Shown: one piece after another, positions 1 to 40,405 of the stretch | How the letters are laid out: each line of letters starts with the position of its first letter | Numbering within the stretch: the first letter of the stretch is position 1 | NCBI GenBank assembly: GCA_013820875.1 | Contig: JACDHS010000035.1 | Coordinates: forward strand, 1-40,405 | Source: Verrucomicrobiota bacterium | GTDB lineage: Bacteria > Verrucomicrobiota > Verrucomicrobiia > Limisphaerales > JACDHS01 | Length of the DNA: 40,405 nucleotides | Direction: 5' to 3' | Translations under genes and position numbers: made by a program | The notes under the pieces: model-generated | What the model saw: only the letters and a program-made list of their open reading frames with translations | Database searches by the model: none | Told to the model about the DNA's origin: nothing

Positions 1-16
1 GGGGAACGCTTGGAAT

Positions 17-259
17 CCGCCAGGGACCAAAAGTCGGTGGGGTTTTGCTGTGTCAAAACCCTGACTTTTTCCGCGGAAAAGGCTATGGAATGACAATTCG
101 TATCGGCGGTTTTTGACCAAAATCGGAAACACTTAAAGATGAAACTCGCTTTGCTCGCCTCGCCCGTCGCACCAGCGACTTAGCGAATAATTTGTTCTGA
201 CTTCGCTCGAAAGTGGGTTTTGACGCAGCAAAACCCCACCGGGTTTTGGTCCCTGGCGG
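17..259. repeat. Inverted-repeat element with 45-bp arms
   Basis: The arms at 17-61 and 215-259 are reverse complements at 42 of 45 positions and enclose about 153 bp without a convincing gene. The arms carry the words CCGCCAGGGACCAAAA and GGGGTTTTGCTG. The length (243 bp), long terminal inverted repeats and lack of coding content resemble a MITE-like non-autonomous element. Target-site duplications are not evident. The remaining 260-402 holds nothing I recognise. Confidence 0.6.
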
Positions 260-402
260 TGATTTGGAGTTCCGTCGACCTGGCCCCGTCTTCCGGCGCT
301 CGCACTTATGGGTAATGATCAGCCCAGCGGGAGAGGGCTAGGGTGAGGGAGAAAAACTTCCGTCCACCAATCGAGCCTCTGATCTGCCAAGGGACATAAC
401 AT

Positions 403-534
403 TCAAACTTCTATTCCACTGAAAACAGCGAGGAACCGGTGAGCCTGCTCATCTGGAGGCAAACAGAATCCCAAAGCGACGCACAACTCGCCAAGTAACA
501 CTTCAACCTGAGTTGGTGACAATTGAAAACTCAT
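403..534 (-). CDS. Small protein, possibly a truncated conserved family
   Basis: This is a 43-residue reading frame beginning MSFQLSPTQVEVLLGELC and continuing through a GFCLPPDEQ segment. The amphipathic N-terminus and the 'L-LGFCLPPDE' pattern resemble small bacterial proteins that run to about 70 residues. Here the frame stops after FSGIEV, so it may be a truncated copy. It lies just downstream of the DUF4279 gene on the same strand, so it may be the body of the next cassette in the array. No Shine-Dalgarno site is clear. The family likeness is from memory and the function is unknown. Confidence 0.4.
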   Translation of the reverse strand: MSFQLSPTQVEVLLGELCVALGFCLPPDEQAHRFLAVFSGIEV

Positions 535-564
535 GGCGCGTACGAAGTGGTCCAACGTCCCGGA

Positions 565-1029
565 TCAGCAACCCGGCGCTGCAGATCTTTGATTGTCAAC
601 GAGAGCGTCACCGCCGGGTTTGTTGCATCTGGTTTGTTCGCCCTCGTGATGAAGTGCGATTGAAACTCTCAATTCCAACCCCAGTTCTGCAAGTTGCCGC
701 TGCAACTCTGAACTGAGGATTATCGATGCCGTTGTGGCTGTGATGACGAATAGATCCAAAGCGCACATGTATCCCTTCTCCTTGAGCTCTACAATCGAGG
801 TCTTTCGTTCGGCCAAGGTCCGACACCAGAAAGCAAGTTGCTCCTCCAGCGGCAGGTTTTTGCCTTCGGGATGAATAAATAGCTTCCATCCCCCCCATCC
901 TCGTTTTTCGTCCGCCACCCAAGACTGGTCAGGGTTCAAAGCTAGTGCACGTGACACTTCTTCTGGCACCAAATCATCTCCTAGAATCATGAGCGTCGCA
1001 GAAGATAGATATTCGGGATCGTCTGTCAT
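565..1029 (-). CDS. DUF4279 domain-containing protein
   Basis: The 154-residue product carries the DUF4279 hallmark near its start (ILGDDLVPEEVSRALALNP), followed by a WVADEKRGWGGWKLF segment and a LIVITAT-like strand. These match small alpha/beta DUF4279 proteins of unknown role. The last 30 residues or so look unlike the family and may be read-through into flanking DNA. The ATG at 1029 lies 6 nt after a GTTAGCC heptamer on the coding strand, the position an integron recombination core takes relative to a cassette gene. There is no local promoter I can defend. DUF4279 genes are common accessory cargo. Confidence 0.75.
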   Translation of the reverse strand: MTDDPEYLSSATLMILGDDLVPEEVSRALALNPDQSWVADEKRGWGGWKLFIHPEGKNLPLEEQLAFWCRTLAERKTSIVELKEKGYMCALDLFVITATTASIILSSELQRQLAELGLELRVSIALHHEGEQTRCNKPGGDALVDNQRSAAPGC

Positions 1030-1035
1030 CTTTGG

Positions 1036-1222
1036 GGCTAACAGTTAAGTCTACCTGCCGTGTTTGGCCTATCGCTGTTCATGTGGATTACCCTATTTCG
1101 CCCGAAAGGTGCTGTCGATTGCAATTGGCGTCCATTCCGGCTGTATAGGCGTGGTTTGCGCCGTTGAGTTACATCCTCGAATCTACAGACAGCCTCACGC
1201 CAGCCGTTTGGAGTGCTGTGAC
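1036..1222. repeat. 187-bp dispersed repeat, copy 1
   Basis: This segment is about 96% identical to 2779-2965. Each copy begins at a GGCTAAC/GTCTAAC heptamer immediately upstream of a minus-strand cassette gene. Weaker similarity continues for about 20 bp to roughly 1245. Short minus-strand reading frames through it end in SDRPNTAGRLNC, but that frame is probably incidental. It may be an atypical long attC site or a shared cassette terminus. Confidence 0.85.
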
Positions 1223-1245
1223 CAACGAGGGTTGTCATCACGAAT

Positions 1246-1537
1246 GATCAGAAGGTCTCAGGACGGGGTGTTCGTGACGAAAAAACGGATCAGAAGGTCT
1301 CAGGACGAGGTGTTCGAGATGAAAAAACGGATCAGAAGGTCTCAGGGCGAGGTGTTCGAGATGAAAAAATGGATCAGAAGGTCTCAGGACGAGGTGTTCG
1401 AGATAAAAAAGCGGATCAGAAGGTCTCAGGGCGAGGTGTTCGAGACGAAAAAACGGATCAGAAGGTCTCAGGGCGAGGTGTTCGAGATGAAAAAATGGAT
1501 CAGAAGGTCTCAGGGCGAGGTGTTCGAGATGAACGGG
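1246..1537. repeat. 42-bp minisatellite, 7 units
   Basis: Units start at 1246, 1288, 1330, 1372, 1414, 1456 and 1498, each beginning GATCAGAAGGTCTCAGG. All are exactly 42 bp, with only a few substitutions (GGACG/GGGCG, ATG/ACG). Because 42 is a multiple of 3, several frames on both strands stay open and give artificial 14-residue repeat proteins. The last unit is followed by an inverted copy of GGTCTCAGGGCGA at 1538-1550, which can close a 13-bp hairpin. The array starts where the similarity of the 187-bp repeat ends and lies inside a cassette body without an evident gene. Confidence 0.95.
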
Positions 1538-1719
1538 TCGCCCTGAGACCAAGGTGGAAACTGAGTTTCCTGGTGACTTGTGCTGTAAACTGGCAGGCGT
1601 AGCGTTCGTTAACATTCCAGACCCTGCGGGTGGAGTATTGGCGGGACGTGCGAGGTATGCCGGAGAGGGTGAATGAAAAGACGGTAGCGGCGAGTGATTT
1701 GTGGCGACGCTGACATAAA

Positions 1720-1807
1720 GTCTAACGCCAGCGTGAGTCACCGCCGGCCAGTGACTCAAGACAAAACAAAAAGCGCAACTGGCGGTTGGCTCGACGCTTT
1801 GTTAGGC
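1720..1807 (-). other. attC-like integron recombination site
   Basis: The site is bounded by GTCTAAC (1720-1726) and GTTAGGC (1801-1807), matching the RYYYAAC/GTTRRRY core pair. Internal arms also pair: AGCGT-GAGTC with GGCTCGACGCT, and ACCGCC-CCAGT with AACTGGCGGTT. This gives the imperfect 88-bp hairpin expected of attC. The toxin-remnant stop codon TAA lies inside the GTTAGGC heptamer (as GCCTAAC on the minus strand), a typical cassette arrangement. The minus orientation is assigned from the genes. Confidence 0.75.
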
Positions 1808-1892
1808 GCTTCGTGCGATGCGATGACGCCAATAATTTGGCTCCGGCTACTGTGCATGACGGCGATAATGAGCACGTAGAAACTCATATCTC
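1802..1892 (-). pseudogene. Remnant of RelE/ParE-type toxin
   Basis: Immediately after the antitoxin, an ATG overlaps its TGA stop (ATGA), the usual arrangement for a coupled toxin. After a few codons the sequence encodes FYVLIIAVMHSSR and then, after a one-base frame change, PNYWRHRIARSA and a stop in the attC core. 'AVMH-SR-P-YWR-R' is the typical C-terminus of ParE/RelE-family toxins. The roughly 60 residues expected before it are missing. I read this as a toxin gene with a large internal deletion plus a frameshift, leaving the antitoxin without a working partner. Family assignment rests on the C-terminal motif only. Confidence 0.6.
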
Positions 1893-2124
1893 ATCGCGCG
1901 ACAGCGCGTCGAACGCGAGCAAGAGCTTCGTCGCTGGGAACAGTTTTGACGCGCCCGCTACGAACGTCATCACGGCGGCGCACAGCCTCGGCGGCCCAAA
2001 GCTGCCGAACGTAGCCGTCCTCTGCCGGGTCAAGGCTCTCCACGAGACGGTCAGCGAGGAGCGCACGCGCCTCGCTCGGAAGAGAAAGCGCTTCCGCTGC
2101 AATTTGTTCAACGGTCATGCTCAT
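1891..2124 (-). CDS. Addiction-module antitoxin (TIGR02574-like)
   Basis: The 77-residue product begins MSMTVEQIAAEALSLPSEAR and continues ALLADRLVESLDP, the pattern of small helical addiction-module proteins that pair with ParE/RelE toxins. The second half is charged and rich in arginine, and would bind and neutralise the toxin. It overlaps the toxin remnant by ATGA. A start at the second Met (2118) is equally possible. It occupies one cassette between the attC-like sites at 1720-1807 and 2187-2300. With the toxin destroyed it may be an orphan that could still protect against related toxins (inference). Confidence 0.75.
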   Translation of the reverse strand: MSMTVEQIAAEALSLPSEARALLADRLVESLDPAEDGYVRQLWAAEAVRRRDDVRSGRVKTVPSDEALARVRRAVAR

Positions 2125-2186
2125 GCGTGAAAAATACCGGACGCTCTCGGAAAGCTCAACTCAGACGTAGTTTGTTGTGACTGAGC

Positions 2187-2300
2187 GCCTAACAAAAAAA
2201 GGAATGCAAATAATCCGAAGTGAAGCGGGTTAAGTCTCTCGATTATCCCAACCCTCACTCCCGCTTCACTTCGAGTTATCTACATTTCTTTTTGTTAGAC
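2187..2300 (-). other. attC-like integron recombination site
   Basis: The site is bounded by GCCTAAC (2187-2193) and GTTAGAC (2294-2300). It contains a perfect 14-bp inverted repeat CGAAGTGAAGCGGG (2216-2229) / CCCGCTTCACTTCG (2260-2273), and A/T-rich outer arms also pair (AACAAAAA with TTTTTGTT). The whole 114 bp can fold into one long imperfect hairpin with a 30-nt loop. It starts 4 bp after the stop codon of the upstream minus-strand gene, as expected of a cassette-associated attC. Confidence 0.8.
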
Positions 2301-2304
2301 CTTC

Positions 2305-2766
2305 TCAAAACGGCCTTCCTTTCTTAAAGGGATACTGCGGCCACGGGACGAACACCTTGCTGTCAACACTGTCGGGATCCCACTGCGCATTTACGTATTT
2401 GAGAGGACTTGCCGCGATCTGCATCCAAGTGATCCCGGGAAAGACCCGAAGATCCCAATGATCGGAGTCCCATGTTCCATATAGGCAAGCCTCAGGCAAC
2501 CAGAGAAGGATGAACTCAGGATCGTATGCTTCGGATTCGGCAACTAGGTTGACAGCAGGAATAGCGTAGTAGCCGTCCTCCCCTGCGTGCGGGTTCTGAT
2601 CGCCCAAAGAATCGTTATCCGGCTCAATCCATACCTCACCGACAGTGTGCGCCCCCATGGCAAGAAGTTTGATGTGACCGGGCTCGCATTTGCTTCCGTC
2701 GTAATCCAACTGTAGGCCCTTACTGAGGAATGTGACTAAATCATCTGGAAGTCGTATGGCGCTCAT
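2305..2766 (-). CDS. Conserved hypothetical protein (cassette gene)
   Basis: A soluble, acidic 153-residue protein starting MSAIRLPDDLVTFL, with motifs VGEVWI, HAGEDGYY, PAVNLVAE, DPEFILLWLP, HWDLRVFPGITW and a C-terminal PYPFKKGRPF-like tail. I believe this is a recurring family of unknown function in accessory DNA of several phyla, but I cannot name it. There is no signal peptide. The ATG lies 12 nt downstream of a GTTAGAC core (2785-2779) and the stop lies just before an attC-like hairpin, so the gene fills a complete cassette. Confidence 0.7.
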   Translation of the reverse strand: MSAIRLPDDLVTFLSKGLQLDYDGSKCEPGHIKLLAMGAHTVGEVWIEPDNDSLGDQNPHAGEDGYYAIPAVNLVAESEAYDPEFILLWLPEACLYGTWDSDHWDLRVFPGITWMQIAASPLKYVNAQWDPDSVDSKVFVPWPQYPFKKGRPF

Positions 2767-2778
2767 ATGTGCAACTGG

Positions 2779-2965
2779 GTCTAACAGTTGAGTCTACCTG
2801 CCGTGCTTGGCCTATCGCTGTTCATGTGGATTACCCTATTTCGCCCGAAAGGTGCTGTCGACAGCAATTGGCGTCCATTCCGGCTGTATAGGCGTGGTTT
2901 GCGCCGTTGAGTTACATCCTCGAATCTACAGACAGCCTCACGCCAGCCGTTTGGAGTGCTGTGAC
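2779..2965. repeat. 187-bp dispersed repeat, copy 2
   Basis: This is the second copy of the repeat at 1036-1222. It differs at about six positions and begins exactly at GTCTAAC (GTTAGAC on the gene strand), 12 nt upstream of the cassette gene start. A GTTGAGT heptamer at 2906-2912 could be the opposite core, making a 134-bp site, but the internal arms pair poorly. Similarity fades by about 2988. Confidence 0.85.
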
Positions 2966-3066
2966 GAATCAGTTTGTCATCACCAATGGAACGGTTGTCG
3001 TGAGTGAGCCTCTCGGGATCAATAGTAAATTCTATAGAGGCTCCGAAAGTAGTCACAACTGACCAT

Positions 3067-3852
3067 CTATATTGTCTTCCGGAGGCGAACGCGGAGCGTG
3101 AAGACGATGCTGAAAACCAGCAGCGTCAGGTATGACATCGCCATTCCCGCTACGGCAGTTCGGCCAGCGAAAACTTTCAGGATTCGATCGTCACCCAATC
3201 CGTTCGCTTTCCAGAAACCAAAAGCCACGGCTGGAATCGTTACTGTGAGAAACAGCGCCATGAGCATGATCACTTTTGGAATGTTGAACGGCCAAACAGC
3301 TTTATAATCAGTCGAAGCAGGAGCACGGTAGAGCCAGCGTCCACCCCAGAACGTCAGCAACAACATTCCCACAAATGTGCTGCCGTGTTGCGCCAGTTTG
3401 TATCCTTTCACTTCGTGACCTTTCAATTCGAACACCGTTTGTTGCAGAAACGGAAGGTGATGCGCAGTCCAGCCGTCTGCGTGCGTGAATGAGTCCCAGA
3501 ATAAATGTGTGAACGCTCCAATCGCCAAACCGGCACAAACGACCGGCAAATTGTGAACGTTCCGCCAGCGGGTGTTATCAAGGAATTGAGCCAAGCGGCT
3601 TGCGCACTGTCCCGGCAGCAACTCGATCAATGGTCGCTTTAATAAAAAATGAAACAGCATGAGCACCAGCAAGCCGCTCGGAATGCAAAACCACACGATA
3701 CCATCCAAACTGTGTCCAAGGTTCGCGGAGGGCCGGAGCGTGAATATTTTTGCGAAGTCCGGCGACATGCTCCCAACGACTAGGGCTGAAAGCGGCAGGC
3801 CCAGTCTGCGGAACGGAACCGCTGCCGCCGGATGTGCGAGGGTCAATGGCAT
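3067..3852 (-). CDS. DUF4184 family membrane protein
   Basis: The 261-residue product opens MPLTLAHPAAAVPFRR and has ALVVGSMSPDFAK shortly after, the DUF4184 signature. About six hydrophobic segments follow (near 50-67, 105-120, 158-172, 190-212 and 235-255), with histidines in AFTHLFWDSFTH and DGWTAHH. This HxxxD-type arrangement resembles membrane-bound metal-dependent phospholipase/hydrolase relatives, but activity is not established. The ATG is one base beyond the TAG stop of the upstream gene, so the two are almost certainly co-transcribed and translationally coupled. The context suggests envelope function. Confidence 0.8.
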   Translation of the reverse strand: MPLTLAHPAAAVPFRRLGLPLSALVVGSMSPDFAKIFTLRPSANLGHSLDGIVWFCIPSGLLVLMLFHFLLKRPLIELLPGQCASRLAQFLDNTRWRNVHNLPVVCAGLAIGAFTHLFWDSFTHADGWTAHHLPFLQQTVFELKGHEVKGYKLAQHGSTFVGMLLLTFWGGRWLYRAPASTDYKAVWPFNIPKVIMLMALFLTVTIPAVAFGFWKANGLGDDRILKVFAGRTAVAGMAMSYLTLLVFSIVFTLRVRLRKTI

Positions 3853-3853
3853 G

Positions 3854-6253
3854 CTATTTTAGATCCACCCAAATCGGCGATGACCACGCGCGATTGCCGT
3901 CGGTTTGCGTGATGCGGACGTAATAGAAATTCGGTCCACTTGCCGGTTTCGGTTGCCAGTTGTAGATGAGCGGCTTGCCGGGACTCGAAATTAAATCAAT
4001 GACGGAACTTTCCAGTTTTCCGTTCGTGAAGAGTTCAATTGAACGGACGCCGGCGGTAGGTCGTAGTTCGATTTTTATCGGAGACATCTTCTTTGTCTCG
4101 AAACGTTCTCCCATCCAATATTTGCCGCTGGTGACTTTCAGGATAATCGGCGCCGTTGCGCCGAATGTGCGACGCGCCTGCATTGAGCGGAAGATGGATT
4201 CACGCGTTGATTGTTCTGCCCAGACTCCGGCGAAACTTGCACTGGTGCTGAGATGATCGCTGCTGGCGATGAACCCGAATTCGTGTCCTTTGCTCAATCC
4301 TTCATTGGCTGCATCTTCGCCGCTCATGTGACGGTAGCCCTGGTAGATCTCCAGCAACGGACGGTGCGCGTTGTCCTTGTGTTTCCAGAGGGCGGGGTTG
4401 AACGGCTCATGCGGAATCGTGAAGGTGTCGGAATCCAGTTCCTGCCAGAAATCGGGCAGGGGATAGGTGTGCGGACGCATCTTGTCGGGACGCAGTGAGA
4501 TGACATTGTGATCGGTATCACCGCGGCTGCGTTCGTAGGAATAGAATGTAATGAAGGAGTCTTGCAGCTTGTGACGATCGGTTTCCTTCAATGCGCGCCA
4601 CCAGAGTTGGCTGAGCGGTTCGCCCATTTGCAGGTCGTGCGTGTGATCTGTGATCCCCAGGAAATCCAACGGCGCAGCATCAATTGCATAGCGATACGCA
4701 TCTTCAATGGTGCCATCGCTCGGTGTGTAACACAGCGACATGTCGGTGTGGCGATGCAGGTCGCCGAAGAAGAGTTGCATCTGTTTGCCATTGGCTTTGG
4801 TTACAGGACGCGAGTTGCGGGGTGTTGCAATTGAAGCTTTTGAACTTTCTGTTTGGAATGCCGTGGGTTGAATGGAAACGGAAGCTTTCGCCGCACCATC
4901 GAGCGTGACTTCGGAATATGCGATACCGCGCGGACGTTTGGGATGTTTCTGGCGATCCGTTCTGCCTGTGGTCCATATGGCGTTGAATCCGTCCTTTGTT
5001 GCAGAAAGGGAAAGCCGCTGCATGCCATCACCCTGGCCGACATCAAACTTCACAAGATCAGACCATCCGTCCTTCATTAAACAGCGGGCGTAAATCGCAA
5101 AATCATCTTCCACATGATGGTGGGGATGAAGTCCCATCCAGGGCGTGTAGTAATGGCGATAAACAATCCATGGACGGTTCAGTCCATCCAGCACCAACTG
5201 CGCGCGTTCATAGAACGCGCCCAAAAATTTTACATCACTCGGAGCATTGGATCGTTCCGCTGCCTGCTGCAAAGAAGGTTGTGGTAATGCGTAGCGTTTG
5301 ATTGGTTTCAGTGTCTTCGAATCCACTTCCGCCAGGTGTAATTTACGGAAGCGATGCACCGGGCCGACGGAATCGCCCATTTTGGTGGAGCCCTTGTCTC
5401 CGGGTATGCGGGCGGTGTAATGCTTGCCCCAGTTTGCGCCGTCTTCTTCCCAGGAAATAAAAAGGCGACTGGTTTTATCCGCAATCACTTTGGCGCGACC
5501 TTCGAAAGCAGCCGTTCCGGCAATCGTTGAAATATTGCTCCACTTCCCATCACGAAACGAACGGAGGACAACGTTGTAACTCTCACCATCATAGGAGTCC
5601 CATGCAACGATCAGTTCGCCTTTCGCTGTCATCGCAGCACTTGGCTGCCAATCGCCGCGTGGACTGCTGCTGATCGTGTGAATCTCTGACAGTTTGCTGC
5701 CGGAAAGTTTGCGGCCCAATATTTCGAACTGTCCGTCCTGGTCGCTTTGCCAAACGATCCAGAGTCCCTCGTTTGAATCGGCGACCACCGAATGATTGAT
5801 GTCCGCTCCTTCCGCAGTGCTGATCTTTTGTGCCGCGCCGAATTTCTTGCCATCATAGGGACGCGCAAAAATGTCCCACTTGCCGCCTGGCCCGGCTTCA
5901 TAGGTCAGCCACAGTTTGCCTTTGGCATCAATGGTTAAAGTCGGTTTTGCAAATGCGTCGTGTTTCGGAGTGATTTGTTCTTTCTGAGCCCAATCGTCAT
6001 TCTTTCGGAGCCCGACCCAAATCACGTCGCCTTTGCCGGGCTGAAACTCGAGCCAGGTCAGCCAGTTGCCCTCCGTCGTCGTTGCGATATCCGCATCATA
6101 GAAGAATTCGTTATCGAGAACCTTGGCTTTAAGATTCTTCTCCGCGAAATCGTAAACGAATTCTGAGCCATCCACTTTTTGCTTTTTACCGGGGGCCGAG
6201 ATGGCAACAGCACTGGTCAGAAGGAGGAACACTATCGATCGCATGAGAGTCAT
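3854..6253 (-). CDS. Secreted beta-propeller / PHP-domain fusion protein
   Basis: A signal peptide (MTLMRSIVFLLLTSAVAISA) supports starting at 6253. The frame is open to 6316, but the extra N-terminus is not signal-like. The first 430 residues or so carry repeated W-containing blades (GKLWLTYEAG, GLWIVWQSD, GELIVAWDS, SRLFISWEED), as in TolB/sialidase-like propellers. The C-terminal part opens with FFGDLHRHTDMS and later has LGITDHTHD, the HxH and DH metal-site motifs of PHP phosphoesterases. A metal-dependent hydrolase acting outside the cytoplasm, with the propeller for binding, is inferred; the substrate is unknown. It is coupled to the DUF4184 gene. Confidence 0.8.
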   Translation of the reverse strand: MTLMRSIVFLLLTSAVAISAPGKKQKVDGSEFVYDFAEKNLKAKVLDNEFFYDADIATTTEGNWLTWLEFQPGKGDVIWVGLRKNDDWAQKEQITPKHDAFAKPTLTIDAKGKLWLTYEAGPGGKWDIFARPYDGKKFGAAQKISTAEGADINHSVVADSNEGLWIVWQSDQDGQFEILGRKLSGSKLSEIHTISSSPRGDWQPSAAMTAKGELIVAWDSYDGESYNVVLRSFRDGKWSNISTIAGTAAFEGRAKVIADKTSRLFISWEEDGANWGKHYTARIPGDKGSTKMGDSVGPVHRFRKLHLAEVDSKTLKPIKRYALPQPSLQQAAERSNAPSDVKFLGAFYERAQLVLDGLNRPWIVYRHYYTPWMGLHPHHHVEDDFAIYARCLMKDGWSDLVKFDVGQGDGMQRLSLSATKDGFNAIWTTGRTDRQKHPKRPRGIAYSEVTLDGAAKASVSIQPTAFQTESSKASIATPRNSRPVTKANGKQMQLFFGDLHRHTDMSLCYTPSDGTIEDAYRYAIDAAPLDFLGITDHTHDLQMGEPLSQLWWRALKETDRHKLQDSFITFYSYERSRGDTDHNVISLRPDKMRPHTYPLPDFWQELDSDTFTIPHEPFNPALWKHKDNAHRPLLEIYQGYRHMSGEDAANEGLSKGHEFGFIASSDHLSTSASFAGVWAEQSTRESIFRSMQARRTFGATAPIILKVTSGKYWMGERFETKKMSPIKIELRPTAGVRSIELFTNGKLESSVIDLISSPGKPLIYNWQPKPASGPNFYYVRITQTDGNRAWSSPIWVDLK

Positions 6254-6295
6254 GACGCTTGGAGGATAGGTTTGGTTGCAAAGGGAAAGCAATCC

Positions 6296-6474
6296 CCGGA
6301 GCGCGGTGCGAAGCATCAGCCGCAGCGGGTAAGGCTGTGGATTGCGGCGTTCAGATTCCCAAAGCGCTTGAACAATTCACCCGCTGCGGCCGATGCTTCG
6401 CACAAACCAGAACTAGAAATGACGAATCGCTTTGCGGTTACGCCGCGCTCCTTTTTGCGGATTTGGCCGCGCCG
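6296..6474. repeat. Dispersed palindromic repeat, copy 1
   Basis: An inverted repeat GCGAAGCATCAGCCGCAGCGGGT / ACCCGCTGCGGCCGATGCTTCGC-type (arms near 6308-6330 and 6391-6413) is followed by ACAAACCAGAACTAGAAA-like DNA and a G/C-rich tail (TTTGCGGTTACGCCGCGCTC). The same arrangement recurs at 20747-20930. It lies between divergent genes. Both copies are noncoding and resemble a MITE or REP-type element. Confidence 0.75.
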
Positions 6475-6543
6475 TGACTTTATGCGTATTAAAACCCGGT
6501 TAGAAAAGTTGTCATCCGTGCCATTTGGATTCACTAATACAAC

Positions 6544-7215
6544 ATGTCTGATGGGCGAACATTGCTGAAGTTAACAAACGTCAATAAAGCCTACGCCTCC
6601 GTCGAAGGCGGGGAGGTGGTTTCGGTGCTGCGCGATATTTCGTTCGAAGTCCATGCGGGCGAGTCGCTCGCGATTATCGGTCCGTCTGGTTCCGGCAAAA
6701 GTACTTTGCTCAATATCATCGGCACCCTCGATCAGGCGAGCAGCGGGCAGGTCTCTCTCGATGGCGAAGAATTGAGCGGTTTAAACGAAGAACAAACTGC
6801 CACCGTGCGAAATCGCAAAATCGGTTTTATTTTCCAATCCCACCATTTGCTCCCGCAATGTACCGTGCTGGAAAATGTCCTCGTTCCCACCATGCCCGAC
6901 AAATCGCTGCGCGAAGGCGCTGAAGCGCGTGCGAGAAAACTTCTGGACCGCGTGGGTCTTGGACAACGTCTGTCGCATCGGCCCGGGCAACTCTCCGGTG
7001 GTGAACGTCAACGAGTGGCAGTTGTTCGCGCCTTGATCAATCAACCAAAGCTTCTTCTCGCCGACGAGCCGACCGGCGCATTGGACCGTCATTCCGCCGA
7101 AAGTCTCGCTGATCTTTTAGTGGAACTGAATCGCGAGCAGCAGGTGACCTTGATTGTAGTGACGCACGCATTGAATCTGGCGCAGCGGATGCAGCGGCAG
7201 TTTGCATTGGAGTAG
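6544..7215 (+). CDS. ABC transporter ATP-binding protein, LolD/MacB type
   Basis: A complete 223-residue ATPase with Walker A GPSGSGKST (about residues 46-54), Q-loop FQSHHLLP, signature LSGGERQRVAV (about 149-159), Walker B LLLADEPT and H-loop VVTHA. The short length and the 'ADEPTGALD' sequence place it in the MacB/LolD/FtsE group, which powers lipoprotein release or peptide/macrolide export with a separate permease. No FtsX/MacB-like permease lies beside it, since the downstream gene is on the opposite strand. It must work with a permease elsewhere or be an orphan. LolD is the nearest analogue, but I do not assign the symbol. Confidence 0.85.
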   Translation: MSDGRTLLKLTNVNKAYASVEGGEVVSVLRDISFEVHAGESLAIIGPSGSGKSTLLNIIGTLDQASSGQVSLDGEELSGLNEEQTATVRNRKIGFIFQSHHLLPQCTVLENVLVPTMPDKSLREGAEARARKLLDRVGLGQRLSHRPGQLSGGERQRVAVVRALINQPKLLLADEPTGALDRHSAESLADLLVELNREQQVTLIVVTHALNLAQRMQRQFALE

Positions 7216-7242
7216 GGCAGTATTCAGTGTTCCGGAATCCGT

Positions 7243-10200
7243 CTATTCCAGCCTGACGCGGTAATATTGCTGGAGGTTGGAGGCCGGATCGGTGAACTCG
7301 AAAGTTCCGTCGGTGCTGAACTGGCTGTTGAGATCGGTCCAATTGATTAGATCGGCACTTGCTTCCATGACATAATTTCCAGGATCACCGCTGCCGTTTA
7401 AAAGAAAATCGCCATTCTCCAAAACGGCTACCGATTCCATGCGTAACGGTGCGAGGGTGGGAGTAACGGACGCCCAGGTTGTGCCAATGCGCAGGTCGTC
7501 GGCGAACATCACTGCGGGAATGTTCCCGGCAGAACGACGGAAAAAGACATAGCTGGCGATCTGGTTTGCATTAATGTCGTTGCCTGCTGTCGCGGTTAAT
7601 GAGGGAGACGGGGGATTGAGCGTGGCAAAGTCGGCTGGATCGGGGTTGATCCACATCTTTGCAATGTCATCCGTGGTATTTCCAACGGTGGTGAAGGTGT
7701 AACTGCCAACGATGAAGATCGTGTCGCTCGTGGTGAACACTCTGCTGTCCCACACCCAGTCAGCTCCTGTTGAGGAACTCTTCGCTAAACCGATATTAAA
7801 TCCGCCGGTGACAGCGCGAAGATTGACACGCGTTGCGACGACTGTCGGTTCCCCGGCTTGTGTTCCAACTGAATTATTAAATCCTGCAATGAACCCGCCA
7901 CCCGCGGTTGCGCCGGTCAGGTCAGCCACTTTCAAAGCGAACGATTTGTAAACGGTGCCGCTGTTAAAGGGGGTCCCTGTTGGGAATGACAACCGTGCCG
8001 ATTTGCCGGGACTGCCGAATTGGATGCTGTTTCCAAAACTTGCCTGGAGACCGTCTATGGCGAGGTTGCCGGGCACGACGGTGATGAAAGGTCCGGTAAC
8101 ACCGGTGCCGACATCGGCCCAAGGCAAAAAGTTTGGACTTAGTTTACCCCCGATATTTTCGCCGGTGGAATAATTGAATGAGTCGCGCCATGGCAATGGA
8201 TAAACGACGGTGAGAGTGGCAGCAGCGCTGGTGACAGTTCCTGCGGCATTTGTGACAACAACCGTGTAACTGCCGGCATCGCTTCTCAAAATTGTGCTCA
8301 GCGTCACGGTATCTGTTGTGGTCCCAGCGATATTTTCGTTATCAAAAATGTTGCTTCCAGCGCGACGCCATTGGTAGCCCAACCCGCCGCCGCTCGCGAC
8401 GACGTTGAATGTTACGGTTGTTCCGGCGTTCTCCGTGCGACTCTCCGGTTGCTGTTCAATGACCGGCTGTGTCGCTATGACCAGTGCCGCGGGCGCGCTG
8501 ATCACGTTGCCAAAAGTATTGCCCACCTGGACTGTGTAAGTGCCGAGTTCGGAATTCTGCACGTTGGCGATTGTTAAGACGGAGCTTGTCGTTCCTGAAA
8601 AGGTGCTGTCATCAGACAAATCGAAGTTGTCTTTCCGCCATTGATAAGTGAGCGAGCCTGTTCCAACCGCCGTCACACTGAAGCTGGTGTCTTGACCGAG
8701 CAGCACGCCTCCCTCTTTTGGTTGCGAGGTAATTGAAGGCGGACCATTCACGGTCAAAGTTGCGTCCGCACTGGGGACACTGCCGACGACGTTGGAGAGG
8801 AACACTGAATAATCCCCGGTATCAGACGATTGAACGTTTAAAAGAGTGTAACTGCTACCGGTCGCGCCTGGAATGTTCGCGCCGTTGTAACGCCATTGAT
8901 AAGCAGGCGTTGGGCTCCCGCTGGTTACTACGTTGAATGAAACGTCCGCCCCGGCGCTGACGGTCTGGCTTTGGGGTTCGGTGATAATTTGCGGCGGCGC
9001 CTGAACGGTGAGCTTCGCAATGATGCTTGTCACGCTGCCTGAATCGTTTGTCACTGCAACAGTGTAGTTTCCTGCGTCTGCTGACTGGACATTCACTCGT
9101 GTGTAACTAGTGGTCGTCGCGCCGGAAATGTTCACACCATTGAACCGCCATTGAAAACTCATGGGCGAAGCACCCGCGGCAAGGATACTGAAAGTCGCAT
9201 CCGTACCGGCAAGGTTGGTGCGACTCGCCGGGTCTTGAAGAATGACAGGAGCGCCAACAACATTGGCGCCGACGAACGGTGCGCCTGTGGCAAACTTGAA
9301 CAACGCTGCGTCACCGCCATTGAGGTTCAGCGTGAGTTGACGTCGATTGTTTACGACAGGCAATTCCTGCACTTCCACATTGCCGGTGAGTGGATTAATT
9401 ATTTCAACCGCTTTGAATGTGTTCGCGAAGTTGAGTTTGATCTGTTGAGCGCAATCAGCCGCCGTGCTGCTCGGCTCGGGATCAGTCAAGCCGTTCACCA
9501 CCATCATATAAACCTGGTCGCTGTGATCCGGTCCGTCGAAACTTTCATCCAACGGCTTGAACCAGGAAACAATCACATCGCCGGGGTAACCGTTATTCCT
9601 ATTACCCGTATTCGTCACGGTCCAATTCACGAGATAAGGATCGTTCCGTCCGGATACCCAATCAGTGTAGGGATTGGCGGTGGAGGGACCGGCGTAGAAG
9701 TTGATGGGAATTGCATTCAGATCTCCCGCGGAGTTTTGCCCGCGGTTGAACATAACACTGGTGGTCCAACTGCCGGTTGCCTCGTCGATCGGCTTTAGTC
9801 GGACGAGGGCTTTGCCGAGATTTCGCGCCCGAAGATTGGCATCGGTTTTTTCCGCGTAGAGGGCATTGGGCAAGCCATCGCCAGTCCAGTGTCCTTCTGG
9901 TGTGCGATCGAACAGGGAAGACGCCCCCGAGTTATAGGTGTAATCAATCAATACTTTGGCATTGAACGCGAGGGCGGCAAACATGTTGACCCGAAGCTCT
10001 GACGGTGATGGATGGCGATAGACTCTGCCGCCATCCCAGGTTTCCACCGCAGCAAAAACCTGGTTGTAGCTGCCGAAAGGAATGCTGAAGGGCCTGGCGA
10101 TATCGCGATAGCGACGCAACTCGCTGTACCAGGTGGTTGGTGGGCCACCGATCGCTGGACCGGTGCTGTTGGGCTCGTTCTCATCGTAAACAGACCGGAA

Positions 10201-10821
10201 GGGGTAAGTGTCGAAACAAAGCATGTCCGGTTGGGCGCGTGCAGCAAAATCAAAGAGATTTGCGTCGTTTACCTGGCCGCCATAGTTGTTCATATAAAGG
10301 ATCGTGTTGGGGAAATCTTCGCGGATGGAATCGAACCAATTCACCGCGCGATCACGAATGACTTCGTCATCGAGGAACCATTCGTCGCCCAATTGCACCA
10401 TCTGAAGCTGACTCATGTAAGGGGCTTCGCCTCCCAGGGGCGGCACGGCACTCTCATCACCCGCCCAGCGTGCCCATGGGAATCCGGGAGCCGCGCCCAA
10501 CCGCGACATGAGATTCCACGACGCTGGTTCCGAGTAGGCCCACGCCCAAATGAGCGCGCTGTAATTGGCATTGGAAAAGGTGTTTAAATTAAAACCGTCA
10601 TCCGGTTGAACCAGTCCCATCACCTGCAATCCACGATCCACCAGGATGGAATTTCCTTTGCTAAGTTGGGCGTGCGCGGGTTGTGCAAACGCCAGCAGCA
10701 GAGTTGCCGCAGTTAAAGCAAACCCCCGTGACCAGCCGAAGATGGCGTTGGAGTTTGAAATACAGGTCAGAGCAGGGTGGCGCAGGAACCATTGCGCTGG
10801 GAGGGATTTCATGTCAGGCAA
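7243..10821 (-). CDS. Large secreted protein: glycosidase-like domain plus four Ig-like repeats
   Basis: A 1192-residue protein with an N-terminal hydrophobic segment ending around AFAQPAHA (about residues 30-50). Residues 60-480 look like a TIM-barrel glycoside-hydrolase-type domain (DMLCFDTYPF, YMNNYGGQV, FGSYNQVF). Four I-set-like Ig domains follow, each with P-I-P-S-G..F and YQWR/FQWR cores and an 'S(A/S)DAGNYTVAVTN' end. Next come a LamG-like beta-sandwich (about 880-1110) and a small C-terminal motif ending YYRVRLE. The role is probably extracellular carbohydrate binding or hydrolysis (inference). Catalytic acids cannot be assigned by eye. No PEP-CTERM or sortase tail is seen. Confidence 0.8.
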   Translation of the reverse strand: MPDMKSLPAQWFLRHPALTCISNSNAIFGWSRGFALTAATLLLAFAQPAHAQLSKGNSILVDRGLQVMGLVQPDDGFNLNTFSNANYSALIWAWAYSEPASWNLMSRLGAAPGFPWARWAGDESAVPPLGGEAPYMSQLQMVQLGDEWFLDDEVIRDRAVNWFDSIREDFPNTILYMNNYGGQVNDANLFDFAARAQPDMLCFDTYPFRSVYDENEPNSTGPAIGGPPTTWYSELRRYRDIARPFSIPFGSYNQVFAAVETWDGGRVYRHPSPSELRVNMFAALAFNAKVLIDYTYNSGASSLFDRTPEGHWTGDGLPNALYAEKTDANLRARNLGKALVRLKPIDEATGSWTTSVMFNRGQNSAGDLNAIPINFYAGPSTANPYTDWVSGRNDPYLVNWTVTNTGNRNNGYPGDVIVSWFKPLDESFDGPDHSDQVYMMVVNGLTDPEPSSTAADCAQQIKLNFANTFKAVEIINPLTGNVEVQELPVVNNRRQLTLNLNGGDAALFKFATGAPFVGANVVGAPVILQDPASRTNLAGTDATFSILAAGASPMSFQWRFNGVNISGATTTSYTRVNVQSADAGNYTVAVTNDSGSVTSIIAKLTVQAPPQIITEPQSQTVSAGADVSFNVVTSGSPTPAYQWRYNGANIPGATGSSYTLLNVQSSDTGDYSVFLSNVVGSVPSADATLTVNGPPSITSQPKEGGVLLGQDTSFSVTAVGTGSLTYQWRKDNFDLSDDSTFSGTTSSVLTIANVQNSELGTYTVQVGNTFGNVISAPAALVIATQPVIEQQPESRTENAGTTVTFNVVASGGGLGYQWRRAGSNIFDNENIAGTTTDTVTLSTILRSDAGSYTVVVTNAAGTVTSAAATLTVVYPLPWRDSFNYSTGENIGGKLSPNFLPWADVGTGVTGPFITVVPGNLAIDGLQASFGNSIQFGSPGKSARLSFPTGTPFNSGTVYKSFALKVADLTGATAGGGFIAGFNNSVGTQAGEPTVVATRVNLRAVTGGFNIGLAKSSSTGADWVWDSRVFTTSDTIFIVGSYTFTTVGNTTDDIAKMWINPDPADFATLNPPSPSLTATAGNDINANQIASYVFFRRSAGNIPAVMFADDLRIGTTWASVTPTLAPLRMESVAVLENGDFLLNGSGDPGNYVMEASADLINWTDLNSQFSTDGTFEFTDPASNLQQYYRVRLE

Positions 10822-11078
10822 TTATATTAAATAGGCAAGTTGGTCAAAGTAATTGCGGTCGCAGCAGCGGGGGCACGTGCTACCGGGATCCTGGCGGCAG
10901 ATTGAGCGACTCAGGGCTTTTTTTCTGCCCGGCAAGTGCCGCGGAGCACATTGGGAGGGATGCATCCCCAGTTTCTTGCAGTGCGTCTCAATCCTGAACA
11001 CAGGGCGGGACGCCCAGTGAACTCGCAGCCGAGGACGGCTACGCTACGTGGGGCGGCACGTCAACTGCCACCAATGAT

Positions 11079-11216
11079 CTCGTAGCAGCCGACGTGAGGA
11101 GGCTCTAACTGTTTCAGTGAAACTGCCAGGATGAGTTCGGAGTTTATAAAAAAGTTAAGTGAGAAAAGCTCCCCCCAGGCACGCGCGCAGAAAGGACTCA
11201 CGTCGGCTGCTACGAG
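11079..11216. repeat. Inverted-repeat element with perfect 20-bp arms
   Basis: CTCGTAGCAGCCGACGTGAG (11079-11098) is exactly reverse-complemented at 11197-11216, enclosing 98 noncoding bp. The 138-bp structure is too long for a terminator and resembles a small non-autonomous element. The flanks from 10822 to 11078 contain no gene I can support. Confidence 0.75.
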
Positions 11217-11246
11217 TTCGAGACGCACCTCGGGTTTTCACCGCTC

Positions 11247-11656
11247 AAAATAATCACCCTACTCCGAGAATGATTACTGATTTAGAAAAAATCAGCCAAA
11301 TTTACCGCTGGACTTCAATAATTCACGGTAAAATGCTCAGCGTTACCAAGAAATATCAGCGTTGTATTATAAAACGGTTAGCGTTACTGAACAATCCAGA
11401 TGATTTATCTTAAAAGAGTTACCATTATTGGTAAGTATAGATAATTTTCTGTAAAACGGCCATCGTTACCGGGAAAGCTGAGTAGTTTTGCGTAAAATAA
11501 GTAGCGTTACCAGGAACGGTAGAAAATTCATTATGAAATGAATGATATTACCGGTAAAGCTGGTCATTTTATTCTAAAAGGCAGGGCATTTCCGATAATT
11601 TGGATTCTTTTATTGAAAAATAATGGCCAATTGGGCGGAGTACTGTCATTTTCGCC
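11247..11656. repeat. 41-bp periodic array, 10 units
   Basis: Units start at 11247, 11288, 11329, 11370, 11411, 11452, 11493, 11534, 11575 and 11616, an exact 41-bp pitch. Each begins with T/AAAA and has GTTACC (or ATTACC, TTTACC) 13 bp later; the next 22 bp or so are variable but A/T-rich near the end. Examples are TAAAACGGCCATCGTTACC at 11452 and TAAAATAAGTAGCGTTACC at 11493. Outer units are more degenerate. The array ends about 30 bp before the start of the hypothetical gene at 11684. Confidence 0.85.
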
Positions 11657-11683
11657 GTCCTTGAATCCTCTCGGGGGTAATTT

Positions 11684-12598
11684 ATGAAGAATACAATCAC
11701 AAGTTCGCCGGTGAAGTTGATCCCGCAGATCACGTTGGCCATTCCAGGTGTCACAAAGTATGAAGCAGCTATTGGGCTTCCCGTCGGCATGGCAGCCAGC
11801 ATGCAAATAAAAAAGGGGGCGTTGGTCGCCAGCGACTCAAATTACGAACAGGCGCGGCTCGATCTTAAAAGCGCCACGGCTGCCCGGCGGTTGGCAATCA
11901 AGAAAGCCCGGAACCATGTTCGGACGGTTCGCGAACTGGTGAGGCCGACGTTGACTCCAACCTATTCGCAGGCCTGGGATGCCTTTGGTTTCCAGGGATC
12001 GTTGAAGGTTCCCGGCAAGGTGAATAGCCTGGTGTTGATGTTGACCAAGATGGGCAGTCACCTGGCGGCGAATCCTGACCTGGGCGCCGATGAATCCAAC
12101 CTGGTTGCAGCGAAGATCGCAGCTCTGGAGACAGCGCTGGTGACGGCGAACACTGTTGTGAATAAGAAGAAGGCGGTTTTGCAACGATCACTGGAGGAAC
12201 GCGCGGAGAAGGCGGAGGAAGTGCGTTACATTCTGCGCGAGTTGTCCAGCGCGCTTCGGCTGAAACTCGCTCCGCTCGATTCGCGCTGGGTTGAATTCGG
12301 GTTCAACAAGGTGGGCGCCCGTCCGACGCCGGATGCACCCGCGGGTGTCACAGCGGTGCTGATCGGAACGAATGCGATTTCCGTGAAATGGCCGCCGACA
12401 GCGCGTGCGGAACATTACCGCGGTTGGAAACGGGTGATTGGTGTGGATGCAGAAATGGTTTTCGTTGGCAGCACGTCAGATTTGGACATGTTGATGGAGG
12501 AGTTGCCGGGTAATTCGGAGGTGGAGGTGGCGCTTTCGGCTGTCAATAATGGGGGTGAAAGCGCGCGCAGCACGGTGGTGATCGTGCGGATCTTGTAG
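11684..12598 (+). CDS. Hypothetical protein with C-terminal FnIII-like domain
   Basis: This is a 304-residue protein without a signal peptide. Residues 45-215 are helical, rich in Ala, Lys, Arg and Glu, with probable coiled-coil stretches (around ATAARRLAIKKARNHVR and LQRSLEERAEKAEEVRYIL). Residues 218-304 fit a fibronectin type III fold: PDAPAGVTAVLIG, ISVKWPP and a final VALSAVNNGGES. The same architecture recurs in Verrucomicrobia proteins of unknown function, as far as I recall. The start at 11684 is preceded by a GGGGGT purine run about 8 nt upstream. The 41-bp array lies directly in front and could influence expression. Confidence 0.6.
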   Translation: MKNTITSSPVKLIPQITLAIPGVTKYEAAIGLPVGMAASMQIKKGALVASDSNYEQARLDLKSATAARRLAIKKARNHVRTVRELVRPTLTPTYSQAWDAFGFQGSLKVPGKVNSLVLMLTKMGSHLAANPDLGADESNLVAAKIAALETALVTANTVVNKKKAVLQRSLEERAEKAEEVRYILRELSSALRLKLAPLDSRWVEFGFNKVGARPTPDAPAGVTAVLIGTNAISVKWPPTARAEHYRGWKRVIGVDAEMVFVGSTSDLDMLMEELPGNSEVEVALSAVNNGGESARSTVVIVRIL

Positions 12599-12770
12599 GG
12601 TAGTGTTCAGTTTTCAGTATTCAGTTTTCAGAAGGCGGGCAGCGTCCTCGCCGGTTGTGATTGAAGTCGATTGAAGTGGGGGGCGATGCGAATCAGCTTG
12701 CCGCCGATGCCAATGCGTGCGAAATAGTTGCCGGAACTTCGCCAAACAGTTTGGCCTGGTTGCAACGTGC

Positions 12771-12860
12771 GGAAGGGTGGCTGAGTGGTTGAAGGCACCT
12801 GACTCGAAATCAGGCGTAGTCGCAAGGCTACCGGGGGTTCAAATCCCTCCCCTTCCGCCA
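12771..12860 (+). tRNA. tRNA-Ser (anticodon CGA)
   Basis: A 90-nt class II tRNA with encoded CCA. The acceptor GGAAGGG pairs with CCCTTCC, followed by G and CCA. The anticodon stem is CCTGA/TCAGG around the loop CTCGAAA, giving CGA. The long variable arm (CGTAGTCGCAAGGCTACCG) forms its own hairpin, as expected of tRNA-Ser. The T-arm has GTTCAAAT. It would decode UCG. Confidence 0.95.
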
Positions 12861-12982
12861 TTTATCAAGGGTTTGCGGCGTTTTCAGGGGCTCCAATTCA
12901 TGTTTTTTCCATTCCACCTGGCGGACATCATTCGAATCTCACTTGCACGAAACCCAGTAAAACCAGACAATAACCTCACATC

Positions 12983-13093
12983 ATGAACATCAAAACCATC
13001 GAAGACATTTTGCACAGCACCCCGTTTAAGCCTTTCACCATTCAGATGGACAACGGTTCCAACATCAAAGTGCCGCACTCAGACTTTTCATGA
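12983..13093 (+). CDS. Small protein, N-terminal half of a split conserved gene
   Basis: The 36-residue frame starts MNIKTIEDILHSTPFKPFTI and includes DNGSNIKVPHSDF before a TGA. The 'PF-PFTI-L-DG--I-VPH-DF' pattern belongs to small proteins (about 70-80 residues) common in Planctomycetes and Verrucomicrobia, which normally continue with an 'IVVVD-D-F-IVD---I--I' half. Here that half is in the next frame (13090-13206). So this is either a frameshifted gene or two coupled peptides. No strong Shine-Dalgarno site is visible. Confidence 0.55.
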   Translation: MNIKTIEDILHSTPFKPFTIQMDNGSNIKVPHSDFS

Positions 13094-13206
13094 TGAACAA
13101 ATCCAAAACCGCAGCGGTCATAGTGGATGGCGACCGCTTCAAAATTGTGGACAGTAACCACATCATCTCACTCATCGTTACCAACGTCAAAAAAGCAGCT
13201 CACTGA
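13090..13206 (+). CDS. Small protein, C-terminal half of a split conserved gene
   Basis: The 38-residue frame MMNKSKTAAVIVDGDRFK continues to IVDSNHIISLIVTNVKK, matching the second half of the small family named in the preceding entry. Its ATG overlaps the TGA of the first half (ATGA), so translational coupling could make both halves. A single-base change would fuse them. Both halves keep clean family sequence, which argues that any frameshift is recent, is a sequencing error, or is tolerated. Confidence 0.5.
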   Translation: MMNKSKTAAVIVDGDRFKIVDSNHIISLIVTNVKKAAH

Positions 13207-13304
13207 GGAATTGTTAGATAAAAGGTGATTTTCTGCACAAAAAATATTTACAAATGCCGGTATTTGGAACTATGTTTGAGCTGTTAGGTTAGTGAGGTTT
13301 ACGT

Positions 13305-13330
13305 TTGTGTGTTCGAACCCCGCTCTCGCA
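13305..13330 (+). other. tRNA 3'-end-like remnant
   Basis: GTTCGAACCCCGCTCTCGCA has the shape of a T-loop plus 3' acceptor of a tRNA. The 60-75 bp upstream do not provide a matching acceptor, D-arm or anticodon arm, so no intact tRNA is present. It could be an attachment-site scar left by an integrative element, or chance. Confidence 0.3.
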
Positions 13331-13353
13331 AGGGAGCGGGTTTTGTTTTTTTT
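13319..13353 (+). terminator. Rho-independent terminator
   Basis: CCCGCTC (13319-13325) pairs with GAGCGGG (13334-13340) across an 8-nt loop, followed by TTTTGTTTTTTTT. It would end transcription coming from the tRNA-Ser and split small gene region. Confidence 0.75.
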
Positions 13354-13444
13354 GCAACATACCTGCATCTGTTTGTCTGCGGCTTTCCCTGTTCGTTTTT
13401 CCGTAAACCCACCGTTTGCACAATTGGAGTCGGCGTGAAACGTT

Positions 13445-13485
13445 GATGTATAATTACATCGGAGAGTAGAGTTCTTATTAAGAAC
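13445..13485. promoter_or_regulatory. Two adjacent palindromes, possible operators
   Basis: GATGTATAATTACATC (13445-13460) is a perfect 16-bp palindrome and GTTCTTATTAAGAAC (13471-13485) is a palindrome around a central T. They lie 115-155 bp upstream of the sensor kinase start and are separated by 10 bp. They fit dimeric regulator sites. No -35/-10 pair can be fixed with confidence. The rest of 13207-13600 shows nothing else apart from the tRNA-like remnant and the terminator. Confidence 0.35.
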
Positions 13486-13600
13486 CACTTCCGAGAACTG
13501 AATGATGTGTAGTTTCTGGCTGCGAACCTTCCGAGTGAGAATGGGCCAAAGGTGAGAGGGCGTAAATCATTGTCATCGCGGCCAGAACCAGGTCGGGCAA

Positions 13601-15478
13601 ATGAAACTGCGAAATGTACCTATCCAGCGCAAGCTGACGATCATTATCATGCTGACCACCAGCATGGTGCTCGCAGTGACATCCATTGCATTCATCACCT
13701 ACGAGGTTTTCTCTTTCCGCAGCACACTGGTTCAGGAAATGAAAACGGTTGGCGCGGTGATTGCGGCCAATAGCACTGCGGCTGTGGCATTCAACGATGA
13801 AGGGGCTGCGACCGAAATTCTATCCGCGTTGCGCGCTGAGGAGAACGTTCTCTCCGCCGCCCTCTACGACGCGAACGGCTCATTATTGGCACGGTATTCA
13901 CCTGATGCATCGAAGACTGATTTCCCCCCGTTGCCCGATTTCACCGGGTATCGCTTCGAACAGGGTGCTCTGCTGTTGGTACAACCGGTTGAGCGCGCTG
14001 AAACGAGGGTTGGCACACTTTTTATCCAGTCAGATCTAAGGGATATTTATAACCGGCTGGGTTTGTATGGACTCATCGTCGCACTGGTAATGGCTGGCTC
14101 ATTCCTGATGGCTTTCGTGATTTCCCGTTGGGTGCAGCGCAGCATTTCCCATCCGATTCTGGAATTGGCGCAGACGGCCAGAACCGTTTCAGAGAAGAAA
14201 GATTATTCCGTGCGCGCGCAAAAATTTGGTGAGGATGAACTCGGCGAATTGACCAACGCTTTCAACGACATGCTTCGGCAGCTTGGCAACCGTGATGTGG
14301 AGCTTTTTGCCAGTCGAGAACGATTGAAACTGGCTCTGAGCGCTTCCCAAACGGGAACCTGGGAGTGGAATCTTGAAGCGAACCAAATGGTGTGGGACGA
14401 GTTCACTAAAAAACTGTTTGGCATTGACCGAGGTACATTCAGCGGTGGTTCCGGGCAATTGATTGAGAAGTTTCATCCGCAGGATCGGCCCACGATAATG
14501 AAAGCTGTGGAAGCGACTTTGCTGCAAGGGAAGGAATTGAAAGTTGAAGGTCGAGTGATTTGGCCGGATGGATCGGAGCATCATCTGGCGTTACGGGGGA
14601 AGGCTGTTTCAGATGGGCCGGAAGCAGCTAAATTCAATCGAGTCACAGGTGTGTGCCTCGATATTACTGATCGCAGGCGCGCTGAGGAACGGATCCGGAG
14701 AATGAACGCTGAATTGGAAGAACGCGTATTGCGGCGGACGTCCGAATTGACTGCAAGTCATCAGGAGATGGAGGCGTTTACATATTCCGTTTCGCACGAT
14801 TTGCGCGCTCCGCTTCGGCACATCACTGCCTTCGCGGAAATTCTGGAGGAGGAATTTAGCGAAAATTTTGGCGAAGAAGCGCGGGACTATTTGCAGCGGA
14901 TCCTTCGCGGCACCGAAAGTATGAGTCAACTTGTGGATGATTTGCTTAATCTGGCTCGTATCGGGCGGCAGGGATTGAGCCTGCAGAAGGTGGATATAAA
15001 CATCATCCTTCACGAGATTGTCGCAGACTTTCAACCTGAGATGAAAGAACGGAACATTCATTGGGAAATCGAGTATATCCCGGAAGTTTCCGCCGATCCC
15101 GGACTGATTCGTCAGGTGCTGGCCAATCTCATTTCAAATGCCATCAAATACACCCGTCCAAGAAAGGAAGCGACGATTCATATTGGGTCAGACATTCCGG
15201 ATGGAGAAATAATCATATTCATTCGGGACAACGGTGTCGGCTTCGATATGAAATTTGTAGATAAACTTTTCGGTGCTTTTCAGCGGCTCCATCGTTCGGA
15301 GGATTTTGAAGGAACTGGTGTGGGGCTCGCGCTGACAGAAAGAATTGTTCGCAAACATGGAGGCAGGGTCTGGGCGCAGTCCGAACTGGGCAAAGGCGCC
15401 ACATTCTATTTTTCTCTGCCGATTGTGGGCAAACGACTGAAAGAACCCGAGTTCGAAACAGCAGGGAAGATGGCATGA
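13601..15478 (+). CDS. Membrane sensor histidine kinase (CHASE8-like, HAMP, PAS)
   Basis: The order is TM1 (about residues 12-34), an extracytoplasmic sensor domain with VGAVIAANSTAAVAFND typical of CHASE8, TM2 (about 151-173), HAMP (about 174-228), a PAS/PAC domain (about 240-350, with GTWEWNL and TGVCLDITDRR), a short coiled coil, HisKA with phospho-acceptor His399 in SVSHDLRAPLRHI, and HATPase_c with N-box NLISNAIKY, G1 DNGVGFD and G2 GTGVGLAL. All kinase motifs are intact. No response regulator is next to it, so it is an orphan kinase in this window. The start is an ATG at 13601; a longer upstream frame is not supported. Confidence 0.9.
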   Translation: MKLRNVPIQRKLTIIIMLTTSMVLAVTSIAFITYEVFSFRSTLVQEMKTVGAVIAANSTAAVAFNDEGAATEILSALRAEENVLSAALYDANGSLLARYSPDASKTDFPPLPDFTGYRFEQGALLLVQPVERAETRVGTLFIQSDLRDIYNRLGLYGLIVALVMAGSFLMAFVISRWVQRSISHPILELAQTARTVSEKKDYSVRAQKFGEDELGELTNAFNDMLRQLGNRDVELFASRERLKLALSASQTGTWEWNLEANQMVWDEFTKKLFGIDRGTFSGGSGQLIEKFHPQDRPTIMKAVEATLLQGKELKVEGRVIWPDGSEHHLALRGKAVSDGPEAAKFNRVTGVCLDITDRRRAEERIRRMNAELEERVLRRTSELTASHQEMEAFTYSVSHDLRAPLRHITAFAEILEEEFSENFGEEARDYLQRILRGTESMSQLVDDLLNLARIGRQGLSLQKVDINIILHEIVADFQPEMKERNIHWEIEYIPEVSADPGLIRQVLANLISNAIKYTRPRKEATIHIGSDIPDGEIIIFIRDNGVGFDMKFVDKLFGAFQRLHRSEDFEGTGVGLALTERIVRKHGGRVWAQSELGKGATFYFSLPIVGKRLKEPEFETAGKMA

Positions 15479-15613
15479 AATTATTTTATTTTTTTCTGCT
15501 GATAAATGACATTTAGGCTTGAGAAAAAACACGGGTGAAGCATAATCGAAAGCGTCAGCAGAGAGCGTGAGTGAAGCTCTCCGATCTTTGTAAAATATTT
15601 TGGAATTTTAGAA

Positions 15614-15800
15614 TTCCCTGCCTTGTTCGTGATACGAAACTAAGTCCTTGAACCGTAAGCTCGTAAAAACGGAACCTTGACTTCGATGGTGGCCGACAGG
15701 CCTTTACTGGAAGTCGTAAGCCACATGATTGGGTTCCACCTGTTTCAGGTCAGTTCAAAGGAACTGTTACACACGGCAAAGGCGGGGTTATTTTTTTCTC
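15614..15800 (+). ncRNA. ssrS: Probable 6S RNA
   Basis: About 180 noncoding bases can fold into one long interrupted rod. The ends CCCTGCCTTG (15616-15625) pair with CAAAGGCGGGG (15777-15787). Next, AAGTCCTTGAAC pairs with GTTCAAAGGAACT, then GGAACC with GGTTCC and GACTTC with GAAGTC, capped by GGCC-GACA-GGCC. TTATTTTTTT follows as a terminator tail. The size, closing stem, central bubble and position upstream of rarA and 5-formyl-THF cyclo-ligase match known 6S RNA contexts (near ygfA in E. coli, near yrvN/rarA in Bacillus). TAAAAT near 15590 could be the -10. The identity is inferred from structure and context. Confidence 0.6.
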
Positions 15801-15958
15801 TTCTCATCCTCTCTTGGCTTCTTTATAGCCATTTTTTCATGCCAGGTGCTTTACCACTTGCACCCAGCACCATCGAAACCAGAAATTGAATAATCGAAAT
15901 CTCTTTTTGCCACAGCAACCGTGGAGATTATGATTAATGGCAGGGAATTAAGTTACGA

Positions 15959-17353
15959 TTGAAACCTTCGACACCACCAAACGATTTGTTTGCTCCCGAT
16001 CCTTCGTCTCCCCCGGAGCATAATAACGAACGTTTAGATCCGACCGCTCACCAGCCGCTCGCCGCGCGGATGCGTCCGAGAAACCTGGAAGAATATGTCG
16101 GACAAACTCACATATTAGCCAAAGGCCAACTCCTTCGCCGCGCGATCGAAGCCGATCGCATTCAATCGCTCATTTTCTATGGGCCGCCTGGAACGGGGAA
16201 AACTTCGCTCGCACAGATCATTGCGAACCACACAAAAAGTAAGTTCGAAAAGCTTAGCGGTGTGGAATCGAACGTTGCTGATATGCGGCGCGTTCTTTCG
16301 TCGGCGGCCAATCGCCTCGAAAACGTCGGTCAACCGACCATCCTGTTTGTGGATGAAATTCATCGGTTCAACAAATCGCAGCAGGACGTCCTCTTGCCCG
16401 ACGTGGAAAGCGGAGTGATCAAGTTGATCGGTGCGACAACGCATAATCCTTTTTTCTTCGTTAATTCACCGCTCGTTTCGCGCTCCCAGATATTCGAATT
16501 GCAATCGCTCACCCAGGAAGATTTGATGGGATTGTTGCGCCGCGCTATGCAGGAAGAGCGAGGGCTTGGCCATGTGAAGATCAAAGCAGATGAGGAAGCG
16601 CTCCAGCACCTGGCGAAAATGGCTGATGGCGATGCTCGGAAATGTTTAAACTCACTGGAGATTGCCGCGCTGACCACTGCTCCCGAAGGTGATGGCTACA
16701 TTCACCTCACATTGCCGGTGGCGGAACAATGCATTCAAAAGAAAGCTATTGTCTATGACGGCGATGGCGATGCGCATTACGACACTGTTTCTGCTTTCAT
16801 CAAATCAATGCGCGGCAGCGATGCCGATGCGACTCTCTACTGGCTCGCGAAAATGATTCATGCCGGTGAGGATCCGCGATTCATCACGCGCCGGATTATC
16901 ATCTGCGCGGCGGAAGATGTCGGACTTGCGGATCCGATGGCGCTTGTTCTGTCACAAGCCGCGCATCAAGCGGCGGAATTCATCGGCTGGCCCGAAGCTC
17001 GTATCCCGATTGCGGAAGCTGCCATCTACATTGCCACGGCCAATAAATCGAACAGCGCGTATGTGGCGATTGATGCGGCGCTGGAAGATGTTCGATCTGG
17101 TCGGACGTTGCCGGTGCCGAATCATTTGCGCGATAAACATTACGCTGGCGCAAAGCGTCTGGGCCACGGTGATAATTACAGCTATGCCCACGATCATCCG
17201 GATCATTTTGTTGCCCAGGATTATCTCGGGGCGGTGAAGCATTACTACGAACCGACCGATCAGGGGGTGGAAAAGAAAATAAAAGATCGCGTCGAAAAAT
17301 GGCGGACTGCACTGGATAAAACCAAACAAGGCGCGTCAGCGAAGGATCCATAA
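15959..17353 (+). CDS. rarA: Replication-associated recombination protein A (AAA+ ATPase)
   Basis: A full-length 464-residue RarA/MgsA relative of the clamp-loader family. It has Walker A GPPGTGKTS (about residues 74-82), Walker B ILFVDEIHRF (about 127-136), sensor 1 GATTHNP and arginine-finger region VSRSQIFEL. The C-terminal tetramerisation domain includes the typical RGSDADATLYWLAKM and PNHLRDKHY motifs. RarA acts at stalled or collapsed replication forks with SSB. The start is a TTG giving MKPSTPPNDLFAPDP; no in-frame ATG exists upstream, and 'DLF' is usual near RarA N-termini. It lies just after the 6S candidate and before the folate gene. Confidence 0.93.
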   Translation: MKPSTPPNDLFAPDPSSPPEHNNERLDPTAHQPLAARMRPRNLEEYVGQTHILAKGQLLRRAIEADRIQSLIFYGPPGTGKTSLAQIIANHTKSKFEKLSGVESNVADMRRVLSSAANRLENVGQPTILFVDEIHRFNKSQQDVLLPDVESGVIKLIGATTHNPFFFVNSPLVSRSQIFELQSLTQEDLMGLLRRAMQEERGLGHVKIKADEEALQHLAKMADGDARKCLNSLEIAALTTAPEGDGYIHLTLPVAEQCIQKKAIVYDGDGDAHYDTVSAFIKSMRGSDADATLYWLAKMIHAGEDPRFITRRIIICAAEDVGLADPMALVLSQAAHQAAEFIGWPEARIPIAEAAIYIATANKSNSAYVAIDAALEDVRSGRTLPVPNHLRDKHYAGAKRLGHGDNYSYAHDHPDHFVAQDYLGAVKHYYEPTDQGVEKKIKDRVEKWRTALDKTKQGASAKDP

Positions 17354-17396
17354 TGATTGGAAACCTGTTACGCAGGGTTTCCGTCTCCTCAAGAAC

Positions 17397-17993
17397 ATGA
17401 GCGACACCAGCCTTGCTCAAAAGCAACAGATACGAAAGGAGCTGCGCGATAAAGTTGCCAACCTGCCAGCCATGTTTCGCGAACAAGCGGCTGCTCGTGC
17501 ATGCGCACTTTTGCAGAACCAAACTGTCTGGCAAAACGCGCGGTCTATTTTTTTTTATGCCCCGCTTCCGAGTGAATTAAACATTTGGGCGCTGGTTCCT
17601 GAGGTGATGAAGATGAAGAAGATCATTCTCCTCCCCAAGTTTGATCCAGAGACCAACAGCTATTTGCCATTTCAAATCCAAAACCTTGAGAACGATCTGT
17701 TCCCGGGAAAATTCGGTGTCCATGAGCCGAACGGAAGTTGTTCCTCTTATCCTTTAAAGCAACTGGACTTAACGTTGGTGCCTGCATTAGCATTCGATTT
17801 GTCTGGCAACCGGCTTGGCCGCGGTCGCGGGTTCTACGACAAGTTACTGGCCGACGTTTCAGGAGCGAAGTGTGGAGTCGCTTTTGACGAGCAGATTATT
17901 AAACAAGTGCCTGTTGAACCACATGACGTTCCTGTTGATTACCTTTTGACGCCTACGCAATGGATTCCTGTTGCTGACGCGAAACCTGAATGA
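17397..17993 (+). CDS. 5-formyltetrahydrofolate cyclo-ligase
   Basis: The 198-residue enzyme converts 5-formyl-THF to 5,10-methenyl-THF using ATP. It has the N-terminal QKQQIRKELRD helix, the FYAPLPSELN segment and the family motif LGRGRGFYDKLL (about residues 140-151) preceded by LTLVPALAFD. The length is normal. It lies 43 bp after rarA and overlaps the RNase Y start by ATGA, so at least the last two genes are translationally coupled. Pairing with a 6S RNA and a folate ligase is a classic bacterial neighbourhood. Confidence 0.9.
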   Translation: MSDTSLAQKQQIRKELRDKVANLPAMFREQAAARACALLQNQTVWQNARSIFFYAPLPSELNIWALVPEVMKMKKIILLPKFDPETNSYLPFQIQNLENDLFPGKFGVHEPNGSCSSYPLKQLDLTLVPALAFDLSGNRLGRGRGFYDKLLADVSGAKCGVAFDEQIIKQVPVEPHDVPVDYLLTPTQWIPVADAKPE

Positions 17994-19570
17994 GTTGGTT
18001 GGTAAATATTTCTTCCGACGCCGGCCTTTTTGAAGGCGTTTTCATCCTCCTGCTCGGAGTGATGCTCGGTTATCTGCTCCGCAACTGGAAACATCGGACC
18101 CGCCAGGCTGCCATCTCTCTTAAGAGCACGACCATCATTGAGGATGCTCGTAAAGAGGCCGAAACGGTCATTCGAGAAGGCCGCCTCTCAGCAAATGAAG
18201 AATTTCTCAAATTGCGCGAAGAAGCAGAAAAGCAATTTTTGAATCAACGCAAGGAAGTGGCCGCGACCGAAAAGCGGTTAATCGAACGGGAGTCGCTCGT
18301 TAATCAGCAGCTTGAAAGTCTCGTGCAGCAGGAGAAAGAACTGCGTGAGAAAGGTTCGGAACACGAAAAGAATGTTCAAGCAGCGGAAAAGTTGCGTAAC
18401 GAACTCGTCCTCCTTCACCTGAAACGAAAAGAAGAACTCCAGCGCATCTCGCGTCTCAACGAAACAGAAGCTCGCGTCACCTATCTGAAAATGATCGAGC
18501 AAGAGTCGGCCACGGATGCCTGCCGTTTGGCGCATCGGATTGTGGAAGATGCCAAACTGCGCGCGGAAGAGAAGGCCAAACGAATCATTGCCGTAGCCAT
18601 TCAACGTTACGCTGGCGAACACGCCTTTGAAACTTCCACCGCTACGGTTGCGCTGCCGAACGATGAAATCAAAGGTCGCATCATCGGTCGGGAAGGGCGC
18701 AATATCCGCGCCTTCGAAGCTGCCACCGGAATTACAGTCCTGATTGATGACACCCCGAATGCCGTTGTGCTGTCTGGCTTTGATCCTGTCCGCCGTGAAA
18801 TTGCGCGTGAGGCGATGCATCGTCTGATTCTTGATGGCCGCATTCATCCAACTCGCATTGAGGAAGTGGTGAAGAAGGTTTCCGAAGAAATGGACGAAAC
18901 CGTTCTTCGCAATGGCGAGGAAGCAGTCATCAAAGTAGGAGTGCCACCGGTGCATCCGGAAGTGGCAAAACTGCTGGGTCGTTTAAGATTCCGTCACAGC
19001 TTTTCGCAAAACATACTGAGTCACTCGATCGAAGTTGCAAATCTCATGGGGTTGATGGCGGTTGAACTCGGCATTGATTCCCTCTCGGCAAAACGGGCCG
19101 GTTTGTTACACGACATCGGCAAGGCGATTGATCACGAGGTGGAAGGTCCACATGCCATCATCGGCGCGGATTTTGTAAAGCGTTATGGCGAATCGGACGA
19201 GGTGGTGAATGGGGTCGCGGGCCATCACGACGAAGTTCCAGCGACTTGTCTTCTGCCAATTTTAGTCAGCGCAGCCGATGCCATCAGCGCGTCTCGTCCG
19301 GGTGCCCGTTCCGAGACCATGATGACGTATATTCGTCGCGTGGAAGAACTGGAAGAGATCGGAATGTCCTTTCCTGGAGTCGAGAAATGTTTTGCAGTTC
19401 ATGCTGGAAGGGAACTGCGCGTCATTGTTCAGCCCGAGCAGATGACCGATGACGAAGCGTTTCTGCTCGCACGAAGTATCGCCCGAAAGGTTGAAGATAA
19501 GTTACAATACCCAGGCCAGATTCGAGTGACCGTCTCTCGCGAAACCCGTTGTGTGGAATTCGCGAAGTAA
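17990..19570 (+). CDS. rny: Ribonuclease Y
   Basis: A 526-residue membrane-anchored endoribonuclease that starts mRNA decay. It has an N-terminal transmembrane helix (about residues 14-30, GVFILLLGVMLGYLL), a long charged coiled coil (about 45-205), a KH domain with GRIIGREGRNIRAFE (about 228-242), an HD domain with histidines in FRHSFSQNILSHSIEV and the metal doublet LLHDIGKA (about 372-379), and a conserved C-terminal domain ending RVTVSRETR. All expected parts are present. The start is fixed by the ATGA overlap with the upstream gene. Confidence 0.93.
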   Translation: MSWLVNISSDAGLFEGVFILLLGVMLGYLLRNWKHRTRQAAISLKSTTIIEDARKEAETVIREGRLSANEEFLKLREEAEKQFLNQRKEVAATEKRLIERESLVNQQLESLVQQEKELREKGSEHEKNVQAAEKLRNELVLLHLKRKEELQRISRLNETEARVTYLKMIEQESATDACRLAHRIVEDAKLRAEEKAKRIIAVAIQRYAGEHAFETSTATVALPNDEIKGRIIGREGRNIRAFEAATGITVLIDDTPNAVVLSGFDPVRREIAREAMHRLILDGRIHPTRIEEVVKKVSEEMDETVLRNGEEAVIKVGVPPVHPEVAKLLGRLRFRHSFSQNILSHSIEVANLMGLMAVELGIDSLSAKRAGLLHDIGKAIDHEVEGPHAIIGADFVKRYGESDEVVNGVAGHHDEVPATCLLPILVSAADAISASRPGARSETMMTYIRRVEELEEIGMSFPGVEKCFAVHAGRELRVIVQPEQMTDDEAFLLARSIARKVEDKLQYPGQIRVTVSRETRCVEFAK

Positions 19571-19657
19571 AATCTTCACTTGGGAAGGAATGACTATTGT
19601 AGAATCGAGTTGCGACAGAATGGTTCAACGAATTTTCATTGTTTCATTCGCCATTCG

Positions 19658-20698
19658 TCAGCCTGCGTTCTCAATCGCTTGAGCTGAAATCTCCAACATC
19701 CGTTCAATCGGCAAGCGGGCGCGTTGGATGATTTCTTCGGGTAATTCTATGCGCGGGCCGAGGTTCACCATGCAATCGTAAAGCTTTTCCAACGTGTTCA
19801 TTTTCATGAACCGACATTCGTTGCAGCGACAGTTATCTGTTGGGGCAGGAATGAAGAGTTTGTCTGGACACTCTTTTTGCAGGCGATGAATCATTCCGGC
19901 TTCGGTGCCGATGATGATTTCTTTCGCAGGAGAACGTTTGCAGTATTCCACCATCTTTTCGGTCGAACAGACTTCATCTGCCAGCATGCGAACAGCACGG
20001 GTGCATTCCGGATGGGCAACGAGCGGGGCATTTGGATACTGCTGACGAATCCGGGAAATGGTCTGGTGCGTGAACTCGACATGCACGTAACAACTTCCTT
20101 TCCACAAAGTCATTTTGCGTCCGGTTTGCTCCATGACCCAGGCACCGAGATTTTCGTCCGGCACGAACAAAATGTCGCGATCTTTGGGAACGGCATTGAC
20201 GATCTTTACCGCATTGCCACTGGTGCAGATCACATCGCTGAGCGCCTTCACTTCAGCGCTGCAATTGATGTACGTGACTGTGTAAAAATTAGGGTTCGTA
20301 TCCTGGAGTGCTTTTAATTTCGGCGCAGGGCAACTTTCTTCCAGCGAACAACCGGCATCTTTGTCGGGCAGGATGACGATTTTGTTCGGATTAAGAATCT
20401 TCGCGGTTTCCGCCATGAAATGAACGCCGCAGAAGACGATCACATCGGCACTGGTTTTAGCCGCCTGCTGGGAGAGTCCGAGGGAATCCCCAACGAAATC
20501 GGCGACGTCCTGGATTTCCGGCACCTGGTAATTGTGCGCGAGAATCACGGCGTTCAGTTTCTTTTTAAGCGTAAGGATGTCGCGGGAAAGCGAATCCAAC
20601 TTCTCGGGGGGAAGCGGTTCTCGGGTGACAAAGTCCAAGCCGCCACGCGGCTGAATCTCAGTTAAATCAATCATCGCTGGGTTTAAGTTAGATTCCAC
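19658..20698 (-). CDS. nadA: Quinolinate synthase
   Basis: NadA condenses iminoaspartate and dihydroxyacetone phosphate to quinolinate for NAD synthesis, using a [4Fe-4S] cluster. The 346-residue sequence has AVILAHNYQVPEIQ, the cluster-type cysteine in VIVFCGVHFMAE (Cys90), DAGCSLEESC, the HPECTRAV cysteine and a C-terminal NCRCNECRFMKMN cluster. The second Met (20674, MIDLTEIQ) is an alternative start. No nadB or nadC lies beside it. It faces rny tail to tail across about 90 bp. Confidence 0.94.
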   Translation of the reverse strand: MESNLNPAMIDLTEIQPRGGLDFVTREPLPPEKLDSLSRDILTLKKKLNAVILAHNYQVPEIQDVADFVGDSLGLSQQAAKTSADVIVFCGVHFMAETAKILNPNKIVILPDKDAGCSLEESCPAPKLKALQDTNPNFYTVTYINCSAEVKALSDVICTSGNAVKIVNAVPKDRDILFVPDENLGAWVMEQTGRKMTLWKGSCYVHVEFTHQTISRIRQQYPNAPLVAHPECTRAVRMLADEVCSTEKMVEYCKRSPAKEIIIGTEAGMIHRLQKECPDKLFIPAPTDNCRCNECRFMKMNTLEKLYDCMVNLGPRIELPEEIIQRARLPIERMLEISAQAIENAG

Positions 20699-20746
20699 AA
20701 CAGCTTACGGCAATCTCAATAGCGGGGGGCAGGATAATGCATTTTA

Positions 20747-20930
20747 CCGGAGCGCGGCTGTGTGCGGAGCATCAGCCGCAGCGGGTGAGATTGTTCGAGC
20801 GGGTTGGGGATCTAACCGCTGCAATCACAACCGTACCCGCTGCGGCTGATCCTTCGGACAAACCAGAACTATAGAAACGACGAACCGCTTTGCGGTTGCG
20901 CCGCGCTCCGTTTTGCGGCTTCGCCGCGAT
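20747..20930. repeat. Dispersed palindromic repeat, copy 2
   Basis: This copy is clearly related to 6296-6474. It has GGAGCATCAGCCGCAGCGGGT facing TACCCGCTGCGGCTGATCC, followed by ACAAACCAGAACTATAGAA and a G/C-rich end (CTTTGCGGTTGCGCCGCGCTCC, in parts). It lies between the nadA start and the deacetylase stop. The central parts of the two copies differ and the palindromic arms and the 3' tail are conserved, as expected of a mobile or REP-type element. Confidence 0.75.
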
Positions 20931-20935
20931 GTTGG

Positions 20936-21766
20936 TTAATTCTCATCTTTAATGGTAAGCAATTCGTCCACGCGGACAAATTGATATCCTTTACTGCTCA
21001 GAACATCCATTAACTCACCAAAACGTTTGTGAAATTTGTCAGTTCGTTTGTCGCTGACTCCGAAGTGCAGCAGTAACAGGAAGCCGTTCAAACCATTCGG
21101 ATCTTCTCGTTCTTTCTTTAAAATACTTTCTAAAATCGCTTCTGAAGAAACAAAGTTTTTGGCGGTGTCTTCCGTGTAATCGGCCGTGGAACGAGTTCCA
21201 GGTGAAAAGTTGATCAGCGTCAGGTCCATCTCTTTGCTCCAGTCCACAATCTCCTGGTTGAACCATTCGTAAGGCGGCACAAAGTATTTGATTTCAGAGC
21301 GTGGAACGCCGAATGCCTCGATCGCTTTGATATTTTTATCGAGATCAGTCCGAAAAAGTTCTTTGCTGATCAAGGTCTTCTTCTCACCTGTCCACGGGCA
21401 ATACAGCAGGTGTGCATCCGAATGCGGCCCGACATAATGACCGTCTGCCACAACGCGCTTGATCAGCGGTTTGAATTCCGATTTGCGCAGGAAATGGCCG
21501 GTGAAGAAAAAGGATGCTTTGGCTTTGTGCTTAGCCAATTCATTGAGAATTGTCTCGCCGCCATCGCCGAAGTCATGCGCGGTAAATTCCAGGGCGATGC
21601 GTTTTTCCAGTTTCGGCCCACGAATGATCCCGCCTTCCCGAAGTTCGAATGGCGATTCAGCCGCCCGCAATGAGATCGTGAGAAAGACCGAAACAAGGGC
21701 AATAGCGGTGAAAGTGGAAATCCTTTGCGTGGTGTTGCCCCGCAAGTATCTGGTTAGTTTTAACAT
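20936..21766 (-). CDS. Secreted polysaccharide deacetylase-like protein
   Basis: I start the gene at 21766 (MLKLTRYLRG), where AGAGGA lies 6-8 nt upstream and a signal peptide (FTAIALVSVFLTISLRAA) follows. The frame is open to 21886. The 276-residue product has the NodB fold with motif 1 in the variant form FTAHDFGDGG, ASFFFTGHFL, the metal histidines HSDAHLLYC and a late LLLLHFGV. This matches a known subfamily of metal-dependent deacetylases acting on N- or O-acetylated sugars in the envelope or outside. The substrate is unknown. Confidence 0.85.
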   Translation of the reverse strand: MLKLTRYLRGNTTQRISTFTAIALVSVFLTISLRAAESPFELREGGIIRGPKLEKRIALEFTAHDFGDGGETILNELAKHKAKASFFFTGHFLRKSEFKPLIKRVVADGHYVGPHSDAHLLYCPWTGEKKTLISKELFRTDLDKNIKAIEAFGVPRSEIKYFVPPYEWFNQEIVDWSKEMDLTLINFSPGTRSTADYTEDTAKNFVSSEAILESILKKEREDPNGLNGFLLLLHFGVSDKRTDKFHKRFGELMDVLSSKGYQFVRVDELLTIKDEN

Positions 21767-21866
21767 TTTTATCCTCTCGCACGACCCGGGACTGGAAAGC
21801 CTGCCACTCCGCAGGGAGACAATGGCCTGGGCGAACCGCCTCAACCAGTCCTGATCGTCTCTTCGA

Positions 21867-22937
21867 TTAGTAAACGCCTTCCACAATATTCTTTTCCATG
21901 GCCCCGAATGGGCGCACTTCAGCCACGCCGTCCCATGCGTATGGGGCGCGAGGTTCGCGGCGGATCGCCTCGTCGCGCTCCAGGAACCGAGGCATGAAGA
22001 ATTCTTTCGTCATTGTGGTCAGTTCGACACGCCCCCATTCGCCGTAGTTCTTCACCTGGGCTGTGTTGTTTGAATCCACAACGCGCAGGACGGCGCGAGG
22101 TTGTGGGGCGTAGTAGGTGATGGAGAAACTGTCTTCCGGTCGTAGTGGGACGCTGGCGGCAAGTCCCATCAACGTGTTTCCGTAAGTTGGATAAAATCCA
22201 ATCCGATTTTCCAAAACTTCTTCGACAATGAAACGAACATATTGCGGCGCCATAGTGGTTCCGCCGCAGAAAACTCCACGGATGCCGGCATCCCACAGGT
22301 TTACTTTTTCGGAAAGTGCTTCGAGGAGCTTCGGGGTGGTGAAGAGTCCGCTCACCTTGCGGTGCTTCAGAATCGTTGCGGCCTGATCAACGACGTGATC
22401 CATGTAAGCACGGGCCTGGTCAAACTTCTTTTCGGCGATCAGCTTTTTCACCCAGCGAGGGTCCAGGTCAATAAAGTAACAGGAACTGCCACGGACATTC
22501 GCGAGGTGTTCGATGGCGAGGCGCAGGCGACGGGGCCCGGTGGGACCCATCATCAGCCAGTAATGATTGCGCGGGAAATGCTCGTCGGAAATCTTTTCGG
22601 AGAACTCGCTGTAATCCACTTTGTAATCATCCCAGCCGATGCGTTGCTTCGGCATTCCGGTGGTGCCGCCGGTTTCGAAAATGCTGAAAGGACGGCCTTT
22701 GAAATTCTGAGGAACCCAGACCTCCGGTTGCAGTTCGCGCAATGATTCGTCCTGGAAATGCGGGAACTTTTTTATTACATCATCAAACGTCTTTATTTCC
22801 GGGCGTGGATCGAAATTCTTCTTTGCCCACTCCAACCAATATTGGCAGCCGGTTTCTGGAGAGAAATGCCAGTTGATGATTTCGCGCAGGTGAGCGTCGA
22901 GTTGTTCCTGGGCCGTTTGGATATTTTCAGATGTCAT
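21867..22937 (-). CDS. PaaK-like adenylate-forming enzyme (acyl-CoA ligase family)
   Basis: The product is about 356 residues from the Met at 22937 (MTSENIQTAQEQL); the frame is open to 23009. It carries the AMP-binding P-loop FETGGTTGMPK, a second motif FCGGTTMAP and TYGNTLMGL, the usual Y-G aromatic/adenine site, plus a WGRVELT segment before a short C-terminal end. Phenylacetate-CoA ligases are about 430 residues, so the mobile C-terminal domain is shortened here. The substrate acid is unknown. The upstream extension lacks family sequence. It lies between the propeller operon and the deacetylase without tight coupling. Confidence 0.75.
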   Translation of the reverse strand: MTSENIQTAQEQLDAHLREIINWHFSPETGCQYWLEWAKKNFDPRPEIKTFDDVIKKFPHFQDESLRELQPEVWVPQNFKGRPFSIFETGGTTGMPKQRIGWDDYKVDYSEFSEKISDEHFPRNHYWLMMGPTGPRRLRLAIEHLANVRGSSCYFIDLDPRWVKKLIAEKKFDQARAYMDHVVDQAATILKHRKVSGLFTTPKLLEALSEKVNLWDAGIRGVFCGGTTMAPQYVRFIVEEVLENRIGFYPTYGNTLMGLAASVPLRPEDSFSITYYAPQPRAVLRVVDSNNTAQVKNYGEWGRVELTTMTKEFFMPRFLERDEAIRREPRAPYAWDGVAEVRPFGAMEKNIVEGVY

Positions 22938-23050
22938 TACATTCGAAATAATTATTTTTTGACCACACCGTTGGACACGGGAAGATACATGGGAAAATGG
23001 TTGCTGCACACACTGTGATTATCCGTGTTCATCCGTGCTTCTTCTTCTTT

Positions 23051-24631
23051 TTACTTTGTCAGCTCAACCTCGGGAGCTTTGTCGCCCTGAACTTTGGACT
23101 GGTCGTTGAAGGAGTAGAGATGAGTATTGGATTGGATGTAAACGGCGCCATTCGCGACAATCGGTGTTCCATAAATGGGTGCGTTCAGATTGGTTTCGAA
23201 CAGGGGTTTGTCTTTCTTTGGATCGAAATCTTTCTTTGCGGGAAGGATGACGAAATCGCCATCTTCGTCTCCAACAAAAACCTTCCCATCAGCAACAAAG
23301 GTGGAACCCCACATGTGCGCTTTCATGTCGTAAACCCAGTGCAGTTTCCCGGTTTCAACGTCGAGGCAATGTACGAATCCAGAGAAATCGCCCACAAACA
23401 GTAGTCCGCTTTCAGGATCAATTGAAACAGTCGAGATGCTGCGTTTGATGCCTCTGTAGTCCCAGATCAAACCATCTTTGGTGATGTCACCGGTTTTTGT
23501 GGCATCCACGCAAACGAGGCGGCCGACGCCTTCGCCATGCTCGGGATCCTGGCCGATGGCAACGTAAACGCGGTTCTTGTAGAAGACCGGTGTGGCGTTT
23601 ATTTCGCTTGGACCTTCGGCTGCGGGGTATTTGTGCTTTTTGTATTCCTCTGGGTTGGCATCGAATTTCCAAATGGTTTTCAGGAAACTGGTGTCATCGG
23701 CTTCCACTGGCTTCGGATCGAACGCATAGAGCCATCCATCGCCTCCACCAAAAAGAACCTGTTTCTTGCCGTTCACGATTGCGAGCGATGGCGAACTCCA
23801 TTGGCCGTGGAAAATGCGTGGCCCAATGTTTGCATCATCTTCACCCAGGAATTCACCGGTCTTTTTATGCACAGCGATGAAGCTCGGTGCGAGGGGGGAG
23901 GGGATGTTGGAGTGTGTCCAATCCTGGCCGTTGGATGTGCAGACGTAAACCACATCGTCCACAATGAGCACGGAACAATTAGATGCGTTGTGCGGAAATA
24001 CACCAAGGTCATCCATCATATCGTATTTCCAGATGATATCCGCATCTTTGGGGCCGATCTTCACGGGTTGACCGCCGGTGTCCTGGACATAATATTTGGC
24101 TTCATCCTGAAAGCCTTGATTGCCATTCGCCTGGCCGTTGACATCGAGGCACATCACTTCGCAACGACTTGTCACGATGTAAACGCGGTCTCCTTCGACG
24201 GTCGGTGACGCCAGCAGGCCGAGATTTTCCCAGTCATTAACTTTGCCTGACTTCAATTTCGGCACCACAAGTTGCCAGAGAAAGTCGCCAGTCTTTTCGT
24301 CGAAGCACATGAGAATGCTGCGATCACCTTGATGCTGTGGATCCCGCGGGGTTTCGTTATTCGTGCCAACAAAGATTTTTCCGCCGGCGACGGTGACATT
24401 GCCGTAGCTCTGCGAGCCAATCTTTGCCACCCACTTGACATTCTTGGTGGTCTTAAGATCGACTTCTTCCGTGCCAGACTTGAATTGTCCGGGATCAAAG
24501 GAAGAGGGCAAACCTTTCTCCGGCGAATACATATTGCGGATCGGTTTCCCGCCCCACTCCGGCCAGTCGGAGGCAAACGTGTTGGATGCGAATAAAAGGC
24601 AAGCCGTGAAAACTAAGGTTTGAATTTTCAT
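23051..24631 (-). CDS. Secreted PQQ-like beta-propeller protein
   Basis: The 526-residue protein has a signal peptide (MKIQTLVFTACLLFASNTFA) and then an eight-bladed-type propeller of PQQ/YVTN-like repeats, such as GGKIFVGTNNE, GDRVYIVTSR, DDVVYVCTSNG and SGLLFVGDFSG with WxxD-G ends. No dehydrogenase active-site motif is evident, so a binding or structural role in the envelope is more likely than PQQ catalysis. The start overlaps the stop of the DUF2442 gene (ATGA), so it is the last gene of a four-gene operon starting with the other propeller gene at 27574. Confidence 0.85.
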   Translation of the reverse strand: MKIQTLVFTACLLFASNTFASDWPEWGGKPIRNMYSPEKGLPSSFDPGQFKSGTEEVDLKTTKNVKWVAKIGSQSYGNVTVAGGKIFVGTNNETPRDPQHQGDRSILMCFDEKTGDFLWQLVVPKLKSGKVNDWENLGLLASPTVEGDRVYIVTSRCEVMCLDVNGQANGNQGFQDEAKYYVQDTGGQPVKIGPKDADIIWKYDMMDDLGVFPHNASNCSVLIVDDVVYVCTSNGQDWTHSNIPSPLAPSFIAVHKKTGEFLGEDDANIGPRIFHGQWSSPSLAIVNGKKQVLFGGGDGWLYAFDPKPVEADDTSFLKTIWKFDANPEEYKKHKYPAAEGPSEINATPVFYKNRVYVAIGQDPEHGEGVGRLVCVDATKTGDITKDGLIWDYRGIKRSISTVSIDPESGLLFVGDFSGFVHCLDVETGKLHWVYDMKAHMWGSTFVADGKVFVGDEDGDFVILPAKKDFDPKKDKPLFETNLNAPIYGTPIVANGAVYIQSNTHLYSFNDQSKVQGDKAPEVELTK

Positions 24632-24969
24632 TTTTCTGAAGGTTTGTCGTGAAGAATAAAGGCTGAGGTTTCCGAATGCTTTGCGAACGCTGCATCCAAC
24701 TCCTCTTGTGAACAGGCGCGACCAATCTCACACCAGTGGCGCAAGGTGTCTGGAGAAATGTCATAACCATTGGGCCAGGCAACCGAGTATCCATCTGCGA
24801 CGGCTTCCTTGAAGAAGTCGATCTCTTTGAGCGGTTGCTCCATTGGGCCGCGAGGTGATTCCGCGATACCATGCAGATCTACTTCACCCACATACCCATC
24901 TTTAAACACCAATTTCAGTCGATAGTCGCCGAGCCAGCGAACGCTTTTGACACGGTTAAGCATCTTCAT
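24628..24969 (-). CDS. DUF2442 domain-containing protein
   Basis: This 113-residue protein has VKSVRWLGDYRLKLVFKDG and VDLHGI, then FFKEAVADGYSVAWPNGYDISPD, the DUF2442 core ('W-NG-DI-P-TL'). The last 30 residues extend past the usual end. DUF2442 genes are frequently next to DUF4160 genes and have been discussed as toxin-antitoxin-like pairs; the function is unproven. It starts 9 bp after the DUF4160 stop, and its own stop overlaps the start of the downstream propeller gene. Confidence 0.85.
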   Translation of the reverse strand: MKMLNRVKSVRWLGDYRLKLVFKDGYVGEVDLHGIAESPRGPMEQPLKEIDFFKEAVADGYSVAWPNGYDISPDTLRHWCEIGRACSQEELDAAFAKHSETSAFILHDKPSEK

Positions 24970-24978
24970 AAAACAAAA

Positions 24979-25236
24979 TCACAGAGGTTCGATCTTGAAG
25001 CAAGAACGGCCTGCCTGGGCACAGTTCCAATTCTCCAAAATTTCAGAACGATGTATTTCCATCCATTCCTTAATGAGACGCCAAGCGTGATTTGGCAGTT
25101 CTCCCGCCAGAACAGCGCCAGTTGCAATCGCTATCGCAATCTCGTGCTCGCCATAATTCGCGTGGAAATGTGCTGGAAAATGGTCGCGAGGATTCACGCG
25201 AACCGTGATCCCGTAAAATCTCGAAATCTCAGGCAT
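24979..25236 (-). CDS. DUF4160 domain-containing protein
   Basis: The 85-residue product starts MPEISRFYGITVRVNPRDH and has HFPAHFHANYGEHEIAI, the DUF4160 signature with its histidine-rich 'H-PPHFH--Y-E' motif. It begins one base after the TGA of the upstream propeller gene and is followed after 9 bp by DUF2442. This pair commonly travels together. Its insertion inside a propeller operon without breaking the coupling is unusual. Confidence 0.88.
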   Translation of the reverse strand: MPEISRFYGITVRVNPRDHFPAHFHANYGEHEIAIAIATGAVLAGELPNHAWRLIKEWMEIHRSEILENWNCAQAGRSCFKIEPL

Positions 25237-25237
25237 C

Positions 25238-27574
25238 TCAATTCTTCGTCACACTCACATTATCAATAAACACCCGCATATCCTGCGGTGAAAAGCCGAA
25301 TAGACCGGGAGCGCCATTTTGATGCGCGGTTTTGTGTGGCACCTCAAGGCTCCAGGCGTCGGGCTCAGCTTCATCTTTTTTCCACGCTTTGGCGCGAACG
25401 ACTCCGCTGCCATCCGGTCTCGTATCCACGCGAGCTTTCAAGCGATACCAAATGTTTGGCGACCAGCGGAAGTTCGGCGGTTCTTCCGTTGCCGGCACAC
25501 GCAAGCGGTCGAGATTTGAGTTTACCTCCAGTTTTTGTTCATTCCCCTTCAGCAAAATCACATACCGATTAACGATCACACCGACATCAGACATTTTGCG
25601 GCGATTACCTTCGCTCATCACATCTGCTTCGATCGTATAATTCTTCATCTCAGGATCGCCGATGAAGATAGTGGCGCGTTGGAAGAATTTGTTATCGATT
25701 GTTTTTGTGAGAACCTTATTTCCATCCTTCTCGCGAATTTCGAATTTAAAGCGCGCCCCAATCCACGGCAGTGGGGGATAAGCAAATGGCGTCGGTTCTT
25801 CAACGTCGTTGGCGGTCATCTCAGTCAGTTCCGCCCATTCGAAATCCTGCGTGATAGGCAGATACGGCAGCACGCGCCCCCGCATGTATCCCTTCAGTTC
25901 ACCGGCAGTTGCTTCAAATGCTCCGGCAGAAGGTGTCGGTGTTTTGTCGGCCACCAGTTTTCCATCGGGAGTGAATGATGCTTTCATTGCTGACTTCACT
26001 TTCGCCGTGGGAGGAATGTAAGAAGCCCATTTCATATTCTTCAGATTTTTAAATTCTTCGACTGTAAAGCCATTCGAATCGAGGGAACGCACCCGAAGTG
26101 AAGTGCTTTCGCCCGGGTGCAGCAACACTTCTGAAGGAATGATCTGCAACTGCGTGGCTTTGCCGGGCTTGGGCCAGCTTTCCTTTTTGGGAGATGGAAG
26201 GTTGCCGCTGTTGTCTCCTTTTTTGCCGAAGCAATAAAGATGGCGTGTGGTTTGGATATAAATCTTGCCGTTGTAAGCTGTGGGAGTTCCAAAACAACGA
26301 CCTTCCAGCGCCACGTGATCCAGGATCTTTCCCTCTGTGTCGGTCGGTTGAATAATGTAAAACGCTCCGGTCGTTCCGGCTTCGCCACTTTTTTCCTTGG
26401 AAGCCGGATCGTCCAGCATGGGAACGTAAAGTTTTCCGTCAGCAAAGATTGGAGAGGCATTGCGCTGTTCGATTCCAAGTTTAAGACGCCACAAAACTTT
26501 GCCGTTGCTCACGTCCACTGAACAAAGGTCGCCCTTTTCACTCATAACATAGATGCGGTCACCAACGAGGATCGGAGAACTGGTGGAGGTGGAAAGATCA
26601 TTCGCCCAAAGTTGCGCGCTGGAACGCTCCACTACCACCGGGCCGGAGGCGGGATTCGTCGCGGCGACTTTAGGCATTTTGAAAGCCACCATTTGACCAG
26701 GTTCATAAGGGGTTCCGTAAATGGCAATTACTGTGTCGTTGTTATGAACGAGCACCGTTGCATTAATGCCCGACTTGGAAACCGGAATACGAAAAAGCGG
26801 ATCGCCCGTCCGCGCATTGATGCACACGATGCTGCCATCGCCCGTTGCTGCGATTAAAACGCGTTTGCCATCAACAAATGTGAGGTAGGGATGCGAAAAG
26901 GAGTTGTCGCGCGGGCGATCTCCCGGGCTGGAGGACCAGACCAGTTCTCCACTTTTTTTATCGAACGCATAGAATCGATCTCCACCAGGGCCTTGCGCAC
27001 CCCAGTTTGCAGTGATGCCGCGGGTGATTACCAGGTCACCATCGATAATCGGCGAGGCGGTGCGGCTGTTTGGAAATGTCAGGCGGCCGAACTTTTCCAT
27101 CAGCGAGTGCATCCAAAGCTCCTTGCCATCCGGGGTGAATCCGCCGAACAAACCTTGTGTTCCCTGGAAAAAGACATTGCCGGTTTCGGGATCGATCGCC
27201 GGACTGGACGTCGCGTAGCGCAGGTAAATGGTGTCCGAAAGAAAATCATTATAACGCCGTTCCCAAAGTTTCTTGCCGGTTTCCGCATCGAAGCAGGCCA
27301 CACCTTCTTTCAGGTCGGGGCCTTCGTCGATGTATCCCATGATATAAACCTTCCCGTTTGCGATGACTGGGCAGGATTGCCCCGGGAAAGAGACTTTCCA
27401 AAGCGGGTTTTTTGGATCGATGTTGTCCGGCAATCCTGTTTCCTGTGAAGTGCCGTTTTGATTGGGGCCTCGCCAGTTGAGCCACCCATCAACGGGAGAA
27501 GCGTGGAGGGACGTTGTGGCAACGAAAAGAGAAAGCCCACCGAGAACCGCGAAAAACTTCGATTTCATAATCAA
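25238..27574 (-). CDS. Secreted PQQ-like propeller with C-terminal LamG-like domain
   Basis: The 778-residue protein has a signal peptide (MKSKFFAVLGGLSLFVATTSLHA; Met3 is the more typical start). Propeller repeats run over roughly residues 25-470 (GKVYIMGY, GNVFFQGTQG, GDRIYVMSEKG, GKLYVPMLDD, GKIYIQTTRH). A linker includes an Ig/BIG-like stretch (LHPGESTSLRVRSLDSNG), and residues 600-778 form a concanavalin-like sandwich (YTIEADVMSEG, WYRLKARVD, GLFGFSPQDMRVFIDNVSV). It is probably an exported carbohydrate-binding or sensing protein. It is first in the operon with DUF4160, DUF2442 and a second propeller gene. Confidence 0.85.
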   Translation of the reverse strand: MIMKSKFFAVLGGLSLFVATTSLHASPVDGWLNWRGPNQNGTSQETGLPDNIDPKNPLWKVSFPGQSCPVIANGKVYIMGYIDEGPDLKEGVACFDAETGKKLWERRYNDFLSDTIYLRYATSSPAIDPETGNVFFQGTQGLFGGFTPDGKELWMHSLMEKFGRLTFPNSRTASPIIDGDLVITRGITANWGAQGPGGDRFYAFDKKSGELVWSSSPGDRPRDNSFSHPYLTFVDGKRVLIAATGDGSIVCINARTGDPLFRIPVSKSGINATVLVHNNDTVIAIYGTPYEPGQMVAFKMPKVAATNPASGPVVVERSSAQLWANDLSTSTSSPILVGDRIYVMSEKGDLCSVDVSNGKVLWRLKLGIEQRNASPIFADGKLYVPMLDDPASKEKSGEAGTTGAFYIIQPTDTEGKILDHVALEGRCFGTPTAYNGKIYIQTTRHLYCFGKKGDNSGNLPSPKKESWPKPGKATQLQIIPSEVLLHPGESTSLRVRSLDSNGFTVEEFKNLKNMKWASYIPPTAKVKSAMKASFTPDGKLVADKTPTPSAGAFEATAGELKGYMRGRVLPYLPITQDFEWAELTEMTANDVEEPTPFAYPPLPWIGARFKFEIREKDGNKVLTKTIDNKFFQRATIFIGDPEMKNYTIEADVMSEGNRRKMSDVGVIVNRYVILLKGNEQKLEVNSNLDRLRVPATEEPPNFRWSPNIWYRLKARVDTRPDGSGVVRAKAWKKDEAEPDAWSLEVPHKTAHQNGAPGLFGFSPQDMRVFIDNVSVTKN

Positions 27575-27768
27575 ATGCTGCCTGGGGTGAATTCGGCAAA
27601 ATTTATTTAGGGATAGTTCTATAAGCTTGCTGTCAACGCAACCAAAAGATACTTACACGTATCATTCTGGTTGCATCGTTGAATCGTTGCATAGGGGGAC
27701 GAGCGGCGGCTGATCCTCATGCAACCGTGTAACTATTCAACCATGTAACCCCATTTAATCAACAGGCC
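27575..27768. promoter_or_regulatory. Divergent intergenic region with repeated GTTGAATCGTTG-type words
   Basis: The region between the propeller operon and the marR-like gene holds near-repeats GGTTGCATCGTTGAATCGTTGCAT (about 27670-27692, cited in part), CAACCGTGTAAC (27721-27732) and CAACCATGTAAC (27740-27751). The last two are near-identical 12-mers spaced by 19 bp, close to two helical turns, and are candidates for MarR-type binding. Promoter elements cannot be fixed reliably. Confidence 0.35.
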
Positions 27769-28257
27769 ATGCCCCGCAAATCACACAAACTTCCCATTGA
27801 TTCTCCCGAACGTCGGCGCCTGCCTATTTTGCTTCGACGCGCGTGGTATGGATTGAACCAGGCGTTTCGACGACGCATCGCGCACCTGGGCATTACCCCG
27901 GATCAGTTCACCGCACTGCGGACCTTGCTCGAACATGAAGCGGAGGGACTGGTGCAAAGTGAATTGACCACTCTGATGGCGAGCGATCCGAACACCATTG
28001 CGTCGCTTGTGGAACGAATGGAGAAGGCCGGCCTGGTGACGCGTAGAACCGATCAGGCAGATCGGCGTGCGAAACGAATCGAAATCAAAGCATTGGGCCG
28101 TGAGAAATACGAGGAAGCCAGAAAAATTGCGATTGCGGTGCAGACGGAAATCCTGGGCGCTCTTGCCGAGGACAAAAGGGAGGAGTTCCTGCAAAATCTC
28201 TCAGCCGTGGCGGACTCCTGCCGAAGCGCTGCTGAACAGGGTCGGCCAAAAATGTGA
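27769..28257 (+). CDS. MarR family transcriptional regulator
   Basis: The 162-residue protein has the MarR winged-helix fold: LGITPDQFTALRTLLEH (helices before the wing), LTTLMASDPNTIASLVERMEKAGL (recognition helix region, cited as two pieces in the family) and RTDQADRRAKRIEI as the wing, where the 'D-RA' motif is typical. The flanking helices would dimerise. It is transcribed away from the propeller operon with 194 bp between them, so it may control that operon, itself, or both. The ligand is unknown. Confidence 0.9.
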   Translation: MPRKSHKLPIDSPERRRLPILLRRAWYGLNQAFRRRIAHLGITPDQFTALRTLLEHEAEGLVQSELTTLMASDPNTIASLVERMEKAGLVTRRTDQADRRAKRIEIKALGREKYEEARKIAIAVQTEILGALAEDKREEFLQNLSAVADSCRSAAEQGRPKM

Positions 28258-28288
28258 TTTGCCCTAAACGAACTTAATTCCACGAAGT

Positions 28289-28410
28289 ATGACCCAAACT
28301 CTCCGTGTCGGACTCATCGGTTACAAATTCATGGGGAAAGCGCATTCCAATGCATGGCGGCAGGGTGAATCGCTTTTTCCCCGAACTGCCGGCGCGCATC
28401 GAATTGCCCT
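28289..28410 (+). pseudogene. Gfo/Idh/MocA oxidoreductase, 5' fragment, frameshifted
   Basis: The frame starts MTQTLRVGLIGYKFMGKAHS and NAWRQ, the Rossmann N-terminus of Gfo/Idh/MocA NAD(P)-dependent sugar dehydrogenases. After GGCAGG an extra G shifts the frame; the expected family sequence VNRFFPELPARIELP continues one base out of frame. At about 28410 recognisable gene sequence ends and the 41/42-bp array begins. The family is normally 350-400 residues, so about 90% is gone. Frameshift plus truncation make it a pseudogene. Confidence 0.8.
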
Positions 28411-28416
28411 CAAAAA

Positions 28417-28690
28417 GACTTTTTTGGCCAAAGTCAGGACCGTCTGGCCATCGAAACGGACTTTTTTGGCCAAAGTCAGGACTGACTTTGCTCAAAAAAG
28501 TCTTTTCCAGCCAAAGTCAGGACTGACTTTGCCCAAAAAACTCTTTTTCGGCCAATGTCGGGACCGACTGCCCACCCAAACGGACTTTTTTGGTCATTGT
28601 CAGGACTGACTTTGCTCAAAAAAGTCTTTTCTGACCGTTGTCAGTCCTGACTTTGGCCAAAAAACTCTTTTTTACGCAATGTCAGGACCG
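28417..28690. repeat. 41/42-bp array with 124-bp higher-order repeat
   Basis: Units start at 28417, 28459, 28500, 28541, 28583, 28624 and 28665, with lengths 42, 41, 41, 42, 41, 41. The core is (G/C)ACTTTTTTGGCCAAAGTCAGGAC-like (in two parts: GACTTTTTTGGCC and AAGTCAGGAC). Units 1, 4 and 7 resemble each other, as do 2 and 5, and 3 and 6, giving a 124-bp period. GACTTTG...CAAAAAAGTC inverted elements can form hairpins. The array directly follows the truncated oxidoreductase. The remaining 28691-28892 shows no gene I can support. Confidence 0.92.
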
Positions 28691-28892
28691 GACCAGCCTC
28701 CAAAAAGAAGTCTTCGTCTCGCGTAACCGCCTCTACATTAACGACTATTAGCGCAGAAAGGCGATTCAACTGCCGTTTCAAGGTGAAATGGCGTGTTCAC
28801 GAATAACTTCCATTTCGCGCCCTCGAAAACCATCTTGTCCGCTACATCGGGGGGCCTGAAACCAAACTGGGTCAGTATTCGTTGTCACCGAA

Positions 28893-28912
28893 GACCTGCT
28901 TCGAAGCAGGTC
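28893..28912. repeat. Perfect 20-bp palindrome
   Basis: GACCTGCTTCGAAGCAGGTC is a perfect palindrome just at the stop codon of the ferredoxin-like gene. It could help end that transcript or protect its 3' end, but there is no T-run on either side, so I do not call it a terminator. Confidence 0.6.
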
Positions 28913-29303
28913 AGAGGCGCGACTTCCCACGACCGCTATCTTTTTCGAAATTGGGATTCCTTGCGAAGGCGTACTGTTTGACGATGCGACCTTTGATCAG
29001 ATGTTCCTGGATAATCTCCTCAAGAACTTCTTCCGTGCAGGAGTGATACCAGGTGCCTTCCGGATAAACGACGGCGATGGGTCCATTCACACAAACCCGC
29101 AGGCAGTTTACTTTGCTGCGAAAGACAATCGGTTCCGAGCCGGCGAGCTTCAATTCCTTTAAGCGTTTCTTCAGAAAATCCCAGGAACGCAGTCCCGCTT
29201 TTTTCGAGCAACACAATGGCTCGCTTTGATCGCAACAAAGAAAAATGTGGCGCTTGAACTTTTCAAGACCGAGCGATTCAACGGCTTCTTCCAATTCGTC
29301 CAT
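28911..29303 (-). CDS. Thioredoxin-like [2Fe-2S] ferredoxin domain protein
   Basis: This 130-residue protein has cysteines at 23/24 (FLCCDQ), 31/32 (CCSKK), 67 and 71 (NCLRVC), the spacing of thioredoxin-like 2Fe-2S ferredoxins, with the following VNGPIAVVYPEGTWY typical of the family. It would carry electrons in the cytoplasm; its partner is unknown. It starts 16 bp after fmt and is probably the last gene of the adk-like/fmt transcript. The C-terminal tail after residue 110 is basic and non-conserved. Confidence 0.85.
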   Translation of the reverse strand: MDELEEAVESLGLEKFKRHIFLCCDQSEPLCCSKKAGLRSWDFLKKRLKELKLAGSEPIVFRSKVNCLRVCVNGPIAVVYPEGTWYHSCTEEVLEEIIQEHLIKGRIVKQYAFARNPNFEKDSGRGKSRL

Positions 29304-29319
29304 GGCAGTAAGGGGGAAG

Positions 29320-30276
29320 CTAACGCAGGTTCGAGAATTTGTCTCCAGGGTGCAGCGGATTCCCTGCTAGAAATTCCTGGGCAGTCATGCGGCGGCTGCC
29401 TTCGCGTTGTAATGTGAGGATGCGAAGCGCGCCACTCCCGCAACAACCGACGATAATCCCGCTTTTATCCGCGGAGATAATGGCGCCCGGTTCTCCTGTG
29501 GCATTTTCTTCGAGAACCACCTGCCAGACTTTGAGAAGGCGCGGTTTGTTTTCGATCAACTGATAAGTGAACGCGCCGGGCCATGGAGTGAATCCGCGGA
29601 TACGATTCCACAAGACGCGCGCCGGTTGTGTCCAGTCGAGCAGGCCATCCTCCTTCTCAATCTTGCGCGCGTAGCTTGCGCCTTCTGCGGGTTGCTTTTG
29701 CGGGGCGATCTTTCCTGCGACGTAATCAGGAATCGTTTTCACCAACAACTCAGCGCCGAGTTTTGCCAAACGATCGTGCAACGTTTGTGCATTATCTTCC
29801 GGAGCGATCGGCGTTCGACCCATCGCGAGAATGTCCCCAGTGTCGAGGCCGGCATCCATTTTCATAATGGTGACACCCGTCTCGGGTTCACCATCGATGA
29901 TGGCCCACTGAATCGGGGCGGCCCCGCGGTATTTCGGGAGCAGGGAAGTATGAACGTTGAGGCAGCCGTGTTGCGGAATATCCAACATGGCTTGTGGCAA
30001 AATCTGTCCGTAAGCCGCAACCGCCATCAGGTCAGGCTTCAATGCACGCAGTTGCTCGACGAATTCCTCATTGCGAGCGCGTTGCGGTTGGAGCACGGGA
30101 AGATTCTTTTGCAACGCGACTTGCTTGACGTGCGAGGGTTGCAGTTTGAGATCGCGGCCTTTTGGGCGGTCGGGTTGGGTGACCACCGCGATGACTTCCA
30201 TTCCTGCGGCATCGCAAAGCGCTTCCAGACTGGCGCAGGCCAGTTCCGCGGTACCCATGAAAATGACGCGCAGCAT
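29320..30276 (-). CDS. fmt: Methionyl-tRNA formyltransferase
   Basis: Fmt formylates Met-tRNAi using 10-formyl-THF. The 318-residue product has the full family pattern: FMGTAELACASLEAL at the start, QPDRPKGR, the active-site block LNVHTSLLPKYRGAAPIQWAI (cited by position: Asn107, His109) and Asp145 in MKMDAGLDTGD. The C-terminal OB-type domain includes RIRGFTPWPGAF. Length is normal. It begins 6 bp after the adenylate kinase stop with AGGA in between. No def (peptide deformylase) is adjacent. Confidence 0.95.
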   Translation of the reverse strand: MLRVIFMGTAELACASLEALCDAAGMEVIAVVTQPDRPKGRDLKLQPSHVKQVALQKNLPVLQPQRARNEEFVEQLRALKPDLMAVAAYGQILPQAMLDIPQHGCLNVHTSLLPKYRGAAPIQWAIIDGEPETGVTIMKMDAGLDTGDILAMGRTPIAPEDNAQTLHDRLAKLGAELLVKTIPDYVAGKIAPQKQPAEGASYARKIEKEDGLLDWTQPARVLWNRIRGFTPWPGAFTYQLIENKPRLLKVWQVVLEENATGEPGAIISADKSGIIVGCCGSGALRILTLQREGSRRMTAQEFLAGNPLHPGDKFSNLR

Positions 30277-30282
30277 TCCTGC

Positions 30283-30864
30283 TTAAACTGCGGCGATTAC
30301 CCGCAAAATATCAAGCAGGACATTGACCGGCGTTTGAGTGGAATCAATTTGATGCACCAGTTCTTTGCCGTAGAACTCCAGCACCGGCTTGGTTTCCCGC
30401 TCATACGTTTCGAGTCGTTGGCGGATGACCTCGAGATTGGCGTCGTCGAGACGATTTTCCCGAAGGGCGCGGCGTTGCAGGCGCTCCACGAGTTTGCTCA
30501 TGTCTGTGCAACTGAGATAAAAAACCGCCTTCACATCCAGCGTGTCTTTCAGCATTTCCGCCTGGTGCGGATTACGCGGAATGCCATCCAGAATCAAAGT
30601 ATCGAGTTCCGGGTTGAAACGGCCAAGCTTTGTTTGGGCATGAATGTTTTCGCGCCACAACCGGATGGTCGGCTCGTCAGGGACCAGTTGGCCTTTGCTG
30701 GAGTAATCGAGAAAGATGCGTCCGATTTCGCTATCAATTGTGAGATTGCGGAACACATCGCCGCAAGCGCAGTGAAAGAGATTTGGGATCGTGCCCAGAA
30801 TTTTGCCCTGGGTTCCCTTGCCGGAACCAGGCGCGCCAAACAAAAGAAATGTGCGGTATTTCAT
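30283..30864 (-). CDS. adk: Adenylate kinase family protein
   Basis: The 193-residue P-loop kinase has GAPGSGKGTQ at residues 10-19, ACGDVFRN (NMP-binding), LDGIPRNPHQAEML and a short LID region with LQRRALRENRLDDA, where Arg/Asp residues fit adenylate kinase. The sequence lacks the long zinc-type LID, so it is a short-form enzyme. It could be the main Adk or a paralogue; only a genome search would tell. It is first in an apparent operon with fmt and the [2Fe-2S] protein. Confidence 0.85.
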   Translation of the reverse strand: MKYRTFLLFGAPGSGKGTQGKILGTIPNLFHCACGDVFRNLTIDSEIGRIFLDYSSKGQLVPDEPTIRLWRENIHAQTKLGRFNPELDTLILDGIPRNPHQAEMLKDTLDVKAVFYLSCTDMSKLVERLQRRALRENRLDDANLEVIRQRLETYERETKPVLEFYGKELVHQIDSTQTPVNVLLDILRVIAAV

Positions 30865-30913
30865 GATTTTTGCTGAAGGCTGACCAACAATCCTATTTCA
30901 AATCAGGGCCGGG

Positions 30914-31924
30914 TCAAACGCTGTCTTTGTGCTGGATGGATACTTCCTGGATTTCCGTGAAAGGAACAATCTCCTCGGCCGTGGCGTGGTCCTTGAAGGT
31001 TTCCAGGTGGATTTCCGTTTGCGTAATTTTTGAAACCCGCCTGGCAATGAATTCCCCACGCATTGCACGAACCACCAGAACCATGTCCTTCTCTGCTTCA
31101 CTGGGCACGACCCGGAAGAAGCCCGGCATTTTGGTTTCGAAAAAGCGGCGGTTGAAAGTGAATTCACCTTTCTGAAAGGTCACTGCTGGCTGAGCCGGAG
31201 CAGGGGCGCTGACCGGCGTTGATGGCAATGTAAAATGCATCGCCGGCTTGTGTTCTCCGTGATGAGCTGGCGCGTGGCCCTCTTCTCCACCGTGATGTTC
31301 GAGAGGAGGCTCTTCGGCAGCCGCTTGTGCCTGGGCACGGGCATTTGCTTCCTCAATCAATTGATCCGCGGATTGTTGATCCACGTAATCGAGACGACCG
31401 GGAACCATGAGAAAAACGATCGGAGCGAGGAACGGCGCCACTGCTGATACCCCGCAGACCAGGGGAATCGGCAGGTTCTTGAACCTGGCGATTTCATAAG
31501 CGGCATAAAGATTCCCTCCGTAAACAACCAAAAATAAAAATAACCCTAGCGAACTCTTAAATAACGCGCTCAATCCGGTATTCCCGGTGGGCCGTTCCAT
31601 GCGAGGGGGCGGCTTGATGTTGATTTGCTGTTGTTGGGCCTCCTCAAGCGCCGTTTCTTCGAGGAACGGTGTGATAATATCCGCTTCCTGTGGGTTCTTT
31701 GCTTCCGATTGAAGGTCTTTCAGTGATTCCTGCGTGAACTTACCCCATGGGGTGCGCGGGGAGAAACCGCCACCGCTCAGGCGCAGGATAACACCACTGC
31801 TGTCAAACGAGACTGGTTCGCCGGTAATTGTTTGCCCATCCGACAACGTATAAGTGCCTGCATTCGCACTTCCCAACACCGCGAGAAGAAATGCGAACAG
31901 CAGAACAAATTTAAATTTGGCCAT
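30914..31924 (-). CDS. Hypothetical membrane protein, His-rich
   Basis: Starting at the ATG at 31924 gives a signal-type N-terminus MAKFKFVLLFAFLLAVLGSA; the frame is open to 32113 but that extension is not signal-like. The 336-residue protein has an SLSDGQTITGE-type beta segment, a charged Gln-rich part, two or three hydrophobic helices (SLGLFLFLVVYGGNLY, VCGVSAVAPFLAPIVFL), a His-rich stretch (EHHGGEEGHAPAHHGEHK) and a C-terminal domain with FTFNRRFFETKMPGFF. The His-rich part may bind metal (inference). I do not recognise the family. Confidence 0.6.
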   Translation of the reverse strand: MAKFKFVLLFAFLLAVLGSANAGTYTLSDGQTITGEPVSFDSSGVILRLSGGGFSPRTPWGKFTQESLKDLQSEAKNPQEADIITPFLEETALEEAQQQQINIKPPPRMERPTGNTGLSALFKSSLGLFLFLVVYGGNLYAAYEIARFKNLPIPLVCGVSAVAPFLAPIVFLMVPGRLDYVDQQSADQLIEEANARAQAQAAAEEPPLEHHGGEEGHAPAHHGEHKPAMHFTLPSTPVSAPAPAQPAVTFQKGEFTFNRRFFETKMPGFFRVVPSEAEKDMVLVVRAMRGEFIARRVSKITQTEIHLETFKDHATAEEIVPFTEIQEVSIQHKDSV

Positions 31925-32109
31925 GACGTCAGGTTGCATAACAAATGAGGTTGGGCAAAGGAAGTAATTTGTTGAATCGTTGAACGATTGGGGGGGGAAC
32001 GCGTGAAGCGTGTCAGATAGGCGCAGGGCGGAGGCGAGCGTAATCGCAGCGCTCAAGGCTGCAGGACTCCAACGTTGCTCGCATTGCCGTACGCGCTGCG
32101 GCGCCTCAT

Positions 32110-33522
32110 TCAACTATTCAACGATTGACTTAACTCTGCCACCGTCCAATTGCGTTTTGTCCGGCTCAACCCATCCGCCGCCGCGCCATGTTGCCAGACT
32201 GCGTAGCCGATTGTTCGAGCCGGATCCTTTTGCAAACGAGGCTGGGCGATCAACCCCCCAATGAAACCGGCCAACACATCGCCGCTCCCGCCCTGCGCCA
32301 GGTAAGGATTGCCCGAACTGTTTACAAAAACTTCACCCTCACTGCGCCCGATCAATGTGTGATGCCCTTTCAGCACCACCCAACAATGGCCATAACGTGC
32401 TGACAGATTGCGCAACGCTTGCACCCGGTCTGACTGCACCGTCTCAGTCGTCTGCTGCAATAAACGCGCTGCTTCTCCAGGATGCGGCGTGATGACGCGC
32501 ACTGCGGTGGAACGAATTTCAGCCGCAGGAAGCCAATCCAGCGCGCTGGCATCCGCAAGAACCGGCAACGACGAAGTCATCCAGAGCTCACGCAATTTCT
32601 CCTTCAACACCGCGGGAAAACCGATGGCCGCCATCCCGGGCCCGCAAACGATCGCGCTGCTGGACCTCGGAACCTCTTCGTCACCGCGCCACGGATGAAC
32701 CATCGCTGCTTGCAACTGCGACGCCACCGGCAGGTAAACCGATTCCGGCGTAAACAAACTGACCAGCCCCGGTTGAGCGCGCAAAGCTCCGCCCGCCGCC
32801 AGCACCGCTGCGCCATGATAACCAAGACTCCCCGCAAAAATGGCAACGTGCCCGTAAGTTCCCTTATGCGTGCTGACAAGACGCGTCGGCGGGAACTGCT
32901 CGAAGTCACGCGATTCAATCCAGGTTAGATTCGTGCGAAAAGGGCAGTGAACAAGTCCAACATCCGACGCCACCTCCAACCGCCCCACCCATTCCGCTGC
33001 CTGCGACAGGAGCAATCCCCGTTTCGGCGCGCCGACAGTCAGCGTCACACTGGCGCGAATGGCCGCACCCTGGACTTCACCCGAATCGGCATTCAACCCT
33101 GACGGCGTATCAACCGAGAGAACCGGCACATTGGAATCGTTGATCGCGCCGATCAACCGTTGCCACCCTTCATTGAGTGGACGATTGATGCCAATCCCGA
33201 ACAACCCATCAACGATTAGGCTGTGCTCCTGGATATTCTGCAAAGGCAGTTCAGCGAGCGCTTTTACCGGATCCTCCACGGAAACAGAGACAGATGGGTG
33301 TCCTCGGGTGGAAAGAAAATCAGCCGTGGCGCTGGCATCATCGCCATTGTGGCCTTTCCCGGCGAGAACCAGGATTGGCTTCGACCCCGTGCTCAATTCA
33401 ACCGCACGCGAAGCCACACAGGCGCCCACCCGTTCGATCACCTCTGCCTCAGTGATTCCGGCAGACCAGGAGGCCTGTTCCCATTCCCGCATCTGAGCGA
33501 TTGTAATAACCGGCAAACCCAT
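32110..33522 (-). CDS. nnr: Bifunctional NAD(P)HX epimerase/dehydratase
   Basis: The 470-residue protein repairs hydrated NAD(P)H. The N-terminal YjeF_N epimerase has LVLAGKGHNGDDASATA and LIVDGLFGIGINRP. The C-terminal ADP/ATP-dependent dehydratase half has THKGTYGHVAIFAGS, VITPHPGEAARLL, VLKGHHTLIG and GSGDVLAGFIGGLIA, the nucleotide-binding motif. All are intact and the length is normal. Its stop is about 190 bp upstream of the signal-peptide start of the next gene. The intervening DNA contains repeated GTTGAA(T/C)-type words (31969-31992 and 32107-32124). Confidence 0.93.
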   Translation of the reverse strand: MGLPVITIAQMREWEQASWSAGITEAEVIERVGACVASRAVELSTGSKPILVLAGKGHNGDDASATADFLSTRGHPSVSVSVEDPVKALAELPLQNIQEHSLIVDGLFGIGINRPLNEGWQRLIGAINDSNVPVLSVDTPSGLNADSGEVQGAAIRASVTLTVGAPKRGLLLSQAAEWVGRLEVASDVGLVHCPFRTNLTWIESRDFEQFPPTRLVSTHKGTYGHVAIFAGSLGYHGAAVLAAGGALRAQPGLVSLFTPESVYLPVASQLQAAMVHPWRGDEEVPRSSSAIVCGPGMAAIGFPAVLKEKLRELWMTSSLPVLADASALDWLPAAEIRSTAVRVITPHPGEAARLLQQTTETVQSDRVQALRNLSARYGHCWVVLKGHHTLIGRSEGEVFVNSSGNPYLAQGGSGDVLAGFIGGLIAQPRLQKDPARTIGYAVWQHGAAADGLSRTKRNWTVAELSQSLNS

Positions 33523-33551
33523 CCCTCGAGTGGTAAGCCAACGACGTCAAA

Positions 33552-33650
33552 GTGGCAAATGAACAAATCATCGAAAATTTGCTCAAAATGGCCAAAGCCC
33601 CCGATCAATGCAGCCTACACATGGAACCGAGCCGTTTGTCCAAGAGATAG
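33552..33650 (+). CDS. Possible very small protein
   Basis: A 32-residue frame from a GTG start reads VANEQIIENLLKMAKAPDQ and continues CSLHMEPSRLSKR before TAG. It has protein-like composition and lies tail to tail with the aminotransferase gene (stop at 33651). There is no clear Shine-Dalgarno site or relative I can name. It may also be a fragment or chance. Confidence 0.3.
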   Translation: MANEQIIENLLKMAKAPDQCSLHMEPSRLSKR

Positions 33651-34826
33651 TTATTTCGCCAGTGAACGGGCAAACTTATCAATCCGTTCCAGTCCCTTTT
33701 GCAGGTTTGCCATGCTGGTTGCGTAGCTGATCCGGATGTAATCGTCGGCGCCGAAGGCAATGCCCGGGACGGCTGCCACTTTTTCCTGTTCCAACAGCTT
33801 TGCGCAGAAATCCATCGAATTCAGGCCGAGCTTGGAAATGTTCGGGAAGAGATAAAAGGCTCCTTTGGCATTCACGCAGGAGATACCCGGAATGCTGTTT
33901 AGCTTTTCAAAAGCGTACGCGCGTCGTTTCGCGAATTCGGCAAGCCAGGGTTGCAGATGATCCTGCGGGCCGTTCAATGCGGCAACAGCGCCTTTTTGCG
34001 CGAAAGAAGTCGGGTTGCTCGTGCTGTGGCTTTGTATTGCATCAATCGCTTTTGCAATCGGTTCAGGGGCAGCCAAAATGCCGATCCGCCAACCGGTCAT
34101 GGACCACGCTTTTGCCAAACCATGCACAACGATCGTGTGATCGTAGTGCTCCTGGGAGAAACTCGCGACGCTGACATGTTTGGCATCATCGTAGAGGAGA
34201 TGCTCATAAATTTCGTCGCTCAGGATCAAAACATCTTTTTCAACGCAAATATCGCCGAGCGCTTTGATCTCTTCCGGGGTATAAACCGAGCCGGTTGGGT
34301 TGCTCGGCGAATTCAGAATAAACAGGCGGGTTTTCGGTGTGATGGCATTGCGAAGCTGTTCCGGAGTGACTTTGAATTCCGTTTTGTCGCTCGTTTCGAT
34401 AACCACGGGAGTCGCTTCCGCGAGTTTCACCATCTCTGGGTAGCTCAACCAGTATGGGGCCGGAATGATGACTTCATCGCCCGGTTCACAGAGCGCCATC
34501 ATGACGTTGTAACAGGAATGTTTCCCGCCGCAGGAAATGATGATCTGGGACGGCTTATAGGTAAGCCCATTGTCCCGTTTGAATTTATCCGCAGCAGCCT
34601 GGCGCAGTTCAGGAATGCCGCTGGCGGGCGTGTACTTTGTAAAACCTTCAGCCAGGGCTTTGACGGCGGCATCCTTGATGTGTTGCGGTGTGTCGAAATC
34701 AGGTTCGCCGACACCGAATCCAACGACATCGATTCCTTCAGCTTTCATCTGCTTGGCTTTGGAATCGATTGCCAAAGTAATGGATGCAGTCAGTGACGCG
34801 GCGCGTTTGGAAATCTTGTAATTCAT
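33651..34826 (-). CDS. PLP-dependent aminotransferase (aspartate aminotransferase type I)
   Basis: The 391-residue enzyme starts MNYKISKRAASLTASITLAI; the extra upstream frame to 34880 is not family-like. It has VVGFGVGEPDFDTPQHI, YTPASGIPELRQAAADKF, LNSPSNPTGSVYTPEE, ILSDEIYEHLLYD and the PLP lysine in HGLAKAWSMTGWRIG, all typical of class I (Ib) aspartate/prephenate aminotransferases. These transaminate oxaloacetate and related 2-oxoacids. The exact substrate cannot be told. Confidence 0.92.
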   Translation of the reverse strand: MNYKISKRAASLTASITLAIDSKAKQMKAEGIDVVGFGVGEPDFDTPQHIKDAAVKALAEGFTKYTPASGIPELRQAAADKFKRDNGLTYKPSQIIISCGGKHSCYNVMMALCEPGDEVIIPAPYWLSYPEMVKLAEATPVVIETSDKTEFKVTPEQLRNAITPKTRLFILNSPSNPTGSVYTPEEIKALGDICVEKDVLILSDEIYEHLLYDDAKHVSVASFSQEHYDHTIVVHGLAKAWSMTGWRIGILAAPEPIAKAIDAIQSHSTSNPTSFAQKGAVAALNGPQDHLQPWLAEFAKRRAYAFEKLNSIPGISCVNAKGAFYLFPNISKLGLNSMDFCAKLLEQEKVAAVPGIAFGADDYIRISYATSMANLQKGLERIDKFARSLAK

Positions 34827-34907
34827 AAAACGAGGGGCAAGAAATAACGGGCAGGGCAGGGATTGCAAGGGATTTTGCAATCAGTAGTTGTTCCCAGTGG
34901 AATTTAC

Positions 34908-35720
34908 TTACTTGCGAACGACTGATTGCAGACGCTGCAGATCGTCCCCATCCAGGCCCTCAGCGTCCTGGTACCAGCCGGTGAATTTCTTGTCAGCGAG
35001 CCAGTTCCAACGTTCGATATGCCCATCAGCGAAGGAAAGATTGCCCGCGCGCCCATGCCGGACAGATGGCATGTTGATCCACCTCTTGCCGTTTGGGTCC
35101 ACGGCGAAATGCGCATCCGAAATGGAATCCTCATGAGTGTCTATAAAAACAAAGAGCCGGGCGGGATTCTGGTTCTGCATTTCGCCCTGCTTGCGGAAAG
35201 CAGGGAATGAGCTCACCTGAGAATTGATTGCACTGCTCATGCTGTAACTGCGTGTGCGCAATACCGGATCGCTTCCTGTGGGAAGCTCCACCTTGGAGTT
35301 ATCCGATGGACAATGGTAAATGGCTGCCGAACGATTGTATTCAAACAACTGTCCGCGCTCGATGTTCGCGGATGTGAAATCGATCCGGGTATTTCCAGGG
35401 CACCACGAATCGCCGTTATAGGTTTGGGCGCTGCCGAATTTTATCCCGTCTACAAAATCGTTAGCGGGCAGTTGGCCGCTGTTATCATCCGGGAACATTT
35501 GCCAGGACAATTGCAATTGACGTAAATTGTTGAGGCACGAGATCGCTTGTGAACGGGTGCGACCTTTATTTAACGCAGGCAGGAGGATGGCACTCAGCAC
35601 CGTCATGATGAGAATAACGGCCATCAACTCAACCAGTGTAAACCCACGGCAACGTCGATCCTTAAGGCAATAAGGGGATGCCTTAGTCGCAGATCTAATT
35701 GATGTGGCGAGCCGGTTCAT
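34908..35720 (-). CDS. Type II secretion/prepilin-like protein (H-X9-DG)
   Basis: The 270-residue protein has a pre-pilin site GFTLVELMAVILIMTVLSAI preceded by a basic leader (RSATKASPYCLKDRRCR), cleaved after Gly with Phe methylation, and a long N-terminal hydrophobic helix. The globular part ends with VRHGRAGNLSFADGHIERW, the H-X9-DG motif of proteins abundant in Planctomycetes and Verrucomicrobia. It would be a pseudopilin or surface protein. No gsp genes are adjacent. Confidence 0.9.
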   Translation of the reverse strand: MNRLATSIRSATKASPYCLKDRRCRGFTLVELMAVILIMTVLSAILLPALNKGRTRSQAISCLNNLRQLQLSWQMFPDDNSGQLPANDFVDGIKFGSAQTYNGDSWCPGNTRIDFTSANIERGQLFEYNRSAAIYHCPSDNSKVELPTGSDPVLRTRSYSMSSAINSQVSSFPAFRKQGEMQNQNPARLFVFIDTHEDSISDAHFAVDPNGKRWINMPSVRHGRAGNLSFADGHIERWNWLADKKFTGWYQDAEGLDGDDLQRLQSVVRK

Positions 35721-35770
35721 GACTGGGTTTGATACTCAAATAACAAAGCCCGGCACGTTTGGCAACATTC

Positions 35771-36793
35771 TTAATGCGTAAGTAAATCCAGCAGTCGCAG
35801 CCCGTTTTCCCCTAAATTCCATTTCCCTTTGGTTTGCGTCACCAGTTTCCGACACGGATTTTTCTTATATTCAGCAGCATTTACGGAAATAAGGTGATAC
35901 TTGCCGCGGCTTTTCATCTCTTTATCCGATAGCGGAATCGCTTTGACCGGCACCCCATTATAATTCATCACCAGTTCGTAACCGACAATTTCGCCGCGTG
36001 CTGATGGGGTGTGCTCGACCAGGGCCGCATAACGTTTCAGCCACGGAAAGCTCGTGTTGCGCACCTGCACCCGGAAGAGTTCCTGCCCGCTTTGAATCCA
36101 GCGGACCAGGTTGAAGTCTTTGCCCTCGCGATGACTTGCCAGGAGCGCGAGTCGCGGATCCAGTCCCAGCAAATTTTGGCCGTTCCACAGCCCGTGATCG
36201 TTTTTTCCGGTGAAATGCTTTTTGTGCCAGATGGGAAATCGTTCATTGACGAAGAGATTCAGCTCAAAATGGAGATGCGCGCGTTCTTTTGAAATTGCCT
36301 CCCGCGTATTGGTTGTCCGGCCCATCAACGCGATGGCTTCCCCCGCCTTCACGTTCTGCCCGGCTTTCAGTCCCGTTCGCACTCGGGATAAGTGCGCATA
36401 CAACGAATAAACCTCCAGACCATCAATTTGATGCCGGATAACAATGTAGTTTCCGTAATTGGATAATGATGATTTCCCATTGATATAAACAACAGTGCCA
36501 TTGGCTGTCGCGAGAACTGGATCGGTGGATTCGCCATCTTTATCCCGTTGAATACTGCGGATGTCGATCCCCTCATGCATTTGCCAGCCCCCGGAACGCA
36601 CACAGCCATAGGTGCCACTTTCCCAGGTGCGCGCAATTGTAGGGCAAAAATATTGGTCCTGTTCCTGCAAGTTGAACAGGGACTGGTTTGCCGTCGGCAA
36701 CTTAAAGGTTTGGGAATGAACAGATGCTGCCCAAAAGAGCAGAAGGACGAGAACGAAGGACGAACGATTCACTCCGTAAAGGATGGAGTTCAA
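35771..36793 (-). CDS. M23 family peptidase
   Basis: The protein has a signal peptide (SSFVLVLLLFWAASVHS), followed by the LytM-type zinc site: MHEGIDIRS (HxxxD), an Ala-rich core YSLYAHLSRV and HLHFELNLF (HxH). It is predicted to cut peptidoglycan cross-links or act as a regulator. The start is uncertain: TTG at 36793 lies inside the 7-bp tandem repeat, and a GTG at 36772 (MNRSSFVLV) gives a cleaner signal peptide. C-terminal residues 230-340 are an unassigned domain. Confidence 0.85.
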   Translation of the reverse strand: MNSILYGVNRSSFVLVLLLFWAASVHSQTFKLPTANQSLFNLQEQDQYFCPTIARTWESGTYGCVRSGGWQMHEGIDIRSIQRDKDGESTDPVLATANGTVVYINGKSSLSNYGNYIVIRHQIDGLEVYSLYAHLSRVRTGLKAGQNVKAGEAIALMGRTTNTREAISKERAHLHFELNLFVNERFPIWHKKHFTGKNDHGLWNGQNLLGLDPRLALLASHREGKDFNLVRWIQSGQELFRVQVRNTSFPWLKRYAALVEHTPSARGEIVGYELVMNYNGVPVKAIPLSDKEMKSRGKYHLISVNAAEYKKNPCRKLVTQTKGKWNLGENGLRLLDLLTH

Positions 36794-36846
36794 AGTTCAA
36801 AGTTCAAAGTTCAAAGTTCAAAGTTCAAAGTTCAAAGTTCAAAGTT
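36791..36846. repeat. 7-bp tandem repeat, 8 copies
   Basis: CAAAGTT is repeated eight times without a break. It covers the translation initiation region of the peptidase gene, in which the first TTG lies. Copy-number slippage could alter the leader and therefore expression. Degenerate relatives (TTTGAACC, CTTGAACC) follow to about 36890. Confidence 0.97.
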
Positions 36847-36895
36847 GGCGAACGCACATTAACTTTGAACCTCGAACCTTAAACCTTGAACCCTC

Positions 36896-37438
36896 TTAGA
36901 ACTGCGTCTGCTTTCTCACGCGTTCGGCGACATTCCTGATGCCATAAATCATACGTTCAGTTTCCTCCCGGGTGGCGTCTGGTGTGAACGTCAGGAATCC
37001 CGAAGCATTTCGCTGATGGATCAGCGGCGCCCCAAGCCAGCGTTGTTCCGTCCCGGTTATCGCCAGGATGGCGATTGGTTTTCCGCGATTCGCGGTGGTG
37101 AGTGTATCCAGGACAAAAGTTCCGTGCGCATCGAATTGAAGCTGAATCGCAAACCCGGACTGATCTTCTACCAATCGCCCGTCCGTAATGTTGCGCCAGT
37201 CAAGAAATGGAATCGGATCCACGGAAACGTAAATTGGTTTTTGCCGATAGATTTCGATGCTTCGTCCGCTGCTGTTTGCTGCGCCGCCGAGGTGTAATTG
37301 CAGTAGAGTTTTTTCGTTTTTATACTTCTTTCGCAGGGCGGTTTCCTCTGGATTCTGCTTGGTGGTTTGGCAGGCGGTAAAGGCGCTGCAACAGAGAAGG
37401 AGTAAAATGATGTTGAACCGTGACAGGCAAATCTTCAT
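36896..37438 (-). CDS. Lipoprotein with SecD-head-like domain
   Basis: The 180-residue protein has a lipoprotein signal (IILLLLCCSAFTAC, lipobox with Cys23). The rest has FAIQLQFDAHGTFVLDTLT, GKPIAILAIT and FTPDATREETERMI, similar in pattern to the P1-head domain of SecD (not a SecD, as no membrane helices follow). It is probably anchored to the outer or inner membrane facing the periplasm. It faces the small basic protein gene divergently, with only about 45 bp between the starts, so promoters must overlap. The role is unknown. Confidence 0.6.
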   Translation of the reverse strand: MKICLSRFNIILLLLCCSAFTACQTTKQNPEETALRKKYKNEKTLLQLHLGGAANSSGRSIEIYRQKPIYVSVDPIPFLDWRNITDGRLVEDQSGFAIQLQFDAHGTFVLDTLTTANRGKPIAILAITGTEQRWLGAPLIHQRNASGFLTFTPDATREETERMIYGIRNVAERVRKQTQF

Positions 37439-37484
37439 ATTCAGAGCTTAACGAACCGATTTATTTGTCACAACAATACCACCT

Positions 37485-37604
37485 ATGGGCAAGCAATATA
37501 AAAAAACTGAGAAGCGCACACGTCGTCTAAACTACCTGAAACGCAAGAAAGAAGCCGCCAAGGTAAAGACCAAAGCCCCTGCCAAAGTCGCCGCCAAAGC
37601 CTGA
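37485..37604 (+). CDS. Small basic protein (39 residues)
   Basis: MGKQYKKTEKRTRRLNYLKR is followed by a Lys/Ala-rich tail (KTKAPAKVAAKA). It has 16 Lys/Arg in 39 residues, is unlike a ribosomal protein I can name, and resembles small basic proteins I have seen in Verrucomicrobia genomes (from memory). A strong terminator follows 20 bp after the stop, which supports a real transcript. It would bind nucleic acid (inference). Confidence 0.7.
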   Translation: MGKQYKKTEKRTRRLNYLKRKKEAAKVKTKAPAKVAAKA

Positions 37605-37623
37605 GTAAAACTTTTTTCCAAAG

Positions 37624-37654
37624 AACCGCCCGAGATTTCTTGGGCGGTTTTTTT
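37624..37654 (+). terminator. Rho-independent terminator
   Basis: AACCGCCC (37624-37631) pairs perfectly with GGGCGGTT (37642-37649), followed by a run of seven T. It lies 19 bp after the small basic protein gene. Confidence 0.93.
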
Positions 37655-38149
37655 GTTCCCGCCTCAGCAAAAAACTTATTCACCAGCGCGCTTCTTCCCG
37701 AGCTTTTGAATGTGAATAACGTGGGCATGTGTGTCTTCCTCGGTGTCTCCGGATAGGCTCTCCAGTGAATAACCCTGTGGATATCGTTCCATCGTCAAAA
37801 CTAAAATATTTGTTAAGCTGATCACGTTCTTTGAAAGAACTGGAGTCAAGCGGCGGACGCAAAGAAAGCTGCGGAAACTTCAGCGGATAATCCCGGGTGA
37901 CCGGGGAAAGGTTGAGCCAGGCTGGTTGGCTCGGCCCCTCCAGAAACACAATCGCAAGATCGGCTCTAGAGGCATTATTCACCTGTTCCCCTGGCGCGGT
38001 CGCACGCGTCAGTAATGCGAATCGGGAACATGGCGGCCAGGCGCGATTAGAAACCGCGTTGAACCGAGTCAAGTAGCGCAAGTTGGTTTCGGACTTGCGC
38101 GAATCGCAGTTACCCAAAGAGGTTTGTGGTTGCTACTGCGGACCAGCAC

Positions 38150-38690
38150 GGATCGGACGACTCTGGCGATTGATAAAAGCTTTCGCCAAATGAAAGACGC
38201 CGAAAGGCGGGACAAACTGAGCGTTCGACCGGGAAGGACACACTGTCACAGGCAAAACGTGTGAAACCTTCCGAAACGCCGGCGATGCCTCAAAAACACC
38301 GCTGGCTTGTGAACTAAAAGCAACCTGAGAGATAAGAGGCAAGACCCGTCCTGCGCTGGCCAACGCGTTGTCAAAAGCAACGGCCGTCCTGCGCGATGGG
38401 TCAAGACGCGGAGAAAAGATCACAAACGTGTCTTGACCTGGTTTGCAAGCCGGTGGCGCAACCACCGGTTGAAGCGAGCTAACAAGCCTCACTCGATAAT
38501 TCAGTGTCGCGAGACGCTGAACGGCCCCGCTACGAGGCCGGACACTCCGCTTGCCGTGGAGAAGTAGCGTCGGGAAGCCGGCAGCCACTTTGTGGCGCCC
38601 AATGTCGGCCCGGGAAAGAGAGCGTGGCGCACTCCCAACCCCGACTTTTGTCCCCGTTCAACCGCAATGGCTGGACGGGGATTCTTGTTT
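38150..38690 (+). ncRNA. Candidate large structured RNA
   Basis: Stable nested hairpins cluster here: CGCC-GAAA-GGCG (about 38197-38208, GNRA loop), CCGGTGG-CGCAA-CCACCGG (near 38449-38468), CGCTAC/GTAGCG enclosing CTCC/GGAG (about 38526-38570), and a terminator-like CCCCGT...ACGGGG followed by TTCTTGTTTTT (about 38653-38693). The minus-strand frame 38133-38588 is open but GTG-started, poor in start signals, and followed after one TAG stop by open sequence to 37680 in the same frame. I think that frame is a by-product of conserved RNA. The class is not identified; group II domain V and tmRNA/RNase P motifs are absent. Confidence 0.4.
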
Positions 38691-38730
38691 TTACCCCAAA
38701 GCGGGCCATTCAGTTAAGCGCGTTGCCCCA

Positions 38731-39117
38731 TCAATCTCCATCCGGCGACAATCGAACGACACAAAACCCGAAATCGAACACGGTGTGTTCCCCCTCTTTC
38801 GTAACGTTCAACCCCGGCGCCAGGCTATAGAGCGCACGGCGACGATCACGCGAATCCTCCGTCTGGACCACGATTCCCGCATCCATCATCAGCTTCAGGT
38901 TCTTGAGGGTTGAAGTGAGAAAATTGCTGTCGGCACAACAGGAACCGCGTCCCCGCCCGGCATGCATCAGCTCAGCCGCCGTCTGTGGCTTCTTGTCCGC
39001 CATCGCAACCAGCAATTTGCGTCGTGCCACTTGCATCAGCACAGAAAAAATCAGTTCCTGATCCAATAGAGGTGCCCCGGCAGGCGTTGCAGCGGTCGGA
39101 AACTCAGAAATAGACAT
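38731..39117 (-). CDS. Winged-helix DNA-binding protein
   Basis: From Met at 39117 (MSISEFPTAATPAG) the protein is 128 residues; the frame stays open to 39282, but the extension is low-quality. LLDQELIFSVLMQVARRKLLVAMADKKPQTAAELMH (cited here as a region, about residues 17-55) and FLTSTLKNLKLMMDAGIVV look like helix-turn-helix and recognition helix of an ArsR/MarR-like regulator, and RDRRRALYSLAPG as the wing. It lies between the structured-RNA region and the 42-bp array, on the other strand from the RNA. Its target is unknown. Confidence 0.6.
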   Translation of the reverse strand: MSISEFPTAATPAGAPLLDQELIFSVLMQVARRKLLVAMADKKPQTAAELMHAGRGRGSCCADSNFLTSTLKNLKLMMDAGIVVQTEDSRDRRRALYSLAPGLNVTKEGEHTVFDFGFCVVRLSPDGD

Positions 39118-39319
39118 GACGCCATCATTCAAAAGCTGCCGCAACCGACGCAAGCACTGAATCCATCCGCAAAAATCATCCATTTCTCCTGATCTGCCTT
39201 TCGAACCTGCTTCAAATACCCGGAAACATCCATTCCCCCCCGGTTTTGATCCAAAAGAACTGTCAAACTCCAGGTTCAGCAATGTTTCAGCAGAAAAAAT
39301 CCCCGAAACCGCAAATCAC

Positions 39320-39641
39320 GTTAACTTTTATTTCCGCAAAAGACCTTTGTTACTTCGCATCGTTAACTTTCTTTTCCGCAAACCCACCCACTCGAAGTGT
39401 CTTGTTAACTTAAATTTCCGTAATCGTGCAGATGATCCTGGTGTCGTTAACTTTTATTTCTCGAAAACACCATCGTCGCCTTGAACTGTTAACATATTTT
39501 TCCGCAAAAGGACTGAGGCTAATTGATTCGTTAACATAAATTTCCGTAAAAGGCGGGAGCAACCGTGAAATGTTAACTTTCTTTTCCGCAAACGTCTCAT
39601 GGGCGAGCTATTTGTTAACTTAAATTTCCGCAAAACAGGTG
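39320..39641. repeat. 42-bp periodic array, 8 units with variable halves
   Basis: Units begin at 39320, 39362, 39404, 39446, 39488, 39530, 39572 and 39614, an exact 42-bp pitch. Each has GTTAAC then TTTTATTT-like and CCGCAAAA (consensus GTTAACTTTNTTTCCGCAAA), about 23 bp, followed by about 19 bp that differ in every unit. The conserved half is half the pitch, giving a repeat/spacer look. The units are too degenerate for a CRISPR (4-6 changes between units in the conserved half). The array lies between the winged-helix gene and the RAYT gene. Confidence 0.93.
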
Positions 39642-39727
39642 AAAAACGCTTTCTTCATCTGTTCATGTTGTTCGACGACCTATGGTTGCTGCCGTCTGAA
39701 GACGGCGCTCCTGCGCGCGCCCGGAAC

Positions 39728-39777
39728 GCCGGATTTATCCGGCATAACCCCCCGGGAACGTCGGATTCATCCGGCAG
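39728..39777. repeat. REP-like palindromes, left of RAYT
   Basis: GCCGGATTTATCCGGC (39728-39743) and GTCGGATTCATCCGGC (39760-39775) lie just after, and overlapping, the transposase stop. The second, with flanks GGAAC and AG (39755-39777), matches 22 of 23 bp in inverted orientation at 40359-40381. The pair forms short hairpins of the REP type. Confidence 0.85.
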
Positions 39778-40345
39778 ATTGAAACGGCATGCGTTCATAT
39801 TCATCCCGCAACCGCGCACTGCCCCACGACCACTTCTTCCGATCCCGCACCAACCCAGCCTTCACCGGATTCGCCTCCGTGTATCGGATAGCCTTTTGCA
39901 AATGTGCCGTGTCGCGAATAAGCGTGTCGAAATATTCCCGCTCCCAAAACGGGCCGGTGCGCCTGAGCGACAGGTTGGCTGCGCGCGCACTCGCGCCTTT
40001 CCAGGAGTGCAACAATTTCGAGAGAGGTGTCTGCCGGACATCCACGACAAGATGAACGTGGTTAGGCATGATGACCCACGCCTGGAGTTGGTAGAAATTG
40101 CCATCCTTCTCGCGAAGTTTCCTTTCCACGAGTGAAGCGATTTCCTCCTGGCGTAACCAGCAATTACCATGGCCACGATCCAGCCATGCTTCCAGTTTTC
40201 GGCGTCGCGTGGAATCGTCGGCCTCGTGCAGGGCGCTTTCCCATTCGCGACGGCGGATGACGGGAAAGGCATCGCATAGCGTGAAGGTGACGAACTGTGT
40301 AACGTTTGGCGCGTCGAAATGCGGCAAGTAACCGCGCTCGTGCCA
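39767..40345 (-). CDS. REP-associated tyrosine transposase (RAYT), 5' end uncertain
   Basis: Y1-transposase with the HUH motif in MPNHVHLVVDV, catalytic Tyr probably in WEREYFDTLIRD, and the C-terminal KAIRYTEANPVKAGLV helix. The frame from 40327 lacks an ATG. Immediately upstream it encodes GWHERGYLPHFD, the normal RAYT N-terminus, and the frame stays open toward the window edge through the REP. The gene therefore starts at or beyond 40345, and the start may lie outside the window. The stop TGA is inside a REP. The enzyme would process single-stranded REP hairpins and keep REPs in the genome. Confidence 0.9.
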   Translation of the reverse strand, partial: WHERGYLPHFDAPNVTQFVTFTLCDAFPVIRRREWESALHEADDSTRRRKLEAWLDRGHGNCWLRQEEIASLVERKLREKDGNFYQLQAWVIMPNHVHLVVDVRQTPLSKLLHSWKGASARAANLSLRRTGPFWEREYFDTLIRDTAHLQKAIRYTEANPVKAGLVRDRKKWSWGSARLRDEYERMPFQSAG

Positions 40346-40358
40346 ACCGAGGAAGGGA

Positions 40359-40381
40359 CTGCCGGATGAATCCGGCGTTCC
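40359..40381. repeat. REP-like palindrome, right of RAYT
   Basis: GCCGGATGAATCCGGC (40361-40376) lies upstream of the transposase frame and, with its flanks, is an inverted near-copy of 39755-39777. The next 24 bp (40381-40405) are another G/C-rich CGGAGCGGCGCCGC-type hairpin at the edge. Confidence 0.85.
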
Positions 40382-40405
40382 GCCCGGAGCGGCGCCGCCC
40401 GGAAC

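Follow-up and report, generated by a model that had tools for sequence, protein, structure and literature searches.

The window, by which we mean the whole 40,405-nucleotide stretch of Verrucomicrobiota DNA that was analysed, carries four repeat arrays of the same pitch, and we consider it quite conceivable, with a confidence just short of even, that they belong to a class of arrays peculiar to this lineage and scattered between its genes, whose dyad sites would serve a putative dimeric DNA-binding protein of probably architectural role. The computations established a common pitch, a preferred number of units, dyads whose positions change more slowly, the dispersal of array modules and an under-dispersed spacing along the chromosome.

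The sequence-only reading had reported same-pitch arrays at four sites of the window, and all four were found by TRF, a lag scan and unit alignment (Table 1). Arrays 2 and 4, both degenerate, were missed by TRF; the best 200-base identity of array 2 at lag 41 was 0.575. Its 41-bp pitch held, and its extent, initially given as ten units from 11247, was realigned to that of Table 1. In a scan of the window with lags of 15 to 150 and 200-base windows, the 14 matches at an identity of at least 0.47 were all at lag 41, 42 or a multiple, the background over all windows having a mean identity of 0.253 (SD 0.034). A wider scan (lags 12 to 400, 160-base windows) added one 255-bp and one 14-bp stretch. 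Chance periodicity was rejected as the source of the arrays. The pairwise circular identities of the four units were at shuffled level (six pairs, P 0.10 to 0.93). A likeness between arrays 2 and 4, earlier taken as a possible sign of common ancestry, proved to be at chance level (identity 0.43, P 0.64). By these comparisons the four units are unrelated, and their common ancestry is not supported.

Table 1. Arrays and associated features of the window
Feature	Position	Strand	Description
Array 1	1246-1533	.	42 bp x 6.9 units, 93% matches (TRF), near-perfect
Inverted partial copy of array 1 unit	1538-1550	.	Just beyond the right end of array 1; from sequence
Array 2	11284-11653	.	8-9 units x 41 bp, degenerate (unit alignments)
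304-aa protein gene	11684-12598	+	Two long helices, with a short one after each; C-terminal FN3 domain
Array 3	28404-28690	.	41/42 bp x 7 units; groups of three units repeat at 124 bp; unit strongly symmetric
Dispersed module represented by array 3	28406-28706	.	Eight other contigs match it in full or in part, 83-99%
Array 4	39303-39639	.	8 units x 42 bp; GTTAAC...TTTCCGCAAA conserved, remainder variable

The genome scan covered 1.295 Mb, in 40 contigs, of the 5.7-Mb genome of the window, a stretch being counted as noncoding if at least half of it lay outside called genes. Among 71 periodic noncoding stretches, 58 had a period of 41, 42 or 43; one of the others was at 40 and the rest were at 14, 16, 27 or at least 129. 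Using TRF on 1.035 Mb, all 34 noncoding arrays of at least 4.5 copies were at 41 to 43 bp, and no tandem duplications of 25-40 or 44-80 bp, even two-copy ones, were detected in the noncoding part. Given this lack of duplications at neighbouring lengths, the pitch must be set at birth or very early. With a lowered detection threshold 57 of the known arrays were recovered and no additional one. Extrapolation to the whole genome gives about 250 arrays. Slippage minisatellites of random length were rejected, and a coding amino-acid repeat was ruled out because 33 of the 58 arrays have a period of 41 or 43, which is not a multiple of 3.

A genome of the sister genus, in the same family, contained eight arrays at 41 bp and one at 83 bp. 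No arrays were found in the noncoding DNA of 34 stretches from 24 genomes of the same order at a threshold of 0.5; in 14 same-order stretches scanned at 0.46 with coding DNA included, 4 gave weak 42-bp signals. Three weak 42-bp matches were found in a control set of 110 loci (1.48 Mb, coding included), made of 80 loci, mainly RNase Y loci of distant bacteria, and 30 small loci, one of which comes from the window's own genome. The sequence-only reading had posited a fixed pitch independent of sequence and had proposed an enrichment analysis of periods in noncoding DNA; this analysis bore it out, since periods of 41-43 bp outnumber all others in the sampled part of this genome and in the sister genus.

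The sampled DNA contains about 30 sequence families, with 29 families among 52 arrays, and these tandem noncoding repeats dispersed through the genome conform to what is called a bacterial non-coding satellite. Unit number was 7 to 9 in 37 of 52 non-edge arrays, and it differed between copies within some families (for example 10, 4, 4, 3 and 9 in one family; 8, 7, 5, 8 and 7 in another; 9, 5 and 9 in a third). A segment comprising the last units and right flank of array 1 (1435-1626) recurs on contig C154 (91%), and array 4 has a copy on contig C93 with 94% identity across 549 bp. A match to the Y1 transposase profile (Y1_Tnp) adjoins array 4.

Many of the units contain two-fold symmetric sites. 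Palindromicity reached a z of 12.7 in the 29 families and of 6.8 in the 9 sister-genus arrays relative to a dinucleotide-shuffle null, with no significant unit symmetry in 13 of these families and 4 of these arrays. Against a single-letter shuffle null, 16 of 38 units had a best dyad in which at least 8 of the 9 positions pair (null mean 0.5, maximum 3), and 9 of 38 had a second dyad in which at least 7 of 9 do (null 0.2, maximum 2); the two dyads were spaced by 20-21 bp in 7 of these 9. Paired columns were better conserved between units in all six tests (P from <1/500 to 0.010), as judged by a rotation null used in place of a uniform-mutation null. The pair fraction in diverged arrays climbed with conservation from 86/200 to 124/149. 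It had been suggested that spacing rather than sequence is constrained; the constraint on spacing stands, and since dyad symmetry is constrained as well, the words "rather than" have to be dropped.

Neighbouring arrays avoid each other. Only 2 of 34 neighbour distances were below 8.5 kb, a cut-off picked after the distances were seen, compared to 13.8-17.1 expected under four nulls; the coefficient of variation, a measure free of any cut-off, was 0.50 versus 0.82-0.93 expected. The four nulls replaced one that was uniform over noncoding bases (18 expected below 5 kb) and exaggerated the effect. Distances were measured on the sampled contigs of a draft assembly often broken at arrays. The closest pairs were 0.8 and 4.9 kb apart, and none of the 34 neighbour pairs was of the same family. 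The 36 arrays with both neighbouring genes (12 divergent, 18 tandem and 6 convergent; 16 more arrays lie at edges) showed no orientation preference beyond intergenic length. An array lay on the 5' side of 41 genes passing our filters. Thirty of these are of mixed function, including DnaB, DnaX, PGI, transketolase, hemB, SOD, PRPP synthetase and transporters; four lack Pfam matches and two are DNA-binding regulators (of LacI and sigma-70 type), on which grounds the idea of cognate regulators was rejected. Gene order could be compared with the sister genus at few places: 50 reciprocal best hits gave 8 collinear pairs of genes, and no array lay in any of them.

The FN3-tailed gene of Table 1 has its ATG 31 bp past the end of array 2, and the helix pairs of its product look like an internal duplication. 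The 304-aa protein is one of 54 matches of a lineage-expanded family in the genome, with an array upstream in 17 of 27 genes. The protein was considered as a candidate binder of the arrays: the best 50 of 399 Foldseek matches (E<=0.001) were all FN3-containing chains, profile matches in the PDB were confined to the FN3 part, and phage or plasmid records gave no match. HU-type proteins are not expanded, with 3 in the window's genome, 2 in the sister genome and 0 to 4 in 18 others.

In the proposed mechanism each element typically consists of 7-9 units of 41-43 bp, or about four helical turns per unit, and many units contain a dyad; some families have a pair of dyads per unit, 20-21 bp or two turns apart. 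With such a spacing inside four-turn units, the dyads recur on one face of the helix. We infer that a dimeric DNA-binding protein may read shape and symmetry more than sequence and may bind the dyads cooperatively, giving a one-faced nucleoprotein patch. As arrays of different families mostly lie at least about 9 kb apart and unrelated genes stand alongside, this patch would more likely serve architecture, that is supercoil-domain anchoring or folding, than the control of particular genes. The results suggest that the arrays mark or fold the chromosome in a manner not described before. A stronger version, which we hold as possible yet doubtful, is a code of geometry and not of sequence: about eight four-turn units with one-faced dyads and a putative reader of shape and symmetry would make marks rarely closer than about 9 kb, whose sequences could diverge freely, perhaps until hardly any two arrays are alike.

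The arrays could instead be selfish, non-autonomous mobile satellites without host function, generated and spread by a single enzyme or mode of replication that works with a 41-43 bp ruler, such as rolling-circle copying of a small circle. The array 3 module, with its eight further contigs, its sharp left end (homology begins at 28406 in three copies), the end of its homology at 28706-28714 in four copies and its absence from 57 relatives, sister genus included, argues for such a process, as does a pitch fixed at birth or very early. A plain selfish element, however, predicts neither conservation of dyad columns, nor 7-9 units in most arrays, nor avoidance between families, and the genome has only 7 Y1 transposase matches, 6 of them above cut-off, for the roughly 30 families seen in 23% of it; we think this origin rather unlikely. 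Drift of one ancestral satellite by concerted evolution, each array changing its sequence and keeping its length without function, would explain why lengths vary by single bases (41, 42, 43) and why between-family identity is marginally above the shuffled value (0.434 versus 0.422), with some intermediate-identity pairs beyond the null. Yet diverged copies of arrays 3 and 4 keep their unit variants in register with their 84% and 94% relatives, with at most one unit of difference, unlike a satellite in turnover, and the dyad constraint and the spacing are left unexplained, making this account very improbable.

Phased bending, the other part of the helical-phase idea of the sequence-only reading, is predicted in the window's genome and fails in the sister genus. 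The AA/TT power at 10.4 bp of the 29 family consensus units had a z of 5.0 versus dinucleotide shuffles and, for family consensus units, of 3.4 versus intergenic DNA; in a wedge model, the ratio of end-to-end to contour length was 0.615 for 41 arrays and 0.875 for 210 intergenic stretches (P 4e-15), 25 of 29 families being more compact than their own median shuffle. These predictions would suit intrinsically bent DNA, in which phased A/T tracts give each array a curved or superhelical course that acts without a specific protein. But the nine sister-genus arrays show neither AA/TT phasing (harmonic z 0.7) nor a predicted curvature excess (z +1.0, in the opposite direction), so bending is not common to both genera, and some families such as F9 and F10 lack an A/T tract in their consensus. 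We therefore find it improbable as the explanation. Arrays that work as hairpins or cruciforms, in RNA or in DNA that takes up supercoils, are no more probable. Strong predicted folding on both strands (mean z -6.5 and -6.4 in 48 arrays versus -2.2 in 45 intergenic controls) would favour them, as would the inverted partial units at the ends of some arrays and a compensatory excess at P<0.05 in five of the 52 arrays taken singly. However, summed over the 52 arrays, double changes that keep pairing (72 versus 54 expected) were in no greater excess than those that break it (91 versus 73), so that selection for hairpins is discarded; the folding has no strand preference, and hairpins need no fixed helical pitch. 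At the gathering threshold Rfam gave no match at the window arrays or at seven other loci (L008, L010, L011, L020, L040, L217 and L232), which rules out a known RNA family there.

Bacterial repeat classes are usually defined by a common sequence; what unites the members of this one, across unrelated sequences, is their pitch, the number of units that most of them have and their symmetry, and sequence searches would miss it. Should the arrays be anchors of supercoil domains, the distances between them would map the domain boundaries of a bacterium in a form open to direct test; should they be selfish, they would point to copying machinery with a ruler of four helical turns.

Among known systems, CRISPR was excluded because not only the repeats but also the "spacers" of array 4 are shared by its C93 copy, and because the whole unit is repeated in many arrays. 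No cas gene was found among 30 window ORFs or 30 array-flanking genes; a single Cas1 ORF of the genome is on contig C160, outside the contigs read for arrays. The intergenic position and the dyads of part of the families recall the intergenic palindrome arrays of REP/BIME elements. REP/BIME driven by RAYT was rejected, the loci having no common REP palindrome among 29 families and the Y1_Tnp matches being too few. As described in the portions of the sources covered, the BIME-2/REP arrays of E. coli likewise consist of palindromic units and are scattered between genes, and strong gyrase sites that might contribute to genome organization occur among BIME-2 (PMC6379681, PMC3733652); BIMEs have REP sequences in common and a link to RAYT transposases, whereas the families here share only pitch and dyad tendency. 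The genome of Leptospira interrogans also has several dispersed noncoding families, at least three of them with a 46-nt unit; its satellites are far fewer (chromosome I has 42, of which two thirds are intergenic), and the portion covered mentions no dyad or spacing property (PMC6749651). In the part of PMC6379681 covered, the 130-bp motif of DNA gyrase is degenerate, symmetric, read indirectly and has phased GC/AT, its flanks being modelled with a 43-bp bent fragment; by sequence features alone the arrays resemble it in degeneracy and symmetry, although it is one symmetric site with 10.75-bp phasing and here tandem units of 41-43 bp are found. Phased A-tracts of prokaryote genomes, as far as covered in PMC3940949, set A/T tracts in helical phase as here, but as a genome-wide signal, whereas ours are discrete arrays.

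All four arrays of common pitch claimed by the sequence-only reading were detected by lag autocorrelation of the window (200-base windows, lags 15-150), with 14/14 matches at 41, 42 or a multiple; a wider scan added one stretch at 255 bp and one at 14 bp. Arrays 2 and 4, both degenerate, were not picked up in the window by Tandem Repeats Finder (TRF). Compared with shuffled sequences, none of the six pairs of consensus units was related (P 0.10-0.93), and the likeness suggested between arrays 2 and 4 proved to be at chance level (P 0.64).

Arrays, genes and repeats of the window (C-numbers are contigs of the same draft genome)
Positions	Feature	Observation
1033-1246	Repeat	Second copy at 2776-2988; homology stops at array 1 start
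1246-1533	Array 1	42 bp x 6.9 (TRF)
1719-1816	Repeat, which we take to resemble an integron attC site	10 further matches, eight as pairs 0.4-2.8 kb apart (C9, C20, C115, C220)
10969-11055	Dispersed repeat left of array 2	At least 25 matches
11284-11653	Array 2
11684-12598	FN3-tailed gene	304 aa
15612-15792	6S RNA
28404-28690	Array 3	41 bp units with a 124-bp three-unit period (TRF)
28707-28791	Small dispersed, MITE-like repeat	At least 31 matches
36787-36846	Perfect AGTTCAA x 8.6 repeat	Overlaps start of M23 peptidase ORF, possibly phase-variable
37885-38635	MISL RNA	RF03079, 559 bits
39303-39639	Array 4
39767-40327	Y1 (RAYT-like) transposase gene	Beside REP-like palindromes, immediately right of array 4

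The pitch is locked well beyond the window. Our sample of the 5.70-Mb draft genome, of which the window is contig C27, comprised 1.295 Mb in 40 contigs (23% of the total), in which genes were called by a purpose-made simple hexamer model. Within its first 1.035 Mb, 52 of the 64 periodic noncoding stretches had a period of 41 (26), 42 (21) or 43 bp (5), and none had a period of 38-40 or 44-46 bp. Over the whole sample, 41-43 bp dominated the genome-wide period test proposed in the sequence-only reading (58/71 noncoding periodic stretches). Together with one stretch at 40 and one at 129 bp (three times 43), both accepted as arrays, this yielded 60 arrays; the remaining periods were 14 (3), 16 (3), 27, 230, 256, 273 and 340 bp. 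Using TRF on the noncoding part of the 1.035 Mb, all 34 arrays with at least 4.5 copies and a period of at least 10 bp fell at 41-43 bp, and none of the tandem duplications, whatever their copy number, fell at 25-40 or 44-80 bp; lower-copy arrays included short periods of 10-24 bp and multiples of 41-43 bp. A composite scan recovered 57 of the known arrays and no new one, with 0-1 stretches each at lags 30-37 and 46-54 and a few at 28-29 and 55-57 (28 and 56 being multiples of 14). The mean pitch was 41.6 bp, and extrapolation gives about 265 arrays in the whole genome.

This pitch is shared by many sequences: 52 arrays formed 29 families at a circular identity of 0.66 (shuffled maximum 0.50), and 60 arrays formed 31 families at 0.62. 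The families are dispersed in the genome. Array 3 is matched in full or in part, at 83-99%, on C204, C43, C87, C20, C60, C239, C2 and C189, and in none of 57 relatives. With a 1.2-kb query, its homology started at 28406 in three copies and stopped at 28706-28714 in four; the small repeat starts where homology stops, and two copies continue into it. When a longer relative of this repeat was used as query, 8 of its 21 sample copies lay less than 600 bp from an array. Array 4 has a copy on C93 (94% over 549 bp); the similarity stops at 39747, and C93 has no match to the Y1 gene. In another family, a left flank of about 70-130 bp and an inverted partial unit are common to three copies.

Away from contig edges, 37 of 52 arrays contained 7, 8 or 9 units (range 1-12, the 1 being a failed unit alignment), with a mean length of 313 bp (SD 81), and unit number can vary between copies of one family. 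The arrays are also spaced in the sample. Neighbours on the same contig were less than 8.5 kb apart in 2/34 cases (0.8 and 4.9 kb). Four null models predict 13.8-17.1 such cases, and 2000 simulations per model never gave so few; the cut-off was picked after the distances were known. The coefficient of variation, free of any cut-off, was 0.50 versus 0.82-0.93. Restricting the count to 3.4-8.5 kb, a range immune to loss of contigs below 3 kb, left 1 distance versus 8.1 expected (P 0.0005); with only those 47 arrays kept that lie 1 kb or more inside a contig, the count was 1 versus 5.8 (P 0.012). None of the 34 neighbouring pairs belonged to one family, so avoidance acts between unrelated sequences.

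Units are two-fold symmetric (29 families: mean 0.611 versus 0.492 by chance, z 12.7, 16 at P<0.05; nine arrays of the sister genus: z 6.8, 5 at P<0.05). The best dyad reached at least 8/9 pairs in 16 of 38 units (null mean 0.5) and a second one at least 7/9 pairs in 9 (null 0.2); in 7 of these 9 the two lay 20-21 bp apart, i.e. half a unit or two turns. Pairing positions varied less between units than non-pairing ones (z 12.9 on a less safe uniform-mutation null); in diverged arrays the difference was 0.11 (rotation null SD 0.016), and the pair fraction climbed with conservation from 86/200 to 124/149. A/T tracts were likewise more conserved, on the uniform-mutation null only. Common words were weak: AAAAA in 19 of the 38 units (6.3 expected), CGGAAA in 10 (1.7), GACGTC and CACGTG in 4 each (0.2).

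Bending, an idea of the sequence-only reading, was predicted in this genome, where the AA/TT signal at 10.4 bp was raised (z 5.0 against shuffles, 3.4 against intergenic DNA) and a wedge model predicted far more curvature than in other intergenic DNA (end-to-end/contour ratio 0.615 versus 0.875), but neither signal was found in the nine sister-genus arrays. Predicted bending is thus a trait of the arrays in this genome and does not characterise the class.

The sister genus, the sole same-family genome, showed noncoding periods of 41 (8), 83 (1), 13, 24, 103 and 368 bp in 262 kb, its array sequences being unlike ours as judged by eye. One of its genes (locus L235) is 88% identical to a gene of the window's genome, versus a mean reciprocal-best-hit identity of 50%, which may reflect recent transfer or contamination. 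In an RNase Y search with the window's genome, the five best named matches were from Lentisphaeria or Victivallis, so that the host is probably a PVC-group bacterium. No period of 40-44 bp was found in noncoding DNA of 34 stretches from 24 same-order genomes (600 kb). At a lower threshold with coding DNA included, 4/14 same-order stretches gave weak 42-bp signals; three weak 42-bp matches came from a 1.48-Mb control set of 110 loci, 80 of them from distant bacteria, again with coding DNA included.

The FN3-tailed family was noticed since 7 of 10 sample members flank an array, always 5' of the gene. It has 54 matches in the genome, 40 near full length. Among the best 30 loci, 27 had 700 bp or more of sequence on the 5' side, and 17 of these carried a 41-43 bp array there. 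No locus had one downstream in the available sequence (not always 1.5 kb), although two had downstream stretches with a period of 32 or 48 bp. Treating cases as independent, 17/27 versus 56/257 genes preceded by a gap of 300 bp or more gives P 5e-6, and 7/9 versus 75/883 other genes P 1e-6; the cases are not independent, because the loci include sample members and close paralogues sharing upstream DNA. Only 7/60 arrays adjoin such a gene, and 30 other genes with a 5' array are of mixed function. Paralogues on C160, C175 and C78 are 71-90% identical to the window copy (at 11682) over the gene start, similarity stopping at the start codon, as if upstream modules had been exchanged in blocks; the C175 gene nonetheless has an upstream array. 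At least 40 members occur in the sister genus, where 40 of 109 candidates were scored and 1 of 3 members read has an array upstream; 56 other same-order genomes have 0-6 matches each. In all, 17/58 genomes have any match, several to the FN3 part only. In the protein model (pLDDT 89), long helices are paired and an FN3 domain is present; the PDB matches listed are FN3.

Dyads could mark hairpins or protein sites. Double changes summed over 52 arrays showed no specific enrichment of compensatory ones (72 versus 54 expected; non-compensatory, 91 versus 73), 5/52 arrays singly reaching P<0.05, and predicted folding was similar on both strands; the absent summed enrichment and the like folding favour protein sites. 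We infer that a dimeric protein, reading DNA indirectly, would bind the arrays, which would serve an architectural role. The main rival, a selfish origin of the arrays, is compatible with this protein-binding, architectural reading, and both can coexist.

No description of same-pitch, different-sequence arrays was found in the literature searched, many subscription papers lying outside it, and we do not claim that none was published; the portions consulted of PMC4210602, PMC3733652 and PMC2700814 held no match. The nearest report describes Leptospira satellite families that are non-coding and have a 46-nt unit (PMC6749651), and the gyrase site described in PMC6379681 sets a precedent, being degenerate, symmetric and phased.

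Follow-up and report, generated by a model that had tools for sequence, protein, structure and literature searches.

In the window, which is one whole contig (C27, 40,405 nt) of a Verrucomicrobiota draft genome (239 contigs, 5.7 Mb, 99% complete), a gene for a Gfo/Idh/MocA oxidoreductase (gfo) has been cut short, through ordinary genome decay, where a MITE/BOX-like element lies. In the best reading, which we consider probable, a copy of this element lay beside gfo and a later deletion joined codon ~40 of the gene to the element's left edge. The loss of gfo is routine erosion; the part that could matter is the unit of the tandem array within the element, since a constant length of 40–43 bp recurs across 25 unrelated sequence families of arrays in the portion of this genome that was sampled.

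The open reading frame that starts at 28289 has a clear Gfo/Idh/MocA N-terminus (codons 1–25, MTQTLRVGLIGYKFMGKAHSNAWRQ), followed by a run of GGG where the orthologues have GG. Beyond the extra G the next frame continues the protein up to codon 39 (VNRFFPELPARIEL). With both frames joined, the remnant is 92%, 87%, and 78% identical over 37–39 residues to the intact orthologues (385–409 residues) of G001, which is of the same family, G003, and G013, respectively, and this bears out the sequence-only reading of a gene start of about 40 codons with a one-base frameshift. Up to 28404, 91 of 115 nucleotides are identical to G001, and the same number to G003; past this point identity falls to 5/16 and 6/16. 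Homology ends at 28404/28405 and the array begins exactly there, so the junction is as sharp as had been claimed, but it does not lie at about 28410. No Pfam model is matched by the broken ORF alone, which lacks complete NAD-binding and C-terminal domains, and the intact G001 orthologue matches PF01408 and PF02894. The remaining ~346 codons (~1 kb) are absent from the assembly, and no gfo sequence was found to the right of the array. We also considered an intact gfo elsewhere in the genome and rejected it: the best match is a full-length paralogue on contig C28 with 51% identity. The window gene is a dead remnant and not a working Gfo/Idh/MocA member, and its loss was probably recent because what is left of it is still 78–92% identical to the orthologues in protein.

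Table 1. Positions of the features at and around the gfo junction in the window.
Feature	Position	Strand	Evidence and remarks
MarR-family regulator, left-hand neighbour, intact	27769..28257	+	PF01047; in relatives, orthologues stand next to a divergent PQQ gene
5' remnant of gfo/idh/mocA gene, 39 codons, pseudogene	28289..28404	+	78–92% identical to intact orthologues as protein; DNA identity of 79%, ending at 28404
GGG run, one G more than orthologues, frameshift	28363..28365	+	Alignment with G001, G003, and G013
Tandem array with 41-bp units (about 7) composed of alternating palindromes; base of the predicted giant hairpin at 28404	28405..28690	+	TRF, inverted repeats, fold, copies elsewhere
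Right module of the element, CCTCCAAAAAGAAGTCTT..CGCGTAACCGCCTCTACATTAACGACTATTAGCGCAGAAAG	28691..28760	+	Common to the copies on C43, C20, and C189
Right terminal repeat, GCGATTCAACTGCCGTTTCAAGG	28761..28783	+	Followed by TGA (28784–28786)
Thioredoxin-like [2Fe-2S] ferredoxin-type protein, right-hand neighbour, apparently intact	28911..29303	-	69% identity (residues 4–127) to G001; weak, sub-threshold PF01257 match

TRF places the array at 28404–28690 with a period of 41 and 6.9 copies, which confirms that a 41-bp array adjoins gfo, and it reports a higher-order period of 124 bp (82% matches). The array is predicted to fold as one giant hairpin (-130 kcal/mol versus a shuffled mean of -83.8, z -8.2), the base of which coincides with the gfo junction. 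No Rfam family was found at the array locus. A second array in the window (1246–1533; 42-bp unit, 6.9 copies, 93% matches) is no more folded than shuffles, and kinship between the two arrays was rejected, the sequences being unrelated.

Rather than a local expansion, the array forms the core of an element dispersed through the genome. It also occurs at eight other places in the genome (on C204, C43, C87, C20, C60, C239, C2, and, as a short copy, C189), all of them between genes and 83–99% identical. It was absent from the 57 relatives searched and from a further 387 genomes drawn from across the phylum; public genomes and viral contigs each contained one isolated 20-mer match to the array core, and plasmids none. 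An alignment of the longer copies shows a common left edge (CC..TGCAAGACGGCCCTC), the units, and a common right edge; next comes either of two right modules, and several copies terminate in GCGATTCAACTGCCGTTTCAAGG. The number of units varies from about 2 (C189) to about 8, C20 and C60 each having one unit more, so that common edges enclose a variable number of units, as in BOX-type elements. On C60 a terminal repeat lies left of the array, about 140 bp away, and part of this left module is present on C43 and C87. The true start of the element is uncertain because the copies on C204, C20, and C239 lack the longer left module as well and begin directly at the common edge. The window copy, which abuts gfo, is the only long copy without even the left edge.

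The right end of the window element belongs to a MITE-like family of terminal inverted repeats (TIRs). The CGGCAGTTNAA core of these repeats has 112 matches in the genome, versus 17 for a reversed control, and paired ends enclose 136–660 bp of varied content. In nine of about 17 convincing pairs, the TNA triplets flanking the two ends are identical; they stand one base beyond the CCTAAA end. Among the 56 ends selected for a CCTAAA-like outer sequence, TNA stands at the expected offset in 49 flanks, and shifted offsets give at most 9. TIRs together with TNA triplets are the MITE signature; terminal inverted repeats characterize the family as a whole, and the window copy has the right one only. 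The TGA that follows it is a TNA triplet without the usual extra base before it, and no TNA is found at the gfo junction. The outer triplets of the C204 copy are unlike (TCA/TGA), and none of the array copies has matching triplets on both sides, the left end of the window copy being lost. Among the genomes searched the TIR family is nearly confined to this one, and no transposase with these ends was recognised among the ORFs listed near TIRs. CCTAAA..CGGCAGTT ends with TNA duplications occur at about 100 places in this genome around very different insides, one of which is the 'CCACAGATGGACACAGATGAACACAGAT' type of repeat.

Gene order in relatives, which the sequence-only reading had proposed as a check, proved uninformative. 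The gene after gfo in G001 is a TPR gene, and its counterpart in this genome is on contig C217 without gfo beside it. In many relatives the MarR gene adjoins the PQQ gene and gfo is not with them, and the window's neighbours were found near gfo in 0/6 relatives. The available relatives are too distant to reveal the ancestral arrangement: neither an empty site nor that arrangement was found among the genomes compared, and locating the deleted segment by synteny was rejected because the neighbours are not conserved.

The element would be a small, non-autonomous, MITE- or BOX-like mobile element with the array as its tandem-unit core, built from a left end, about 7 palindromic 41-bp units, a right module, and a CGGCAGTT-type terminal repeat, and presumably mobilised by a transposase acting in trans. 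A copy would first have been located beside gfo. An illegitimate deletion may then have fused gfo codon ~40 with the element's left edge, taking the last ~346 codons of the gene and the left end of the element. Hairpin cleavage and replication slippage are both known to leave deletions that end at hairpin bases, and one of the two is the likely trigger here because the junction is at the base of the predicted hairpin. We prefer this putative order, element first and deletion later, because the left edge is lost, TNA is missing, and the hairpin base is at the junction. Two options raised by the sequence-only reading fit: mobility, given the dispersed element with recurrent ends, and a deletion endpoint, given the ~1 kb of gfo that is gone from the assembly.

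The main rival is that the element inserted directly at gfo codon ~40 and that the distal target and the left edge were lost during the insertion or soon after. The array directly abuts gfo, TNA duplications mark the element family as mobile, and gene disruption by BOX insertion is known (PMC3049150), yet we consider this course of events unlikely: the left edge is trimmed and without TNA on that side, and the other copies are intergenic. Moreover, there is no gfo sequence beyond the right terminal repeat, which excludes a simple insertion and therefore requires a deletion anyway. In-place growth of the array by slippage, from gfo or adjacent DNA, would agree with the differing unit numbers of the copies, which indicate that units expand and contract. 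It is nevertheless extremely improbable and in substance refuted by the dispersed copies, since the array with its right module also stands at other loci and is without similarity to gfo. The proposal that such arrays arise or expand inside coding DNA was not supported: the same array and right module are found elsewhere, the other copies lie between genes, and the class is generally intergenic.

The junction could also be an assembly artefact that joined gfo to a repeat copy belonging elsewhere. The last 127 bases of C60 equal 28520–28646 of the window, the first 120 of C2 equal 28545–28664, and C60 and C2 overlap each other by 102. The pattern resembles a repeat branch in an assembly graph (k near 127), passing through the array, so the left and right flanks inside the array may have been paired wrongly. 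The gfo/array junction at 28404, however, is outside the overlapping stretch, the gfo tail is on no other contig end, and gfo is truncated under either pairing of the flanks, which makes an artefact improbable, more so than the direct insertion.

Nothing closer to the element than BOX was found in the literature searched. The BOX elements of Streptococcus pneumoniae and S. suis have the structure boxA-boxB(n)-boxC (PMC3049150), and the two share end modules around variable tandem units, a dispersed and mostly intergenic distribution, strong predicted structure, terminal inverted repeats, and occasional gene disruption. This likeness rests on build and not on sequence alignment; host phylum and sequence differ, the genome studied here has many unrelated unit families of one unit length, and the focal array forms a single large hairpin in the predicted fold. 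MITEs are similarly short and without a coding gene, with terminal inverted repeats, and the TIR family shares their high copy number within one genome and, in nine paired elements, TNA triplets like those of a target-site duplication. In contrast to MITEs, there are internal tandem arrays, the focal copy has one end only, and no parent IS was recognised. REP/BIME/REPIN sequences also form arrays of alternating palindromes between genes, but the units here are a regular 41 bp and the arrays measure ~285 bp.

We took a census of tandem arrays of at least 75 bp in 0.84 Mb of this genome, sampled from parts of the largest contigs and the window: the unit measures 40–43 bp in 44 of 46. These 40–43-bp arrays are mainly between genes, and array families with multiple copies are flanked by family-specific modules which, as in the focal element, enclose a variable number of units. 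G001, the only other genome of the same family in the array comparison, has 6 such arrays with other sequences in 170 kb, and genomes of other families (19 genomes) have one in 546 kb. No description of arrays with constant length and varied sequence was found in the literature searched. The length is common and the sequence is not, which points to a physical ruler rather than to sequence descent, and the combination suggests that such a ruler measures about four helical turns; candidates are a copying mechanism, a binding protein, and helical phasing. We tentatively propose, as a possibility and not as the likelier case, that 40–43-bp arrays, whatever their sequence, are made or maintained in this bacterial family by a process or DNA-binding protein, and that the arrays ride MITE-like elements and promote deletions like that of gfo. 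Two more general explanations were rejected: not every array is within a CGGCAGTT element (in 13 of the 44, such an end lies no more than 400 bp away, and only two have one on each side), and not every array is a hairpin (several fold no better than shuffles).

The window contains further features away from the gfo locus. A full-length match (37885–38635, 559.5 bits) to the rare 751-nt MISL RNA family (RF03079) and a 6S RNA (RF00013, 15612–15792) were identified. A perfect 7-bp tandem repeat, AGTTCAA x 8.6 (36787–36846), lies at the 5' end of an ORF on the minus strand (35771–36793). By eye, the stretch at about 1719–1808 resembles attC (TCTAAC and GTTAGGC, separated by an imperfect inverted repeat) and is possibly an integron cassette site.
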